Below, in pieces: positions 1-64,000 of a DNA stretch of 64,000 nucleotides. The first letter of the stretch is position 1, and each line of letters starts with the position of its first letter. The notes below the pieces were generated by a model. That model saw only the letters and a list, made by a program, of their open reading frames with translations. It had not been told where the DNA came from and ran no database searches. The translations under genes and the position numbers were made by a program. The stretch is from Beroe forskalii (Eukaryota > Ctenophora > Nuda > Beroida > Beroidae): NCBI GenBank assembly GCA_011033025.1, contig WFMF01000138.1:1-64000 (forward strand), given 5' to 3'.

Positions 1-517
1 ATTGTCGAAAATGTAAATATTATAGGCTGAATAGGCCCATCCGTGCCACATGCTCAAACTCTCCTAAATTACGATTCATTCTAAATTAAAGGGCTGATGA
101 AGATTTCGTGTGTCTTAAAATCTTAGGAGCGACTCGGGCTATGGATTGGTTCTGGACTTAGTTTAGTGCCAAACTACATAACTATTCGACTGTATACTGA
201 ATTCAACTAAGTTCAAGAAATACTATGGTCGATGTGAAAGACGAATATTGCTTTTCGGAACAAGCGACAGCATTGAAACATAAAACGAAAGCATGAAATT
301 TGAAAGTGATATCAGCTTAGTGAACAACTGTTATAAAGTCCTGAGTGTATAGAAAATCATCATCATTAAATCAGTTTCATAATCTAACATCTATGCTTAA
401 ATTTCATTAATTCCACATAACGGTACGAAATTTCAATTCCTTGATGATCACTCAGCCAATAACTAATTGACGAGAAAATTTCCCAGATGGCAAAGTGCAT
501 AGGTGATTTGAGGCTTA
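1..517. other. Non-coding, nothing recognised
   Basis: AT-rich sequence without a convincing reading frame, repeat or RNA gene that I can see. It may be intergenic or intronic DNA of a gene lying to the left of the window. Confidence 0.4.
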
Positions 518-745
518 ATGAAGCAGTTCCAGGAACTCATGAAAATACAGCGTGTCAATGAACAGTGGCACAATCTGATGCGAAACGTAAACCAATTCAA
601 CAAAACGGCGCGAAATCTACAACGAACTGAGTACAACAACTTGTTACGTAAGAATGCGCGCGCAAGAATTTTAGAAGAAATGGCACGTGCCAATGCACTT
701 TCTCGGTGGTTGCGCGCAGCGCCGCAGCAGTGGAGCAACATTTAA
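518..745 (+). CDS. Short basic helical ORF, hypothetical
   Basis: A 75-residue ATG-to-stop frame rich in Asn, Gln, Arg and Leu, without Pro until near the end, so it would form long basic helices. The composition looks less random than surrounding frames. It ends just before a decayed reverse transcriptase, so it could be the tail of that element's 5' region, a small real gene, or chance. I recognise no family and see no clear promoter. Treat it as a candidate only. Confidence 0.22.
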   Translation: MKQFQELMKIQRVNEQWHNLMRNVNQFNKTARNLQRTEYNNLLRKNARARILEEMARANALSRWLRAAPQQWSNI

Positions 746-750
746 ACTCT

Positions 751-1950
751 TACTACGAACGACTGCGTGTTGTATCATGATGCAAAGGCTGTTCTGGAAT
801 CCTAAACTCCACAAGAACCCATACAAAGCACGCTTCATAGCTGGGGCGAGAAGCTGTGCTACTAAACAGCTGAACATCCTCGTTAATTGTAGTCTTAAAC
901 TCCTACGAGAATACTTCAAGAAGTATTGTCAGACAATATACAACAACAGTGGTGTCAATGTGTTCTGGAGCATAGATTCTTCTGCACAGTTTCTTGAGTC
1001 ACTGCAGGGCAGTGAAGCATTTAATCTCCAAATTTATGACTTTACCACTTTATATACCAATTTAGGACCTTAAAGAAGTTGATGATATGATTGAGAAGTT
1101 ATAGATCTGATCTTCTGAAAGAAACAAGTACATAAATATTTGTAAATATGATACAAATAAGTGTTTCTTCGCGAAGAAGATCTATGACGGCTACCATAGT
1201 TTTGATAGAGACCAGCTCAAAGAAGCAGTTCATTTTATCATCTATCACACCTATATAGTTTTCGCAGGTAAAGTTTTTATCCAAGTCTTAGGAATCCCCA
1301 TGGGTGGAAATTCCAGTTCCCCCATCGCGGATCTCACTCGCTAAACGAGAGTTTAACTTCATGCTTAATCTTTTAAAGTCTAAAAAGTTTTCCTAGCTAA
1401 GATTCTTTCTAAAACATGACGCTATGTCGATGATCTTATCACCACTAATTATCTCAACTTTGAAGCTCTAATCAAACAAATCTATCATCCTTCTCTTGAA
1501 ATGGAGAGGTCAGGTAATGACAACAAGAACGTGAACTACCTGGACCTCAATATTTCTATCCAACCAAGCAAGGTTATTGTGTCTGTATATAACAAGACCG
1601 ATGACTTTAATTTCTCTGTAGTTTCCTTAACATTTCCACAGAGTAATATCCTCTAGAAGTAGGCCATAATGTATTCTATAGTCAAATCCTTAGGTATGCT
1701 AACATTTGTACTGAATTAGAAACTTTCCTCTTCAATCTTCAAAAAGTTTTCCAAAAACTGATTGAAAGAGGATATAGTAACTCCAATCTTGTAGACATTA
1801 TTAAACGTTGCCTTAATAAGAATAGCTTAGTTTTTCAGAAATATGCAATTTTAGATAACAGTACAATTTTAGATCAATTTGTTTAGGTATTGGCACGTGC
1901 GAGGTTCTTCACATTCTGTACTGGATAGTTGTGCAGCTTGTTGCTGACCT
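751..1950 (+). pseudogene. Penelope-like reverse transcriptase, decayed
   Basis: The frame at 777-1073 reads a stretch typical of Penelope-like element reverse transcriptases: the PKLHKNPYKARFIAG block, an SGVNVFWS block, then the motif-A-like block YDFTTLYT. After a stop at 1071-1073 the homology goes on in other frames: GIPMGG at about 1293-1310 and the catalytic RYVDDL block at about 1418-1440. Several stops and frameshifts lie between these blocks, so no intact polymerase can be made. A GIY-YIG endonuclease, usual downstream in many such elements, is not visible. The family is recognised by memory of its motifs, not by a search; the order and spacing of motifs make it fairly safe. Confidence 0.75.
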
Positions 1951-3010
1951 TGAGCAACTTACTGTATGATTAGCCTGGGACTGAATGTGGGGCTGGACAG
2001 GCAGATGCCTGTAACCTCCCATTCATTTTAATAACTTTCACTTTCAGGTTTTAGATAAACATTAAGATGTTTCACCCGTATTTAACACTCATTGATCTTT
2101 TGCCTCTACTGAACTCTTTCCTTTTCCTCCCCCTTCCCTCTAAACTGTGTTGCTCAGGAATCCGGAGTCCTGGTGGCCCAGCCCTGCAGTTGTAAGCTGT
2201 GAGGGGCACGTGGCCGAAACCCCTCCGTTTCCCTTTGTCACCTGCTGATGGGACACCGACATCGCAGATGGCAGGAGACCTACAACTGTAGGGTAACCGC
2301 TGATGATTCACAGTTTAGTCTCTTCCGCCTCTTATGTCAATCCTTGAATTAGAAAATCGATGTACAGTATTTTGTTATGTTTGTAGTATACTCATACACC
2401 TCTATAGATAAGACATTGGATCAAGCACCGTGGGGGAGGGAAATTAAGCGCCTGCATACGGGAACAATGGAAAAACAAGAATTGTGACGGCAGGCGCAAT
2501 TCTTGTTCATTTAAACACAATTCAAGTCATTAGGGAGCAGTATAACACATCATTCGTTCAAATGATTTGATCAATCGACCAATTCCATTCGATCGACCGA
2601 CAAATGTTATGGGCGCCTAAAAACAGTAATGGCTTGATTTAGAATTCAGAATTGTAAGTTTAGAATTGTAAGTGATATGAGAAACCACAGCTCAATGTAT
2701 TAAAACAATGACTCCAAAAAGTAACTTGTCACCTATTTAAAGTGAATTTCCAAACTCAAACAGCTCCAAATAAATGATTAAGCTCTGTTAATCTACTTGT
2801 TGGTCTAGCATGAATTAGTCCAAATTTTCAAGTTTCAAAAATCACTAGGTATATAATATTTAGAATTGTTCTACAGAGAACATCTTACAACATTACCATT
2901 CAAATACTTTACCAGCTGAATTTTTAGAATCATTTTTATCTCTGACAAATAATAATTATATTTCTATTGTTTGTGTAAAATAGATTTTCTTGTTTACCTC
3001 AATTTCCTTG
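1951..3010. other. Non-coding tail and spacer
   Basis: No coding frame is supported here. The first 350 bases may be the degraded 3' end of the Penelope-like element upstream. A short imperfect inverted stretch occurs around 2450-2510 (ACAAGAATTG and CAATTCTTGT). The rest is AT-rich spacer. Confidence 0.4.
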
Positions 3011-3014
3011 TTTT

Positions 3015-3085
3015 CCTCATAGCCATATCGTATAGCCATATCTTATAGCCATATCTTATAGCCATATCTTATACCTATATCTTAC
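3015..3085. repeat. 13-bp tandem repeat, left block
   Basis: About five copies of TATAGCCATATCT-like units. The same unit returns at 4205-4345, on the other side of a non-LTR retrotransposon fragment, which suggests that the element sits inside what was a single tandem array. Confidence 0.8.
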
Positions 3086-3189
3086 CTACCTCCTCTTGTA
3101 CCTCTTGTAGGTTCTTGCTGGAAATCCGAGCTAGACCATCTGTTGTAGACCACCTGTGCTCCAGTCAAGTAGCAAGTTAGAATTGGGTG

Positions 3190-4233
3190 AGGGTACCTGG
3201 ATACTGGTGGTTGATCTGAATATGTGCTCATGTTATGGGATGTTAGTCTCGATTGGAACGACTTGATGGATGAAGCACAGGTGATGCTGTTGGAGGGAAT
3301 GAATTATCAAACAGGGACTTGGCGTAGGACTGGGCTTTCTTTGGTAGAGGTGGGACACAGCATTGAGTTCCTAGCCCGATGTGTTCATAGGACTTCAGTT
3401 GAAGGTCATTGGGAGCGAGACCTTTGAGAATCTTCCAGAACTAGATGATGATGTATCTTTCTCTATGTCTCTGGATTGACATCAAGTTAATAAGAAACTT
3501 TAGCTGCTTCCAATAAGTGAGACCTTTGCAGGCGGAGATGTAAGGAGTGAAGGCTCTTTGTGGTGATTCAAGCCTTTTGAGCTTTTGATATCACTCATTG
3601 GGGTTCCATACTGGACACTGGACAGGAGAATTCCAGTCTGTTTCGAACAATGGACTTGAAGAGGGTAAGCATAGCTTTTTGGGTTCTGTCTGAGAAAACG
3701 CTAAGCACCCAGTTTGCCATTTTTTGCCCTGTCGACAGCAGTCTTGACCTGAGTGGACCATTTCATGTCAGAAGTTAGCATAACACCAAGGTCTTTAACT
3801 CTTTGTGTCGGGAGGAGTTCTTGACCGGATGAATGGGATGTGAATGGGAGCTGCTGGAGAAGATGCCTCTTAGGTGTTCTGTAGGTGAGGAGCTCGAACT
3901 TCTTTTCATGAAGTAGCATGTTATTAGCTACGGACCAATCAATGACTCTTAGGACTTTAGGAGGTCACGTTGGAGGATTGACTGGTCTTCACAGCAGCTT
4001 ATAGATTTACTGAGATGTGTGTTGTCAGCAAAGCTCCCAGAAGTTGATCCTTCCAGACAGTTTTCGAGGTCATCGATGTACATGAGGAAGAGAATAGGAC
4101 CGAGTACAGAGCCTTGTGGAACGCCGCTAAGAACAAGTGAAGAGATTGAATGTACCCCATTAACAGAAACGACTTGTTGCCGGTTATTCAGAAACTGCTG
4201 AATCCATATTTTATAGCCATATCTTAGAGCCAT
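3190..4233 (-). pseudogene. Non-LTR retrotransposon RT fragment, 5'-truncated
   Basis: Read on the minus strand from 4233, the frame gives the end of a LINE reverse transcriptase: a [15 protein letters not shown] block, [15 protein letters not shown], then the catalytic block as FADNT, where FADDT is expected. After a stop near 3950 the same frame family resumes (3919-3701) with the thumb-region block RVKDLGVMLTSDMKW seen in CR1/Jockey-type elements. The lost catalytic Asp, the stop codons and the missing 5' half mark a dead copy. The 3' end runs toward 3090, where the flanking 13-bp tandem repeat begins. Confidence 0.8.
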
Positions 4234-4345
4234 AATATCTTATAGCCATATCTTATAGCCATAATATCTTATAGCCATATCTTATAGCCATATCTTATAG
4301 CCATACCTTGTAGCCAAAATGCCATATCTAATAGCCATATCCTAT
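4205..4345. repeat. 13-bp tandem repeat, right block
   Basis: About ten imperfect copies of the ATAGCCATATCTT unit, same sequence and orientation as at 3015-3085, on the 5' side of the LINE fragment. Confidence 0.8.
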
Positions 4346-4571
4346 AGGATGGTTTTGTTGACACTAGTTGCAAGAGTTACTGATGGTCTGCCTTTGAGTG
4401 CCTCAATTGACAATTCAAATGAGGTTTGTGTTTCATGTGCCAAGTTAAATACACGGAAAATCTATATTATTAATATTTAATGTTACATTTTGGCTTCTCA
4501 CTTTTAATCAGGCCAAACTCATACTATGTAATTTGCGGATTGGGATGTTTGATATATGTCGCATGATTAGT

Positions 4572-4716
4572 GAATTTTAAACCGAGGTTTCTTGAAATTT
4601 CTTGTTGTAAACACTACTTTATACAATCAAATTTGAGAAGTGAAGATGATGTATGTTTGTAAAATCGAAACTTTTTAAGACTCCCTTAAATTAAAATTTC
4701 AAGAAACCTCGGTTTA
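4572..4716. mobile_element. Small MITE, split by the next element
   Basis: The left end GAATTTTAAACCGAGG at 4572 continues through TTTCTTGAAATTTC. The inverse is found at about 4694-4716, and its last six bases AAATTC lie at 8728-8733, beyond the 4-kb foldback element. Deleting that element plus one TTA restores a full inverted repeat of roughly 29 bp. The MITE is thus older than the foldback insertion. No coding capacity. Confidence 0.8.
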
Positions 4717-7700
4717 TAGTAAGGGATGGATCCATAACCCCCAGTGAAGTAAATCCTCCCATAGATGTTAGAGCGGATTTTGGTAGTCCATAGGTCGAGA
4801 ACCACCAAAAAAAGCTGTCCAAAATTCTTTGGGAACCTTTGATTTTACCCTTTTTTGGCATCCGCACGGGTAAAACTGATTGCCAATATCTCAGCTTCCT
4901 TTTGAGATAGAAAGCTCAATAACCACACTTGTGTCGTTTGGTAATGGTCCCATTAGGTCGGGCGGATCATGGTCCCAAGTCGCTATCTCGTTCGGTTTTC
5001 GAGATAATCGCCAAAACCTTTTTCACCATACTAAAGGGGTATGGTCCAGGTAAATATGGCCATACTGTGGGCAAATTCAATACCACTATGATTTAAATGC
5101 ATATATCGGTTGTTCATAGACTGAAGTTGTACCAAAAAAAAGTTGTCCAAGATATTCCATGAGAAACCCCCTTTTCTAACCCCCTTTTTGTGACCCCCGC
5201 CAGAAGCCCAAATTTTGAATAAAGTTATCTCAGCTTCCTTTTGAGCTAGAAAGCTCATCAAACACACTAAAATGTTCGCAATGGTCACATTAGGTCGGGC
5301 GGATCATGGTTCCAAGTGGCTATCTTGCACCGTTTTCGAGAGATATTGTCAAAAACCCCTTTTTCTTCATGCTAAAGGGGCAAAATATGGTCCAGGTAAA
5401 TATGGCCACTGTGGGGATATTAGCACTTATTATGATTTTAAATGAATACATCGGTCGTTCATAGACTAGTTGTACCAAAAACGTTGGGTCCAAGATATTC
5501 CATGAGAACCCCTTTTCTAACCCCTTTTAGACCCCCCGCCGTAGTTCCAAATTTTGAATTAAGCGATTCAGCTTCCTTTTGAGCTAGAAAGCTCATCAAC
5601 CACACTAAAATGTTCGCAATGGTCACATTAGGTCAGGCGGATCTTCATGGTTCCAAGTCACCCGCAACGTTTTCGAGATATTGGCCAAAAACCCCTTTTT
5701 ATTCATGCAGGAAGGGGCAAAAAAATGGTTTAGGTAAATATAGAAATATGGCCATACTGTGGGGAAATTGGCACTTATTATGACTTAAATGCATGTTTCG
5801 GTTGTTCATAGATTGAAGTTGTACCCCCAGAAAGTTGTTCAAAATATTCCATAAGGAACCCCCTTTTGTTACTTTGTTACCCCTTTCTTGACACTGCATA
5901 AGCCTAGAGAGGGAACAGATATCTCACCTCCCCTTTGAAATAATAAGCTGAACAATCACATTACTAAAATGTTTCAGAGGTAAATCAGTAGATAGAGGAG
6001 GTCAAACTAACTAATATCACAGTGTTTCATAATTTTCTTCTCAAACAGGTAACAAGTATAATTATTCGAGTAACAACTTAACAATAAAGAATGCCACTGA
6101 AGCCCACACAGAAAGGTGTGTTTTCTTCGACTTCGCCTCTTTCTTCATCAGTTGCACCTCATTGACAGTTTTCCTCATGATGTCTGTCACCAATCTCCAG
6201 TGAGTGAAGTTTGCATGGTATATTTTCTAACTTACCAAGAGTATTCATACCTTCGACACCGGAGTTTGGGATCATTTGTGACTTTGGAGTAACATTTGGC
6301 TTTGGTGAGTGAAATACCTCGTGGTTCTTGGTAGGGAATTTCCCGTAAAATTCATCCAATGTATAAGAACAGTTCCATTGTTTGTGAACTTTGTCCGATG
6401 ACCAGTAAAGTTAACTGTGAAAACATCGTGGTTGGTAGTTAGTAAAATACCATCATCCATAATAAAGGTCGACACTTCCTTGAGATGTGACAATATTATT
6501 GGGCAGGAAACGTTTGATTCATTATTCAGACAAGAAAGGCCAGTTGAGGCTAGTTAATGACCATCTATGCAGCTGTCCGATTGACATTTAACTTCGTGAA
6601 TGTTCCATTTTTCCTAACCAGTATGTTGGGTAAATTTCGAGCATGGCAAACTATAAGAAGGAATGAATCCAACGTGATGAACCAATGAACCATCTTATAT
6701 AATAGGTAATGTTGGAATAACATCTTCCCAATAAGCAAGAGGAATTTGAAACCGAATTTTCATTGCCAATATATTGGCCTCTGGTAGATATGTTACTTGA
6801 AATATGAATCCTCTTGCCCATGTTAAAATTTTAGAAGAGTCGCTATCAAATATGGTCTTATTGATAATATCACTGCTGTCCATCACATCTTGAACCACAT
6901 TTTTGCCCAGAATATCATGCAGCCTGATACCTGTGGGTATGCTTTGCGGTTCAGCTAGTGCCAATATGTCGCGAATAAATGTTGTGTACCTCTACATTTA
7001 TGGGCCAATGTATTCATGTGTATATCTCTACCATTTTACCTCTCTGAAACTGACCAAAAAAAGAAAAAAGAAGTCTCCCGCAATTTCATCCAAATTAGCA
7101 TCCAAGACAAATGAGTTGATTGTACGAAATTTGGTCATTTGTAGATTGTGTCTATAATTCTAACTAATTAGGGAGATATCTCTAGGTATTCCCTCTCATG
7201 CAGTATCAAAAAGGGGGTTCCTCATGGAATTTCTTGAACAACTCTTTTTTTGGTACAACGTGTCTATGAACAACTGATAAATGCATTTGGAATCATAAAA
7301 AGTAATAAGTGCCAATTTACCCACAGTATGGCCATATTTACCCTGAACCATATTTTTGCCCCTTTGGCGCATGGTGAAAAGAGGGTATTTGGCGAATATC
7401 TCGAAAACAGTGTTAGCGACTTGAGACCATTATCCGACCGACCCATGAGACCATTTCGAGCATTTTAGTGTGGTTGGTGAGCTTATCTCAAAAGGGAAGC
7501 TGAGATCTCTTTATTCAAAATTTGGGCTTACGCGGGGTCACAAAAAGGGGTTAGAAAAGGGGGTTCTTCATGGAATATCTTGGACAACTTTTTTTTGGTA
7601 CAATTTCAGTCTATGAACAACCGATACAGGCATTTCAAATCATAATTAGTGCCAATTTACCAATAGTATGGCCATATATTTACCTGAACCATATTTTTGC

Positions 7701-8724
7701 CCCTTTGCGCATGAAGAAAAAGGGGTTTTTGGCCAATATCTCGAAAACGGTGCAAGATAGCCACTTGGAACCATGATCCGCCCGACCTAATGTGACCATT
7801 GCGATTCAAATTTTAGTGTGGTTGGTGAGCTTTCTATCTCAAAAGGAAGCTGAGATAACTTTATTCAAAATTTGGGCTTATGCGGGGTCACAAAAAGGGG
7901 TTAGAAAAGGGGGTTTCTCATGGAATATCTTGGACAACTTTTTTTTGGTACAACTTCAGTCTATGAACAACCGATACATGCATTTCAAATCATAATTAGT
8001 GCCAATTTACCCACAGTATGGCCATCTTTACCTGGACCATATTTTTGCCCCTTTGCGCATGAAGAAAAAGGGGTTTTTGGCCAATATCTCGAAAAACGGT
8101 GCAAGATACTTGGAACCATGATCCGCCCGACCTAATGTGACCATTGCGAACATTTTAGTGTGGTTGGTGAGCTTTCTATCTCAAAAGGAAGCTGAGATAA
8201 CTTTATTCAAAATTTGGGCTTACGCGGGGTCACAAAAAGGGGGTTAGAAAAGGGGGTTCCTCGCGGAATATCTTGGACAACTTTTTTTTTGGTACAACTT
8301 CAGTCTATGAACAACCGATACATGCATTTCAAATCATAATTAGTGCCAATTTACCCACAGTATGGCCATATTTACCTGGACCATATTTTTGCCCCTTGCG
8401 ATGTGGTGAAAAAGGGTTTTTGGCGATTATCTCGAAAACCGAACGAGATAGCGACTTGGAACCATGATCCGCCCGACCTAATGTGACCATTGCGAATATT
8501 TTAGTGTGGTTATTGAGCTTTCTATCTCAAAAGGAAGCTGAGATATCGGCAATCGAAGTTTTACCCTATGCACGGGTAAAAAAAATCAAGGTTCCCAAGG
8601 AATTTTTGGACAACTTTTTTTTTGGTGGTTCTTGACCCTATGGACTACCAAAATCCGCTCTAACATCTATGGGAGGATTTACTTCACTGGGGGTTACAGC
8701 CTGGGGTAGATACATCCCTTACTA
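4717..8724. mobile_element. 4.0-kb foldback element with TTA target duplication
   Basis: The ends are inverted repeats (TAGTAAGGGATG at left, CATCCCTTACTA at right). Each arm is over 1.2 kb and built from units of about 345 bp, repeated about three to four times per arm (clear right-arm starts near 7519, 7866 and 8208). Units share blocks such as GGTTAGAAAAGGGGG, CAATATCTCGAAAAC and AAAAGGAAGCTGAGATA, in opposite orientation in the two arms. TTA flanks it at 4714-4716 and 8725-8727, and the pre-insertion site can be read from the host MITE. The middle (about 5940-7190) has no transposase that I recognise, so this is probably non-autonomous. A 3-bp TTA duplication is compatible with PIF/Harbinger-type integration, but the superfamily is not proved. 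ORFs inside are chance frames in repeats. Confidence 0.85.
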
Positions 8725-8762
8725 TTAAAATTCAAACGCATACTATTTATGATATAATATCA

Positions 8763-10575
8763 ATATGCCCCACAAAATAACACGCCCACAAAATACATAA
8801 TTTTCTTTTTCATCATATAAGTAAATAAATATGATCTTTCATACTGTTGAAGTTAATAACACATAAACTAGTATCTTATGTGAAGATTTCCTGATAAAAA
8901 TCATGGCTTTAGGTGAATTTTTTTTTCATTCCAATTTTTCCCTTGAAAGTGAAAATGATGGTGATTAGGAAAATTGATTTGCATATATCCTCATTATTTT
9001 TGAGAAATTTGTTATAAATCGAGTAGTTGAATACTTCTCCATTAATTTCAAATTGATATAAGAAATTCCATGATCAAATTTCGAAAAGTATAGGAATTAT
9101 TCAAAAAATTGACTTAGCCCCACAAAATAACATGGAATGCCCCACAAAATAACATAGCTAAATTCAAGGTTTTCATGAACTTCAACAAGTCTACAATGCT
9201 TATTTGACTTCATTATATGATGAATAGTATTCAAGAAGCATGTAATTCACAATGAGACATAAAGTTTATGAAGAGAGTGTAAAAGCCAATATTTACCATG
9301 CCCCACAAAATAACACTATATTTCAAATATGCCCCACAAAATATATCTAAGTTCCATACAAAGTTGTGGTGAAAGCAAATACAGTAAAATAAAGATGAAT
9401 CATGTAAGGACCACTAATTGAAGGTAGTTTACATATCAAAAGCAGAAAATTGTTTGCTATGAGCATCAATATTCTTGAATTCTTGCAGATTTATCTACAG
9501 GTGACTGATAAATTTCATCAAAATCAGTGCAGTGTTAAGGTTTGAATTTGAACTTTGAAGATCAAATCAATGTGATTGAATGTGACTCTTTCACTACTAC
9601 TAAAGTACTAATAAACTTAACAATTATTTGATTCTCATGATCATCTGGTTTCATGACCTACTGTACTGTTTTCACATGTAATGATTGCAAATTATGATAG
9701 AGGTTCCTGGCCAAAATACCACAAAATGACATAAGCAATAGCAGAATAACCACCCAACCTGGTTTAAAATGTGCATGTAAATAAAACGTCCAATTCATGT
9801 CCATTTATAGACTGGACATAATAGCCTGAACTTTAATCAAAGGAAAAAAATGTATCTGAGCAATATCCAATAAGCTAATATACATAGATGCCCCCAACAC
9901 ATCATATAATTTTTCAGTATAAAACCCTTAAACCCTCGAACAATGATTTTCTATCTTCATAAACTTGTCAGACCAACATCTAAAGTAGTCTTGGGTGTTC
10001 GACTATACAAAATTTGAAGCTTATAAGCTATTGCCCCACAAAATATATAACCCAAAAAATTAATTTTAGGAAAACTCTGAGTTGGCATAGTGCATATGAC
10101 TTGCAGTTTACGTTATTTGAGCTAATGAAGGACAAATTTATAAAAGAGAAATTTCATCTAAATCATAACTTCAAAAAAAATATAACGGTTTTCCTTGATT
10201 TGAGTGTCATTTTGTGGGGCTCTTACAGCTTTCGTGGATCATGAAATCAACAGTAAAGATGATGGAATCCCAAATTGTTTAGTTTGGAGATTTGAAAAGT
10301 ATCAAAATAGTATAATCGAACGAAATTTTTTGTTACGGTTAATGTTTTTGAAACAATTTCATATTTTTCATGTTGTATATTTTGTGGGTCATGGCAAAAA
10401 TGAAGGGTGTTTTCACAGAAAATTTTCGTCCACTAAAAGGCTTAATTTTTGTTAAAAATCGGCGTGGAAAACTTTTCTAAGCCTTTTGCTACTATAAGGA
10501 ATCCTTATTAGTCACATCCTACTCAATTTCTCTGGACAAGAGGTATTTGAAAAATCGTATATATTTTGTGGGTCA
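8763..10575. mobile_element. Motif-decorated element (CCCCACAAAATA)
   Basis: The 12-mer CCCCACAAAATA or a close variant recurs at about 8767, 8787, 9119, 9140, 9301, 9332 and 10033. The inverse TATTTTGTGGG or ATTTTGTGGGGC recurs at about 10208, 10379 and 10561. Motif copies point inward from each end, an arrangement expected for transposase-binding subterminal repeats of a non-autonomous DNA transposon. The sequence between motifs is AT-rich and unique. I see no target duplication and the exact ends are uncertain; the right end may abut the SEC22-derived array. A related motif at 11170 may be a fragment. Confidence 0.5.
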
Positions 10576-10580
10576 AATAC

Positions 10581-10982
10581 CAGTCACCAGACCCTACACC
10601 TTCATTGAGTTCGGTTAGTCACCAGACCCTACACCTTCATTGAGTTCGGTTAGTCACCAGACCCTACACCTTCATTGAGTTCGGTTAGTCACCAGACCCT
10701 ACACCTTCATTGAGCTCAGTTAGTCACCAGACCCTACACCTTCATTGAGTTCGGTTAGTCACCAGACCCTACACCTTCATTGAGTTCGGTTAGTCACCAG
10801 ACCCTACACCTTCATTGAGTTCGGTTAGTCACCAGACCCTACACCTTCATTGAGTTCGGTTAGTTACCAGACCCTACACCTTCATTGAGTTCGGTTAGTT
10901 ACCAGCTCAGACCCTACACCTTCATTGAGTTCGGTTAGCTTCCAGACCCTACACCTTCATTGAGTTCGGTTAGCCACCAGAT
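10581..10982 (+). repeat. 35-bp minisatellite made from a SEC22 exon end and 5' splice site
   Basis: Eleven near-identical 35-bp units. Each contains AGACCCTACACCTTCATTG, AGTTCG and then GTTAGT. Read in frame this is R-P-Y-T-F-I-E-F followed by a phase-1 splice donor, the conserved RPYxFIEF segment that ends the longin part of SEC22 proteins. Reading through the donor gives an immediate in-frame TAG, so only splicing at a unit boundary makes sense. The first unit (exon end 10613) is the best candidate for the true exon; the others are intronic copies. The AGTC in the exon and in the GTTAGTC of the intron start form a short homology at which the duplication could have begun. Confidence 0.85.
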
Positions 10983-13900
10983 TAGATAGATACCAGTATT
11001 TATATCACCTATACACCTTGTGCAACGTTGTGGCGCCTATTAACTCTGCCTTACGAAATAGATTTACATTGATCAATAATTCCGGGGATCGAAATTTTTG
11101 GGGAACGAAATTTTGGGATTTTTTTGGAAATATTACGCATGTTAATGTTTGATGATGGCGTCATATTGATATTTTGTGGGGAACGAAAATATGGGGATTT
11201 TTTTTGAAAAATCCCCAAATTGCGAATGTTATATATTTGTCTCGTAAGGTAGTTAAGCTGGTGACATGACATTGTGATAATGAACTTGTACTGCGAGAAA
11301 AATTAGAAAATGATAAACTAGGAAACGAAGGTTGCGGGCCTTTGAAATATATAGGTAGCAATACCAAAGCACGTAATAGAGTAACTATTATTTGACACCT
11401 AGTAAGCTAGTACCTGTATTATGATATGTTCACTAATATATGCATTAGTTCAGCATTATGCCTCTGCATTTATTCGCATATTACTGGGATACAAGAAGCT
11501 GCGTTTATCTCGCGTGTTTCGTAACGGATTCCTATAAATTGAGTGTGAGGAAAGCTGGAGTAGCACTGAGTATTCTGTGTGTTCTGCCTTCATTTTGTGC
11601 GTTGTGTACGAAAATCTAAGTAATAAGTTGGATTAGTTGATTATGAAAAATCTGTTTAATCTGTTTAATAAATCTGTTTAATAAATAATCCCGAACCACC
11701 AAATAATCGAGCCACCAAATAATCGAGTGCTTCGTACACTGTAAAGTGTAAACTGTATAGTGCTGTGTACGCTGTACTGACATATAGTTTTCAAGTGTAT
11801 ATCAGTGTATCGTGAATCGTCCCGTCTTCATTTTTCTCAATTTGTTGCGGAGTAAAGTATTGATCCGTTTGATGATCAGTATGAGAGAAGGTAAGACATG
11901 TAAAGATGCATATAGAAAAGGTGCGCGAAGGGATCTATTTCAGATAGAATCATGCGTTGTGGGTTCTATCTGATAGAAGTTCGCACAGAGCACGAAGTTT
12001 CATTCTTTGTGTAATCCCGAGACGAAGTCGAGAGGGATTGCATTTTAATAATAGATCTGAGACCCTCGTGTCTTCTGTCTATGTATTTAAACTTTTACAA
12101 TCTTTGCGCAATATTGTGATATTAAGAGTGATCCCTTAAAGTCTTTATCTGCCACATCAAGAACCTGCTGATTATTGACAGGCAAATACTATTAAGCAGT
12201 CAAAATGTAATAATACAATAAGTGTACATTACTACCATTTAACAGTTCACTCCATTTCAGAGACTACAATACGTCACAGTTCACTACATTTAAGAGACTA
12301 CTATAGTACTATATAAAATAAATAAATGTGAACCATTTGTTAAACGCCTTATAGCTTAAATAGGATTCAAAATTTTTAAAGATTAACCCAAAAATCAAAT
12401 CCTGCTCTCTAAAGCGTCTCATAAAATTTACTTTCAATCAATGTCATGTGAATATGCACATAAAAATCTCCTGGCTGTAAATCGTTAGAACATAACACTT
12501 TAATAGTATTTCAATGTTAAAATTATGAAAGCATATTTCAAGCAAATTACAAGCATATTTCAATCATAAATCACAGTTCACTCCTTTTCAGAGACTACAA
12601 TACGGAAGTTGATGAAGTCCTATACGGACAGCAGATCACCCAAACAACTTAGTAAGATTAATAACGAACTGGCGGATGTACAGAGGATAATGGTTCAGAA
12701 CATTGAGGACGTGATCCAGAGGGGCGAGCAACTCAGTGGTATGTGATATCGTCATTCACTTGATCATTACAGTGCGTTTTGGTACGTTTGACTGGGCGTG
12801 CTCAGGACATCTGTGTCGTGCGCGTCTACTTCCAGCTCAGCGATGAGTTCAGTAAACGACCGAGTTCAGGTTCTTAGCCGAGGCCGAGTTTGCATCGTTA
12901 AGGCCGGAGCCGAGGCCGAGACCGAGGCCGAGGCCGAGTTCATATAACTTTCGTGAAGCTACAATGTTATATTGCCATAATTTTCTGTAAAACTATTTTA
13001 AAAGAATCTTTTGGCCTTTTGTCGATTCTATCGGTTAAATTTGATAAATTTCTTATGCTAAATTTTAATCTATAGAAAATTTTAGCTTGTTTGACCCTAA
13101 AATTCAGCCTGTGTTTTGAAATGGCACATAAAATTCTGGCGATTAGCTAGGTATCAAACTCGGCAAAATGAAGCAAAATTTGGCCGAGACCGAGGACGAG
13201 TTTGAAAAAAGGGCCGATTTTGACCGAGGCCGAGTACTCGGTCGTTTACTGGATGAGTTGTTGTTCACAGCAGTGTACCCCAGAACAGGAGGTCTATCTT
13301 GGAACTCCTTAAGGAACTTGCCCAAACCGATCTTGAAGCTATCGAGTATAGCCTCTATATACTGTAGTTTTAAAACGGTGATATATCAATAATTATCACA
13401 CCCTAATTTTATCCACAGGAGGCTGACAATGAGCCCTCGATATCAATCCGCCACGGCTCAGTGATTACACAATATTTTCGTCACAATTGGCAAATTTTAC
13501 GTCGCGTCGACGTACGCAGCGGCGACTCATTTTTAACACTACTTGCGCTTAATTTGCGCGCATGGGCTAAATTTGCGCGCGCTGCAACATCATTTATTGA
13601 GTCGTGGCAAATTTCGAAAAACGATACGTCATTTTAATTTTAACGTTTAATTGGATTACCTCTGAGCTCATGCAGTGATTTGAGATGCCACGTAAATCGA
13701 GTTTTATTTCACGAGCATTTCAAATTGATGTTAGATTTGAGGGTTTTATTTGGTTCATTATTATGACATTTCTCCTAATCAATCAAACCCATCAATGATC
13801 AAAACACCAAAAACCTTTCACCGCATATCCCATTATAATTTCAGTGCTCGATAACAAAGCAAACAACCTCTCGATGATGTCGCAACAGTACAAGAAAGAG

Positions 13901-13999
13901 TCCCATCAGTTGAACCTCAATGCCCAGCAATGGAAGTACATAGCCGCTGGGGTGGGATGCGTGTTAATGTTCCTATTCCTACGATACTGGGTCTTCTGA
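10589..13999 (+). CDS. SEC22: SEC22-type vesicle R-SNARE, 3' exons
   Basis: SEC22 is an R-SNARE of ER-Golgi transport. Two exons are clear: 12592-12738 and 13845-13999, in matching phases (1 then 1). They encode SNARE-motif text (NNELADVQRIMVQNIEDV, IQRGEQLS, LDNKANNLS) that closely matches animal SEC22b, with the zero-layer Arg kept in IQRGE. The protein ends in a single membrane anchor (YIAAGVGCVLMFLFLRYW) and stop TGA at 13997-13999. The preceding exon end, RPYTFIEF plus a phase-1 donor, lies in the tandem array from 10589 (first copy ends 10613) and joins in frame. The longin-domain exons further 5' are not found in this window, or have been displaced by transposons. The last large intron carries an hAT-like MITE at 12850-13251. 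Polyadenylation signal at 14693. Confidence 0.88.
11039..11256. mobile_element. MITE in a SEC22 intron
   Basis: Short inverted ends, TTAACTCTGCCTTACGA at left and TCGTAAGGTAGTTAA at right, enclose about 220 bp with further internal duplications (GGGGAACGAAA seen twice). No coding frame. Confidence 0.55.
12243..12303 (+). repeat. Duplicated 3' splice site of SEC22 exon (decoy)
   Basis: CACTCCATTTCAG then AGACTACAATACG at 12248-12273 nearly repeats the true acceptor and exon start at 12579-12604, about 330 bp upstream of it. A third, weaker copy (TTCACTACATTTAAG, AGACTAC) follows directly. If the first copy were spliced in, translation would meet TAA within about 55 bases, so it is probably non-productive. 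Confidence 0.75.
12850..13251. mobile_element. 402-bp hAT-like MITE with 8-bp target duplication
   Basis: Terminal inverted repeat CAGTAAACGACCGAG / CTCGGTCGTTTACTG, flanked by the perfect 8-bp direct repeat GATGAGTT at 12842-12849 and 13252-13259. CAG...CTG ends and an 8-bp duplication are the signature of hAT transposons. The interior carries GGCCGAG-rich runs and no transposase, so it is non-autonomous. It lies in the last SEC22 intron. Confidence 0.88.
13260..13844. other. SEC22 intron sequence
   Basis: AT-rich intron with a GC-rich patch of GCGCG/CGTCG motifs near 13500-13590. No exon or repeat recognised. Confidence 0.5.
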
Positions 14000-14166
14000 T
14001 GACACACTTCACAGTTTAATTTGTCAGGCCTTGCCAGACCCTTGAAAATAAGGGGTCTGACAACGTCAGACAAAGTTTAATTTAGTTTTCAAATAATGAT
14101 AATTTGAGAGAAATGGGGAAGTTGCAAGTGCGGGGTGACCGGTGAATGCGATTCACACAACAGTGT

Positions 14167-14416
14167 AAGGCATATGTGTCTTCATAGGCCGAAAACAACA
14201 GGTTGAAAAGTAGGTCGAAATGACATGTAGAATTTTACTGTGCCCCAGTCTGGATGGTTTTCACAACAGTAACTATCTTCTCCTCATCTCTCTTGAAGAT
14301 TGAAAGCATGATCTGCAATTTCCAAGCCAAGAAGGGTCTTTATTGAGCCCTTTCTACCTTTCTTTTCAACCTACTTTTCGACCTGTTGCTTTCAACCTAT
14401 GAGCACACATATCAGT
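14167..14416. mobile_element. 250-bp MITE with about 50-bp inverted ends
   Basis: The left arm from ATATGTGTCTTCATAGG through AACAGGTTGAAAAGTAGGTC is mirrored at the right by TACTTTTCGACCTGTTG and CCTATGAGCACACATAT. The element lies in the SEC22 3' region and would be part of the 3' UTR if the signal at 14693 is used. Right-arm-like pieces (TTTTGACCCATAAGCACACATGCG) recur near 50430-50510 and, more diverged, near 63640-63750, so the family is dispersed. Confidence 0.65.
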
Positions 14417-14692
14417 AAGTGCTATGGCCCAGTTTAATTGAACAATTCAAGTAATGGATACTTAAATCCGAGTTGAATTCAATTGTGCGATGTAGTTTTG
14501 TGCGTTTTGCCCCAAAAAATTTATGTTGTGACCTTTCCTTGAATTGGACGTTAACAAGATAAAAGTTTCTGTTTTTAATTTACTTAATACTTAGGGATCT
14601 TCAACTTATGACCTGATCTTGTTGGTTATAGTATCTGTATCGTAATTAATGCTGCTAGCGCATTCGAAACCCTTTTCCGCCCTTCCCTCTCC

Positions 14693-14698
14693 AATAAA
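14693..14698 (+). terminator. Polyadenylation signal, SEC22
   Basis: AATAAA, about 690 bp after the SEC22 stop codon, followed by a second overlapping AATAAA. First canonical signal on the plus strand after the gene. The distance implies a long 3' UTR that includes the MITE. Confidence 0.45.
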
Positions 14699-15640
14699 TA
14701 AAAGGAAAACAAATTGGATTTTCATTGTTGGACTCAAGTTTGAGCACGGAGTTCACTAAAATAATTTCAATGGACGATACTCATTGGAGAAAATAATATT
14801 CGGAGAAGTCAAAGAATCTTTCCTGTTTTGGCTTTTAATACTCGTTTGAATAAAGTTTTTCATCCGATGCGGTCTGAGACGTAAGGTTTTTTAGACTTAT
14901 CTGTTTCCCTAGTCCTCATTCCCATATTTTCGTTTTGACTAAAGTAAACTGATGGTGAATGTATAAACTTGATTTTAGCTAGATCACCGTTTAAGAAGAT
15001 TATTGCATGGGATTCGTCAACGAAGGAAGTTCACGCTTCCACGCCAAACGGCCAGGAAAGAGGACGTATTTCGCCCTAGTTCAGCATTTCGTAAAATTCA
15101 GACCCCAGTTTACTTTGGTAGGCAAATACTTTTGGTTGTTTTGTTTATGAAAACGCAAATGATTAATCTTTTAAGCTAGTAATTTGCATGGTACTTCTAA
15201 TTCTATTGATAACGCGTTATGTAGATTCAGATGATAATTTAACTTGAGTTTGAATGATACTAACTTTATTTTGTTTGATAATTAAATTCATTGTTAAAAT
15301 GTATTTACAATATTATACATATAGAAAACAATTATTTTAATTCAATACATATTTCATAGTTAATTATTAAATGAAATGGTCAGCTCACAAGTTATAATAA
15401 TACAAATATTGCGTACCTTAATTCCTAGGTTATTCGTAGATAAATGTTTCAAATAACAAACCATCAATAATAACGAAAACAGATTAGAAGTTACAGCAAA
15501 CTTAATTAATTATCAAAGAATATACCATACTGCATTACCGCCCCAGTAAAAATAAAAACATCCAAACCAAACATTCAGAGACTTTCTGCTGAAAGATTCA
15601 TTCCATTATCAGTCATAAATTCAACTTCTACGATGAAACA
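14699..15640. other. Intergenic, convergent gene ends
   Basis: Spacer between SEC22 (+) and the secreted repeat protein (-). AT-rich from 15180 on. On the minus strand AATAAA-like sequence occurs near 15265, a possible end of the repeat-protein transcript. Confidence 0.4.
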
Positions 15641-15646
15641 ATGAAG

Positions 15647-18127
15647 CTAGCCTATTTTATCCCAAAAAGAAGTGGTGCTCTCTGATTCGCTGTCTTCTTG
15701 GTTATCATCCATCTGTTTTGCATCTCCCTCGGTCGGACCCATGTTTTCTTGTGACCAAGTCTGTTCATTCTGATCCATGTTGTCTTGTGACCAGGTCTGT
15801 TCATTCTGATCCGTGTTGTCTTGAGACCAAGTCTGTTCATTCTGTTCCATGTTGTCTTGTGACCAGGTCTGTTCATTCTGATCCATGTTGTCTTGTGACC
15901 AGGTCTGTTCATTCTGATCATCCGTATTTTCTTGTGACCAGGTCTGTTCATTCCGATCCATGTTATCTTGTGACCGAGTCTGTTCATTCTCATTCATGTT
16001 GTCTTGTGACCAGGTCTGTTCATTCTGATCCGTGTTTTCTTGTGACCAAGTCTGTTCATTTTGATCCGTGTTGTCCTGCGACCAAGACTGTTCATTCTGA
16101 TCCGTGTTGTCTTGAGACCACGACTGTTCATTCTGATCCATGTTGTCTTGTGACCAGGTCTGTTCATTCTGATCCATGTTGTCTTGTGACCACGTCTGTT
16201 CATTCTGATCCGTGTTGTCTTGCGACCAGGTCTGTTCATTCTGATCCATGTTGTCTTGTGACCAAGTCTGATCATTCTGATCCATGTTGTTTTGTGACCA
16301 GGTCTGCTCATTCTGATCCGTGTTGTCTTGCGACCACGTCTGTTCATTCTGATCCATGTTGTCTTGTGACCAGGTCTGTTCATTCTGATCCATGTTGTCT
16401 TGCGACCAAGTCTGTTCATTCTGATCCGTGTTGTCTTGTGACCAAGTCTGTCCATTCTGATCCATGTTGTCATGTGACCACGCCTGTTCATTCTGATCCG
16501 TGTTATCTTGTGACCACGTCTGTTCATTCTGATCCATGTTGTCTTGTGACCACGTTTGTTCATTCTGATCCATGTTGTCTTGCGACCAAGTCTGTTCATT
16601 TTGATCCGTGTTGTCTTGTGACCAGGTCTGCTCATTCTGATCCGTGTTGTCTTGCGACCACGTCTGTTCATTCTGATCCATGTTGTCTTGTGACCAGGTC
16701 TGTTCATTCTGATCCATTTTGTCTTGCGACCAAGTCTGTTCATTCTGATCCGTGTTGTCTTGCGACCACGTCTGTTCATTCTGATCCATGTTGTCTTGTG
16801 ACCAGGTCTGTTCATTCTGATCCATGTTGTCTTGCGACCAAGTCTGTCCATTCTGATCCATGTTGTCATGTGACCACGCCTGTTCATTCTGATCCATGTT
16901 GTCTTGTGACCAGGTCTGCTCATTCTGATCCGTGTTGTCTTGCGACCACGTCTGTTCATTCTGATCCATGTTGTCTTGTGACCAGGTCTGTTCATTCTGA
17001 TCCATGTTGTCTTGCGACCAAGTCTGTTCATTCTGATCCGTGTTGTCTTGTGACCAAGTCTGTCCATTCTGATCAATGTTGTCATGTGACCACGCCTGTT
17101 CATTCTGATCCGTGTTATCTTGTGACCACGTCTGTTCATTCTGATCCATGTTGTCTTGTGACCACGTTTGTTCATTTTGATCCATGTTGTCTTGCGACCA
17201 AGTCTGTTCATTCTGATCCGTGTTGTCTTGTGACCAAGTCTGTCCATTCTGATCCATGTTGTCATGTGACCACGCCTGTTCATTCTGGTCCGTGTTATCT
17301 TGTGACCAGGTCTGTTCATTCTGATCCGTGTTATCTTGTGACCACGTCTGTTCATTCTGATCCATGTTGTCTTGTGACCACGTCTGTTCATTCTCATTCA
17401 TGTTATCTTGCGGCCAATTCAGTTCCTCTCCTTTCTGATTCATGTTTGGGAACCAAGTTTCGCTGTTATCACGTGGTCCGCTAGGAGTAACGCGTGATGT
17501 TTCTGAGCTTCCAGTTCCACTGCTGTGCGTGTTCATTCTGTGAGAATGTGGGTACATTCCCCAACTATCTGAACTGACATCAATCCCAGGGTATGGAGAT
17601 CTGGAACTGTTTTCATCATTCGACACAGCCGGCACCCACTGCTCACTGCCGTCTTCATCGTTATTGTGCCATTCCTCACTTGTTTTCCATTCGTGAGTCT
17701 TGTCCCATTCCTCAGTCGTCTTCCAATTTCCACCCTTGTGCCATTCGTCGCTCGTTCGCCAATGTCCACTTTTGCCCCCGTCAGTGCCCATTTTCTCAGT
17801 TGCTCCTTGGAACCATGTGGTCTGCTCGCTTGACTCTGAAGGGACTGTATTGGTGCTGTGAGAGGAGCCATCTGTTGATGACGTAGAGGCCGAAGATGAT
17901 GACGACTCACTTGAGCTGGAACTGTGAGGTGAAGACGATGTGCTGTGAGAAGACGATGAGCTGTGTGGAGAAGAGGACCGAGCGTCCTTGTGTTCCTCAT
18001 TTGGGGATGCAGATGGTTGTTCAGTGGTAAATGTAAACATTCCATGATTGTGTTCTTTCCATCCGCGAGGTCTGGCTTCAATCACCGATATTACCAGTAA
18101 AACAGAAAACAGTTTCACGATAATCAT
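15647..18127 (-). CDS. Secreted Trp/Gln/Asn-rich 12-residue repeat protein
   Basis: A single open frame of 826 codons. Residues 1-19 form a clear signal peptide (MIIVKLFSVLLVISVIEA, cut probably before RPR). Residues about 45-95 are Ser-rich with short SSPHSSSSS runs. Residues about 110-160 hold Trp-bearing units such as GHWRTSDEW and GNWKTTEEW. From about residue 240 to 795 there are about 46 tandem copies of a 12-residue unit, consensus DQNEQTWSQDNM, alternating Met/Thr at the last place; some units have AWSHDN and DQNGQ. The end is acidic (residues ~800-826). No Cys is seen in the repeat. Long, unbroken coding repeats with mostly silent or conservative changes argue for selection. A structural, adhesive or matrix role is inference from composition; no family recognised. 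Large frames on the other strand and in another frame are shadows of the 36-bp repeat. Confidence 0.85.
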   Translation of the reverse strand: MIIVKLFSVLLVISVIEARPRGWKEHNHGMFTFTTEQPSASPNEEHKDARSSSPHSSSSSHSTSSSPHSSSSSESSSSSASTSSTDGSSHSTNTVPSESSEQTTWFQGATEKMGTDGGKSGHWRTSDEWHKGGNWKTTEEWDKTHEWKTSEEWHNNDEDGSEQWVPAVSNDENSSRSPYPGIDVSSDSWGMYPHSHRMNTHSSGTGSSETSRVTPSGPRDNSETWFPNMNQKGEELNWPQDNMNENEQTWSQDNMDQNEQTWSQDNTDQNEQTWSQDNTDQNEQAWSHDNMDQNGQTWSQDNTDQNEQTWSQDNMDQNEQTWSQDNMDQNEQTWSQDNTDQNEQAWSHDNIDQNGQTWSQDNTDQNEQTWSQDNMDQNEQTWSQDNMDQNEQTWSQDNTDQNEQTWSQDNMDQNEQAWSHDNMDQNGQTWSQDNMDQNEQTWSQDNMDQNEQTWSQDNTDQNEQTWSQDKMDQNEQTWSQDNMDQNEQTWSQDNTDQNEQTWSQDNTDQNEQTWSQDNMDQNEQTWSQDNMDQNEQTWSQDNTDQNEQAWSHDNMDQNGQTWSQDNTDQNEQTWSQDNMDQNEQTWSQDNMDQNEQTWSQDNTDQNEQTWSQNNMDQNDQTWSQDNMDQNEQTWSQDNTDQNEQTWSQDNMDQNEQTWSQDNMDQNEQSWSQDNTDQNEQSWSQDNTDQNEQTWSQENTDQNEQTWSQDNMNENEQTRSQDNMDRNEQTWSQENTDDQNEQTWSQDNMDQNEQTWSQDNMEQNEQTWSQDNTDQNEQTWSQDNMDQNEQTWSQENMGPTEGDAKQMDDNQEDSESESTTSFWDKIG
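15720..17400 (-). repeat. 36-bp coding minisatellite with higher-order units
   Basis: About 46 copies of a 36-bp unit inside the secreted repeat protein. Variants recur in order: a block of about five units beginning with the AWSHDN variant followed by the DQNGQ variant appears several times (for example starting near 17280, 17100, 16880 and 16490 on the minus strand), so recent growth was by block duplication of roughly 180 bp rather than single units. Confidence 0.85.
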
Positions 18128-19560
18128 TTCTTCCTGGATAAAAATGATTGGTGTTAGAAAGTTTGAAAAATCAGAATTTTATTAGAGCAAAAGCCAAATT
18201 CAAGGACTTAGGAATTCAAAATCGTCCAGTTTGCTTTAGTTAATTATGCGTGGGGAATGGGGAAACTAAATTCAATGTGCGTGTCATCCAAAATATTTCA
18301 TCATAAATTGAAAAATAGAATGGATCAATTAAAGTCCATTCAGTTATATTTCATTTAAGCTATCAAACTGACTGTGCAACATATTATTCATTAAATGGGC
18401 CTCATCAGATCAATCAACAGGCAACACAAATAACAACTCTTTAAGGACATCAGGCAATTATAGTGCGTGACTGCAAGAAATGATGTATGAAATTGGTCAT
18501 TGCTCCTTTATAAAATTTAGTTCAGGACATGGGTTGTTTCGCACAACAGCCCGCGCCGCGCAATGAAAATCTGCTGCGCGCGCTCGTTGATAACGGGCGC
18601 GCGCGGCAGAACAATTTAGTGGCGCTGTATTACCCAAACTAGGCCTCAAATTGTCTCATGATAATTGGTATGTGGTCATGACATCATCAAATAATAGCTC
18701 GGGGTATGGAGTTACATTTCAAGTGCATTGAAACAGGACACTTCAGTAAATTCAAATTCAGTTGGTTCACATGGTAACGAAACTGAAAAGCTATTTGATC
18801 ACGTCAATGTTTTCGCGTGTTACTGTTTATACGAATTTTTGTGCTACCGCGGCAATAATTGCCATTAACGTCCTCCACGACAAATGTACCATTAGAAAGT
18901 GCTGCACGCAACATCGATTACAGTGGATGGACCAGTAAAAATGAGATATTAGAAGTGGGTGAGAGTATGGCACGAATGAAAAAGCAGATAAGTTTCGTAT
19001 TCTGACTTGCAATAGCATATCAGCAACTGTGAAACCAGAACATGTCAACTAGTTTTATACTTCAGGACTCAACCACTGATGTCATTCACTTCCTCCAGGC
19101 TGTTAGATAGTTTCTTGTGCTTGTCAGGAGTTCAGAATGCATGACCGCATAACTGCACATTTAGTAACACAGAAAAATGTTTCAGTTCGGCACGTCAGCA
19201 ACATTGCTTGGGATGTGACAGTGGAATGTGTCAGTAAAGACCAAGGGAACCTCAATTTAATGATTGTTGCTCTGTTGATGTAATTGTTGGAAAATACTAT
19301 GAAATTTATCAAAATTCAGCTCTTTCCTTAGTATTCCCTGACAGGAATCAGTTAAAACATCATTTTCAAAAAAGATTTGGCAAATAATGTACATATTCTG
19401 ATACAAGTTATCTAAACCAAATGAAAAACTTGTTTTGGATAAAACCAGCAAATTGTTTAATAAATACCTTTCATTCTGAAATTTACATGTTACTCAGTCT
19501 TTCATATCAAACTTTCTATCAGAATCTTTTGTTCAAAATCTGCTAAAATATTGTTAAATT
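18128..19560. other. Upstream region of the repeat-protein gene
   Basis: Probably holds the promoter of the repeat-protein gene (minus strand). A GC-rich block of CGCG/GCGC motifs lies at 18545-18620 in otherwise AT-rich DNA. No other gene is supported; short ORFs here are not convincing. Confidence 0.35.
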
Positions 19561-19567
19561 AAATTAT

Positions 19568-19640
19568 ACGACGGAAGTTCGAACGACGGAAGTCAGAACC
19601 GACGGAAGTTCGAACAAAATGAGCAGTTCTGAATTCCGTC
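19568..19640. repeat. GACGGAAGTTCGAA motif cluster, left
   Basis: Three copies of GACGGAAGTTCGAA or a variant, then the inverse-type GAATTCCGTCGCC. Similar clusters flank the other side of the MULE-like element (27906-27932) and occur densely at 29040-29145. Confidence 0.7.
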
Positions 19641-20699
19641 GCCAAACCTTATACTCGAGTAGCAGCGTGTAGTTGTGTATGCACTTCATTGCCCAGATTT
19701 TTTGACGGTTGCACGTTGTTCTCCAGGCAATTGTGGTCCAGAATCACCTTGGTACCACTTTTGTATCGCTAGACACATGTCTGTAGGGCCACGCCCATGC
19801 CACGCCCTTAAGCGCGTATGGGGAAATTCATATCTCAGCTTCAGAAGGTCGTAGAGACTCCGTTTTGGGCTCAAACGAAGCGCAATGACCACGTTTTATG
19901 CAATTTTAGTGCGAATAGGCCTAAAAATGCCCAGGAAAAAAGTTATGGACCAAAAACTGGTTTTCCAGTGTATCGCAAGGAAGTTACAGATGTTTATTTT
20001 GTATCTTGGTCTAGGAAGGTCCTAGAGACTTCGTTTTGGGCTCAAAAGAATCACAATGACCATGTTTTTTATGCAATTTGAGTGTGAATATGCGTCAAAA
20101 TGCCCAGGAAAAAAGTTATGGACCAAAACCGGGTTTTTCAACTTGTATTGCAAGCAAATTACACATGTTTATATTCATATCTCAGCCTAAGAAGATCACA
20201 GAGATTCCATTTTGGGCTATAAAACGAAGCACAGTGGCCATGTTTATGTTTAACTTTCATTAAACATTAGGCCAAAAATGAACTTAAAAAATGTTATGAA
20301 GTTATGAGCCAAAAACCGATATTTGGGCACCTGCAAGACACTGTAGAGGGCATTTTTGCATCTTGACCCAGGAAGGTCGTACTTAGAGACTTATAAGTCA
20401 GCTCAAAACCGCAATGGCCATGTTTATAGTTAATTTTATATTAGGGACTTGAAATAAAAGTATAGCCCAAAGAGCACAAAACTTTAAAACTAGGTCTTGG
20501 GACATAAGCAACTCATATGCATTGGCGTTTTTGCCCAAAAAGGTGTACTGTACTCAGCACAACCCACATGTGTACAATTCTCTTTTGCTTGAAAATATAT
20601 TCACTTTATGGAGACAATTGAATTCTATTATGTCTTGTATGAAAACCATATTTAGTCATAAATTCATGGTTGTGGGCAAGACGAGGACGGTCAAAGGGG

Positions 20700-21110
20700 T
20701 GAGGAGTCAAGGATGATCAAGCCGAACAGGACATCCCCCGACCAGCTTCTTTTACACTTTCAAAAGGAGAGGGTCTCCATGCTGCTTCTCCATGCAATTT
20801 ATCAGAAGTCAAGCCAGATGATGTTGGTACCTTTTTCTCTTGCCTGTGGTGTACTCAAGGGTAGTGAACCAGGCAGGAGAAGAGGGGTTGGTAGCGGTGT
20901 TGTAGCGGTGTTGTAGCGATGGTAGCAGATGTTGAAGAGGGGTTAGAAGGTGTGGGTTGTGGGAGCAGTGCCTAAGGGAGGTGCTGCAACAGTGGAACAA
21001 GATGAGGAGGGGAAGGAGGAAGAAAGTGCGACATTTGACCCCCCGACATTACATCCCCCGACATTACATCCCCCGACATTACATCCCCCGACATCCGACC
21101 CCCGTAGTTA
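20700..21110. other. Interior of the MULE-like element with CCCCCGACAT repeats
   Basis: Four copies of ACATCCCCCGACATT-type sequence at 21040-21100; the inverse form (GTAGTGTCGGGGGATG) occurs at 25075-25125. These are inner inverted repeats of the same element. No gene recognised. Confidence 0.5.
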
Positions 21111-21724
21111 CTAAAAATGTGATAGACAGGATTTGATATGTAGTTGAGCAATTCCAGTCAGGAGGGTGTCAGCAGAAGGTCTGGAGTAGTTCCGGAGGAG
21201 GTTCTGGATCCTGTCGTTCCTCCTTCTCTCCAGGACAGATGACTTGAACACGTCTTCTCCAGTAACACGGAACACCTGGCTCTGGAGAGGTTCTGCTGCG
21301 TCTGAAAAGTGTCTTGAGGAGGGTCCAGATGGAGGGGTGGTGGCAGGGACAGCAGGGAGTTGAAGGAGTGGTGAAAGGACTCCAGGGCGTTGGTTGTGCG
21401 GGCAGATCCAGCCAAAGCTCTGTTCCACATGTGGAGGGAAGATCGGGAGAAGTCGTCCTCCAGCTGGAAGTCCGATCCAGGTCCTCTCGAAGTAGGCCAG
21501 AAGTGGGAGCTCATCTGCCAGGAAGGTGATGGAGATGGACTCGAAGATAGCCACAACATTCGCAACAGGAACTGCTGGTACTCCCTCAACAGGCCATGCT
21601 CCTTAACCTGGACACCCAGCCGCTTGCACATAGTTGCCAAATTTTGGAAAAACCGTCGCAGGGCAAGATTTTTGACGAAAAGAAGGGCAAAAAGAAGGGC
21701 AATAGGTACCTTTTTGCGGAGCAA
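21111..21724 (-). pseudogene. MULE transposase, C-terminal part, frameshifted
   Basis: Two overlapping minus-strand frames together read the C-terminal half of an animal Mutator-like transposase. One gives CKRLGVQVKEHGLLREYQQ and later HMWNRALAGSARTTNALESF, where the RTTNxxExxH-type block is typical. The other gives ELPLLAYFERTWIGLP, matching the LLxYFExTYIG block that normally lies between them. The need to swap frames at least twice shows the copy is dead. Confidence 0.72.
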
Positions 21725-21779
21725 AATTGGTCATTTTAGCAGGCAAATCACCTGATGAACAAATGCTACTATAGGCTTT

Positions 21780-24385
21780 TAGGTACCTTTTTGAACACCA
21801 GCTGCACCAACCAATTATGGGTACCTTTGTGAACCACCAGTTACAGTAACCAATTATGGGTACCTTTCTGAACCACCAGTTACACCAACCATTAATGTGT
21901 ATCTTTCTGAACCACCAGTTACACTAAAAATTATGGGTACCTTTCTGAGCCACCAGTTTCGCCAACCTATTATGGGTACCTTTTTCTAACATTCAGTTAC
22001 ACCAATCAATTATGGGTACCTTTCTGAACCACCAGTTACACCAACTAATTATGGGTACCTTTCTGAACCACCACTTATGCTAACCAATTATGGGTACCTT
22101 TCTGAACCACCAGATACACTAATCAATTAAGGGTACCTTTATGAACCACCAGTTGCACTCACCAATTATGGGTACCTTTCTAAGCCACCAGTTACACCAA
22201 CTAATTATGGGTACCTTTCTGAACCACCAGTTACACTAAGCAATTATGGGTACCTTTCTGAACCACCAGTTACACTAACAATTTATGGGTACCCTTTTGA
22301 ACCACCTGTTACACTAAATAATTATGGGTACCTTTCTAAAGTCTGAACAACCAGTTACACTAACCAATTATGGGTACCTTTCTGAGCCACCAGTTACACT
22401 AACCAATTATGAGTACCTTTCTGAACCACCAGTTACACTAACAAATTATGGGTACCCTTTTGAACGACCAGTTTCACTAAACAATTATGGGTACCTTTCT
22501 GAACCAACAGTTACACCAACCAATTATGGGTACCTTTCTAAAGTCTGAACCACCAGTTACACTAACCAATTATGGGTACCTTTCTGAGCCACCAGTTACA
22601 CCAACTAATTATGGGTACCTATCTGAACCACCAGTTACACTAAACAATTATGGGTACAGTTCTGAACCACCAGTTACACCAACCAATTATGGGTACCTTT
22701 CTGAACCACCAGTTACACCAACCAATTATGGGTACCTTTCTAAAGTCTGAACAACCAGTTACACTAACCAATTATGGGTACCTTTCTGAGCCACCAGTTA
22801 CACCAACTAATTATGGGTACCTTTCTGAACCACCAGTTACACTAACAAATTATGGGTACCTTTCTGAACCACCAGTTACACTAACAAATTATGGGTACCC
22901 TTTTGAACGACCAGTTTCACTAAACAATTATGGGTACCTTTCTGAACCAACAGTTACACCAACCAATTATGGGTACCTTTCTAAAGTCTGAACCACCAGT
23001 TACACCAACCAATTATGGGTGCATTTCTGAACCACCAGTTACACTAAGCAATTATGGGTACCTTCCAATAACCAGTTACACCAGTTACCAATTATGGGTA
23101 CTTTTCTGAACCACCAGTTACACCAACCAATTATGGGTACCTTTTTGAACCACCAGTTACACCAATCAATTATGGGTACCTTTTTGAACCACCAGTTACA
23201 CCAACCAATTATGGGTACCTTTCAATAACCAGTTACCAATTATGGGTACCTTTCTGAACCACTAGTTACACCAACCAATTATGGGTACCTTTTTGAACCA
23301 CCAGTTAAACCAACCAATTATGGGTACCCTTCTGAACCACCAGTTACACTAAGCAATTATGGGAACCTTTCAATAACCAGTTACACCAGTTACCAATTAT
23401 GGGTACTTTTCTGAACCACCAGTTACACCAACCAATTATGGGTACCTTTTTGAACCACCAGTTACACCAACCAATTATGGGTACCTTATCGAACCACCAG
23501 TTACACCAAACAATTATGGGTACCTTTCAATAACCAGTTACACCAGTAACCAATTACGGGTCCCTTTCTGAACCACCACTTACACCAACCAATTATGGGT
23601 ACCTTTTTGAACCACCAGTTACAATAACCAATTATGGGTACCTTTCTGAGCCACCAGTTTCGCCACCAATTACACCAACCAATTATGGGTACCTTTCTGA
23701 ACTACCAGTTACAATAACCAATTATGGGTACCTTTCTGAGCCACCAGTTTCGCCACAAATTACACCAACCAATTATGGGTACCTTTCTGAACCACCAGTA
23801 ACACTAACAATTATGGGTACTTTTCTGAACCACCAGGTAAACTAAACAATTATGGGTACCTTTCCGAACCACCAGTTACACTAAACAATTATGGGTACCT
23901 TTCTGAACCACCAGTTACACTAACCAATTAAGGGTACCTTTCTGAACCACCAGTTACACTAACCAACTATGGGTACCTTCCTGAACCACCAGTTACGCCA
24001 ACCAATTATAGGTACCTTTTCGAACAACCAGTTACACAAAGCAATTATGGGTACTTTTCTGAACCACCAGTTACACTAAACAATTATGGGTACCTTTCTG
24101 AACCACCAGTTACACTAACCAATTATGGGTACCTTTCTGAACCACCAGTTACACCAACCAATCATGGGTACCTTTCTGAAATACCAGTTACAATAACCAA
24201 TTATGGGTACCTTTCTGAGCCACCAGTTACATCAACCAATTATGGTTACCTTTCTCAACCACCAGTTACACTAAACAATTATGGGTACCTTTCTGAACCA
24301 CCAGTTACAATGAGCAATTATGGGTACCTTTTCGAACCACCAGTTACACTGAGCAATTATGGGTACCTTTTCGAAGAGCCAGGTA
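21780..24385. repeat. 38-40-bp minisatellite carrying a splice-donor-like core
   Basis: About 65 units of consensus ATTATGGGTACCTTTCTGAA followed by CCACCAGTTACACTAACCA. On the minus strand, the coding strand of the transposase, every unit reads TTCAGAAAG then GTACCC. This matches the end of the upstream transposase segment, CCGAAAG then GTACCT at about 24657-24663. The array thus looks like an amplified 5' splice-site region inside an intron of the transposase gene. Confidence 0.85.
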
Positions 24386-24639
24386 ACTTTGGGTATTGGG
24401 TATTTTTGACACTTATGCTCATCCTGCTAAGTATACTTTTTAAACTGCACTAACATCCATACCAATATAAGTACTTTTAAAATTGAAATAGTGCCGATAC
24501 CATCTTCAGCATTTCTGTGTTCCACAAAATACACAACTTCGCAGAAATTCGATAAACCCATCGATGAAGATGCTTGTAATCCAAATGATGATTGATGAAT
24601 CACTGATTCAACTCACCGATTTTAAAATATTATTCCTAT

Positions 24640-24860
24640 GATACAGGAAAATATAGGTACCTTTCGGACTGATTTGCCCTGCTAAAGCAGGGCTCGGTTT
24701 GCAAAGCAGGGCAAAAAGAAGGGCAAAGCAGGGCACCCTGCGAAAGAAGGGCAAATTGGCAGCTATGCGCTTGCACAAGTGGAAGAAGCAACCTTCTGCT
24801 CCAATCCCAGGAAACACTTCCAGAACAGCTCAGTTGCTGAACCCCGTTCCCAAGCACAGT
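24640..24860 (-). pseudogene. MULE transposase, central segment
   Basis: The minus-strand frame reads FPGIGAEGCFFHLCKRIAAN, the FPxxxxxGCxFHxxQ-type block that precedes the C-terminal segment of Mutator-like transposases. It is followed by low-complexity text made of repeated GAAGGGCAAA/GCAGGGCAAA. It ends near a donor-like CCGAAAG/GTACCT at about 24660, where the minisatellite-bearing intron would start. In order and strand it precedes the C-terminal piece at 21724-21111. Confidence 0.62.
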
Positions 24861-25140
24861 TGCATGGGAGGTTACTGTGCCTATAGAGGGGATGTGATGT
24901 CGGGGAGTCAAATGTCGCACTTAGACACCTTGGTCAAGCCGCGGATCAGTGCGTTTGATCTATGTTTATTCATCGGGGGATGTAATATCGGGGGGTCAAA
25001 TGTCGCAGCAATCGTCTAACTGCGACGTTTGACCCCCCCCGCTTTCCTCTATAGATTTACAGTACTGAAGTAGGGGGTGTAGTGTCGGGGGATGTAGTGT
25101 CGGGGGATGTAATCTCGGGGGGTCAAGTGTCCCTTTACCA

Positions 25141-25780
25141 GGAGGAAAAGGGAGAAGTCTCCTAGTATGTTATCTGTCTGAAAGGACCCAGTGAGGTGCT
25201 GGAATGTTGTTTGTAGAGTATACATGTTGAAAATAGTGAACTTTGCTTCCGAGAACCATTTGACATGCTACTGTGTGGGACCAATGTTAGAGACGCAATA
25301 CTGCAGTTTGGCGAGTCATACCAATTACCATTATCACTCCCGAAGGTGGTGTGATGTTGTGTGGGACCAATATGATATAAGGGTGACAGGGGACAACACA
25401 ATATGACCTGCTACTGTAATCACTGATAAGGCATGCTTGTATGTTCCAGCACCTCCCTCAGACGTAGATCCTGTTCAAAAACCTCCTTCCCTCCCTCCAA
25501 CTCCTTCTGCTGATCTATATGCTCTCCTATACTCCTGTAAAAAAAGCTTTCCGGGGATGTTCTGCTTGGCTGACACTCCATGACCCCTCACCCTGTGGTC
25601 CCCTTCTTGCCCAAAGCCATGAATTTTTGTACCGTATTTACTATGTGCATTCATGACAAACATTTTTGAGCAAAATTGCCAATTATATATGAGTTGCTTG
25701 TGGCCAAGGACCAAGTTTTTGGCTAACCTATAACTTGGACATTTTACGCTCCATTTTTATTTCAAGTTTAATATACTCTA
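25141..25780. other. Interior of the MULE-like element
   Basis: No convincing coding frame. TGTGGGACCAATAT occurs as a local direct repeat (about 25275 and 25360). Probably decayed transposon sequence. Confidence 0.35.
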
Positions 25781-26561
25781 CTATAAAAGTATAAATATGG
25801 CCACAGGGGTGTAGCCAGATTTCTAAAAAGGGGGCGCCGAGTTATCTTCAAAACCTGCATTGCGGTTCTTTCAAATAGCTGACTTATAAGTGTCTAAGTA
25901 CGACCTTCCTGGGCAAAGATACAAAAATGCCCTCCGGCCTCCACAGTGTCTTACAGTTGCCCAAAAATCAATTTTTGGCTCATAGGCCTTATCTTTATTA
26001 CCTAGTCGAATATGAACATAGCCATTGCAATTCTTTTGAGTCCAAAAATGAGTCTCTACGATCTTCCTTGGCAGATATATGAATATAAACAATAAACATG
26101 TGTAATTTGCTTTGCGATACCAGTTGAAAAACTAGTTTTTGCTCCATAACATTTTTCTGGGCTTTTGAGGCAAAGTCGCACTAAAAATTGCATGAAAATG
26201 TAGCCATTGCGATTCGTTTGAGCCCAAAATGGAATCTCTGTGATCTTCTTAGGCTGAGATATGAATATGAACATGTGTAATTTGCTTGCGATATGAGTTG
26301 AAAAACCAGGTTTTGGTCCATAACTTTTTTCCTGGGCATTTTGACGCATATTCACACTCAAAATTGCATAAAAACATGGTCATTGCGATTCTTTTGAGCA
26401 CAAAACGAAGTCTCTAGGACCTTCCTAGACCAAGATACAAAATAAACATCTGTAACTTCCTTGCGATACACTGAAAAACCAGTTTTTGGTCCATAACTTT
26501 TTTCCTGGGCATTTTTAGGCCTATTCGCACTAAAAATTGCATAAAAACGTGGTCATTGCGC

Positions 26562-27665
26562 CACCCCTTCACAAAAGTTGAAATCCATTTCCCATAGGGA
26601 GGATAAGGCCCAGAGTGAGGATAAAAATTTTTCTACCAGCAAAAATTTTCAAAGATTTGAAAAAAACAAAATTTGGTGATAAGTAGTGGAACAATTGTGA
26701 AATTGTCGCCTCTTTTCGAAATGTGCTATGTGACTTGAAGCCAACAAACCAAATTAGGAAAACTAAGGATCATATTTGCTTTTCCAGGATCATCTTCGGT
26801 TGTCCAAGAGCAGAAAAGGAAAGCTAAAAGGAATGTTTTGATAAAGCCGAAGATTATCATTATTTTGATATTCAATGGGAACGAGGATTAATTAGCAGAA
26901 TGTGTATGATTTTTATCTATCAACAAAAGTCTAAAGGGCAAAAAAATACATATCACTTCTCATTTAAATTGGAAAAATTGATTGTCTAATGTCCTGGAAA
27001 GCGGAGATTAAGTGCAGATTTTGATTGTGATACTGTGATAAGATTGGACTGAAATGAGGGCAAATATCCTACTGAGACTGCAATTCTAATTTCGATTTGC
27101 TCCAAACTTCTGGCTTCTGGGAGCTAACGCTTCTACATCCCTGGCCCCGCCTTAAATAAGTTTTATTTTCGTTTCTGTAAACATTTCTCATACCAAAGAA
27201 CTGATATGCTTATATATCAAAATTAGACATGAATGACTGAATGATGGTAAAAGTCTTATTAAGATGGCAATTTGTTCCGAATGTTTGCCTTCTGGGGGCT
27301 GCCGCTCCCAGACCCCCCAACATTGCCCTTTTTAAATTTTTTATGGGTCCTTTTTGTGTGGTAATGTGATCAAATATCTTAAAGTAGACTTAAAATTAGA
27401 CTGAAATGAAAGTAAAAATCCTATTGAGACAGCAATTCAACGTCTGGCTTCTGGGGGCTGCCGCCCCCAGACCCCTGCCTTTGAAGTTTGATCTTTTTAC
27501 TAGAAATTTATTGGTCACATTTCTTAAGTCAAATAGTCAAATAATCAGATACCTTGTTGAGCAAGTTTAAACTCAAAAAATCGAAATACCAAAGATAAAA
27601 ACCGAAGATAAACTTGCAATTTAGGGAGGATAAGGTTGGTGATTTTCAACTTATATGAACCTATG
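26562..27665. mobile_element. 1.1-kb hAT-like element nested in the MULE arm
   Basis: Flanked by the perfect 8-bp duplication CATTGCGC at 26554-26561 and 27666-27673. The ends are imperfect inverted repeats: CACCCCTTCACAAAAGTTGA at left and, inverted from the right, CATAGGTTCATATAAGTTGA, both continuing into GGGAGGATAAGG. The left arm of the MULE-like element has the uninterrupted sequence, which confirms the insertion. The interior has three copies of a TTCTGGGGGCTGCCGC-type block and no transposase. Confidence 0.88.
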
Positions 27666-27905
27666 CATTGCGCTTCGTTTGAGCCCAAAACGGAGTCTCT
27701 ACGACCTTCTGAAGCTGAGATATGAATTTCCCCATACGCGCTTAAGGGCGTGGCATGGGCGTGGCCCTACAGACATGTGTCTAGCGATACAAAAGTGGTA
27801 CCAAGGTGATTCTGGACCAGAATTGCCTGGAGAACAACGTGCAACCGTCAAAAAATCTGGGCAATGAAGTGCATACACAACTACACGCTGCTACTAGAGT
27901 ATTAC

Positions 27906-27932
27906 AGAAGTTCGAACGACGGAAGTTCGAAT
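27906..27932. repeat. GACGGAAGTTCGAA motif pair
   Basis: GAAGTTCGAAC and GACGGAAGTTCGAA in tandem at the right outer edge of the MULE-like element, matching the cluster at its left edge. Confidence 0.65.
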
Positions 27933-28195
27933 TGCTCATTGCTCCTTATACTTTTAGGTTTTACTTATAGCTACTGCTTTATCAAGGAAAGCTCATCAGC
28001 TTTTACCTTTAGCTGAAGCTTTACAAGGGAAACCTCATCAGCTTTGAATCGGTGATATATTAGTCAAATAGACAAGTGAATCATGAATAAAGTATTAATA
28101 TCATCTATTATTATAATCGAAAGAGGCAGTTCAAAGTAGGAGCCTCCGCTCTCCCAGAAAATCTGACACACTGGGAGTTCAAAACCCGGGATTTT

Positions 28196-29039
28196 TTGCT
28201 GGGTGGTAGGGAAAAGGTGTCTTCATATTGCTACATTCTTCTTTTTTTGCGTAAAGGCTTTAGATTTTCCGAAATTAATACTCAAAGTTGGACAAAGGGT
28301 CGCGAAAAAGAAGATCGAGTTATAGGTTTGATTCCAGATTCACCAGTTGAGCGCGTTGCTATGGATACATGGGCTAACGCGCGCAAAACTGCACGTGCAT
28401 TTTAACGAAAATCTGCCATTTCGTTATTGTATATTCTGGAAACGTTTCCACTGTTGAAATTCATAATTTACGTTCCCAATGGAGTTTTCGAGTTCGGTAA
28501 AAAGTTTTCGACAGGAGAGTAACTCTCATCACTGTTGTAGGACCTTAGGAGAAATGGTTGTTCCATTGTGAAAATTAGCGATTATTCTTTCAAGAAATAA
28601 ATTGGAAGAGTGCTCGTTCAAAGTCACACAGTACAGACTGAGGCTCCCCTCCGAAGGAATCCAACTCCTGGGAGAGGGTGGTGTAGAGGTGTTGCGTCTT
28701 CCCAGGGAGGAGGGCGTAGACGAGGGGGAAGCGGAGCCATCATCAAAGAGCCCATGCACCGTCAGAAGTTGGTATGCGAGAAGACATCTCGCATGTTGTT
28801 ATGTACACACAGTCAGGACCATTTACCATCACCTGATCAGTACATTGGAATCACAAGCTGCGATATACGAGAAGCTACTTGCATGTTGTACTTGTAGTGT
28901 CCTACTTCTAGTGTCCCCATCACCTGACCTACCCGCGGATATCATATGTGAATCAATGGTAGCATGGCTAACCCTAGCGCTTAAACAGAACCCTATAAGG
29001 CAGGTCCTCAAGTTTAAAGAGAGGGAAAGCAAGTCTATA
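28196..29039 (+). other. Unassigned region with weak open frames
   Basis: Two plus-strand frames stand out slightly: 28196-28405 (69 codons) and 28602-29186 (194 codons, with VTQYRLRLPSEGIQLLGEGG near its start and an acidic stretch after it). I recognise no family, splice sites are not evident, and the second frame runs into the palindromic motif cluster at 29040. It may be transposon remnant or part of an unannotated gene. Confidence 0.2.
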
Positions 29040-29145
29040 GTTCGAACTTCCGTCGCCAAACATGACGGAAGTTCGAAACGACGGAAGTTCGAAAAGTTCG
29101 AACTTCCGTCGTTTCGAAATTCCGTCGTTCGAACTTCCGTCGGAT
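29040..29145. repeat. Palindromic TTCGAACTTCCGTCG cluster
   Basis: Six copies of the AACTTCCGTCG/CGACGGAAGTT motif in both orientations within 105 bp, several joined at TTCGAA so that longer perfect palindromes form. Same motif as at 19568-19640, 27906-27932, and a fragment at about 36500. Confidence 0.75.
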
Positions 29146-29514
29146 CACCGTTTAAATTATATCTTCACCTATATGCTGCGCATTAATTATTCTCAACATG
29201 TCAAATTATTAATTATTCAGTAGCTACAACTCAAATATATGATCACTGTATGATAGATACTTTTTTAGCCAACAACAGACTACGAAGAGATATCCATCGA
29301 TAATAATCTTATCAAACGTTCACTGTTCAGCACACAACAATATCCAGATTTTAGCTCAAAACCCCAACTTGATTGGAATTCATTGTCACTTCTGATCCAT
29401 ATTTCTGGCGGCCCATGCTTCGTCATATTATTTAAGGTCAAACTCAAGCCAAAAAACAGAAACGAAATACAAATTAAAGATTTAACCACACATGAAATGA
29501 TTTTTGGAATGTCT

Positions 29515-32500
29515 TCAGTCCTGTTTTATGAAAACGCGAGGTCTAGAAAATATCTTGACAGCATCGTCAATTTCAGCGAGTTTTCCCTCCAATTCATTCC
29601 GTGTGTTATGAAGTCGCAGTGTGTCGTTTCGAAGGGGTAGATTCTGGAGTTGGTCTAACAGCTTGTCTTTGCCTGAGAAAGCGGGCAGTTAGACTATAAA
29701 ATTCTTCATAAAATCTAAAAGTTGTAGATATTAATTATTTGTTTGCAAGAGTAGATCTGAGAGCAGATTTCTGCTATCTGACGCCTACTTTTTATTAACT
29801 ATTAAGTTCTCAGGATTTAAAACGGACCATTCTACATGAAATTGTGATCATTATGCAATTATGTACCTGAAAACCTCCGTTGTCATTAGTGATAAGTACA
29901 TAAGTTCAGGTATTATACACTAATTGATACGCGTATGTAAATGAGATAATAGTATAAGCTTTGAACTAAAGGAAAGGCTTGTTTGTAGCCTTGTATCGTA
30001 GCAACCTAATTAGCATATATCAAACGCACTGTTTTGTATCCTTAAATAAATGATAGTGATATCCGAAGATACAATCAGGAATTGTTTGAAATTTTCAATA
30101 AAGAGTAGAAAACTTTTATGAAAATTATGATGTAAGTCGGGCGACACTCTGACACCACTCGACTCTTACACCACTCCACTCTCACACCATTCCACTCTAG
30201 CCCTTGTCAACCTCGGTTCTTAACACCAATTTACTCTGATACCACCTCAATCTGAATCTGACGCCAGTTTTCTCTGAAACCACCCCACTCTGACACCACT
30301 CAACTCTGACACCACTCAACTCTGACACCACTCTACTCTGACACCGCCCTTCTCTGACACCACTCCACTCTGACACCACCCTTCTCTGACACCACTCTAA
30401 TCTGACACCACTCCACTCTGACACCACCCTTCTCTGACACCACTCTACTCTGACACCACACCACTGACACCAATCAACTCTGACACCACTCCACTCTAAC
30501 ACCACTCAACTCTGACACCACTCCACTCTGACACCACTCAACTCTGACACCACTCTACTCCGACACCCCTCCACTCTGACACCACTTCACATCAGACACC
30601 ACTCCACTCTGACACCCCTGACATCGGACACCACTAAAAAACTCACTTCTCAGCAGGATGGCAAGTGTTTCCTCTTTCTCCTTCTTGTCCATAACAACAT
30701 GCCCAGGAGGAACTGTAGGATCAGGCATACTGGCTATCCTCTTTTCTTCCTCCTCCTTCCACTGCTTTACCCGTTCTTGCAGGCTGATAATTAAAATGTT
30801 ACTCTAATTTTCATAAATACCACATTTGTTGTCGGTGTAAGAGCCTAACCTGCCAAACTCAGTGAATTTCCTTGCTAAAAATCATGTAGTTCCTGCTCTT
30901 GCAGGCCGAGAAGTGTTATAAAAATGGATGTTTACCGTTATTGAGACGTTTAGTTTTGAGCACATATCGTCATAATACGATGTAAGTTACATGATAAACA
31001 CGAGAGGCTGCTGTAGTGTTTCTAACGTGCATGTTACATGATTAGACTGAGCGTTCAGTGCAACGGTATTTTTCAATCAGGTAATTGATGAAAGAAAGTG
31101 CATCACACACCTCTAAAAACAGAACAATCGCGAGATAAACATTTCATGCAACAGAAAATATTCAGTTGCAATTCAGGATAAGGGTGCTGGTGGGATCTTT
31201 CACTGCGCAAAGGTGGTAAAGGTGGATAAAATGATATATTTCTCTATCTGTGAGGGCCCAGATTAATTATGTCTCAATGTATTTGTCATGCATGAGTACG
31301 AGCGAGAGAAAATATCATGTGGTATAAAATGTTATAATATTAGCACCTAAATGAGTTTGACAAACCGTTAACGTAACCGTAACCGACGTTCGATAAGTCA
31401 AGTAAACGGAACCGAAACCGGACTTTTCAAAAATTGGAACCGGTCGTTTCTTTTTTACTTTTTTAGCGGGCTTATGACCTATAAAGTATAATTATAAAAT
31501 AATTTGCTGCTATGGGCACGTTTAAAAGCCTTTTTAATAGTCAGGAGCACGACTACAAGCACGATTAAAAGCCCCATTTAAAGCACTCACTAGTCCGGGA
31601 CGGTCCCCCTCTGATAGCACTTGGTAGCTTCCTCCTTCTTTTTAGCCGCCCTGGCATCTTCCACCTTCATCGGATCCACTCGGATGGGGGCAGCCTTCGC
31701 TTTACGCGCGTTCTCCGCTATGAAGTTACGCTTCAGACACGACTGAAGGAGTAGAAGAGTGCAGAATACAGCCAATTCTCAATACATTGAAGGAACATTG
31801 CATTTACATCGAATGTACATTAATTGATGTATATTGTACATTCAATACTTACTCGAAATTGACTGAGGAGTGAGGTCGAATAATCGCAACAAAGTTTTGT
31901 AACTATAATACCATTTATCAGAAACAACAAACAATAAAACTAGGTTACATTCTGTTTGACAAAAAGTGAACATGAAGATTTACAATTTGAACCCAACTAA
32001 CGTCAGACGCTGATCTTTTGATGGGTGCTGATGAAGGTCGTTTTCCTGCCGACCCAGGTCGTTTTTCTGCCGTCCCAGGTCGTTTTTCTGCCGTCCCTGG
32101 TCGTTTGTTGGCAGAACCCGGACGAGAACCAGGTCCATACGTCGTGTCCTGGAACAAAATAATGAAATAATGGGTGGGGAATTTTGGAAAGGCAAAGCAA
32201 TTACTGAACTTCAGTAAACTGAAGCGTAAAGATTATGTCACTAGAAGACTTGCAGAGATGGTCACCAGAATGGCATAGGAGAAACCAGAATTAATCAAAA
32301 TGATCAAGATGATATCAAGATGAATCATGCAAATTCATCAGTCCAGGAAAACAATAACAGTCCTTCCACACTTACCATCCACTGCTTGAGACGGCTTTCC
32401 GTCCGTTCGTATTTACTGCTTTTCCAAAGCGGCTTGTTTTCTGTGCTGGTCAAAACCTTCTTCTGACCCTCCTTCTCCTTTTTCTTCATCCTGTTGTAGT

Positions 32501-35500
32501 TCATCTGATCTATGCTGGCACTCTTTTTCAGCACTGAAGCCATCGAAACGTTACATTGAACCCAAGATATTGAAGGTTAAACGATATAACTGATACGAGA
32601 GAGTTGTAATCGGAAGCTTTCGAAAATCTCGTGATTATCGTCTTCAGGTTATCACCGTTACAGTGAAGAATCACACAGACGAATCAAATCGATCGAGAGA
32701 AGAACGTACAACAAAGTGTCATGATTCGGATAAAACACAAAACTTGAGCATGTTAGGATGTGTATTTCTACATTTAAACTTACAAACGGCACCGATAAAA
32801 TGCAGAGTGCATAATATGATGCAAAATACGTACTACTTACATACATATTATGCAAGCTAACAGAAAGTCATGACTCATTATAGGCCAGAAAAACTGTACT
32901 CTACTGGGTTTCATGCACTAACATGATGAGAACCGCATCCGATATAATTGGAAGCAAGTTGCATATTCCGTAATAAATCTCGAACTGTCCGGGTCTGGGT
33001 TTGCATATTCCTTAATAAATCTTGGAACTGACCGGGTCTGGGTTTGCATATATTCCTTAATAAATCTCGGAACTGACCGGGTCTGGGTTTGCATATCCCT
33101 TAATAAATCTTGGAACTGACCGGGTCTGGGTTTGCATATTCCTCTATAAATCTTGGAACTGACCGGGTCTGGGTTTGCATATTCCTCAAAAAATCTCGGA
33201 ACTGACCGGGTCTGGGTTTGCATATTCCGTAATAAATCTCGGAACTAACCGGGTTTGGGCTGCATATTCCTTAATAAATCTTGGAACTGACCGGGTCTGG
33301 GTTTGCATATTCCTTAATAAATCTTGGAACTGACCGGGTCTAGGTTTGCATATTCCTTAATAAATCTTGGAACTGACCGGGTCTGGGTTTGCATATTCCT
33401 TAATAAATCTTGGAACTGACCGGGTCTGGGTTTGCATATTCCTCTATAAATCTTGGAACTGACCGGGTCTAAGTTTGCATATTGCGTAATAAATCTTGGA
33501 ACTGACCGGGTCTGGGTTTGCATATTCCATAATAAATCTCGGAACTGACCGGGTCTGGGTTTGCATATTCCTTAATAAATCTCGGAACTGACCGGGTCTG
33601 GGTTTGCATATTCCATAATAAATCTTGGAACTGACCGGGTCTAGGTTTGCATATTCCTTAATAAATCTCGGAACTGACCGGGTCTGGGTTTGCATATTCC
33701 TTAATTAATCTTGGAACTGACCGGGTCTGGGTTTGCATATTCCTTAACAAATCTCGGAACTAACCGGGTTTGGGCTGCATATTCCTTAATAAATCTTGGA
33801 ACTGACCGGGTCTAGGTTTGCATATTCCTTAATAAATCTCGGAACTGACCGGGTCTGGGTTTGCATATTCCTTAATAAATCTCGGAACTGACCGGGTCTG
33901 GGTTTGCTTATTCCTTAATAAATCTTGGAACTAACCGGGTCTAGGTTTGCATATTCCTTAATAAGTTAATAAATCTTGGAACTGACCGGGTCTGGGTTTG
34001 CATATTCCTTAATAAATCTCTGAACTGACCGGGTCTGGGTTTGCATATTCCTTAATAAATCTCGGAACTGACCGGGTCTGGGTTTGCTTATTCTTTTATT
34101 CCTTAATAAATCTTGGAACTGACCGGGTCTAGGTTTGCATATTCCTTAATAAATCTTAGAACTGACCGGGGGTTTGCATATTCCTTAATAAATCTTGGAA
34201 CTGACCGGGTCTAGGTTTGCATATTCCTTAATAAATCTCGGAACTGACCGGGTCTGGGTTTGCTTATTCCTTAATAAATCTTGGAACTGACCGGGTCTAG
34301 GTTTGCATATTCCTTAATAAATCTCGGAACTGACCGGGTCTGGGTTTGCTTATTCCTTAATAAATCTTGGAACTAACCGGGTCTGGGTTTGCATATTCCT
34401 TAATAAATCTTGGAACTGACCGGGTCTAGGTTTGCATATTCCTTAATAAATCTTGGAACTGACCGGGTCTGGGTTTGCATATTCTCAAAAATCTCGGAAC
34501 TGACTGGGCCTGGGTTTGCATATTCGTAATAAATCTCGGAACTAACCGGGTTTTGGGCTGCATATTCCTTAATAAACCTCGGAACTGACCGGGTCTGGGT
34601 TTTGCATATTCCTTAATTAATCTTGAACCAACCGGTCTAGGGTTTGCATATTCGTTAATAAATCTCGAACTGACTGGTCTGGGTTTGCATATTCTCAAAA
34701 AAATCTCGGAACTGACCGTCTGGGTTTGGTATATTCCCGTAATAAATCTCGGAACTAACTGGTTTGGGCTGTATATTCCTAAATAAACTCGAACTGACCG
34801 GGTCTAGTTTGCATATTCCGTAATAAATCTTGAACTGACCGTCTGGGTTTGCATATTCCTTAACAAATCTCGGAACTAACCGGGTTTGGCTGCATATTCC
34901 TTAATAAATTGAACTGACTGGCCCAGGTTTGCATATTCCTTAATAAATCTCAAATCCGACCGGGTCTGGATTGCATTCAATAAACCTCGGAACTGACCGG
35001 TCTGGGCTTGGTATTCCGTAATAAATCTTGGAACTGACCGGGTCTAGGTTTGCATATTCCTTAATAAATCTAGGAACTGACCGGGTCTAGGTTTGCTTGA
35101 GGCGTCCGCAAGGAGGTTCTGAACACATCCCTTGTGATGTTCGGCAATGTCTTCTGCTTCAGGTCTCACTCGGGGGTTAGGGGGTGCTGTCTCGGCTGCC
35201 AAACCCCGCGATACCCCCTCCACATCTGGAAATAGTGTTAACATAACGCCATGTTAACATAGAGAATAATCCTGAGGAGTGGAAAATGAAATAATGAACT
35301 TTGCTTAAATTGCTAAGTTGCTAATTCCCATCTCAGCAAACATAAATAATTCAAACATTATATCAAACTGAAATTATCTTGATTAAAGAGTCTTTAAGAG
35401 CTTAAGATGTCTACAGAACGAAGTACTAACATCTGTTCCTATCTGAGTTGACAGGGAGGGGTTTGCCCTGCAGCAACACCCCCAGTTTCCCTATATTCCC

Positions 35501-35592
35501 GTGATTCATGTTGTTGGTTGCCGCGTCATTACGTGTCCGTGGCACTGGCTGTGCTTGGGAGGCTACAAACCCTTGCTTCACTGCCTGGCTGT
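29515..35592 (-). CDS. ENKD1: Enkurin domain-containing protein 1 (ENKD1)
   Basis: ENKD1 is a microtubule/cilium-associated protein with a C-terminal enkurin domain. Seven exons, complement: 35592-35431, 35225-35082, 32533-32376, 32148-32002, 31742-31591, 30783-30647, 29672-29515. All splice phases agree. Diagnostic blocks against vertebrate ENKD1: KPLWKSSKYERTESRLKQ, NFIAENARKAKAAP, GTVPDYLQERVKQWK, PDPTVPPGHVVMDKKEKEE, and the enkurin end KLAEIDDAVKIFSRPRVFIK before TGA. The exons give 351 residues, close to the human length as I recall it; the first exon with the start ATG is not located (probably 35600-36000). The second exon's end lies in the first unit of a 43-bp minisatellite. An ATG at 32543 could start a shorter 253-residue form, but the upstream exons join in phase. 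Exon 32148-32002 carries Lys/Arg/Pro/Gly repeats (KRPGTAE). Shares a divergent upstream region with the coiled-coil gene. Confidence 0.85.
30150..30640. repeat. 16-bp minisatellite in ENKD1 intron 6
   Basis: About 28 units of TCTGACACCACTCCAC. It starts roughly 10 bases after the splice donor of the exon at 30783-30647 and fills the near part of the intron. The core TCTGACACCAC is shared with the palindromic repeats at 40.7-42.1 kb. Confidence 0.85.
32950..35097. repeat. 43-bp minisatellite made from an ENKD1 exon end and 5' splice site
   Basis: About 50 units with cores TTTGCATATTCCTTAATAAA and GAACTGACCGGGTCTGGG. On the minus strand each unit reads AAACCCAGACCCG then GTCAGTTCC. The first unit (35080-35097) contains the end of the ENKD1 exon, GCAAACCTAGACCCG, followed by the donor GTCAGT, and this joins in phase to the next exon at 32533. 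Degenerate units cluster at 34450-35040. Unit length is 1 modulo 3, so read-through changes frame. Confidence 0.88.
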
Positions 35593-36016
35593 CTAGAAAA
35601 GAGGGTGATTTGTCAGTTGGTGTGTCCTGATTTATCGATTTTATTAACTTATTCGAATCTTACCTTAATTATCGAAAAGTCTAAAGACTAAAGAGAGTTG
35701 CTTTGTCAGGGATAGATGGGATATCAAATATCAATTGATAATATGGAAAATATTAAAAGTTTAGTTTGATTGAAAATATATTTTAATATTTTGATTGATT
35801 GCGATTTGCGCTTCACATTCGTGTGTGCCACGTGTCATTTTAATGATATAAAGATATAAGCTACGTATAGTAAGCAGAAGATAACTCAAAATACTCCGAT
35901 ATCAGTACACTTTTAGGTTTGATAGTATTAAGATTTTAATAATTGAGAGTAAATTCATTACTACTTATATCCTGTTTGGTTTTATATTTTTTCATAAAAC
36001 CCAAAATTCCACCCAA

Positions 36017-39000
36017 ATGTTGGCTGTCTCAGCTGTTATTGAGGAGGATACCAAGAAGTACCTCAAGAACTTCGAGGATGAAGTGACGAAACTGCAGAAA
36101 TACGTGGCGGACAGCATCAAGGAATACCAGGACCACGACAAAAAGCTGATAGAGGACCTCAAAACTCTAGATGAGTAGGTGGGTAGAGCTGAAGCTCTAT
36201 GTGAGAGCTTAAAACTCTAGGTGGGAACTAAATACTCCAGGTGGGAACTAAAAATTCTAGGCGGGAACTGAAAACTCTATGTGGGAACTAAATACTCTAG
36301 ATGGGAACTAAATACTCTAGGTGGGAACTAAATACTCTAGGTGGGAACTAAAAATTCTAGGTGGGAACCAAAAACTCTACGTGGGAACTTTTGAAATTCT
36401 AGGATTGGAGCTAAAACTCTAAATGGCAAATGCCTCCTGAAGAATCCGCATGCAAAAGCAAAAGAAACCTTTCACGACGAATAAACAGAGAGTAAAGAAA
36501 TTCCGTCGCCAAAAATGTCATGTCGTCAACATGAATATAAAGGAGTGGTCTGTAGGGTAAGCATGATAAAACGCAGTGACATAAGCAACAAGAGGAAGGG
36601 TAAAACTACAGAATTATAGGATGAGAAAATAAATCGTTTCCGTGTTGACACGGGATTATTAGGTCATCCCTTTCTCCTCTGAGCATTGTGATTACAATTC
36701 ATTCGATTAACAGCCCCCATGTGATGCGCTAACTAATAGCTGAGTCATGATCGGTGATATTCCAGAAATCAAAAGCTATTTTAGCCTTTTATGGGACACG
36801 TTTTGCCAGGAATCTAGATGGATTTGAAGAATATTATTGAAATTTTATGAAGAATATGTCTGATAATTTAATAGAAGCAGTCACCAATTTTAATCAGCTT
36901 ACCTACAACGGATTGACCGGGGCCTGAAATGTTCACTTACCTTTCAGACTTTCAATGGTCGAAAGATGAAATTATTTTTGCCCGTCCAGGCAAATGATGC
37001 GCTTTTGATCTTTTGTGATTTTAATTTCTAGATGGTCTTGGAATCACATTGTTATATTTATCTCGAACTGTGTCAGCCTGTTATAGACTCGACTTGGCAG
37101 TATGCCGAGCCCGGAAGCCCATCATAAACATCAAATGATAGGGGCACCTTCAACCTTCTCACAGTAGCTCCTAACTCTTTTACCACTGGCTCATTGGGCA
37201 TGTACTAGACTCGTTCCCATCCGCAGTCCCCCAGATGTCCTGGGGGTTTCTTCCCTCAAGTTGGCAGCCCTATGTGGGGGACGGGCTGGATCTTTCAATT
37301 GACCATCCCCCATTAATTCTTATAATCTGCAGATGGTTTTATAACTCCTTATCACCTCTAGATGGTGTTATCACCGAAGAGAAGAAGGCATACGAGGACT
37401 CGACCACCACACACAAGACTAAGGCAGCAGGACTCAGAGAGAAGATCAAAGTCAACCATGAGAAGCAGGAAGAGCTGCGCCATTCGTAGCCAATCAAAGG
37501 GCTATGATTATATATCTTCACTCGAATCACTCAATCCTCTTGCAGCAATTTTATTTTATAGAGGCTGCGTCGCGTCGCTCCATGTTGTGACCCGATAAGT
37601 TAATGCTTTGACCGGCTTTATAATGTTACAGCTGACAGTAAATGTTGACATGACCCTATCCCTAATTGATCTCTTTAAAGTCTAAATTAGTGAATTGTGT
37701 TGCAGCTGCGCAGACAGTTGAAGGTGTTGGAGAAGGAGGAGCACGATCTGATGACGGAAAATGAGCAGGAAAACCAGGCTCACTCCACCAACACCAAGGT
37801 ACGAAAATAAACGAGAAATAGAATAAACTGGCGTATCTTATACTTTTTAGAGTTGAGGATTGCTCAAGCGTTTTTTAATGTTCAAAAAGGTTTCCACTCT
37901 GGGTCAGGTGCAACTGAACTAAAATTAAACATTATCAATGTTTTTTCAGAGTTATCACAACAAACGAGATAACCTCTTGTTGACGAAAGCTAACTTCACA
38001 AAGCTAAAGAACGCTTCCGAAGGATGTACAGATGTCATGGGAAAAGTGAAAGGTGGGTAAGCTTTTGGCATCCGGCCAGAGCTTTCAGTTGTACTGCTTT
38101 TATAGTTTTAAACAAGTTATCTTTATTTTTAACGCTGATACGTCGTAAAACATAAATAGTCCACAAGGGCACTAACACCCCTGTCTGGACAATAGTACAA
38201 TATCAATCGTTCTGATCAAATTCATATGTATAGTACATTTAAAAAATTTAAAAAAAAATCATATCTCGAAATCCGAAAATCCAAAAACGTGTCGTGTAAA
38301 CTGGATCAAAAAAAGTATAAAGAAGGTCCCAACTTACCCAGAGTAAACTTACCAAATCGAACAAGCGTACAAAATCTCTAACGAATGGAAGAGTTCAAAA
38401 TGTGCCTAAATTTGAAATATAGAGTAAAGTTCATCTCCTGCCATCTTACTTACTGAAACATATTTTATAAAAAAAGAAAAGCAGACCAAGATACTAAAAA
38501 AACTGAGTTTAAGTTTCAGTTCCAGTGGATGAAATGATATACGACCTTAATTTAGAGCTTAAAAGCGATGATGAGAATTACTATGAGGACCATTACAATT
38601 GCATAAAAACCTGTAGAGTCAAGAGTGTAGCCGTATCATTATGGTGTCCATGAACAACCATTTCCACCCATGCAGGAGCCAGCGAAGACTTGGCCGCGTG
38701 TTGTATCAAAACTAAGAAGAACACAAACAAGCTAATGATGGACACTCACAAAACGGCGTTCGAGAGATACCGGGAGGCTTTGGCAACCCTCATCATAACA
38801 TACAAGTGAGTACTATACGTTCTTAGCATTCTTGAGAGTGTACGACAGGTAGAGAATGACCAAATCAAACGTTTAACGAAGACCATGAAATCACTGCTAT
38901 ATAAATAATTATATCGCAACTATCGCCTGTCGTGAATCAGAAAACAAAAAGCGTTATACTGGAAAGCAAAAGTAAATGTCATTCACGGATTCACGGAACC

Positions 39001-40391
39001 TTTCACCAAGGTTCAGATCCGTGACAGCAAGAAGAACATTGACTACCTGCAGAAGCAGCTAGATCACCTCAAGGTGGATCTGGAGGCAGCAGTTCAGGGA
39101 GCCCTCAACGTGGTTGTGGAACAGAAGAGGGCAGAGGTAATCATAGGTTTCGATGATGTGCTGTAATTTGGGTGTCATAATAATGGGAGGAAATCACCAC
39201 TTTTACACAATCTTTTGATCAACAGTAATCAACATTATCATGGTCAGTTTGAATGGTACTGAAAATGCCATGTGTCTCCCATATTGACAAATGCAATCTA
39301 CACATCCATTCCCAGGTTGGAAGATACCAGAGAGCACTGGTACAGCAGAAGGACATCATCAAGGCTTCCACTGACAGAGTGGGGGCTCTGGAGGACGCCC
39401 TTGTCAAGTGAGTGTTTGGTGCTGTGAGGTTTTGGTAAACGTGTAATGGATAAAAATCATGCACCCTATATTCACTCCAGCAACGAAGATTTTACCAGAA
39501 GTAAACGTATGCTACATAGCTTAGGCGAAACCTATTAATACCTAAATACGGTGACAGATTCAAATTGCTGTCAAAGGCCCCGAATGAAAGTGTCCCATTA
39601 TCACACAATCTATTCACTTGTTTATTTAATATTTCCAAGTGTGACAAGGAGTTGGAAGTGAGACACAGTGTCAAACCAGAAGGAGTATCTGATTTATGTG
39701 AGTACTGATTCAGTCGTGCAAGTCCCTATGGTTGTTCGTATATGGCCTAGCCTGGCGAGCTTAGTGGATGTCCTTGCTGAACGGCATGTTAAACAAGGAA
39801 CTGAAGCTGAGAGGTTCCGTTCAGTACGAACAGCTATGGTGTCAGATGTTGGTATACCTACAAAGTGTGTTTCTCAACACAACCCCAGATTGTCTTGCTC
39901 GATTTTATCGGAGTCGGCCTTCGGAGATTTCGGAGCCCTCATTGGACTGATCTTCTGATAATGATACATGGTACATATTAGAATTACCCATGTATGCTGG
40001 ATCATTTTTACACCAGCTCAATATGCAAAAGAAGAGAGATTTGACCTGCACCCATATTCTATATAACAAGAGGGTGGATACCATTGAGACCAAGTGGAAG
40101 AGTGACGGGATTGGTAATGACCACATTGAGAAGCTTAGCCTCCTCCCTGACCCGGAACTCAGGTATGACAACGAAAATAGCACACTAGCATATTATAATT
40201 AGCCAGTTTAATTGGCGTTCATGAAATGATTGGGATTTCTAAATCTATTATTATTTAATTTGGCCATAAATTTGTTAAAATTGACCTCCATTGTCAATTA
40301 TACTTGAAAAGAATTTGAAGTTATTCATATTGATATTGTGATTTTCAGGGGCGATACTATCCGAAGCCTTACGCCAGCACCCAAGAAATGA
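36017..40391 (+). CDS. Coiled-coil protein, family not recognised
   Basis: About ten exons: 36017-36174, 37333-37485, 37714-37798, 37950-38052, 38676-38805, 38941-39136, 39316-39407, 39558-39684, 40017-40162, 40349-40391 (stop TGA). Joined, they give about 410 residues, almost all charged heptad-type helix. Examples are YLKNFEDEVTKLQKYVADSI, RRQLKVLEKEEHDLMTENEQ, DSKKNIDYLQKQLDHLK and KDIIKASTDRVGALEDALVK; the C-terminus is DTIRSLTPAPKK. Exons 4-7, 9 and 10 have clean GT-AG borders and agreeing phases. Exons 1-3 and 8 have weak or alternative borders; an extra exon near 39758-39850 is possible. The start ATG at 36017 is provisional, since 'CTGTCTCAG' just after it could be a splice acceptor. 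It lies divergent to ENKD1, about 0.4 kb apart, so a shared promoter is possible. Function unknown. Confidence 0.7.
36160..36430 (+). repeat. 20-bp minisatellite next to the coiled-coil exon 1 donor
   Basis: About twelve units of AACTAAATACTCTAGGTGGG or close variants. The exon 1 end reads AAAACTCTAGATGAGTAGG, then TGGGT, so each unit copies the exon-end CTCTAG together with the donor-like GTGGG. Confidence 0.8.
36431..37332. other. Intron 1 of the coiled-coil gene
   Basis: AT-rich intron. A fragment AAATTCCGTCGCCAAAAATG at 36499 resembles the GACGGAAGTTCGAA motif family. No other feature recognised. Confidence 0.4.
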
Positions 40392-40493
40392 GCAGGATAC
40401 AAACAGTGGTGAAAACCAGTACCAACATGAAGTGGATGCATGTGTGACAAAGACTTTTTTGGAGAGACAAATTTACATTCGTACTTTGATAAC

Positions 40494-40499
40494 ATTAAA
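40494..40499 (+). terminator. Polyadenylation signal, coiled-coil gene
   Basis: ATTAAA about 100 bp after the stop codon at 40391, a common variant signal at the expected distance. Confidence 0.5.
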
Positions 40500-40704
40500 A
40501 GTTTTTGAAAATGAAAAAGTTTATACAAATTACAAACTACAAAGTTTTCCGTTTCGTTTTTATTTCAAGCTACGAATATTGTGAACTTGAGGCATGGTTC
40601 GAATTCAATTATCAATCAATTTCATTACTTCAAAGCATCATACTTTCATTTTGTTTAAAACTAATACTATGACCATTGAATTATATATTCGTGTAATATA
40701 TAAT

Positions 40705-41870
40705 TGTAGTTGTACCCCGACTGGTTCCAGACTCGGGTGTCGGAAATTGCAGTGGTGTCAGACTTGAGAGTCTGGTACCACTTTCCTCTGATTTGTGACC
40801 CAGAAAAAGTGGTGGGAATGGTTGATCGGAGTTTGACACCACTAAACCACTTCACTTCAGGGAAAATGTTGTCACAACTTAGACTTTAGAGTCTGACACC
40901 ACTTTATTTTGGCTCAGGAAAAGTGGTGTCAGAGTCTGACACAACTTTGGCACTCTACTTTGGCTCATAAAAGTGGTGTCTGAGTCTGAGACCACTTTCC
41001 TTTGGCTAATAAAAAGTGATATCAGAGTCTGAACTCTGACATCACTTTTTTCTTAGCAAAAGGAAAGAGGATTCAGATTCAGACACCACTTTTATGAGCC
41101 AAAGTAAAGTGCCAAAGTGGTTTCAGACTCTGATTTTGACACCACTTTTTCTGATCCCAAGTAAAGTGGTGTCAGACTCTGACATTACTTAACAGTAACT
41201 CTGTCTCACAAAAAGTGGTGTCAGACTCTAACATCACTAAACTCTGTCTCACAAAAAGTGGTGTCAGACTCTGACATCACTTTTTCTGAGCCAAAATAAT
41301 GTAGTGTCAGACGTTCACACCACTGCATTCTGTCTCAGAAAAAGTGGGTCAGCGTCGGGCACCATTTTTCTTAACCAAAGGAGAGTGGTTTCAGACTCTG
41401 CAGACATCACTTTTTCTGAGCCCAAGTAAAGTGGCCTGTCAACTCAGACTCTGAAATCACTTAACTCGTCTCAAAAAGAGTGGTGTCAGACTCTGACATC
41501 ACTTTTTCTGAGCCAAAATAAAGTGATGTCACTCTCAGACGCTAACATGACCACTGCATTCAGTCTCAGAAAAAGTGGTGTCAGAGTTGGACATCACTTT
41601 TCTAGGTCAGAGAGATGTCACATTCCGACACCTCTTTTAATACCTTGTCAGATGTTGTCAGACCCCTTCGGCGGGCGTGGGCGCGTCTGCCGAAATTTAA
41701 CTGAAATAATGGACAGACAACTTCTGACAATCTTTACCTTGGCCCAGAAAAAGTGGTGTCACATTCTGACATTACTAAACAGAAACTCTGCCTCAGAAAA
41801 TGGTGAGATTCTGGCACCTCTCTTTCTAGGACAGAGTGAAGTCATGTCACAATCACACCACTTACAAGGT
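40705..41870. repeat. Palindromic array of AGTGGTGTCAGA / TCTGACACCACT
   Basis: At least twenty copies of AAAGTGGTGTCAGACTCTGA and its inverse TCTGACACCACTTT alternate, joined by short spacers with TGAGCCAAA or TCTCAGAAA. Each neighbouring pair can fold into a hairpin. The region lies just downstream of the coiled-coil gene. One more pair continues at 42060-42110 after the inserted MITE. Confidence 0.8.
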
Positions 41871-41873
41871 TTA

Positions 41874-42050
41874 GGGATCGTTCATATATTACGTAATCAA
41901 CGAGGGGGAGGGGGGTTTCCAAATGATTACGTTACAATGTTATTGTGACAAATACATGTTATTGTGACAAATACAACTACTGTAAACTTGACTACGAGGG
42001 GGAGGGGTAAAATCGGCCAAAAATTGATTACGTAATATGTGAATGATCCC
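41874..42050. mobile_element. 177-bp MITE, GGGATCGTTCA ends
   Basis: Inverted ends GGGATCGTTCATATATTACG / CGTAATATGTGAATGATCCC. TTA flanks both sides (41871-41873, 42051-42053). A longer direct repeat TTACAAGGTT at 41862-41871 and 42051-42060 leaves open whether the true duplication is 3 bp or 9-10 bp. The interior has AGGGGGAGGGG twice. Same family at 63840-64000 and a remnant near 49655-49755. Confidence 0.85.
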
Positions 42051-42110
42051 TTACAAGGTTGTAAAACCTTGAAAGTGATGTCACTGTCAGAGTCGGTGGT
42101 ATTCTTACAG

Positions 42111-43521
42111 TATCAGATCCTTTTTTTCATGATATATGTATTGGGCTGTCCAAGTGAAACAATTGACTTTTGTAAATAAAATTGTTGCTTATCACGTAAT
42201 AAAACAATGTTTTTACATTTAAAATGCACAAAATTGTATTTTAAAGTGAAATCGAAATGGAGTAAAACGTATCAATAAACTCTGGCTATAATGATCGAAA
42301 ATTAGAAGTCGACTTTAAATTGACTGAGACACAACTTCCTTGTTTAGCAAAAATTGCTCAAATATGTAAATACATCAATTGAACTATTGAAGGCATGTTA
42401 ATCATCAAGAATTAAACTTTGAAGAGTATTATTGAGGCTTATAACATGATAGATTGATTAATTTATACAATTTTTCGATAGTTTGATTATTAAAATCAAA
42501 TGGTAAACTGTAACTATTGAATATTTAATACTCATACAAAACGCGATAAAGGAAAATGTGGAGCCATCCAAATTCCAATCGAAAATATCATATGGGATCT
42601 ATGATTGAAATCTTTATTTAAGCTTTTAAGAACGTTCATATTCGTTAGTAGATTTACTATTAATTAGGTTCAAGTAAAAATATAATTTCAATATCATAAA
42701 ATTATTTCAAATTCAAATAAAACCAAAAACCTAAACTCACTTACAATTTTCAACTCTCAACCCAAAATTAAACTATTGCTCATCTTTCAACATTAAGTCA
42801 CATACATCAGCTTTGAAAAACAAAATCATATAAATTTCAGTTAAAATAATTTATCCATAGGGTATTTCTAATAAAAGTGTAGTAGAGAATATGGACACTG
42901 ATTCACGACTTTTCTTAGTACGCTTTATGAACAACCAAATCCCATCTGAAATCAAGCTTCACAATATCATCATTGGTAGTCCTTAGAGTTAGACCGAAAA
43001 ACCTAAATGAAAAGTGGCTTATGATAATATTTATTGAAGTTTTTGGTAACTGATGATTCCGTGTTACTACCTTACTGCCACAGGCATCCCGCCATAAGTA
43101 GATAAGTGCATTTTAATCGAAATTTATAAATGATAAGATAAAAATCGATCTCAACCAGTTTCTCTGCCACGTTATTCCAAGGTAATTCAGGGAAATACTT
43201 ACGGAAAGTTACTGGTTAGTAGCCAGGAACTTGAAATAGAGAATTTGAAACCATAAGGTTGCGCGCACCATATACCGATACGTGCGCGATTGCACGTCGA
43301 ATCAGTATCACGTACGTAAAATGGTGCGCGCGTGGAAATTTCAGATTCATTCTAGAATATCACGACATGTCATGTGTTTACAGGACACTTGTCGGTTACC
43401 GACCGGTAATTTTCCGGGTGTTTTTCACAAAATCACCAATTATTCCAACAATATTAAACGTCTTATACGACTGTACACTGTACAGTCCATGTATATTAAA
43501 AGCTACTCCTCACCACACCCT
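42111..43521. other. Intergenic between convergent gene ends
   Basis: AT-rich spacer between the coiled-coil gene (+) and vinculin (-). It should hold the vinculin 3' UTR; TTTATT at about 43032 (AATAAA on the minus strand) is a possible signal. A 73-bp hairpin lies at 43260-43332. No gene seen. Confidence 0.45.
43260..43332. repeat. 73-bp inverted repeat, GC-rich ends
   Basis: TGCGCGCACCAT at left and ATGGTGCGCGCG at right, with CG-rich loop sequence. Could be a very small MITE or a structural hairpin; no target duplication is clear. Confidence 0.45.
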
Positions 43522-46500
43522 CTATCGACCCCGGCGCTTGAACTGGAGGTTGGTGGCGGGGTTACTCAACATCTTAACAGAGCACGCCTCACTAGCCCGT
43601 ACTGTATCCCGGACACTCTTCATCAGATTCTGTGCGTTGATGGTGAGCATCTCGTCAGCTTCTACTTCAGCTTGCTCGTCTGAAGGAGGGAGAGAGGGGG
43701 TGTGAAAAAAGGGTTTAGAAAACGTGTTTTTTCGTTTGTTGTTTAAAAGGGTGATTGCTTATGTCACCCTGGTGATCAGGATCACCTGTAGCAGGGAGTC
43801 TGGGTAGGAAGAAAGAGGGTTTAGAAGGGTGATTGCTTATATGTCACCCTGGTGATCAGGAACACCTGTAACAGGAGATCCTGCACCGGGTATTCTGGGA
43901 AGGGGGAAAGAGGGAGGGTGAGACTCTTGATATACTCTGACGATACAAGACTTCTGATTTAAACGTAATCAAAGATAGCGGTCCATGCCACTTGGGGGTC
44001 CCCCACTTGATTTCTGTCAGACAGAAATCATTTTCTATGGATCGCCCTTCAGCCAGCAATTCGAGTCCCTAATTTGACCAAACAGAGGCTGTCATAAAAA
44101 AATCTGATCTCAACCAAACAATTAATAAAGTGATATACTCACTGTATTTTCCGGAGGCAGCAGCCTTCACGGAGGCGATGATGTTCAGCTGCTGGGACAG
44201 CATGCCCATTGGCTCCATGCTGTTACCCAGACTCAGGACCAGTCTCTTGTCGGGGCAGTTCTTACTGATCATATCTGGGAATAGGCATTTTATGATACCT
44301 TCGATTTGGTCAAACAGCAGTTAGTTCGATTAATTTCTGCACAATTGTCAAACAATTTAGGGAAAGGTATTCCTGTTTTTCCTAAAATTTACCCTCTAAG
44401 ACGATATTTTTTCACACAAACTACCACGAAATCACCACAAAAACTACTGAAGATTTAAGATATCAAACTTCCACCCACCGGCGTGTTTCTGGATGTTCTT
44501 GGTAAGAGCTATGATTTCCTTACACGTTTTGATCATGTCCGTCATTGAGCTGAACTCAGACTTCTCCCTGACGAGAAATTATTTAGATAAAGGTTTGATT
44601 TAGTAATGCCCGAGGAAATATCTATATCCCTTGCGTGAAAAAACAAAAGTTTATTTACACCCCAACATAGTTTTATAGGTGGTCATTGAATAGGATGAAG
44701 GCTCTGCCCCTGAAAATGCTTCATTTCAAAACATCTTCCCAGTATGAAATGCTAATAATATTCCAATAGTGGTGCTGGAAACTTCATAATCTTCCTGTGC
44801 TGGTACGAAAAAATCTACACATAGAAATCATGGAAAAGCCGACGTTTGGAGAAAACGGCTATGGAGGAAATTAGTGGAAATTCCGAACTTTTGATACTTT
44901 AATGTACATTAGAGAGAATATTTTCTGGAAACAAACCAGGAGAAAAGACATGACAAAAATTTTAAGCAATATTGCACAATGAAGGAGACATCACAGTGGA
45001 CAAGCATGACTGTAGCTGATATATAAGCAAAAATCCAACAAAAACATACACAGCTGATATTTACTGACAATAACTGAACAACAAATAAACTTTAAAAACA
45101 GAACTGACAAAAACAACAACAACCTAAAAACAGCAATCATAACAATATTAACCTTGAACGTGACAGCAAAAAATCGACAATCAATTATAAATGAGATTCT
45201 AAGCCCCGTAATCCTATAATACTCCTAGCTAAAAGAATACGGCATAATACCCCTCCAATCCGCTAATAGTAATACGGTTGCGGGCAGCACTACTGACAGC
45301 AATTTCAGGGAGTTCAACCCAAAATTCAACGGTTAATTTTAACAACTCTCAGCCTTTTACGTTCCCTCAATCCTGCAACTTACACACATACATGCAGTAC
45401 CAGCCAGTCATGCACACATAGAATTCACGAAAACAGAGAACTTTAAACAATTCATTAGATTTATACTGGTTAGGCATGGTGTGTTAAATCAAATCTCAAT
45501 CCCAGGCCATTCATATGGGGTAAAACTTTCACACTTCATAGGCAACCGGAAAGAGAACTCCAATGATTGGAATGGAGGATTCAATTAACACGCCAAGCAA
45601 GAAAACCAGAATATTTGGATATGTAATCTATTAAATAAATCATGACTGATGGCCAAATCTTCCTCGCATTCACACTTTCCTTAAAAACTTCTTAACACAT
45701 AAATTTTTGGGGGAAAAAGTTCAGTGATTGAGTTCTTGGATCAATGATTATAAAATTAATAATATGAATTTTGTGCTCTCTGTCACTCACGGTGGTCTGG
45801 GTGCTGGGTCACTACCAGTATTATCCCTTGGTTTGACGAGGGTTAAAATGGGTAACAAAGCAAAGTGTATAGCAGCAAATATAGCTCGGCAAAACATGTG
45901 GCAGAATGAATATATTTGAGCAAATAATGATTTTTAGAAGAAGAACCATAATAAATACTCACTCAGTGGCTCCGAGATCTAGCAACTCTCGTCTACCTTT
46001 GAAAGGAATAAATTTAAGATCGCGCAATGAAGGACGCATTTGAGAGTAACGCCAGTGTGATAAGATATGCCTTTGCTATGAATTATTTGAGAAATCCTTG
46101 TTCTACAATGTTTGACAGCCTCCTCCTAGTTCACATACTTGGTGTACTTTGCCATCTGCTGGAACTTCTGGGCTATCTTCCTGGCTGCAGTGATCATATC
46201 ATTGTCCTCCTCCATGTACTTGGCTGTCTCCTGTCTCAGCTTGAATGCTGCGTGCTGAGAAGATGCAGCTTTTCAAACACAAGGATTTCTTTTGGATTAA
46301 TGGAATATGTCCGGGCGAAGTTTGTCGTATGATTCAAGGGAAAATGCTACAAGGTGAAACTGATATATGGCTGTACAAAATACATGATACACATAAATTC
46401 TTCATCTGAAAGAAAGTTTGTTATTTATGACATAGTGACATACATCAAACTTTATTCAAATTCAAACGGCTGCAAAGTGATTACAAATTTCTGTCAGGAA

Positions 46501-49500
46501 ATGACTCAGAGATAAGTTTCAAATGATCGCTCTGTTCAGTTGATGTCAAAGATGAATCTCGAGTCAAAAGCTCAAAGAGTGAACAGCAGTGAAAATTCAC
46601 ATCACAAGATGAAATGAACAGAATACACCTACTAACCCTAATTTGTTCACCTAAACTTCCCCAGTCCTGCAATTACTAGACAGTTATAGAAATCACTACA
46701 TATTGTATTTTCATGTGGTCAGGAGACCGAAAATGCCATAAATCCCATAAGTCTAAGAAGCACTCCAGAGACAGAATTGAACGAAGTTTGCAAGCTCAAT
46801 GGAGAATTTCACCAAAAATATTACAAATGTTGCAACTTCATCATCTCCGAACGTGTCTAACAAGCTGCTCATTACCTCAATTGGAGCTTGAACAGGGTCA
46901 GGAGCAGGGGCCGTCGCATCAAAGCTGTCTTCCTCCTCGTCTGAGTCCACGGGAACAGGGGGTCTGATGAGGGAAAGAGTAGTGGTACTGGCGATAAAAT
47001 AGCGTCAAACCAGCGATAACATCGCGGTAAACCAGCGATAACACGGCGATGAACTGGAGTCAACATGGCGCTTACTGCTTAAGTGTTACATGCTAAACCA
47101 GCGTTATTCTTGCCATTAGACTGCTGTCAAGCCTGACAGTTATTCTCATCGCCTTATCGATATTCTCATCGCCCAATTTAAGTCCATGAGATACTAGAAG
47201 ACAATGATAATAATGAAGACGATGACAATGAAGGTTCCCTAAAGTACCTAGCAGGGGGAGTGTCATCTTCCTCAAGGGGAGGGGGAATGTCTTCTGGTAG
47301 GGGAGGAAGGGGCAGGTAGAACCCGATCATTTCATCCTTAATACGACTGATGTTCATATGCACCTGGAAGGTTCATCAGCGATATTAGAGAATGTAGGTC
47401 TTGGTTTATTCGGCAGAAGAGGACTTGTTCACGCATTTCAAATGCTTCGGCGCAATTAAACTCGTGTCAATCGTGGTCTCATGAAATCACAGATTTTCTC
47501 AAAAGCAGAGAGCTTCTCAAATTCCAAACGCGTGTGCTCAACTTTATTTTGGTACATCAGTTACTAATCAATATATCAATGAGAAAAACGTCAAGTTCTA
47601 CCTCAGTGATTGATTTGTCGAAGGCTTTAGGATCCGAGGCTTTCCCCTGAATGTGAGCGTTGGTAGCCACTCCAGCCATCTTTATTGCTGAAACAAAAAC
47701 AATATAATATATCTAGAAACCGTCAAATAGAACAAAAATACCAATGCTTGTCTCCTTACATATATTAGTAATATTATTCAAAGGTTCGGTAAAAATTGTG
47801 AGAGTTGTCAATTCTGGGTCCTATAGCTCTGTTTAGTTTCGTAATTCATGGGTTATTTAGTCGGAATTATCACTGTGAATATAACATGCTTATTGCCCAG
47901 CAATCAGCATAGCGACAACTTAGCACCTAATTTCTCCAAGTAAAAGAGTTTCTAATGTTTAACGCTTTCTTTCCCACCGAGTTCACTTCTCGTAAAATCT
48001 TACAAATAAATTGCTTTGTGATTTGTGGCTTACTTTCTGAGAGTTTTCTGTCTACTATAAGTAAACTTCGAATATCGTAACTTCGTAAAATCTTGCAAAT
48101 AATAACGTTTTGATTTGTAAAGTTGTAACTTACTTTGTATGATGTAGTAGTCCACTTCGATATGTATGGCACAAACAACAGGCCCAGACCCGCCCATAAT
48201 TAAGCAAAATATACAAAACCAGCGTGGCAAAACTTGTAAATCGCACGACAAATTATTAGGACAAGAATTATATTTTCTTTTTTAACAAGTTCGAGAAGAC
48301 AAACGCATACGAAAACGCTCTGACATTTCTATGAATGGCATTAATAGTAAAAATGTATTTCCTTAATTATGTCGATATTTGCATGTTTAATTGGGCGTAT
48401 AGTTATGTGAAGTGTTAATTACAGACCTTGACAGTGCAGATATAGTCAGTAATTCAACGCCCAGATATCACGGACGCACGAAAATAATTAAATGAGCTTT
48501 TTCATCCCAAAGCACACACAGACTGAAAATTCCTGAACCATTGAACTTTTCTTTAAGTTTTATACTATTTATATACATCTCGGCTGCACTACAGCATTCC
48601 AGAGCGGGCCATTGTATGGCTTTAGATAGCAGGTTCTAGATAGAAGACAGTCTGAGAAGGTCCTTGTTTATTGGATCAAACGTAAAATGAGGGGTGCTCT
48701 GGAACGCGAAGAAGATATTAAACTTTACTACAAATATGAAAGTATAAAGAATGAAGATATGCATATATTATGATGGAACGCACATGCAATTCAAGTGTCT
48801 CATGAAACAAAACATTAAACCCCGTGCATAATGTGTAAAAATTACACAAAACGCCGTACATTTTTCCATGTTAGTTTAATGGTCTAAAGATAATATGTTG
48901 AAACGTAGAATTACGAGCGTCTGAAAAGAAGCATGAACCGTACAACTAATACAAAACACCGTACAAATAATACAAAACACCGTACAAATAATACAAAACA
49001 CCGTACAAAGCACCGTACCTTTTTCCAGGTTAGCTCTATGGTCGAGCAACTTCACTTTGTACTGGGATTCCCCGACGTTTTCCAGCTCAGCATCCGTTAC
49101 TTCCAGGACTCTGTTGGTAATCTTCTGAACTGTTGCCACCTTTACTACTGCTTCCTTCTGCGAGAGGTGGAGGGGTGAGAGTGAGCCAAAGGTGACGTCA
49201 TTATCGGGGTAAAAAATGGGAAATTGATGGCGTTTAAAGTGCCTATTTTCTTTTTGTGATACCAAGAGGTGGTTTCTATTCAAGATACGTAGAGGTGGTT
49301 GGGAAGTGTGTTAACAGAATGTCTGAAATAATGGCTCCTTTTTTAAAGTTTGTTAAACATACACAAAATAACCATGTGTATTATGGTTAAATTACGAAGT
49401 GTATGCATAAATATTTCTCTTTTGTGTTTGAGTTGTGTCTGATTCGGTATACATGACATTGCATCGCTAGTCGGACTTGATTGATAAAAACGGGCCATAA

Positions 49501-50659
49501 CAAAGAAATTTTCACATTATTTAATCATACTGAATTTAGTGTTTGGGAATGGGGCGATGATATCATCATGAAATAGGGAACCCGTAATGATTTGAGAATT
49601 TTAAAAGTTCAGTGGAAAAGGATGGGTTCCCTTTTACGAAGCCCAAAGGGGGGATTTAAAGGGGTTTTTTGATTACCCAAAAATTTTTTCAAGATAAACA
49701 GATAATTGTAAACTTGACTACGGGGGCGGAGGTTCAAAAATATGTGAACGATCCCTAGTATTCATATGCGGTTTGTAATCCATAAATATTATAAGATTTA
49801 AGTTGTTTTCTTTAATCCATGGACTCTTACCGGGCTGCTCTTCATCAGAGATCGTGCTGCATCTCCTTCCTCCTTTACTTTCCTCTCAGACTCAACCAAA
49901 AAGTCTGAGGAAAAAATGATGAAACCTCCCTCTCCACTCAACAAGTACTAAAAACAACAATTATAACGGAGGGTAGGTGTAGACACGAAAATTCCGTAGG
50001 TGCAGACAGTTCAAATTGTGCGGTTAAATATCACAACAAAAAAGAAATACAAGTTAAGTTCTGTGGAATTATTTGATCTGAAAACAGCGAGTTTTGCTGC
50101 AGAGCATGACAAGATGAACGTGATCTGAGTATGTTTTTTGTAACTAAATAGGAAAAAACTCTACCGCATGGTGTTTATGCCAAAGTTACGCCTAATAACT
50201 TGAGCGTGCACACTGAGACACTGTATACAGTACAGTAGTGTCATTGAGATCAAATGCATAAGTTGAGGCATGTTGGTATACTATAATACTGGAGCATATT
50301 AAAGTTGGTTAAATTTTTACGGACATGTTGCTGTATCCTCCTTGATTGGAACTGTTACTGCGTTTCCCAATCTTCAAAAAAGATGTGGGAAAGAATGAAA
50401 GATAAGAACTGTCTGAAAAGGAACTACGGGACAATGCTCTTTTTATTCAACCTGTTCTTTCGACCTACATTTGGACGATTTGCTTTTGACCCATAAGCAC
50501 ACATGCGTATTAGCCTACAGGGAAAACAAGTAGTACATTAAGGCGACTTAATAAGGTTTATTTACCGGTAGGTTTGACACACTTATCCACGTCTGATCTC
50601 AAACGGACTGCCTCAGTTACCCACTGCTGCTTCACCAGATCGAAGTTTTCTTTTGCACT
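43522..50659 (-). CDS. VCL: Vinculin, C-terminal third
   Basis: Vinculin links adhesion complexes to F-actin. Ten exons, complement: 50659-50566, 49904-49831, 49157-49019, 47687-47602, 47363-47248, 46963-46876, 46254-46139, 44567-44479, 44274-44143, 43679-43522. All phases agree; 363 residues. They cover the last head helices (KENFDLVKQQWVTEAVRLRS; VQKITNRVLEVTDAELENVG), a Pro-rich acidic hinge (LPPLPEDIPPPLEEDDTPP, then DSDEEED), and the five-helix tail (DNDMITAARKIAQKF; NCPDKRLV; TINAQNLMKSVRDTVRASEA). NAQNLM and the hinge favour vinculin over alpha-catenin. The protein ends NLQFKRRGR; the vertebrate C-terminal hairpin ending in an aromatic TPWYQ is absent. No FPPPP VASP site is seen in the hinge. 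Exons for the first two thirds are missing beyond the assembly gap at 50677. Confidence 0.9.
43740..43910. repeat. Duplicated intron segment beside the last vinculin exon
   Basis: A block containing GTGATTGCTTATGTCACCCT, GGTGATCAGGA and CACCTGTAGCAGG is present twice (about 43748 and 43828). On the minus strand each copy has a pyrimidine-rich run ending in CAG, resembling the true acceptor at 43680. Confidence 0.65.
44600..46138. other. Vinculin intron, 1.57 kb
   Basis: AT-rich sequence with simple A-rich stretches (45040-45180). No exon or element recognised. Confidence 0.5.
47688..48930. other. Vinculin intron, part
   Basis: Intron between the exons at 49157-49019 and 47687-47602. A direct repeat occurs at 47995-48015 and 48085-48105 (TCGTAAAATCTTaCAAATAA-like), with matching sequence either side. 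No gene recognised. Confidence 0.45.
48940..49018 (-). repeat. 21-bp repeat of the vinculin 5' splice site
   Basis: Directly after the exon end at 49019, the donor GTACGGTG is repeated on the minus strand as four units of about 21 bp, GTACGGTGTTTTGTATTATTT. The true junction is GAAAAAG then GTACGGTG; the copies follow TTT instead of the exon bases. Confidence 0.85.
49655..49755. mobile_element. Remnant of the GGGATCGTTCA MITE family
   Basis: TGTAAACTTGACTACGGGGG and ATATGTGAACGATCCC match the right half of the MITE at 41874-42050; the left half is degraded. Lies in a vinculin intron. Confidence 0.65.
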
Positions 50660-50676
50660 CTGAAAAAGGCAGCAGC

Positions 50677-50776
50677 NNNNNNNNNNNNNNNNNNNNNNNN
50701 NNNNNNNNNNNNNNNNNNNNNNNNNNNNNNNNNNNNNNNNNNNNNNNNNNNNNNNNNNNNNNNNNNNNNNNNNNNN
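50677..50776. other. Assembly gap, 100 N
   Basis: Exactly 100 N, the usual placeholder for a gap of unknown size. It follows directly on a vinculin intron. Confidence 0.99.
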
Positions 50777-52600
50777 TTACTGGGCCCCCCCTTTTACCCC
50801 TTTTGGCCCCCTTTTAAAAACCCCCGTTTTAAATTTTTGCCCCTTTGTTTTTTGGTGTTTTCGCCCCAAAACCCCTTATTGGAATTAACCCCCGTTTTGG
50901 AGTATCCCCCCCTTTTGGATTTTTCCCCCCATTTTGGCCCCCCGTTTTCGGATTTTTCGGCCCCCCTTTTTCGGACCCCCTTTTTCGGCCCCCTTTTCGG
51001 ACCCCATTCGACCCCCGTTATTGGACCCCTTTTTCCGGACCCCCATACCCGTCATTTCGGCCCCCCGTTTTAAACTATTCACCCCCATTTTTCAACCCCC
51101 TATTTCAAACCCTTAAAACCCCTTTAAAATTAAACCCCCTTTTTTCGTATTTTTAACTCACCAACTAACAAGTAAAATCGTGTAAAATAATTTCTTCAAA
51201 TCCCTAATTTTCCCCAAACGTCTTGCCCCGTGCTGAAAAAAACACAGATCAATTTCACGTGCATTAGTCGGGCTCATTTCAACGTAACCGTCAAAACCCC
51301 TTAAATACCCAATTTTTTTTCCCCTAATTTCTACAAAACGTCCCTCGTAACTCACGTTTTCACTAGTCCATCTATATTTAACATCCCTATTCACTGAGAC
51401 ATGGAGAAACCATAAACAGTTTACCATCATCCAGATGGATAAAAACAAATTTTTCTCAAATTTCAATCAAATTTATTTCGATTTTTGAAGCCTCCCGACA
51501 ACAATCTTCGACCGTGCCCGAAAATCGTTTACTAAATCTAAAAGCAAAGCACATTCAAAAAAAAACAAAACCGTGAAAACTTTTGAGTTGGGGGATTAAA
51601 AGTGCCCAAAAAAAGGGTTTTTGCAAAAAACCTATTTTATGGACCTTTTTACGTCATCACAGCACCCAAATAGGCTCAAACCAACCCCATTCCTGAAATT
51701 CCCCCTTTAAAAACATATTTAAACCGGTCTCATCTCAAGATAAGTCGCAGTTCTTGACATTTTACTCTTTAAATTTTTTTCCTTAAATTTATGATTTTCA
51801 CCCTCCTTAGAAAAACGCGTTTTTCGATGAAAAATGAAAATAGCCCAATGATCCATATGATTTTCTAAGCTCTTTAAAAATTCAAAAATCTTCCGAAAAA
51901 AACAGACAAATATCTCCCCTTTCCCTTTTTGGGAAAAAAACCCCAAATGGGCCCTTTTTCCCCCAAAAAAAAAATTTCCTAAATTGTGGGCATAATGAAA
52001 ATCGTCCAAACTTCTTTAAGCCTATAAATTTTTCCCCTCTTAATCAAAAACCCCGACTGTCTGGCTCTCCCTTTCCCCTTTTAATCTAACTTTAAAATTT
52101 TATTTTCTGATTTATTATTTTCATTCCCCCCAAATTACCTCTTTCGTCTAATACCCTGGAAAGCCCTTTTTTATTCCGCTTACCCCTTTGGAGGGCGGGA
52201 AAAAAACGCATACTTTTTTGAAATTTTTTTATTAAAATTTTTTTTAAAATTCTGGAAACCCGGATTTTAACAATAAAAATTTGTTTTAAAAGGTTAAATT
52301 TTAAATAACAATGGGATGACCATATTAACAGCTCATATAAAATATGCAATATTAAATTTTTCATATCCAAACCCGGAAATTCCCATCTTTGTTCCGTTTG
52401 CTTCATGTTATGTTTTTTATATATTGGGGTACGGAAGAAACCCCTCCCCTTTCCCTCAACCTTAATATATTATTTTAAACAGGATTACGGGACCTCCACT
52501 GATTTGTTGTAAACCATGCTATTTTTTATAGCGTTGCCATGAAACGCTAAAGGGGACAACGGGGAAAAAGCTTTGTTGGGCATTAAAAGCTGGAGGGTAT
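50777..52600. other. Doubtful homopolymer-rich sequence beside the gap
   Basis: Runs of C, T and A four to nine bases long dominate, most strongly at 50777-51150. Composition differs sharply from both sides. It looks like a low-quality read end rather than native sequence. ORFs rich in Pro and Phe here are products of these runs. Vinculin exons might be hidden or damaged in it. Confidence 0.7.
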
Positions 52601-53181
52601 TTATTTCAGGTTTAAAATAGTTGTTGGTAGTTAACCCTTCATTGCTGACATGAGTAGAGGCAGGAGCAGAAGTGAAAAGAGTCTTTAGCTCTGTGCTGCT
52701 GCATTCATGCTAACCAGACAGTGCACATGTCATAACACCTGTGTAATACAGCATTACTATTATGTAGCAACAGAAGGGGACACATGTTGCCATGGTAACA
52801 CATGGAGGAGGAATGAGGGAGAGAGTGTGTTGCCAGATTTTTATCAGAATACATAGCATTATGTGGGGTCTGGAGTAGGCTGTTAGTCGTGTGCTGCAGG
52901 ACATGCAGCACTATTATAAGTGCTGTTAGCTGGTTGTTAGTGAGGGTTATTAAAATGCTCTGCTGTGAGAAATTAAAATGCCCCTTCGTCAGTGATCTGG
53001 GCAGGGTTTGAAACTATTTATAAAATCCCAGGCTGTCTGCTGGACTGTGTGGTGTATGTACAGCATTATACTGCGAATTGCAGTGATGTTTAGGAAAAGG
53101 AAGACGGATAATTGTTCAGTCATGATAAAAGTCTCATCACTTGCTATAATTCTTTCCATGTTTACCGTTGGATCATTTCAG

Positions 53182-56100
53182 AAAGGTGACAAGAGTGGTG
53201 TCAACAGATCCATCGACAGGATAAACAGCTCCAAGAAAACAGATCCCCAAGACACGGTACATGACTTTCAATAAGTGTTCATTCAATGTCCAAAAGTGTT
53301 CAAAGATATGGTTGAAATGGGCTTTATACTTTTATACATGTATTTGAGCGCTCATAGCAGCTGGAAGCCTTTTCACCGTTGCAGTAATTATTGATTATCT
53401 TACCCCACACAGATACTGCTACGAGAATGGTTGAAGAGAGAAATTCCGAGTGCTATGTTATTCAGCTTCGATCACAGAGCAACATGCATGTCTAAGATAG
53501 TGTCAAGGATCAAGAACGTAGCCCTAGGTGAGTAGTACCCTCCTGGGGAAGTTAATTCTTTAATTGTTCCTTGCCATGATTTTTAAGACTTATTAAAAAG
53601 TGGGGAAAACGAAGGTAAACAAAGATTAGTCCCTTGTGTTATCCTTGTCAAAACTTCTTATTGCTTTATACTTTTATATCATTTCCGAATCACTTCTATC
53701 AGTCATGTTATATACGGTGTTTAGTAATCATTGATTAATCACTGTTGGTATGTGCTAGTATTGCACTGGAATATCGCAGTATTAATGTACTTGAGTACTT
53801 GACTACTGAGGTCGGTGACCACACATGCGCAAATACTTGTATATAATGTATATATGAACTGAAGTGTCTACAATCTGATCTGACCCAAATCTAAAATAAG
53901 ATGGCTGGTAGGTGTCAAAAATCTAAAAAAAATATTCTGAAAACTACATAACATTAACTCTGATTTAAACTTTGAGCACCTATTTCACTGTTTGGAATTT
54001 ATGAGACACCTCCGGGATTTTTCTTGCGGCATTTAAATATGACGAAAACAAGTTTGCAATTTTCCATCGATCCCTTATTAAGCTTTTTGGCATTCTAAAA
54101 ACAGTGGTTTAGAATTGGTAGGTACCGACTTTTGACATGAAATCGAGCGATATGCGTCTTATTTTCACTTAAATTCCAAATTATGAACGCTTTTGATTGA
54201 CCCAATTACCTGATTACCAAACAACCACATCTATCCCATTTCAGGAGAGACGTTTGTAGATGGACTAGGTAAACCAATCCCCACCGAGTTACCATCCTCA
54301 CCTGACATGATAGACTCAATACCCCTCTCTGTCAGGAATGCGAAGTGAGTTTATTTTACTTTTGTATTTCATACTGCTGTAATGAAGTCATCAATTACTG
54401 AGATTGTTTAATACTTTAATACATGATTTTCCATCGGTTTGATATTGAATGAATTCAATATCAGATACAATATTGAGCTTTTATTCAAGAATTTGTATGA
54501 TTGACTGTCCTTTGCTTTGAATATTTGGCGACTTCATTATGGTGGTTTGAAATGTACAGTTAACCAATAAACATGTCAAAAATCCATTTCTGCATGTGAT
54601 TTTTTCTGTGAAGTTTTAACTTTTTAATCATGAAATGGACGTCCACACCACCACAAAGATAGAATTAATTGCATCTTATTATCAAGTCTCAGTTTGTTGA
54701 CTTATCACTGCTCAATGAGCTAGTGAATGATTCCTCAAATCCGCACTTGACAGTTTTACATCGTGTTACTAATCAATGTAACGTGTACAACATGTCCACA
54801 AGATGCACTTCATGGCTGCTGCTGATGTTGATAAAACACTTGCAAACTTGCGTAAAAGTCTACTTGTTAAACACTCGTTATGCTAACCTGTCACGTGCAC
54901 AAAGTTACAGTCTGAGGCTGTTTCCTTGACACTTTAAACTATGATAATGACGTCATCAACTCAACACTGTAAACTATTGGTCATGTTGAAAGCTGTCTTG
55001 ACACATTTGAGGACCGATTTTTACCCATTTTTCACCCTCAAAATGTTAATTACGTTTTATTTGTACTTATACTCATAATTTTGAGATGATACTTCATGAC
55101 ACTATTACACAGTGGTTAAAATGTCTTATGATACCAATTTTAGGTCTGTATCTCAACCACTGTGGAGCCAGTGACTAGAATTAACCAGGTTTTTGTTCAC
55201 GGGATTCCAGAGAGCAGCATTAGGTTAAACATAATTTTTCAAATTGATTCACCTCTGGAAATGCATTGAGAACATACTTCACCCTGGTTGAGTAACTTTG
55301 GTTACTCAACTGATGTGGAGCATCCTTATGAATGAAAGGCGATTTTTAAATGTCCACAGAATCAAAAGTTAAGTGAATAGAGATGTCAAACCTTTGTTAA
55401 AAACTAAAACAAATATGTATGATTACAATTTTGAATGATTGAAATGTGTAACAGTCCTCAACCAGCGTGGAGCTGCATTCTAATAAACAGAATGCTAATG
55501 GAAAGTGCTTCAAGTTCAATTTAAGTTGCATTTTTCAACCAGAGAGGGTCTTTGATCACTATGGCAGTCCAGACATAGATAGAAAGTAAGTCATGTGACT
55601 CCTTATAGGTATCCTCAACCAATGTGGAGCCTTTTATTCACAAGTGAAGATGTACAAACCTATCGTCTCTTTCTAAGAAGAGGTGTGTCTGTTAAAGGTT
55701 TTAAATCAAACATAAAATATGATTCATTGATACTTTACATTAGACCAGCTCTGATGTGTCCTTACTCAACCATGTGGAGACAATTGCGGCGCGAATTGAT
55801 CATCTATAATCCAGCTTCAATATACAATTTTTACTACTACTGTATTTAGAACAACAGGAATGATCCAGAGATGTTTTGTACTGCTGTTTGAAAACATGTG
55901 AGTTGAATGGCATAAACTCAACCAGTGTGGAGCTTGCCGTCATGCAAGTCTGGGACATGATTTGTAACCTACTGGGCTAACGTGATATGTAAGAGTTTTT
56001 TGGGTGATTTAGTGATGATGTGATTCGTTGACGTAATCACAAAATCTTGTCGTTTTGTTTTGTCTGTGGCATATCATAAAAACTCAACCAAGTGGAGCAG

Positions 56101-59100
56101 TCTCTAAAATATCTAAATAACTATATCTAATTACCTGCTGCAAAATCAATTAGGTACTGTTTCTGTTATTTTGTTGCATGAGTTTTTATGTGTGACTTGT
56201 TTGCGTCTGTGTTAACAACAGCTCCACATGGTTGAGAGTCTCATTCACCTTGATTGTTTATTATTTTGTTGTTTGAACACTATCCTCCACTATCCAAGCA
56301 TGATTATCAGTTAAAAATTACAGATTTCCTCAACCAAAGCAAGAATTAGCTGAAGATCTAATAGGAGTTGCCAATACAAACTGGAAGAGTGTCTCCACAT
56401 GGTTGAGATATTATTCAAGATAGCATCCTTTTTTGCTCGTAAATAGATACTGGATAACTTTGAATGAACATTACATTGATTTGAATATTCAACCAGATGT
56501 GGAGACTGATCTAAATTATAGATATGGGTACAGCTCCACATGGTTGAGGGCTATATCATCCAATTAGCTAACAATCATGTCAGTAAACCCTTATGGAGCA
56601 ACAAAATACTAAATGAGCCTGTATAACCAACGTGTGGCTTCATAATTGATATAAATTTGATGGTTACCTACAATTTCTCATTTTCCACATTTTAGAATTG
56701 AAGGGGTGAGAGTATTTGAAATAGTTCTCCACACTGGTTGAGGTCACTAGAGAACTTTTATGGCCTCAAACATTTGGCCAGAAGATGACTTCAGCTAAAA
56801 TTGAAAATTCTGACTCCAAATTGGACATAAAACCCCTGGTTGAGGGAATTTTAATATTTATTTTCAATCTTTCTCCACATTGGTTGAGGAATAAATGTCA
56901 GAAACCTTAATAAAAAGTTGTGAAATGATGTAACCCATTAGCTACTGAAATTTCGATCAAAAATGTCCATCTGGAGCTGGTTGAGGGCCTTGCTCCACAC
57001 GTAGCTCCACATATCATATATTAGGCTATATCTTTGGAACCAATCAAGCTTTTAATTTCGTTCTTTAAAAAATAGATGTAAAATTTCCTCGGGCAGAAGT
57101 CTCCACATGACTCAAAATGATAAATACTGGTGGAGCCCCTCAACCAAGCATTTTATGGACTATAAAATATGTCAAGACAGCTTTCAACATGACCATTGGT
57201 GACAGAACCTACTGCAGTTCTGTGACAAAAACAGCATCAATTGGTGACAGAACCCACTACAGTTCTTGAAAAAATACAGCATCAATTGGTGACAGAACCT
57301 ACTGCAGTTCTGTGACAAAAACAGTATCAATTGGTGACAGAACCCACTACAGTTCTTGAAAAAATACAGCATCAATTGGTGACAGAACCTACTGCAGTTC
57401 TGTGACAAAAACAGTATCAATTGGTGACAGAACCCCACAGCAGTTCTGTGACAAAAACAGCGTCAATTCTGTGACAGAACCCACTACAGTTCTGTGACAA
57501 AAAAAGCGTCAGTTCTGATTTATTGATTTCTTTACTTATTGATTTTTTACCTTTTACTCCCAGTTTTGGAACTGAAGATATGGTCGTGAGCAGTTTCTTA
57601 TAAAGGTGTTTATTGACACCATTATGACGTGTGTAATTTGACGAATACTTGACACCACTCAGTTACCGTGGAATTCATACGTACAGCATAAAGCATGATT
57701 TCTTGACACCACTAAGACAGACTACGAATACATTGAGTCCATATCAGACGGTCGATCAAACTAGAGTTCGGTTTCAGATGCCACAGCGTCACAAACTTTT
57801 TGTCTCACATGCTATGTAATATAGACATTTTTTAATAACTGCTAAAAAAAAGTTCCTAGAAATTGCCTCTAACAACAGGATAGGGCTCCTAGAAGGTGAT
57901 ATTCATGATTCCTCTTGTGACGAACTGGTATTCCGACCAGATCGCTCGCGATCATTAGAATTGCCACTCCGTGAACAATTTGTACCACAGAAATTCTGTG
58001 GATTCATGTAACGCGCGAAGCGACATATCATTTTGTTTACGCGCAATGGCTCGACTCAACCACATGTCCAATTTCATCAATCATGTAGACATTCCAAAAA
58101 ATGTCTTGGCATTTGTACCGATGTGTCTATCAAAAAGCTTCTACCATGTTTGAAAAACGTGGCATATGCTTCTATCTTTGGTCGCATCAAACCTTTTTGA
58201 TTTCAACTTCTTACCCTAACTTTTGAATCACTCGCCAACACCCTTTGAGTAAGGCACGCTGATAGTCAATCCTCACCACATTTCATTCTTTCGATCTCAA
58301 TTAACATTTGAATTTGAGCAATCAACATTTCGCTAAACATGTGTATTAATTGAACATTCCTCACCAGGTTGGCGGACATGGCACAAAGCCTACAGTCGGA
58401 GCCTACTTCCTCTCTGTGGGGTGGAGTACCTAATTGTGGGAGGTGCGGACAACACGTCCCTCTACCAGACAGAATGTCTATCAGCAGTGAGTTAAGTTGA
58501 ACCATACCAGATATAATATTAATTTGTGGTACGTACTTATTAGGGTTTTTCTATGTCTCATAAGTCAGTTTTATGAGCATTAAATGTAAGCATCGAAAAT
58601 CAGGTTCCGAAATTCGACGATGTTGAAACTTAAAAGATTTATTGTTGCTGGGGAGAGAAAGGGGTATCGTTCATATTATAGGTAATAGGAAAGAGCCGAC
58701 GAGAAAAACTTGTAAACTCGCATATTTCTAGTCTCCAAATATTCAATATCACTTCAAACCTACTTCAAACCTACTTCAAACCTATACATCTCGTTTAATA
58801 ACCGCTGCCTAGAGATTCAGCAAGAGAATTGAAGGACGGCAGCATAATTATTCTTTTCTATGTGTTTTATCTACATACAATAGAGAAATGGTTCATCAGA
58901 GTAAATCACTTCGGTGCTGCAATTTGTCGATTAGAATGACGATACATTTTGAAGCTGCAATCAGCAATGCGATTCCCTAGACAAAGTCTAGGAGTTACTA
59001 AAGCAGATACCAATATTCCTGCAGCTGCAAAAATTATGATTTATTTGTGCTACAAAGCCAAACGGAACGTAATATTGCCATTGGCTAAGTTTTCTCGTTG

Positions 59101-61602
59101 TTTCTAGGAACTTGTCAATCCAGCTGTCTTATGAATTGATGCAAATTATATCCTTGTGTTTGGAGATTAGGGTCGGAGTGGCCAGTAAAACTTTGCCAGT
59201 ATCAAGCTTTTATGGGCTTTTCAAGCTCTAACCGAGGTTAAAAAATCTCGAATTTCAGGTATATTTGCAGCTGTTTAAAACTAGGTAATTTTTAAAACGA
59301 AATTGAGAATGGAGACACTTAGGTGTATAATAACCCTTCCAGGGTCGTTAAAGCGACCATTTAGGCAGAATACCAGTGCAAGCTAGCAGTCCTCTGACCG
59401 CCCCTCGGCAGCAGTCCATGTTCATAAACAGAGGACCATGGTGCATGTCAAGGGCTAAAACGCTATTAAGATCCAAGAAAAACATTTCCTTGCGTTTCAA
59501 AATTTACCCTTTAAGATACTGCTTTACCAGGAAAACCATGTGTCCATGTAAGTTGCGGTAAACGGTCGCCACTTCCATATGTAACCGCTTAATTTGAAGC
59601 TGCAGTCAGCAGATGCGATTCCCTTTAACAGAGTTTAGGAGTTACTAAAGCAAATACCGACATTCTTGTAGCTGCAAGAATGTTCCGTTTGAGACTCAAA
59701 TATTAACTGTAACCTACCATGGTTAATCCAGGTGGCTTCATGAACAAAGCAAATTATATCCTTGTGCTTGGAATTAAGGGTTGAAGTCATCAAATTTTAC
59801 CAATATCAACCTTCCATTGGCGTTTGAGGCTCCAATCGAGGTTATGGAAGTTGAAATTTCAGATTTGCAGCTCTTTAAAAGCAGACAATTTCTTAGAAGA
59901 CAATTTGTACGCCGATCCTTTGAAAATATTATTCAATTCTCATAATTAAACTTAAATATCCCTGATCAGTTATCCTTACTTTACCCTTACCGTACAACCA
60001 TGTAATCAACTAATCAAATTTTAGATAATTTCTCGCTCTCTCTTCTACTTTTTAATCCTATCCGACATGATTTGCCACTTCTTTTTCTCCTTTTCGGTTT
60101 AATTTGCTCTTCGGCTCAAAATTCGTCGTCCAAACTCTTCCTAATTATGCCTGACTTCATCCTTTTATCGCGTTGTGGGGGGTCCGAAAATGACAGATTG
60201 CTCAGAGCACATTTCTAAGTCTTTTAACTTTTCAATCTTATTTCCTAAATCTCGAATTTCGATGAAAAAAGATATATTATCCTGTATTTATCAGGTTGTC
60301 ATTTCCGAGTTTTCATGCTTACACTGCACCTCAAATCAGTGGCCTAGTCCTAAGATCAAGGCTCTACATTCAGACATCTCCCGTAAATGACCCAACTCTA
60401 ACACCCAGCTTCTTTCAGCCCCTCACCCGAATAACCCAACTCTAACACCCAGCTATTTTCATCCCCTCACCCGAATGACTTGACTCTGACACCCAGCTTC
60501 TTCCAGCCCCTCACCTGAATGACCCAAATCTAATACCCAGCTTCTTTCAGCCCCTCACCCGAATAACTCAACTCTAACACCCAGCTATTTTCAGCCCCTC
60601 ACCCGAATGACCCAACTCTAACACCAAGCTATTTTCAGCCCCTCACCCGAATGACCCAACCTTTAACACCAAGCTTCTTTCAGCCCCTCACCCGAATGAC
60701 CCAACTCTAACACCCAGCTTCTTTCAGCCCCTCACCCGAATGACCCAACTGTAACACCCAGCTTCTTTCAGCCCCTCACCCGAATGACCCAACTCTAACA
60801 CCCAGCTATTTTCAGCCCCTCACCCGAATGACCCAACTCGAACACCCAGCTATTTTCAGCCCCTCACCCGAATGACCCAACTCTGACGAAGTACTTGCAC
60901 CACTCACAGCGAAACCTGACAATGATCTCGCACACTGATGACAGACCGCACACTGCACCCAGCTCAATGAAATACAGGTCTGGATTGATTAATGTTGTTG
61001 AAAGAATTTGATGTGAAACTTAGTGAAATTTAGAGAAAAATTAAGGTAGTAAAAATACCAGTAGAAAATCATAAAAGATTAAAATTGAACTGAAATTACA
61101 CTGATTTAGCTAAATTCTCCTTGTAATCAGGGCCTGGAAAAAGTCGAAGAGCCAAGGGAGCATTGAAGTCGGGGAAACGAACAAGGAATCATCTGAGGCT
61201 ACCGGTGAGCATTTGGAATGGAGATAATCTATTTTTTGTTTTGTTTATAGTTCCTAAGTCCTTGTGATTTTTGAAAAGAAGCAAAAAACGACCAAAAAAA
61301 CTGACCCGTCGCGTCCCTGTATTTCTTGATTCTGATTTATGCCACCTCATTTTGCTGTGTTATGCTTTACTGACATCCTATCGATTGCAGGAGAAACTGA
61401 GCCCTCCCGACCTACCAGTGGGCGGAGCGTAACGTTCAACGGAACGGATCAGATCGTGGAACAGAACGGAGAGGTGGATACTGCACCTAGCAGTGGGGAT
61501 ACCGCACCTAGCAGTGGGGATACTAGAGATACTCCACCTACTGGTGGTGATACCGGGGATACCGCACCTGTAGAGGCGGTGTCAGAGGGGACTGCATCTT
61601 AG
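53182..61602 (+). CDS. Unidentified gene, 3' seven exons
   Basis: Exons 53182-53256, 53413-53527, 54245-54344, 58368-58486, 60860-60977, 61131-61204, 61391-61602 (stop TAG). Every border is GT-AG and every phase agrees, giving 270 residues. The first half is folded-looking (LREWLKREIPSAMLFSFDH; CMSKIVSRIKNVALG), followed by NCGRCGQHVPLPDR, which has a CxxC pair. The second half is disordered: HTAPSSMKYRAWKKSKSQ, then SRPTSGRSVTFNG and an acidic Thr/Gly/Asp tail with DTAPSSG and DTPPTGGDTG units. I do not recognise the family. The 5' exons are upstream of 53182, perhaps in the doubtful sequence or the gap. The long third intron (4.0 kb) holds a transposon, and the fifth exon's acceptor lies in the last unit of a 44-bp minisatellite. 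Confidence 0.75.
54973..57199. mobile_element. 2.2-kb motif-decorated transposon (CTCAACCAnnGTGGAG)
   Basis: Inverted ends TGGTCATGTTGAAAGCTGTC (left) and GACAGCTTTCAACATGACCA (right). Inside are about 18 copies of CTCAACCA, one to three bases, then GTGGAG. Copies in the left half are forward (about 55152, 55311, 55457, 55612, 55766, 55916, 56082). In the right half they are mostly inverted, as CTCCACATGGTTGAG (about 56221, 56394, 56533, 56727, 56872). No transposase frame, so it is non-autonomous. It sits in an intron of the unidentified gene. Target duplication not resolved. Confidence 0.75.
57200..57510. repeat. 45-bp tandem repeat with 90-bp dimer
   Basis: About six units starting TTGGTGACAGAACC. 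Units ending in CTGTGACAAAAACAGCATCAA-like sequence alternate with units having CTTGAAAAAATACAGCATC, giving a 90-bp dimer. The array starts at the right end of the transposon (GACCATTGG) and may have grown from its flank. Confidence 0.8.
57511..58367. other. Intron sequence
   Basis: Intron of the unidentified gene. TTGACACCACT occurs at about 57650 and 57705, the same core seen in the repeats at 30.2 and 40.7 kb. No exon recognised. Confidence 0.4.
58948..59290. repeat. Dispersed repeat, copy 1
   Basis: About 340 bp starting GAAGCTGCAATCAGCAATGC and including TTAGGAG/CTAGGAGTTACTAAAGCA and TTATATCCTTGTG. It is repeated in the same direction at 59595-59900. The two copies have diverged considerably. 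Confidence 0.7.
59595..59900. repeat. Dispersed repeat, copy 2
   Basis: Same orientation as copy 1 at 58948-59290, starting GAAGCTGCAGTCAGCAGATG. The segment between the copies is unrelated. Could be two members of a short interspersed family; no A/B box was found. Confidence 0.7.
60386..60865 (+). repeat. 44-bp minisatellite made from a 3' splice site and exon start
   Basis: About eleven units, CCCCTCACCCGAATGACC, CAACTCTAACACCCAGC, TTCTTTCAG. The last unit ends in TATTTTCAG at 60859 and runs on as the exon CCCCTCACCCGAATGACCC, AACTCTGACG. Each unit thus carries a pyrimidine tract, AG and the first 25 exon bases. Confidence 0.87.
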
Positions 61603-63839
61603 AACAGACGCGATCTTCTGAATCGTGATCTTTCTTAGAGACACAATCTTCTTAGACACGATTTATTAGAGATCATGATATGTCAGAGGACAGGTTTATC
61701 AGGAAAATGTGATAAGTTTTCTATTCATGACTCTTCAGAAACATTTATTGCGTGTATATAAGTGAGTTCAGGGGACGTTATAGATGATAGTTTACTCCAA
61801 GTCAAGACCATCATGGATCAGAGATATAATTTCAGTTTTGATAGAATGAAATGACCGATTACGTAACCATTCGTAGAATTAATAGTGTGTGGTATTTATT
61901 ACTTTATGATGAATGCATGGGTGCATATAAATATAATGAACATCTTAGGGCGTTAAATTGACTATGAAATGAACTGAATGTTGGCTTTGAGAGTAAGATT
62001 AATCAGCATATTGGTTTAGAGTTTACACCCTCGCCCTTTGGGCTGGGGTCTAAACTGAAAACATCCCTCAGGAAGCATCCTAAAAAAGAACCTGATAAGC
62101 GTGTGGCTATGTATTTTATAGATTTGCTTAATAATAGTCATTAAGTCAAATTTGAATTAAAGCTACTTAACGCTATAATTTCGTGCTGGTCGTATATACC
62201 GCAAGTTACACTGTCGCTAAAACGAGCTTGGGAGGGGTATAATGTTGCATATAGTACGAGATATAGTTGGCTGGAACACACACCAACACCGCGGATGTTA
62301 ATAATAATAAATTATTAATTACTGTATAATTACTGTTAATGCCTTCTCACTTTTTGAGCTGTGCAACCGCTTCGACTTCGTCGCGGTAGTATCTGCACAT
62401 CTCTCAATGTGAGAAGGTATTGATCTATTGTGGTATTTGAACCGACATTTCAGATATAGCCAAGTAGTTTAAACAAAGGTTTCACAACATAACGCCATTC
62501 AAGAGCATCATTGAGTTGAGTCATGTTATCACCATAATTCTGAAAACTTCGTATTATAGTTGCGGAGTGTGGCCACACGCGCTCAATTTTCTCTCTTTGG
62601 TGATTGGAGCTGGTAATTCCGTGGCAATATAATAACATTCTGATAAGTGCACCGTGTATTGTTATTGTACCTCTTACATGGATCAAATAACGTATAATTG
62701 TTAATCAAACAACCAACTATTGCTAGGAAATAGGTATTTCGTGTGGTTGCTATAGAATGTTGACTCCAGCTTGACGGTTTTACAGTTGACTCCTGATTCG
62801 CCGATAGTCCTATCAATGGCCTTTCAAAATAATTACAGGAAAGTTAATTCCGTTGTCACTTACCGATTGACCAATGAAATCGATAGTTATTTTATTGACC
62901 AATTATAGCAAAAGTAGTTGCTCCATGTAATAAATTAGTAGATTTAATACTCTGGCCCCTTTTAGTAGTAATACTATGACCTGTGGCGGTCCGGGTGTCA
63001 GGCATAAGTGTCACACTAAATTCACTAAGATTGTTTAACTATTCGTCCTTAATTCGGTGTCTTGGTACATTAAATTCCAAATTTAGATCAATATAAGATG
63101 ATTCAGATTGCTACATTGTAATTTAGATAATCACCTTTGCAGTGATTTTTTTGAACTTCGAAGTGGCATGGATGTACAGCTTTAATCTCTACGTTCCCAG
63201 TTAAAGTTGAGACAGAAGCCCGGATATTTATACCAAATTTGACAGGAATTGCTCGAAATTGCGTCTTTTTTGACGCATTTGAAAGGGACTGGCAGGTATT
63301 AAAGCGTTATAAAAGTTACGATGCAAATTACCTACGTATGAAATTTAAATTTAATTCCTTGTTGATGAAGGCATTTATTCAATTAAATTACAGAGCAGGT
63401 GAATTCCTGATCCTGTTGGTCAGGGTGAGGTGCCAATTGCCATTTAATACCTTTGCGAAATGTCAGCAGGGTTCTCTGTGGAACCTTATTACCAGACGTC
63501 TGCAATTTTCGAGTAAAAGTCACAACCATTATTTTGGTGCCCTTTCCGGCCCTTTCACAAGTTTTTTCCGCCGTTCGAATTTATGAAGAAAGTGAACTGA
63601 TGTCCTATTTAACTGCTATGAGTGCTCATCTGTCAAAAGCAACGCGTCGAAGCGTTGGTAGAAGGAGCCTCGCTTTACCATTCCTTTTAACCTTCCATTT
63701 GATGAATTGCTTTTGACTTTTTGACTGCTGATCACACATGCGTTATGATCTGATTGTGGTTCCTTCCAAAAATTTCGTGCTGAATTTTATAATTCTGTCC
63801 ATAGTAGATAGTACCTATTTATTTTTGTCGTTACATCAT
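61603..63839. other. 3' flank of the unidentified gene and intergenic DNA
   Basis: Should contain the 3' UTR of the preceding gene; no clean AATAAA nearby was found. Apart from the hairpin at 62342-62417 and a diverged MITE-like right arm near 63640-63750, nothing is recognised. ORFs at 63239-63716 lack family resemblance. Confidence 0.4.
62342..62417. other. 76-base hairpin
   Basis: Arms CCTTCTCAC / GTGAGAAGG, continuing with TTTTTGAG / CTCTCAA, TGTGCA / TGCACA and CCGC / GCGG around a loop with TTCGACTTCG. It is long and nearly continuous. Could be a tiny MITE or a structured RNA; no tRNA, snRNA or 5S features are seen. Confidence 0.4.
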
Positions 63840-64000
63840 GGGATCGTTCACATATAACGTAATCACCTAGGGGGAGGGGGGTTTCCGAATGATTACGCTA
63901 CATGTTATTGTAACAAAATATACAACTACTGTAAACTTGATTACGAGGGGGAGGGGTTTGAAATGGGCCAAAAACTGATTACGTAATATGTGAACGATCC
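63840..64000. mobile_element. MITE, GGGATCGTTCA family, cut by the window end
   Basis: Starts GGGATCGTTCACATATAACG and ends at the last base with CGTAATATGTGAACGATCC, one base short of complete. Same interior (GTAAACTTGATTACGAGGGG) as at 41874-42050. Confidence 0.85.

Follow-up and report, generated by a model that had tools for sequence, protein, structure and literature searches.

Tandem arrays in the window

The window analysed is a 64,000-nucleotide stretch of Beroe forskalii DNA (contig WFMF01000138.1, positions 1 to 64,000) that contains SEC22, ENKD1 and vinculin genes, a coiled-coil gene, a proposed MULE transposon gene and a possible further exon near its right end. A sequence-only reading had described six minisatellites that start at exon-intron borders in this region, and all six arrays were recovered by Tandem Repeats Finder (TRF).

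TRF and sequence reading place the SEC22 array at 10582..10981 (plus strand), where a 35-bp unit is repeated 11 times. Each unit comprises an exon end (VTRPYTFIEF-G) followed by the donor GTTAGT, and the protein joined across the array intron aligns collinearly with the PDB entry for SEC22b (E 4e-18). The exon after this intron (12591..12743, plus strand) was detected by tblastn (E 3.8e-14) and matches Pfam Synaptobrevin. The unit therefore holds the junction as proposed. The left flank (10150..10584, plus strand), however, is the end of a dispersed, transposon-type repeat, so that the array begins at a transposon end. Scoring 40 of 989 candidates placed this repeat at no fewer than 39 other sites (87-100% identity), every match stopping at query base 432-441. 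Using tblastn, no convincing match to human SEC22 residues 26-105 was found at the locus; genome-wide, the sole match overlapping these residues is a 28% match on contig C164 that covers residues 69-188.

The ENKD1 junction array (32959..35096, minus strand; TRF, sequence and edge reading) contains about 50 copies of a 43-bp unit composed of the last 15 nt of the exon and the first 28 nt of the intron with its donor GTCAGT, GCAAACCTAGACCCG/GTCAGTTCC... The exon that ends at the array (AETAPPNPRVRPEAEDIAEHHKGCVQNLLADASSKPRP-G; 35082..35229, upstream limit approximate, minus strand) aligns weakly with human ENKD1 (tblastn E 0.075), and the exon that follows the array intron (32376..32543, minus strand) was predicted by the gene finder and aligns with E 1.3e-4. 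Pieces of the human protein align in order, the weak piece at the array exon falling in sequence with the stronger exons, and the C-terminal exons match Pfam Enkurin. The TRF result, the reading of the unit and the ordered matches fully bear out the earlier description of this array. A second, degenerate-looking ENKD1 copy on contig C159 also carries the array; the 40 of 702 candidates scored for the other ENKD1 flank included no full-length second copy. A further ENKD1 array, left out of the earlier description, comprises 23 copies of a 16-bp unit (30272..30635, minus strand; TRF and sequence). It starts 11 nt inside the intron that follows exon 30647-30783 (donor GTGAGT), its unit is devoid of the junction, and it belongs to a dispersed minisatellite family of the TGACACCA type.

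The coiled-coil and vinculin arrays lie within a segment (36019..50672) that is present twice on the contig by sequence comparison, the second copy spanning 80263-97758. The exons of the two copies differ at 21 synonymous and 4 nonsynonymous positions, and the doubled segment probably represents two haplotypes placed side by side. The vinculin-gene array (48937..49009, minus strand; TRF and sequence) had been read as four 21-bp units at a donor. It consists of 3.5 copies of GTACGGTGTTTTGTATTATTT and starts 9 nt into the intron that follows the donor AAAAAG/GTACGG at 49018. Its units repeat GTACGGTG, with exon sequence absent, and an array of equal length occupies the second copy (95878-95950). 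The exons downstream match Pfam Vinculin. The 20-bp array of the coiled-coil gene (unit CTCTAGGTGGGAACTAAAAA; 36195..36421, plus strand; TRF and sequence), a gene that yields no Pfam match, is likewise real, but its first unit lies 20 nt inside the intron that opens with the proposed donor GTAGGT. This donor is missing from the second copy, which makes the junction uncertain. The array has 9.8 copies here vs 7.8 in the second copy.

At 60386..60884 (plus strand; TRF and sequence), 11 copies of a 44-bp unit include TTTCAG/CCCCTCACCCG, as reported for a putative acceptor. A possible exon after the array ends at 60977 and, by reading, is phase-compatible with a gene-finder exon at 61131-61204, although the junction is uncertain. 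No full-length second copy of this locus was found in the genome search. The array of the proposed MULE gene (21782..24370, minus strand; TRF and sequence), with 65 copies of a 39-bp unit that includes AAAG/GTACC, had been described as starting at a donor. It ends at 24370, about 290 bp from the proposed AAAG/GTACC site at 24656-24660, and hence is not at the border. No Pfam match supports the MULE identity.

Junction arrays beyond the window

An additional 220 kb of the same contig, unseen in the sequence-only reading, contains five arrays that have a splice junction within their repeat unit: MSH6, the virilizer donor, the virilizer acceptor (tentative), SNX5/32 and PSMA6. The MSH6 donor array extends over 3.1 kb with about 129 copies of a 24-bp unit. 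The exon, which ends at 217759, reads ...CTPGMRQWWEIK/GTGAGG and is followed by the 24-bp units and then by the exon SEYFD...; the joined protein aligns with human MSH6 with no gaps (E 3.7e-23). Another copy on contig C286 matches in exon, donor and initial units but differs in intron length, about 980 vs about 3,330 bp.

The exon at the SNX5/32 acceptor array shows homology with E 4.6e-52, the alignments beginning 4 to 11 residues past the acceptor, and that at the PSMA6 acceptor array aligns with E 1.1e-15 from 5 residues past the acceptor. At the virilizer donor array, the Pfam VIR_N match reaches 3 residues before the exon end, and the first donor copy reads ACGAGT rather than GT. The virilizer acceptor junction is a tentative assignment, predicted by the gene finder at one setting and not at others.

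Thus, the 284 kb include six junction-containing arrays supported by homology plus a tentative seventh. Protein homology backs the splice join itself in MSH6 and SEC22; in SNX5/32, PSMA6, virilizer (donor) and ENKD1 there is a homologous exon at the junction. The many decoy splice sites noted earlier are real features of the junction-spanning arrays and recur in genes outside the window.

Placement relative to splice junctions

Chance placement had been considered unlikely on the grounds that introns and spacers offer far more room than junctions. This argument was too strong, given the shortness of the predicted introns (median 386 bp), yet a curated count does show an excess at junctions: of 16 arrays located in genes, 7 carry the junction within their unit vs 2.01 expected (P = 7e-4), or 6 (P = 0.0053) when the virilizer acceptor is taken as a miss. 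Outside the window the count is 5 of 10 vs 1.61 expected (P = 0.0065), or 4 of 10 (P = 0.045) with the same array as a miss. By the curated list, which may favour genes recognised through an exon near an array, 10 of 16 arrays fall within 12 bp of a junction vs 2.77 expected.

Uncurated ab initio predictions gave Fisher P = 0.21 (n=11) and, in further runs, 0.098, 0.047, 0.29 and 0.23 (n=15, 36, 17 and 31). Outside the window alone, these tests detected no significant excess (P = 0.43 at the setting of the n=11 run; 0.13 to 0.68 at the others). Applied to collapsed arrays, the gene finder missed the SEC22, ENKD1-43, SNX and 60386 junctions and is therefore weak. Overall, the placement tests range from P = 1e-5 to 0.29, varying with criterion and curation.

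The splice motifs of the units are not stronger than those of dinucleotide shuffles (donors: P = 0.24 in the window, 0.99 outside), and the motif-only unit test was dropped as evidence. Triple AGGTRAGT clusters show no genome-wide enrichment, with 1,452 (718 + 734) vs 4,419 (2,090 + 2,329) in the reversed control, a pattern that does not count arrays because single arrays give dozens of matches and long arrays dominate. Junctions probably attract moderately more arrays than plain intron sequence does, though this is not proved.

Origin of the arrays and alternative explanations

The arrays are probably "mirages", that is, minisatellites whose founding unit derives from a copied exon-intron border and has since multiplied. 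The unit spans this boundary in MSH6, SEC22, ENKD1, SNX5/32, PSMA6 and the virilizer donor array, but not in the vinculin, MULE or ENKD1 16-bp arrays. The units carry splice signals, though these are no stronger than in shuffled units, and the irregular first virilizer donor copy (ACGAGT) also counts against this reading. Array length differs between the copies, presumably alleles, of the MSH6 and coiled-coil arrays and is equal for vinculin. The earlier observation of minisatellites at splice junctions is partly confirmed; arrays that merely lie in introns, including the dispersed TGACACCA-type family, form a separate class.

In the proposed pathway, a short tandem duplication would span a splice site by chance, probably when replication slips or ends are joined at short homologies. 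Selection would presumably tolerate it, as splicing at one true site drops the other copies as intron; by contrast, a duplication that lies inside an exon and breaks the frame would be eliminated. Unequal exchange or slippage could then raise the number to tens to more than 100 copies, similar to VNTR growth, yielding an intron of variable length lined with copies of one splice site, of which one unit would presumably be spliced. Among the causes suggested earlier, slippage gains support from short homologies visible by eye at the edges of two arrays, GCAA (ENKD1) and CACCAGA (SEC22), which is the pattern slippage would leave. Breakage at R-loops is unsupported, as the sense-strand GC skew of the 12 arrays measured spans -0.64 to +0.74. 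Support is also lacking for template switching on spliced RNA, since the junction units inspected are contiguous exon-intron DNA with no exon-exon join seen.

Coincidence in a striking window, in which short introns and abundant repeats overlap as random placement would give, has a minor but real chance of being correct: the short median intron, a single-array chance of up to 0.53 and ab initio tests that are not clearly significant fit it, whereas the five further junction arrays (one tentative) in the 220 kb and the curated P values outside the window, with or without the tentative array, argue against it. True hot spots, at which a feature of transcription or splicing (R-loops, pausing or splice-motif homology) starts duplications at junctions above the rest of the intron, are unlikely. 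The curated excess, both within units and within 12 bp, would agree with such sites, as would the TGAG of the MSH6 donor, of which by eye a further copy lies in the exon 24 nt upstream, a distance of one unit. The inconsistent GC skew, edge homologies in ENKD1 and SEC22 that are not splice motifs, ab initio P values of 0.047 to 0.29 and negative motif tests speak against them. A broader claim, that splice junctions genome-wide are minisatellite birth sites above the plain-intron rate and that many introns contain dozens to more than 100 interchangeable splice sites, is doubtful.

Regulation of splicing by the arrays, with competing identical donors tuning exon ends or expression and length variation mattering, is very unlikely. 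Counting the first donor itself, the MSH6 array region has 73 donors whose strength equals or exceeds that of the first, and by reading its 24-bp unit stays open when translated in the frame of the exon, such that later donors would add eight-residue repeats (VRQWWEIK); however, the ENKD1 (43) and SEC22 (35) units shift the frame, and published amphioxus mirages splice normally (PMC3087553). An assembly artefact, in which repeats were expanded or misplaced, is highly improbable: the window has a 100-N gap (50677-50776) and the doubled segment, but a second contig also carries the MSH6 array, and both copies of the segment contain the coiled-coil and vinculin arrays.

Comparison with known systems

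The kind of array favoured here, the mirage, is already known. In two reports (PMC3087553, PMC3902484), mirages were described gene by gene in lancelets, in amphioxus Adh3, the globins BflGb6/BflGb9, PGBD5 and troponin C, with normal splicing despite decoys, somatic instability and haplotype length differences, and a role in creating new introns was suggested for them. Both this structure and this model of intron gain had been published (PMC3087553), a comparison that the sequence-only reading did not make. The present arrays occur in an animal distantly related to lancelets, probably a non-bilaterian, namely a ctenophore, and are very long and length-variable, with up to about 129 copies and 3 kb per array.

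Other precedents are cited in PMC3087553. In the Rogers 1989 model cited there, as in the present arrays, a duplication crossing the intron-exon boundary supplies splice signals; that model entails a single duplication and a new intron, whereas the arrays described here enlarge existing introns. Zhuo 2007 (introns from tandem arrays in human genes) and Gao and Lynch 2009 (internal duplication tied to intron origin), both as cited in the same source, share the link between tandem repeats and intron origin. Introners (PMC9860276) are also repeated sequences tied to introns, but they are elements that insert their own copies into many genes, whereas the junction units compared here differ from gene to gene: a comparison of 22 selected arrays gave 13 similar pairs, none involving the seven junction units. 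Genome-wide queries with whole arrays covered SEC22, MSH6 and 60386. The SEC22 array has no other array match among the matches listed (40 of 989 candidates scored), the MSH6 array region has weak 69-71% matches on contigs C531 and C459, and the 60386 array has one 67% match.

The six supported cases and one tentative case in 284 kb of a probably non-bilaterian animal suggest that mirages arise generally from small tandem duplications wherever genes are densely packed. An exon followed by up to about 129 near-identical donors provides a natural test of how splicing settles on the true donor, and length differences between copies show how introns can grow. If junctions were birth sites genome-wide, this genome would offer a living test bed for how a spliceosome selects one of many identical sites and for how duplication gives rise to introns.

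Tandem arrays and splice junctions in the window

The window comprises the opening 64 kb of contig C179 in an assembly of 216 Mb. Arrays were listed with Tandem Repeats Finder and their edges were then read in the sequence, while genes were predicted with a Markov coding model and splice matrices trained on the sequence analysed. Further sequence comprised the 220 kb of C179 directly after the window, which was not picked for arrays, and an arbitrarily picked 50-kb stretch of contig C247. All six arrays that the sequence-only reading had placed on splice junctions are present in the Tandem Repeats Finder listing.

The ENKD1 array, proposed to sit on an exon end and its donor, is the cleanest of the six. 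The junction lies inside the 43-bp unit, which combines the exon's last 15 nt with 28 nt of intron (donor GTCAGT) and occurs in ~50 copies. The gene was named with what we take to be the human ENKD1 sequence, pieces of which align in order, weakly at the array exon (E 0.075), and a Pfam Enkurin match lies further along. The 35-bp SEC22 unit also contains, as claimed, an exon end (VTRPYTFIEF-G) and a donor (GTTAGT); joining that exon end to the exon at 12591-12743 yields a protein that is colinear with SEC22b at E 4e-18. However, on its left this array abuts the terminus of a dispersed repeat, found in at least 39 other places among the matches listed, and therefore lacks an intact exon at its border. 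At the locus, SEC22 residues 26-105 had no convincing match, and a genome-wide SEC22 search gave a 28% match on contig C164, covering residues 69-188, that is probably a relative. The SEC22 locus (window 4349-14000) may be broken or misassembled. A 13-bp array (window 4204-4347) abuts the SEC22 start codon (4349) on the upstream side.

The vinculin array repeats the donor-like GTACGGTG, with no exon sequence in its units. The donor proposed for the coiled-coil array is deleted in the second copy. The acceptor junction of the array at 60386, in an unidentified gene, is plausible by phase alone. The MULE array lies ~290 bp from its proposed donor; the identity of the MULE gene had no Pfam confirmation. 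A 36 bp x 47 array (window 15739-17425) lies within a long open frame of 843 codons on the minus strand, and its period, unlike those of the SEC22 and ENKD1 arrays, is divisible by three.

Junction arrays beyond the window

C179 beyond the window contains five arrays with the junction inside the unit. The MSH6 array (24-bp unit, 3.1 kb) follows an exon ending at 217759, in the order exon ...CTPGMRQWWEIK, donor GTGAGG, array, exon SEYFDIILFF..., and the 53 residues obtained by joining the two exons give a gapless alignment to human MSH6 at E 3.7e-23. The array region contains 73 donors as strong as the first or stronger, the first counted in, which agrees with the suggestion of many decoy splice sites beside the true one. 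The first copy of the virilizer donor array (181900-184045, 84-bp unit) reads ACGAGT, and the VIR_N match ends 3 residues short of the exon end. The virilizer acceptor array (190141-190233, 30-bp unit) is tentative: one gene-finder setting places the acceptor inside the unit, other settings place it outside, and the unit can be read through as a coding repeat as well. The acceptor arrays of SNX5/32 (245571-245692, 36-bp unit) and PSMA6 (271334-271623, 54-bp unit) were placed by exon homology, the alignments beginning 4 to 11 and 5 residues past the acceptor, respectively. A further array (185074-185364) begins 5 nt into the intron of an exon named by eye as cysteine-rich and RING-like, for which no Pfam match was found.

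A second class of arrays was evident among 22 selected units compared for similarity. A TGACACCA-like core is common to 30272, 40888, 41163, 64906, 271916 and C247:38320 and is weaker in 185074, with 21782 and 60386 tied to this group by one weak pair each. The members placed in genes (30272, 185074, 271916) are intronic, beside a junction and not on it. The seven junction-containing units were absent from all 13 similar pairs. The dispersed TGACACCA-like family (window 30272-30635 and 40888-41352; C179:64906 and 271916; C247:38320) occupies introns and possibly intergenic sequence.

Length variation

A second MSH6 copy on contig C286 has the same exon and donor, judged from HSP positions and sequence, and the intron after this exon is ~980 bp there versus ~3,330 bp on C179. 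The 15-kb segment at window 36019-50672 is present again ~46 kb apart (C179:80263-97758); a 100-N gap occupies window 50677-50776. Across ten exon pairs 27 of 1,092 nt differ, with 21 synonymous and 4 nonsynonymous differences within whole codons, using the gene finder's frame for four exons open in two frames. Because the exon differences are mostly synonymous, both copies look constrained; most simply, they are the two haplotypes, probably assembled next to each other. Copy numbers in the two segments are 9.8 and 7.8 for the coiled-coil array and 3.5 in both for the vinculin array. High heterozygosity, as described for Hormiphora (PMC8527503), would fit the doubled copies. The fuller of the vinculin gene copies has, within an intron and on the other strand, a single-exon gene that looks transporter-like by eye (C179:113265-114749).

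Junction overlap relative to chance

The argument that chance placement is unlikely had assumed large introns, but the median predicted intron on C179 is 386 bp. In an ab initio test each array was reduced to one unit, placed uniformly across introns, after removal of the arrays at 80-98 kb as second copies. For 11 arrays the Fisher P was 0.21 (window 0.12, outside 0.43); four other settings, with 15, 36, 17 and 31 arrays, gave 0.098, 0.047, 0.29 and 0.23 (outside the window 0.30, 0.13, 0.68 and 0.48).

A curated test used gene models from homology and the gene finder, with some approximate intron lengths, and 16 in-gene arrays, excluding arrays outside recognised genes, periods >100 bp, 60386 and MULE. 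Among the 16, array 214089, for which one setting has a weak acceptor 3 nt away, was scored as a miss. With a 12-bp limit chosen after the fact, 10/16 arrays were at a junction versus 2.77 expected (P = 1e-5; window 4/6, P = 8e-4; outside 6/10, P = 0.0042). The stricter rule, junction inside the unit, gave 7/16 versus 2.01 expected (P = 7e-4; window 2/6, P = 0.052; outside 5/10, P = 0.0065). Scoring the virilizer acceptor array as a miss changed this to 6/16 (P = 0.0053; outside 4/10, P = 0.045), and omitting both it and SEC22 to 5/14 (P = 0.0095). Recognition of genes near arrays may have inflated the curated counts. In 13 arrays of the window and 32 others, the units carried splice motifs no stronger than those of shuffled units, and a genome-wide count of one splice pattern was below its reversed control. 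The excess over chance is thus moderate and unproved, and that junctions are true hot spots is a possible but less likely reading.

Mechanism

The junction units that were read are contiguous exon-intron DNA, and therefore template switching on partly spliced RNA, one of the proposed causes, is unnecessary. Slippage at short homologies, another, would leave shared edges of the kind seen by eye at the outer ends of the ENKD1 (GCAA) and SEC22 (CACCAGA) arrays. GC skew on the sense strand was mixed among 12 arrays. Duplication across a splice site would keep one usable site while the other copies become intron; with the extra copies so absorbed, selection need not remove the duplication.

Mitochondrial code

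In COX1, on a 13,339-bp contig, 4/4 TGA codons align with Trp and 5/7 AGA/AGG codons with Arg of PDB cytochrome oxidase, and CGN codons number 0. This is mitochondrial code 4 and, taken with animal genes such as vinculin, speaks for a non-bilaterian animal, probably a ctenophore. Small mitochondrial DNA and code 4 agree with ctenophores as described in PMC6991124; PMC7687593 gives 10,487 bp for the Beroe cucumis molecule.

Relation to known arrays

Among the open-licence papers listed on ctenophore repeats, introns and splicing, no title or abstract opening mentioned mirages, the amphioxus minisatellites whose unit spans an exon-intron boundary; among the further papers listed, judged in the same way, no other species showed such arrays apart from a single potato duplication. 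The amphioxus reports (PMC3087553; PMC3902484) describe boundary duplications at donors and acceptors, length differences between haplotypes, splicing apparently undisturbed by RT-PCR, and a proposed model of intron gain. The arrays described here have the same structure. The splice-junction arrays of Beroe forskalii are real, were partly misdescribed in the sequence-only reading, and are of a kind already known from amphioxus.
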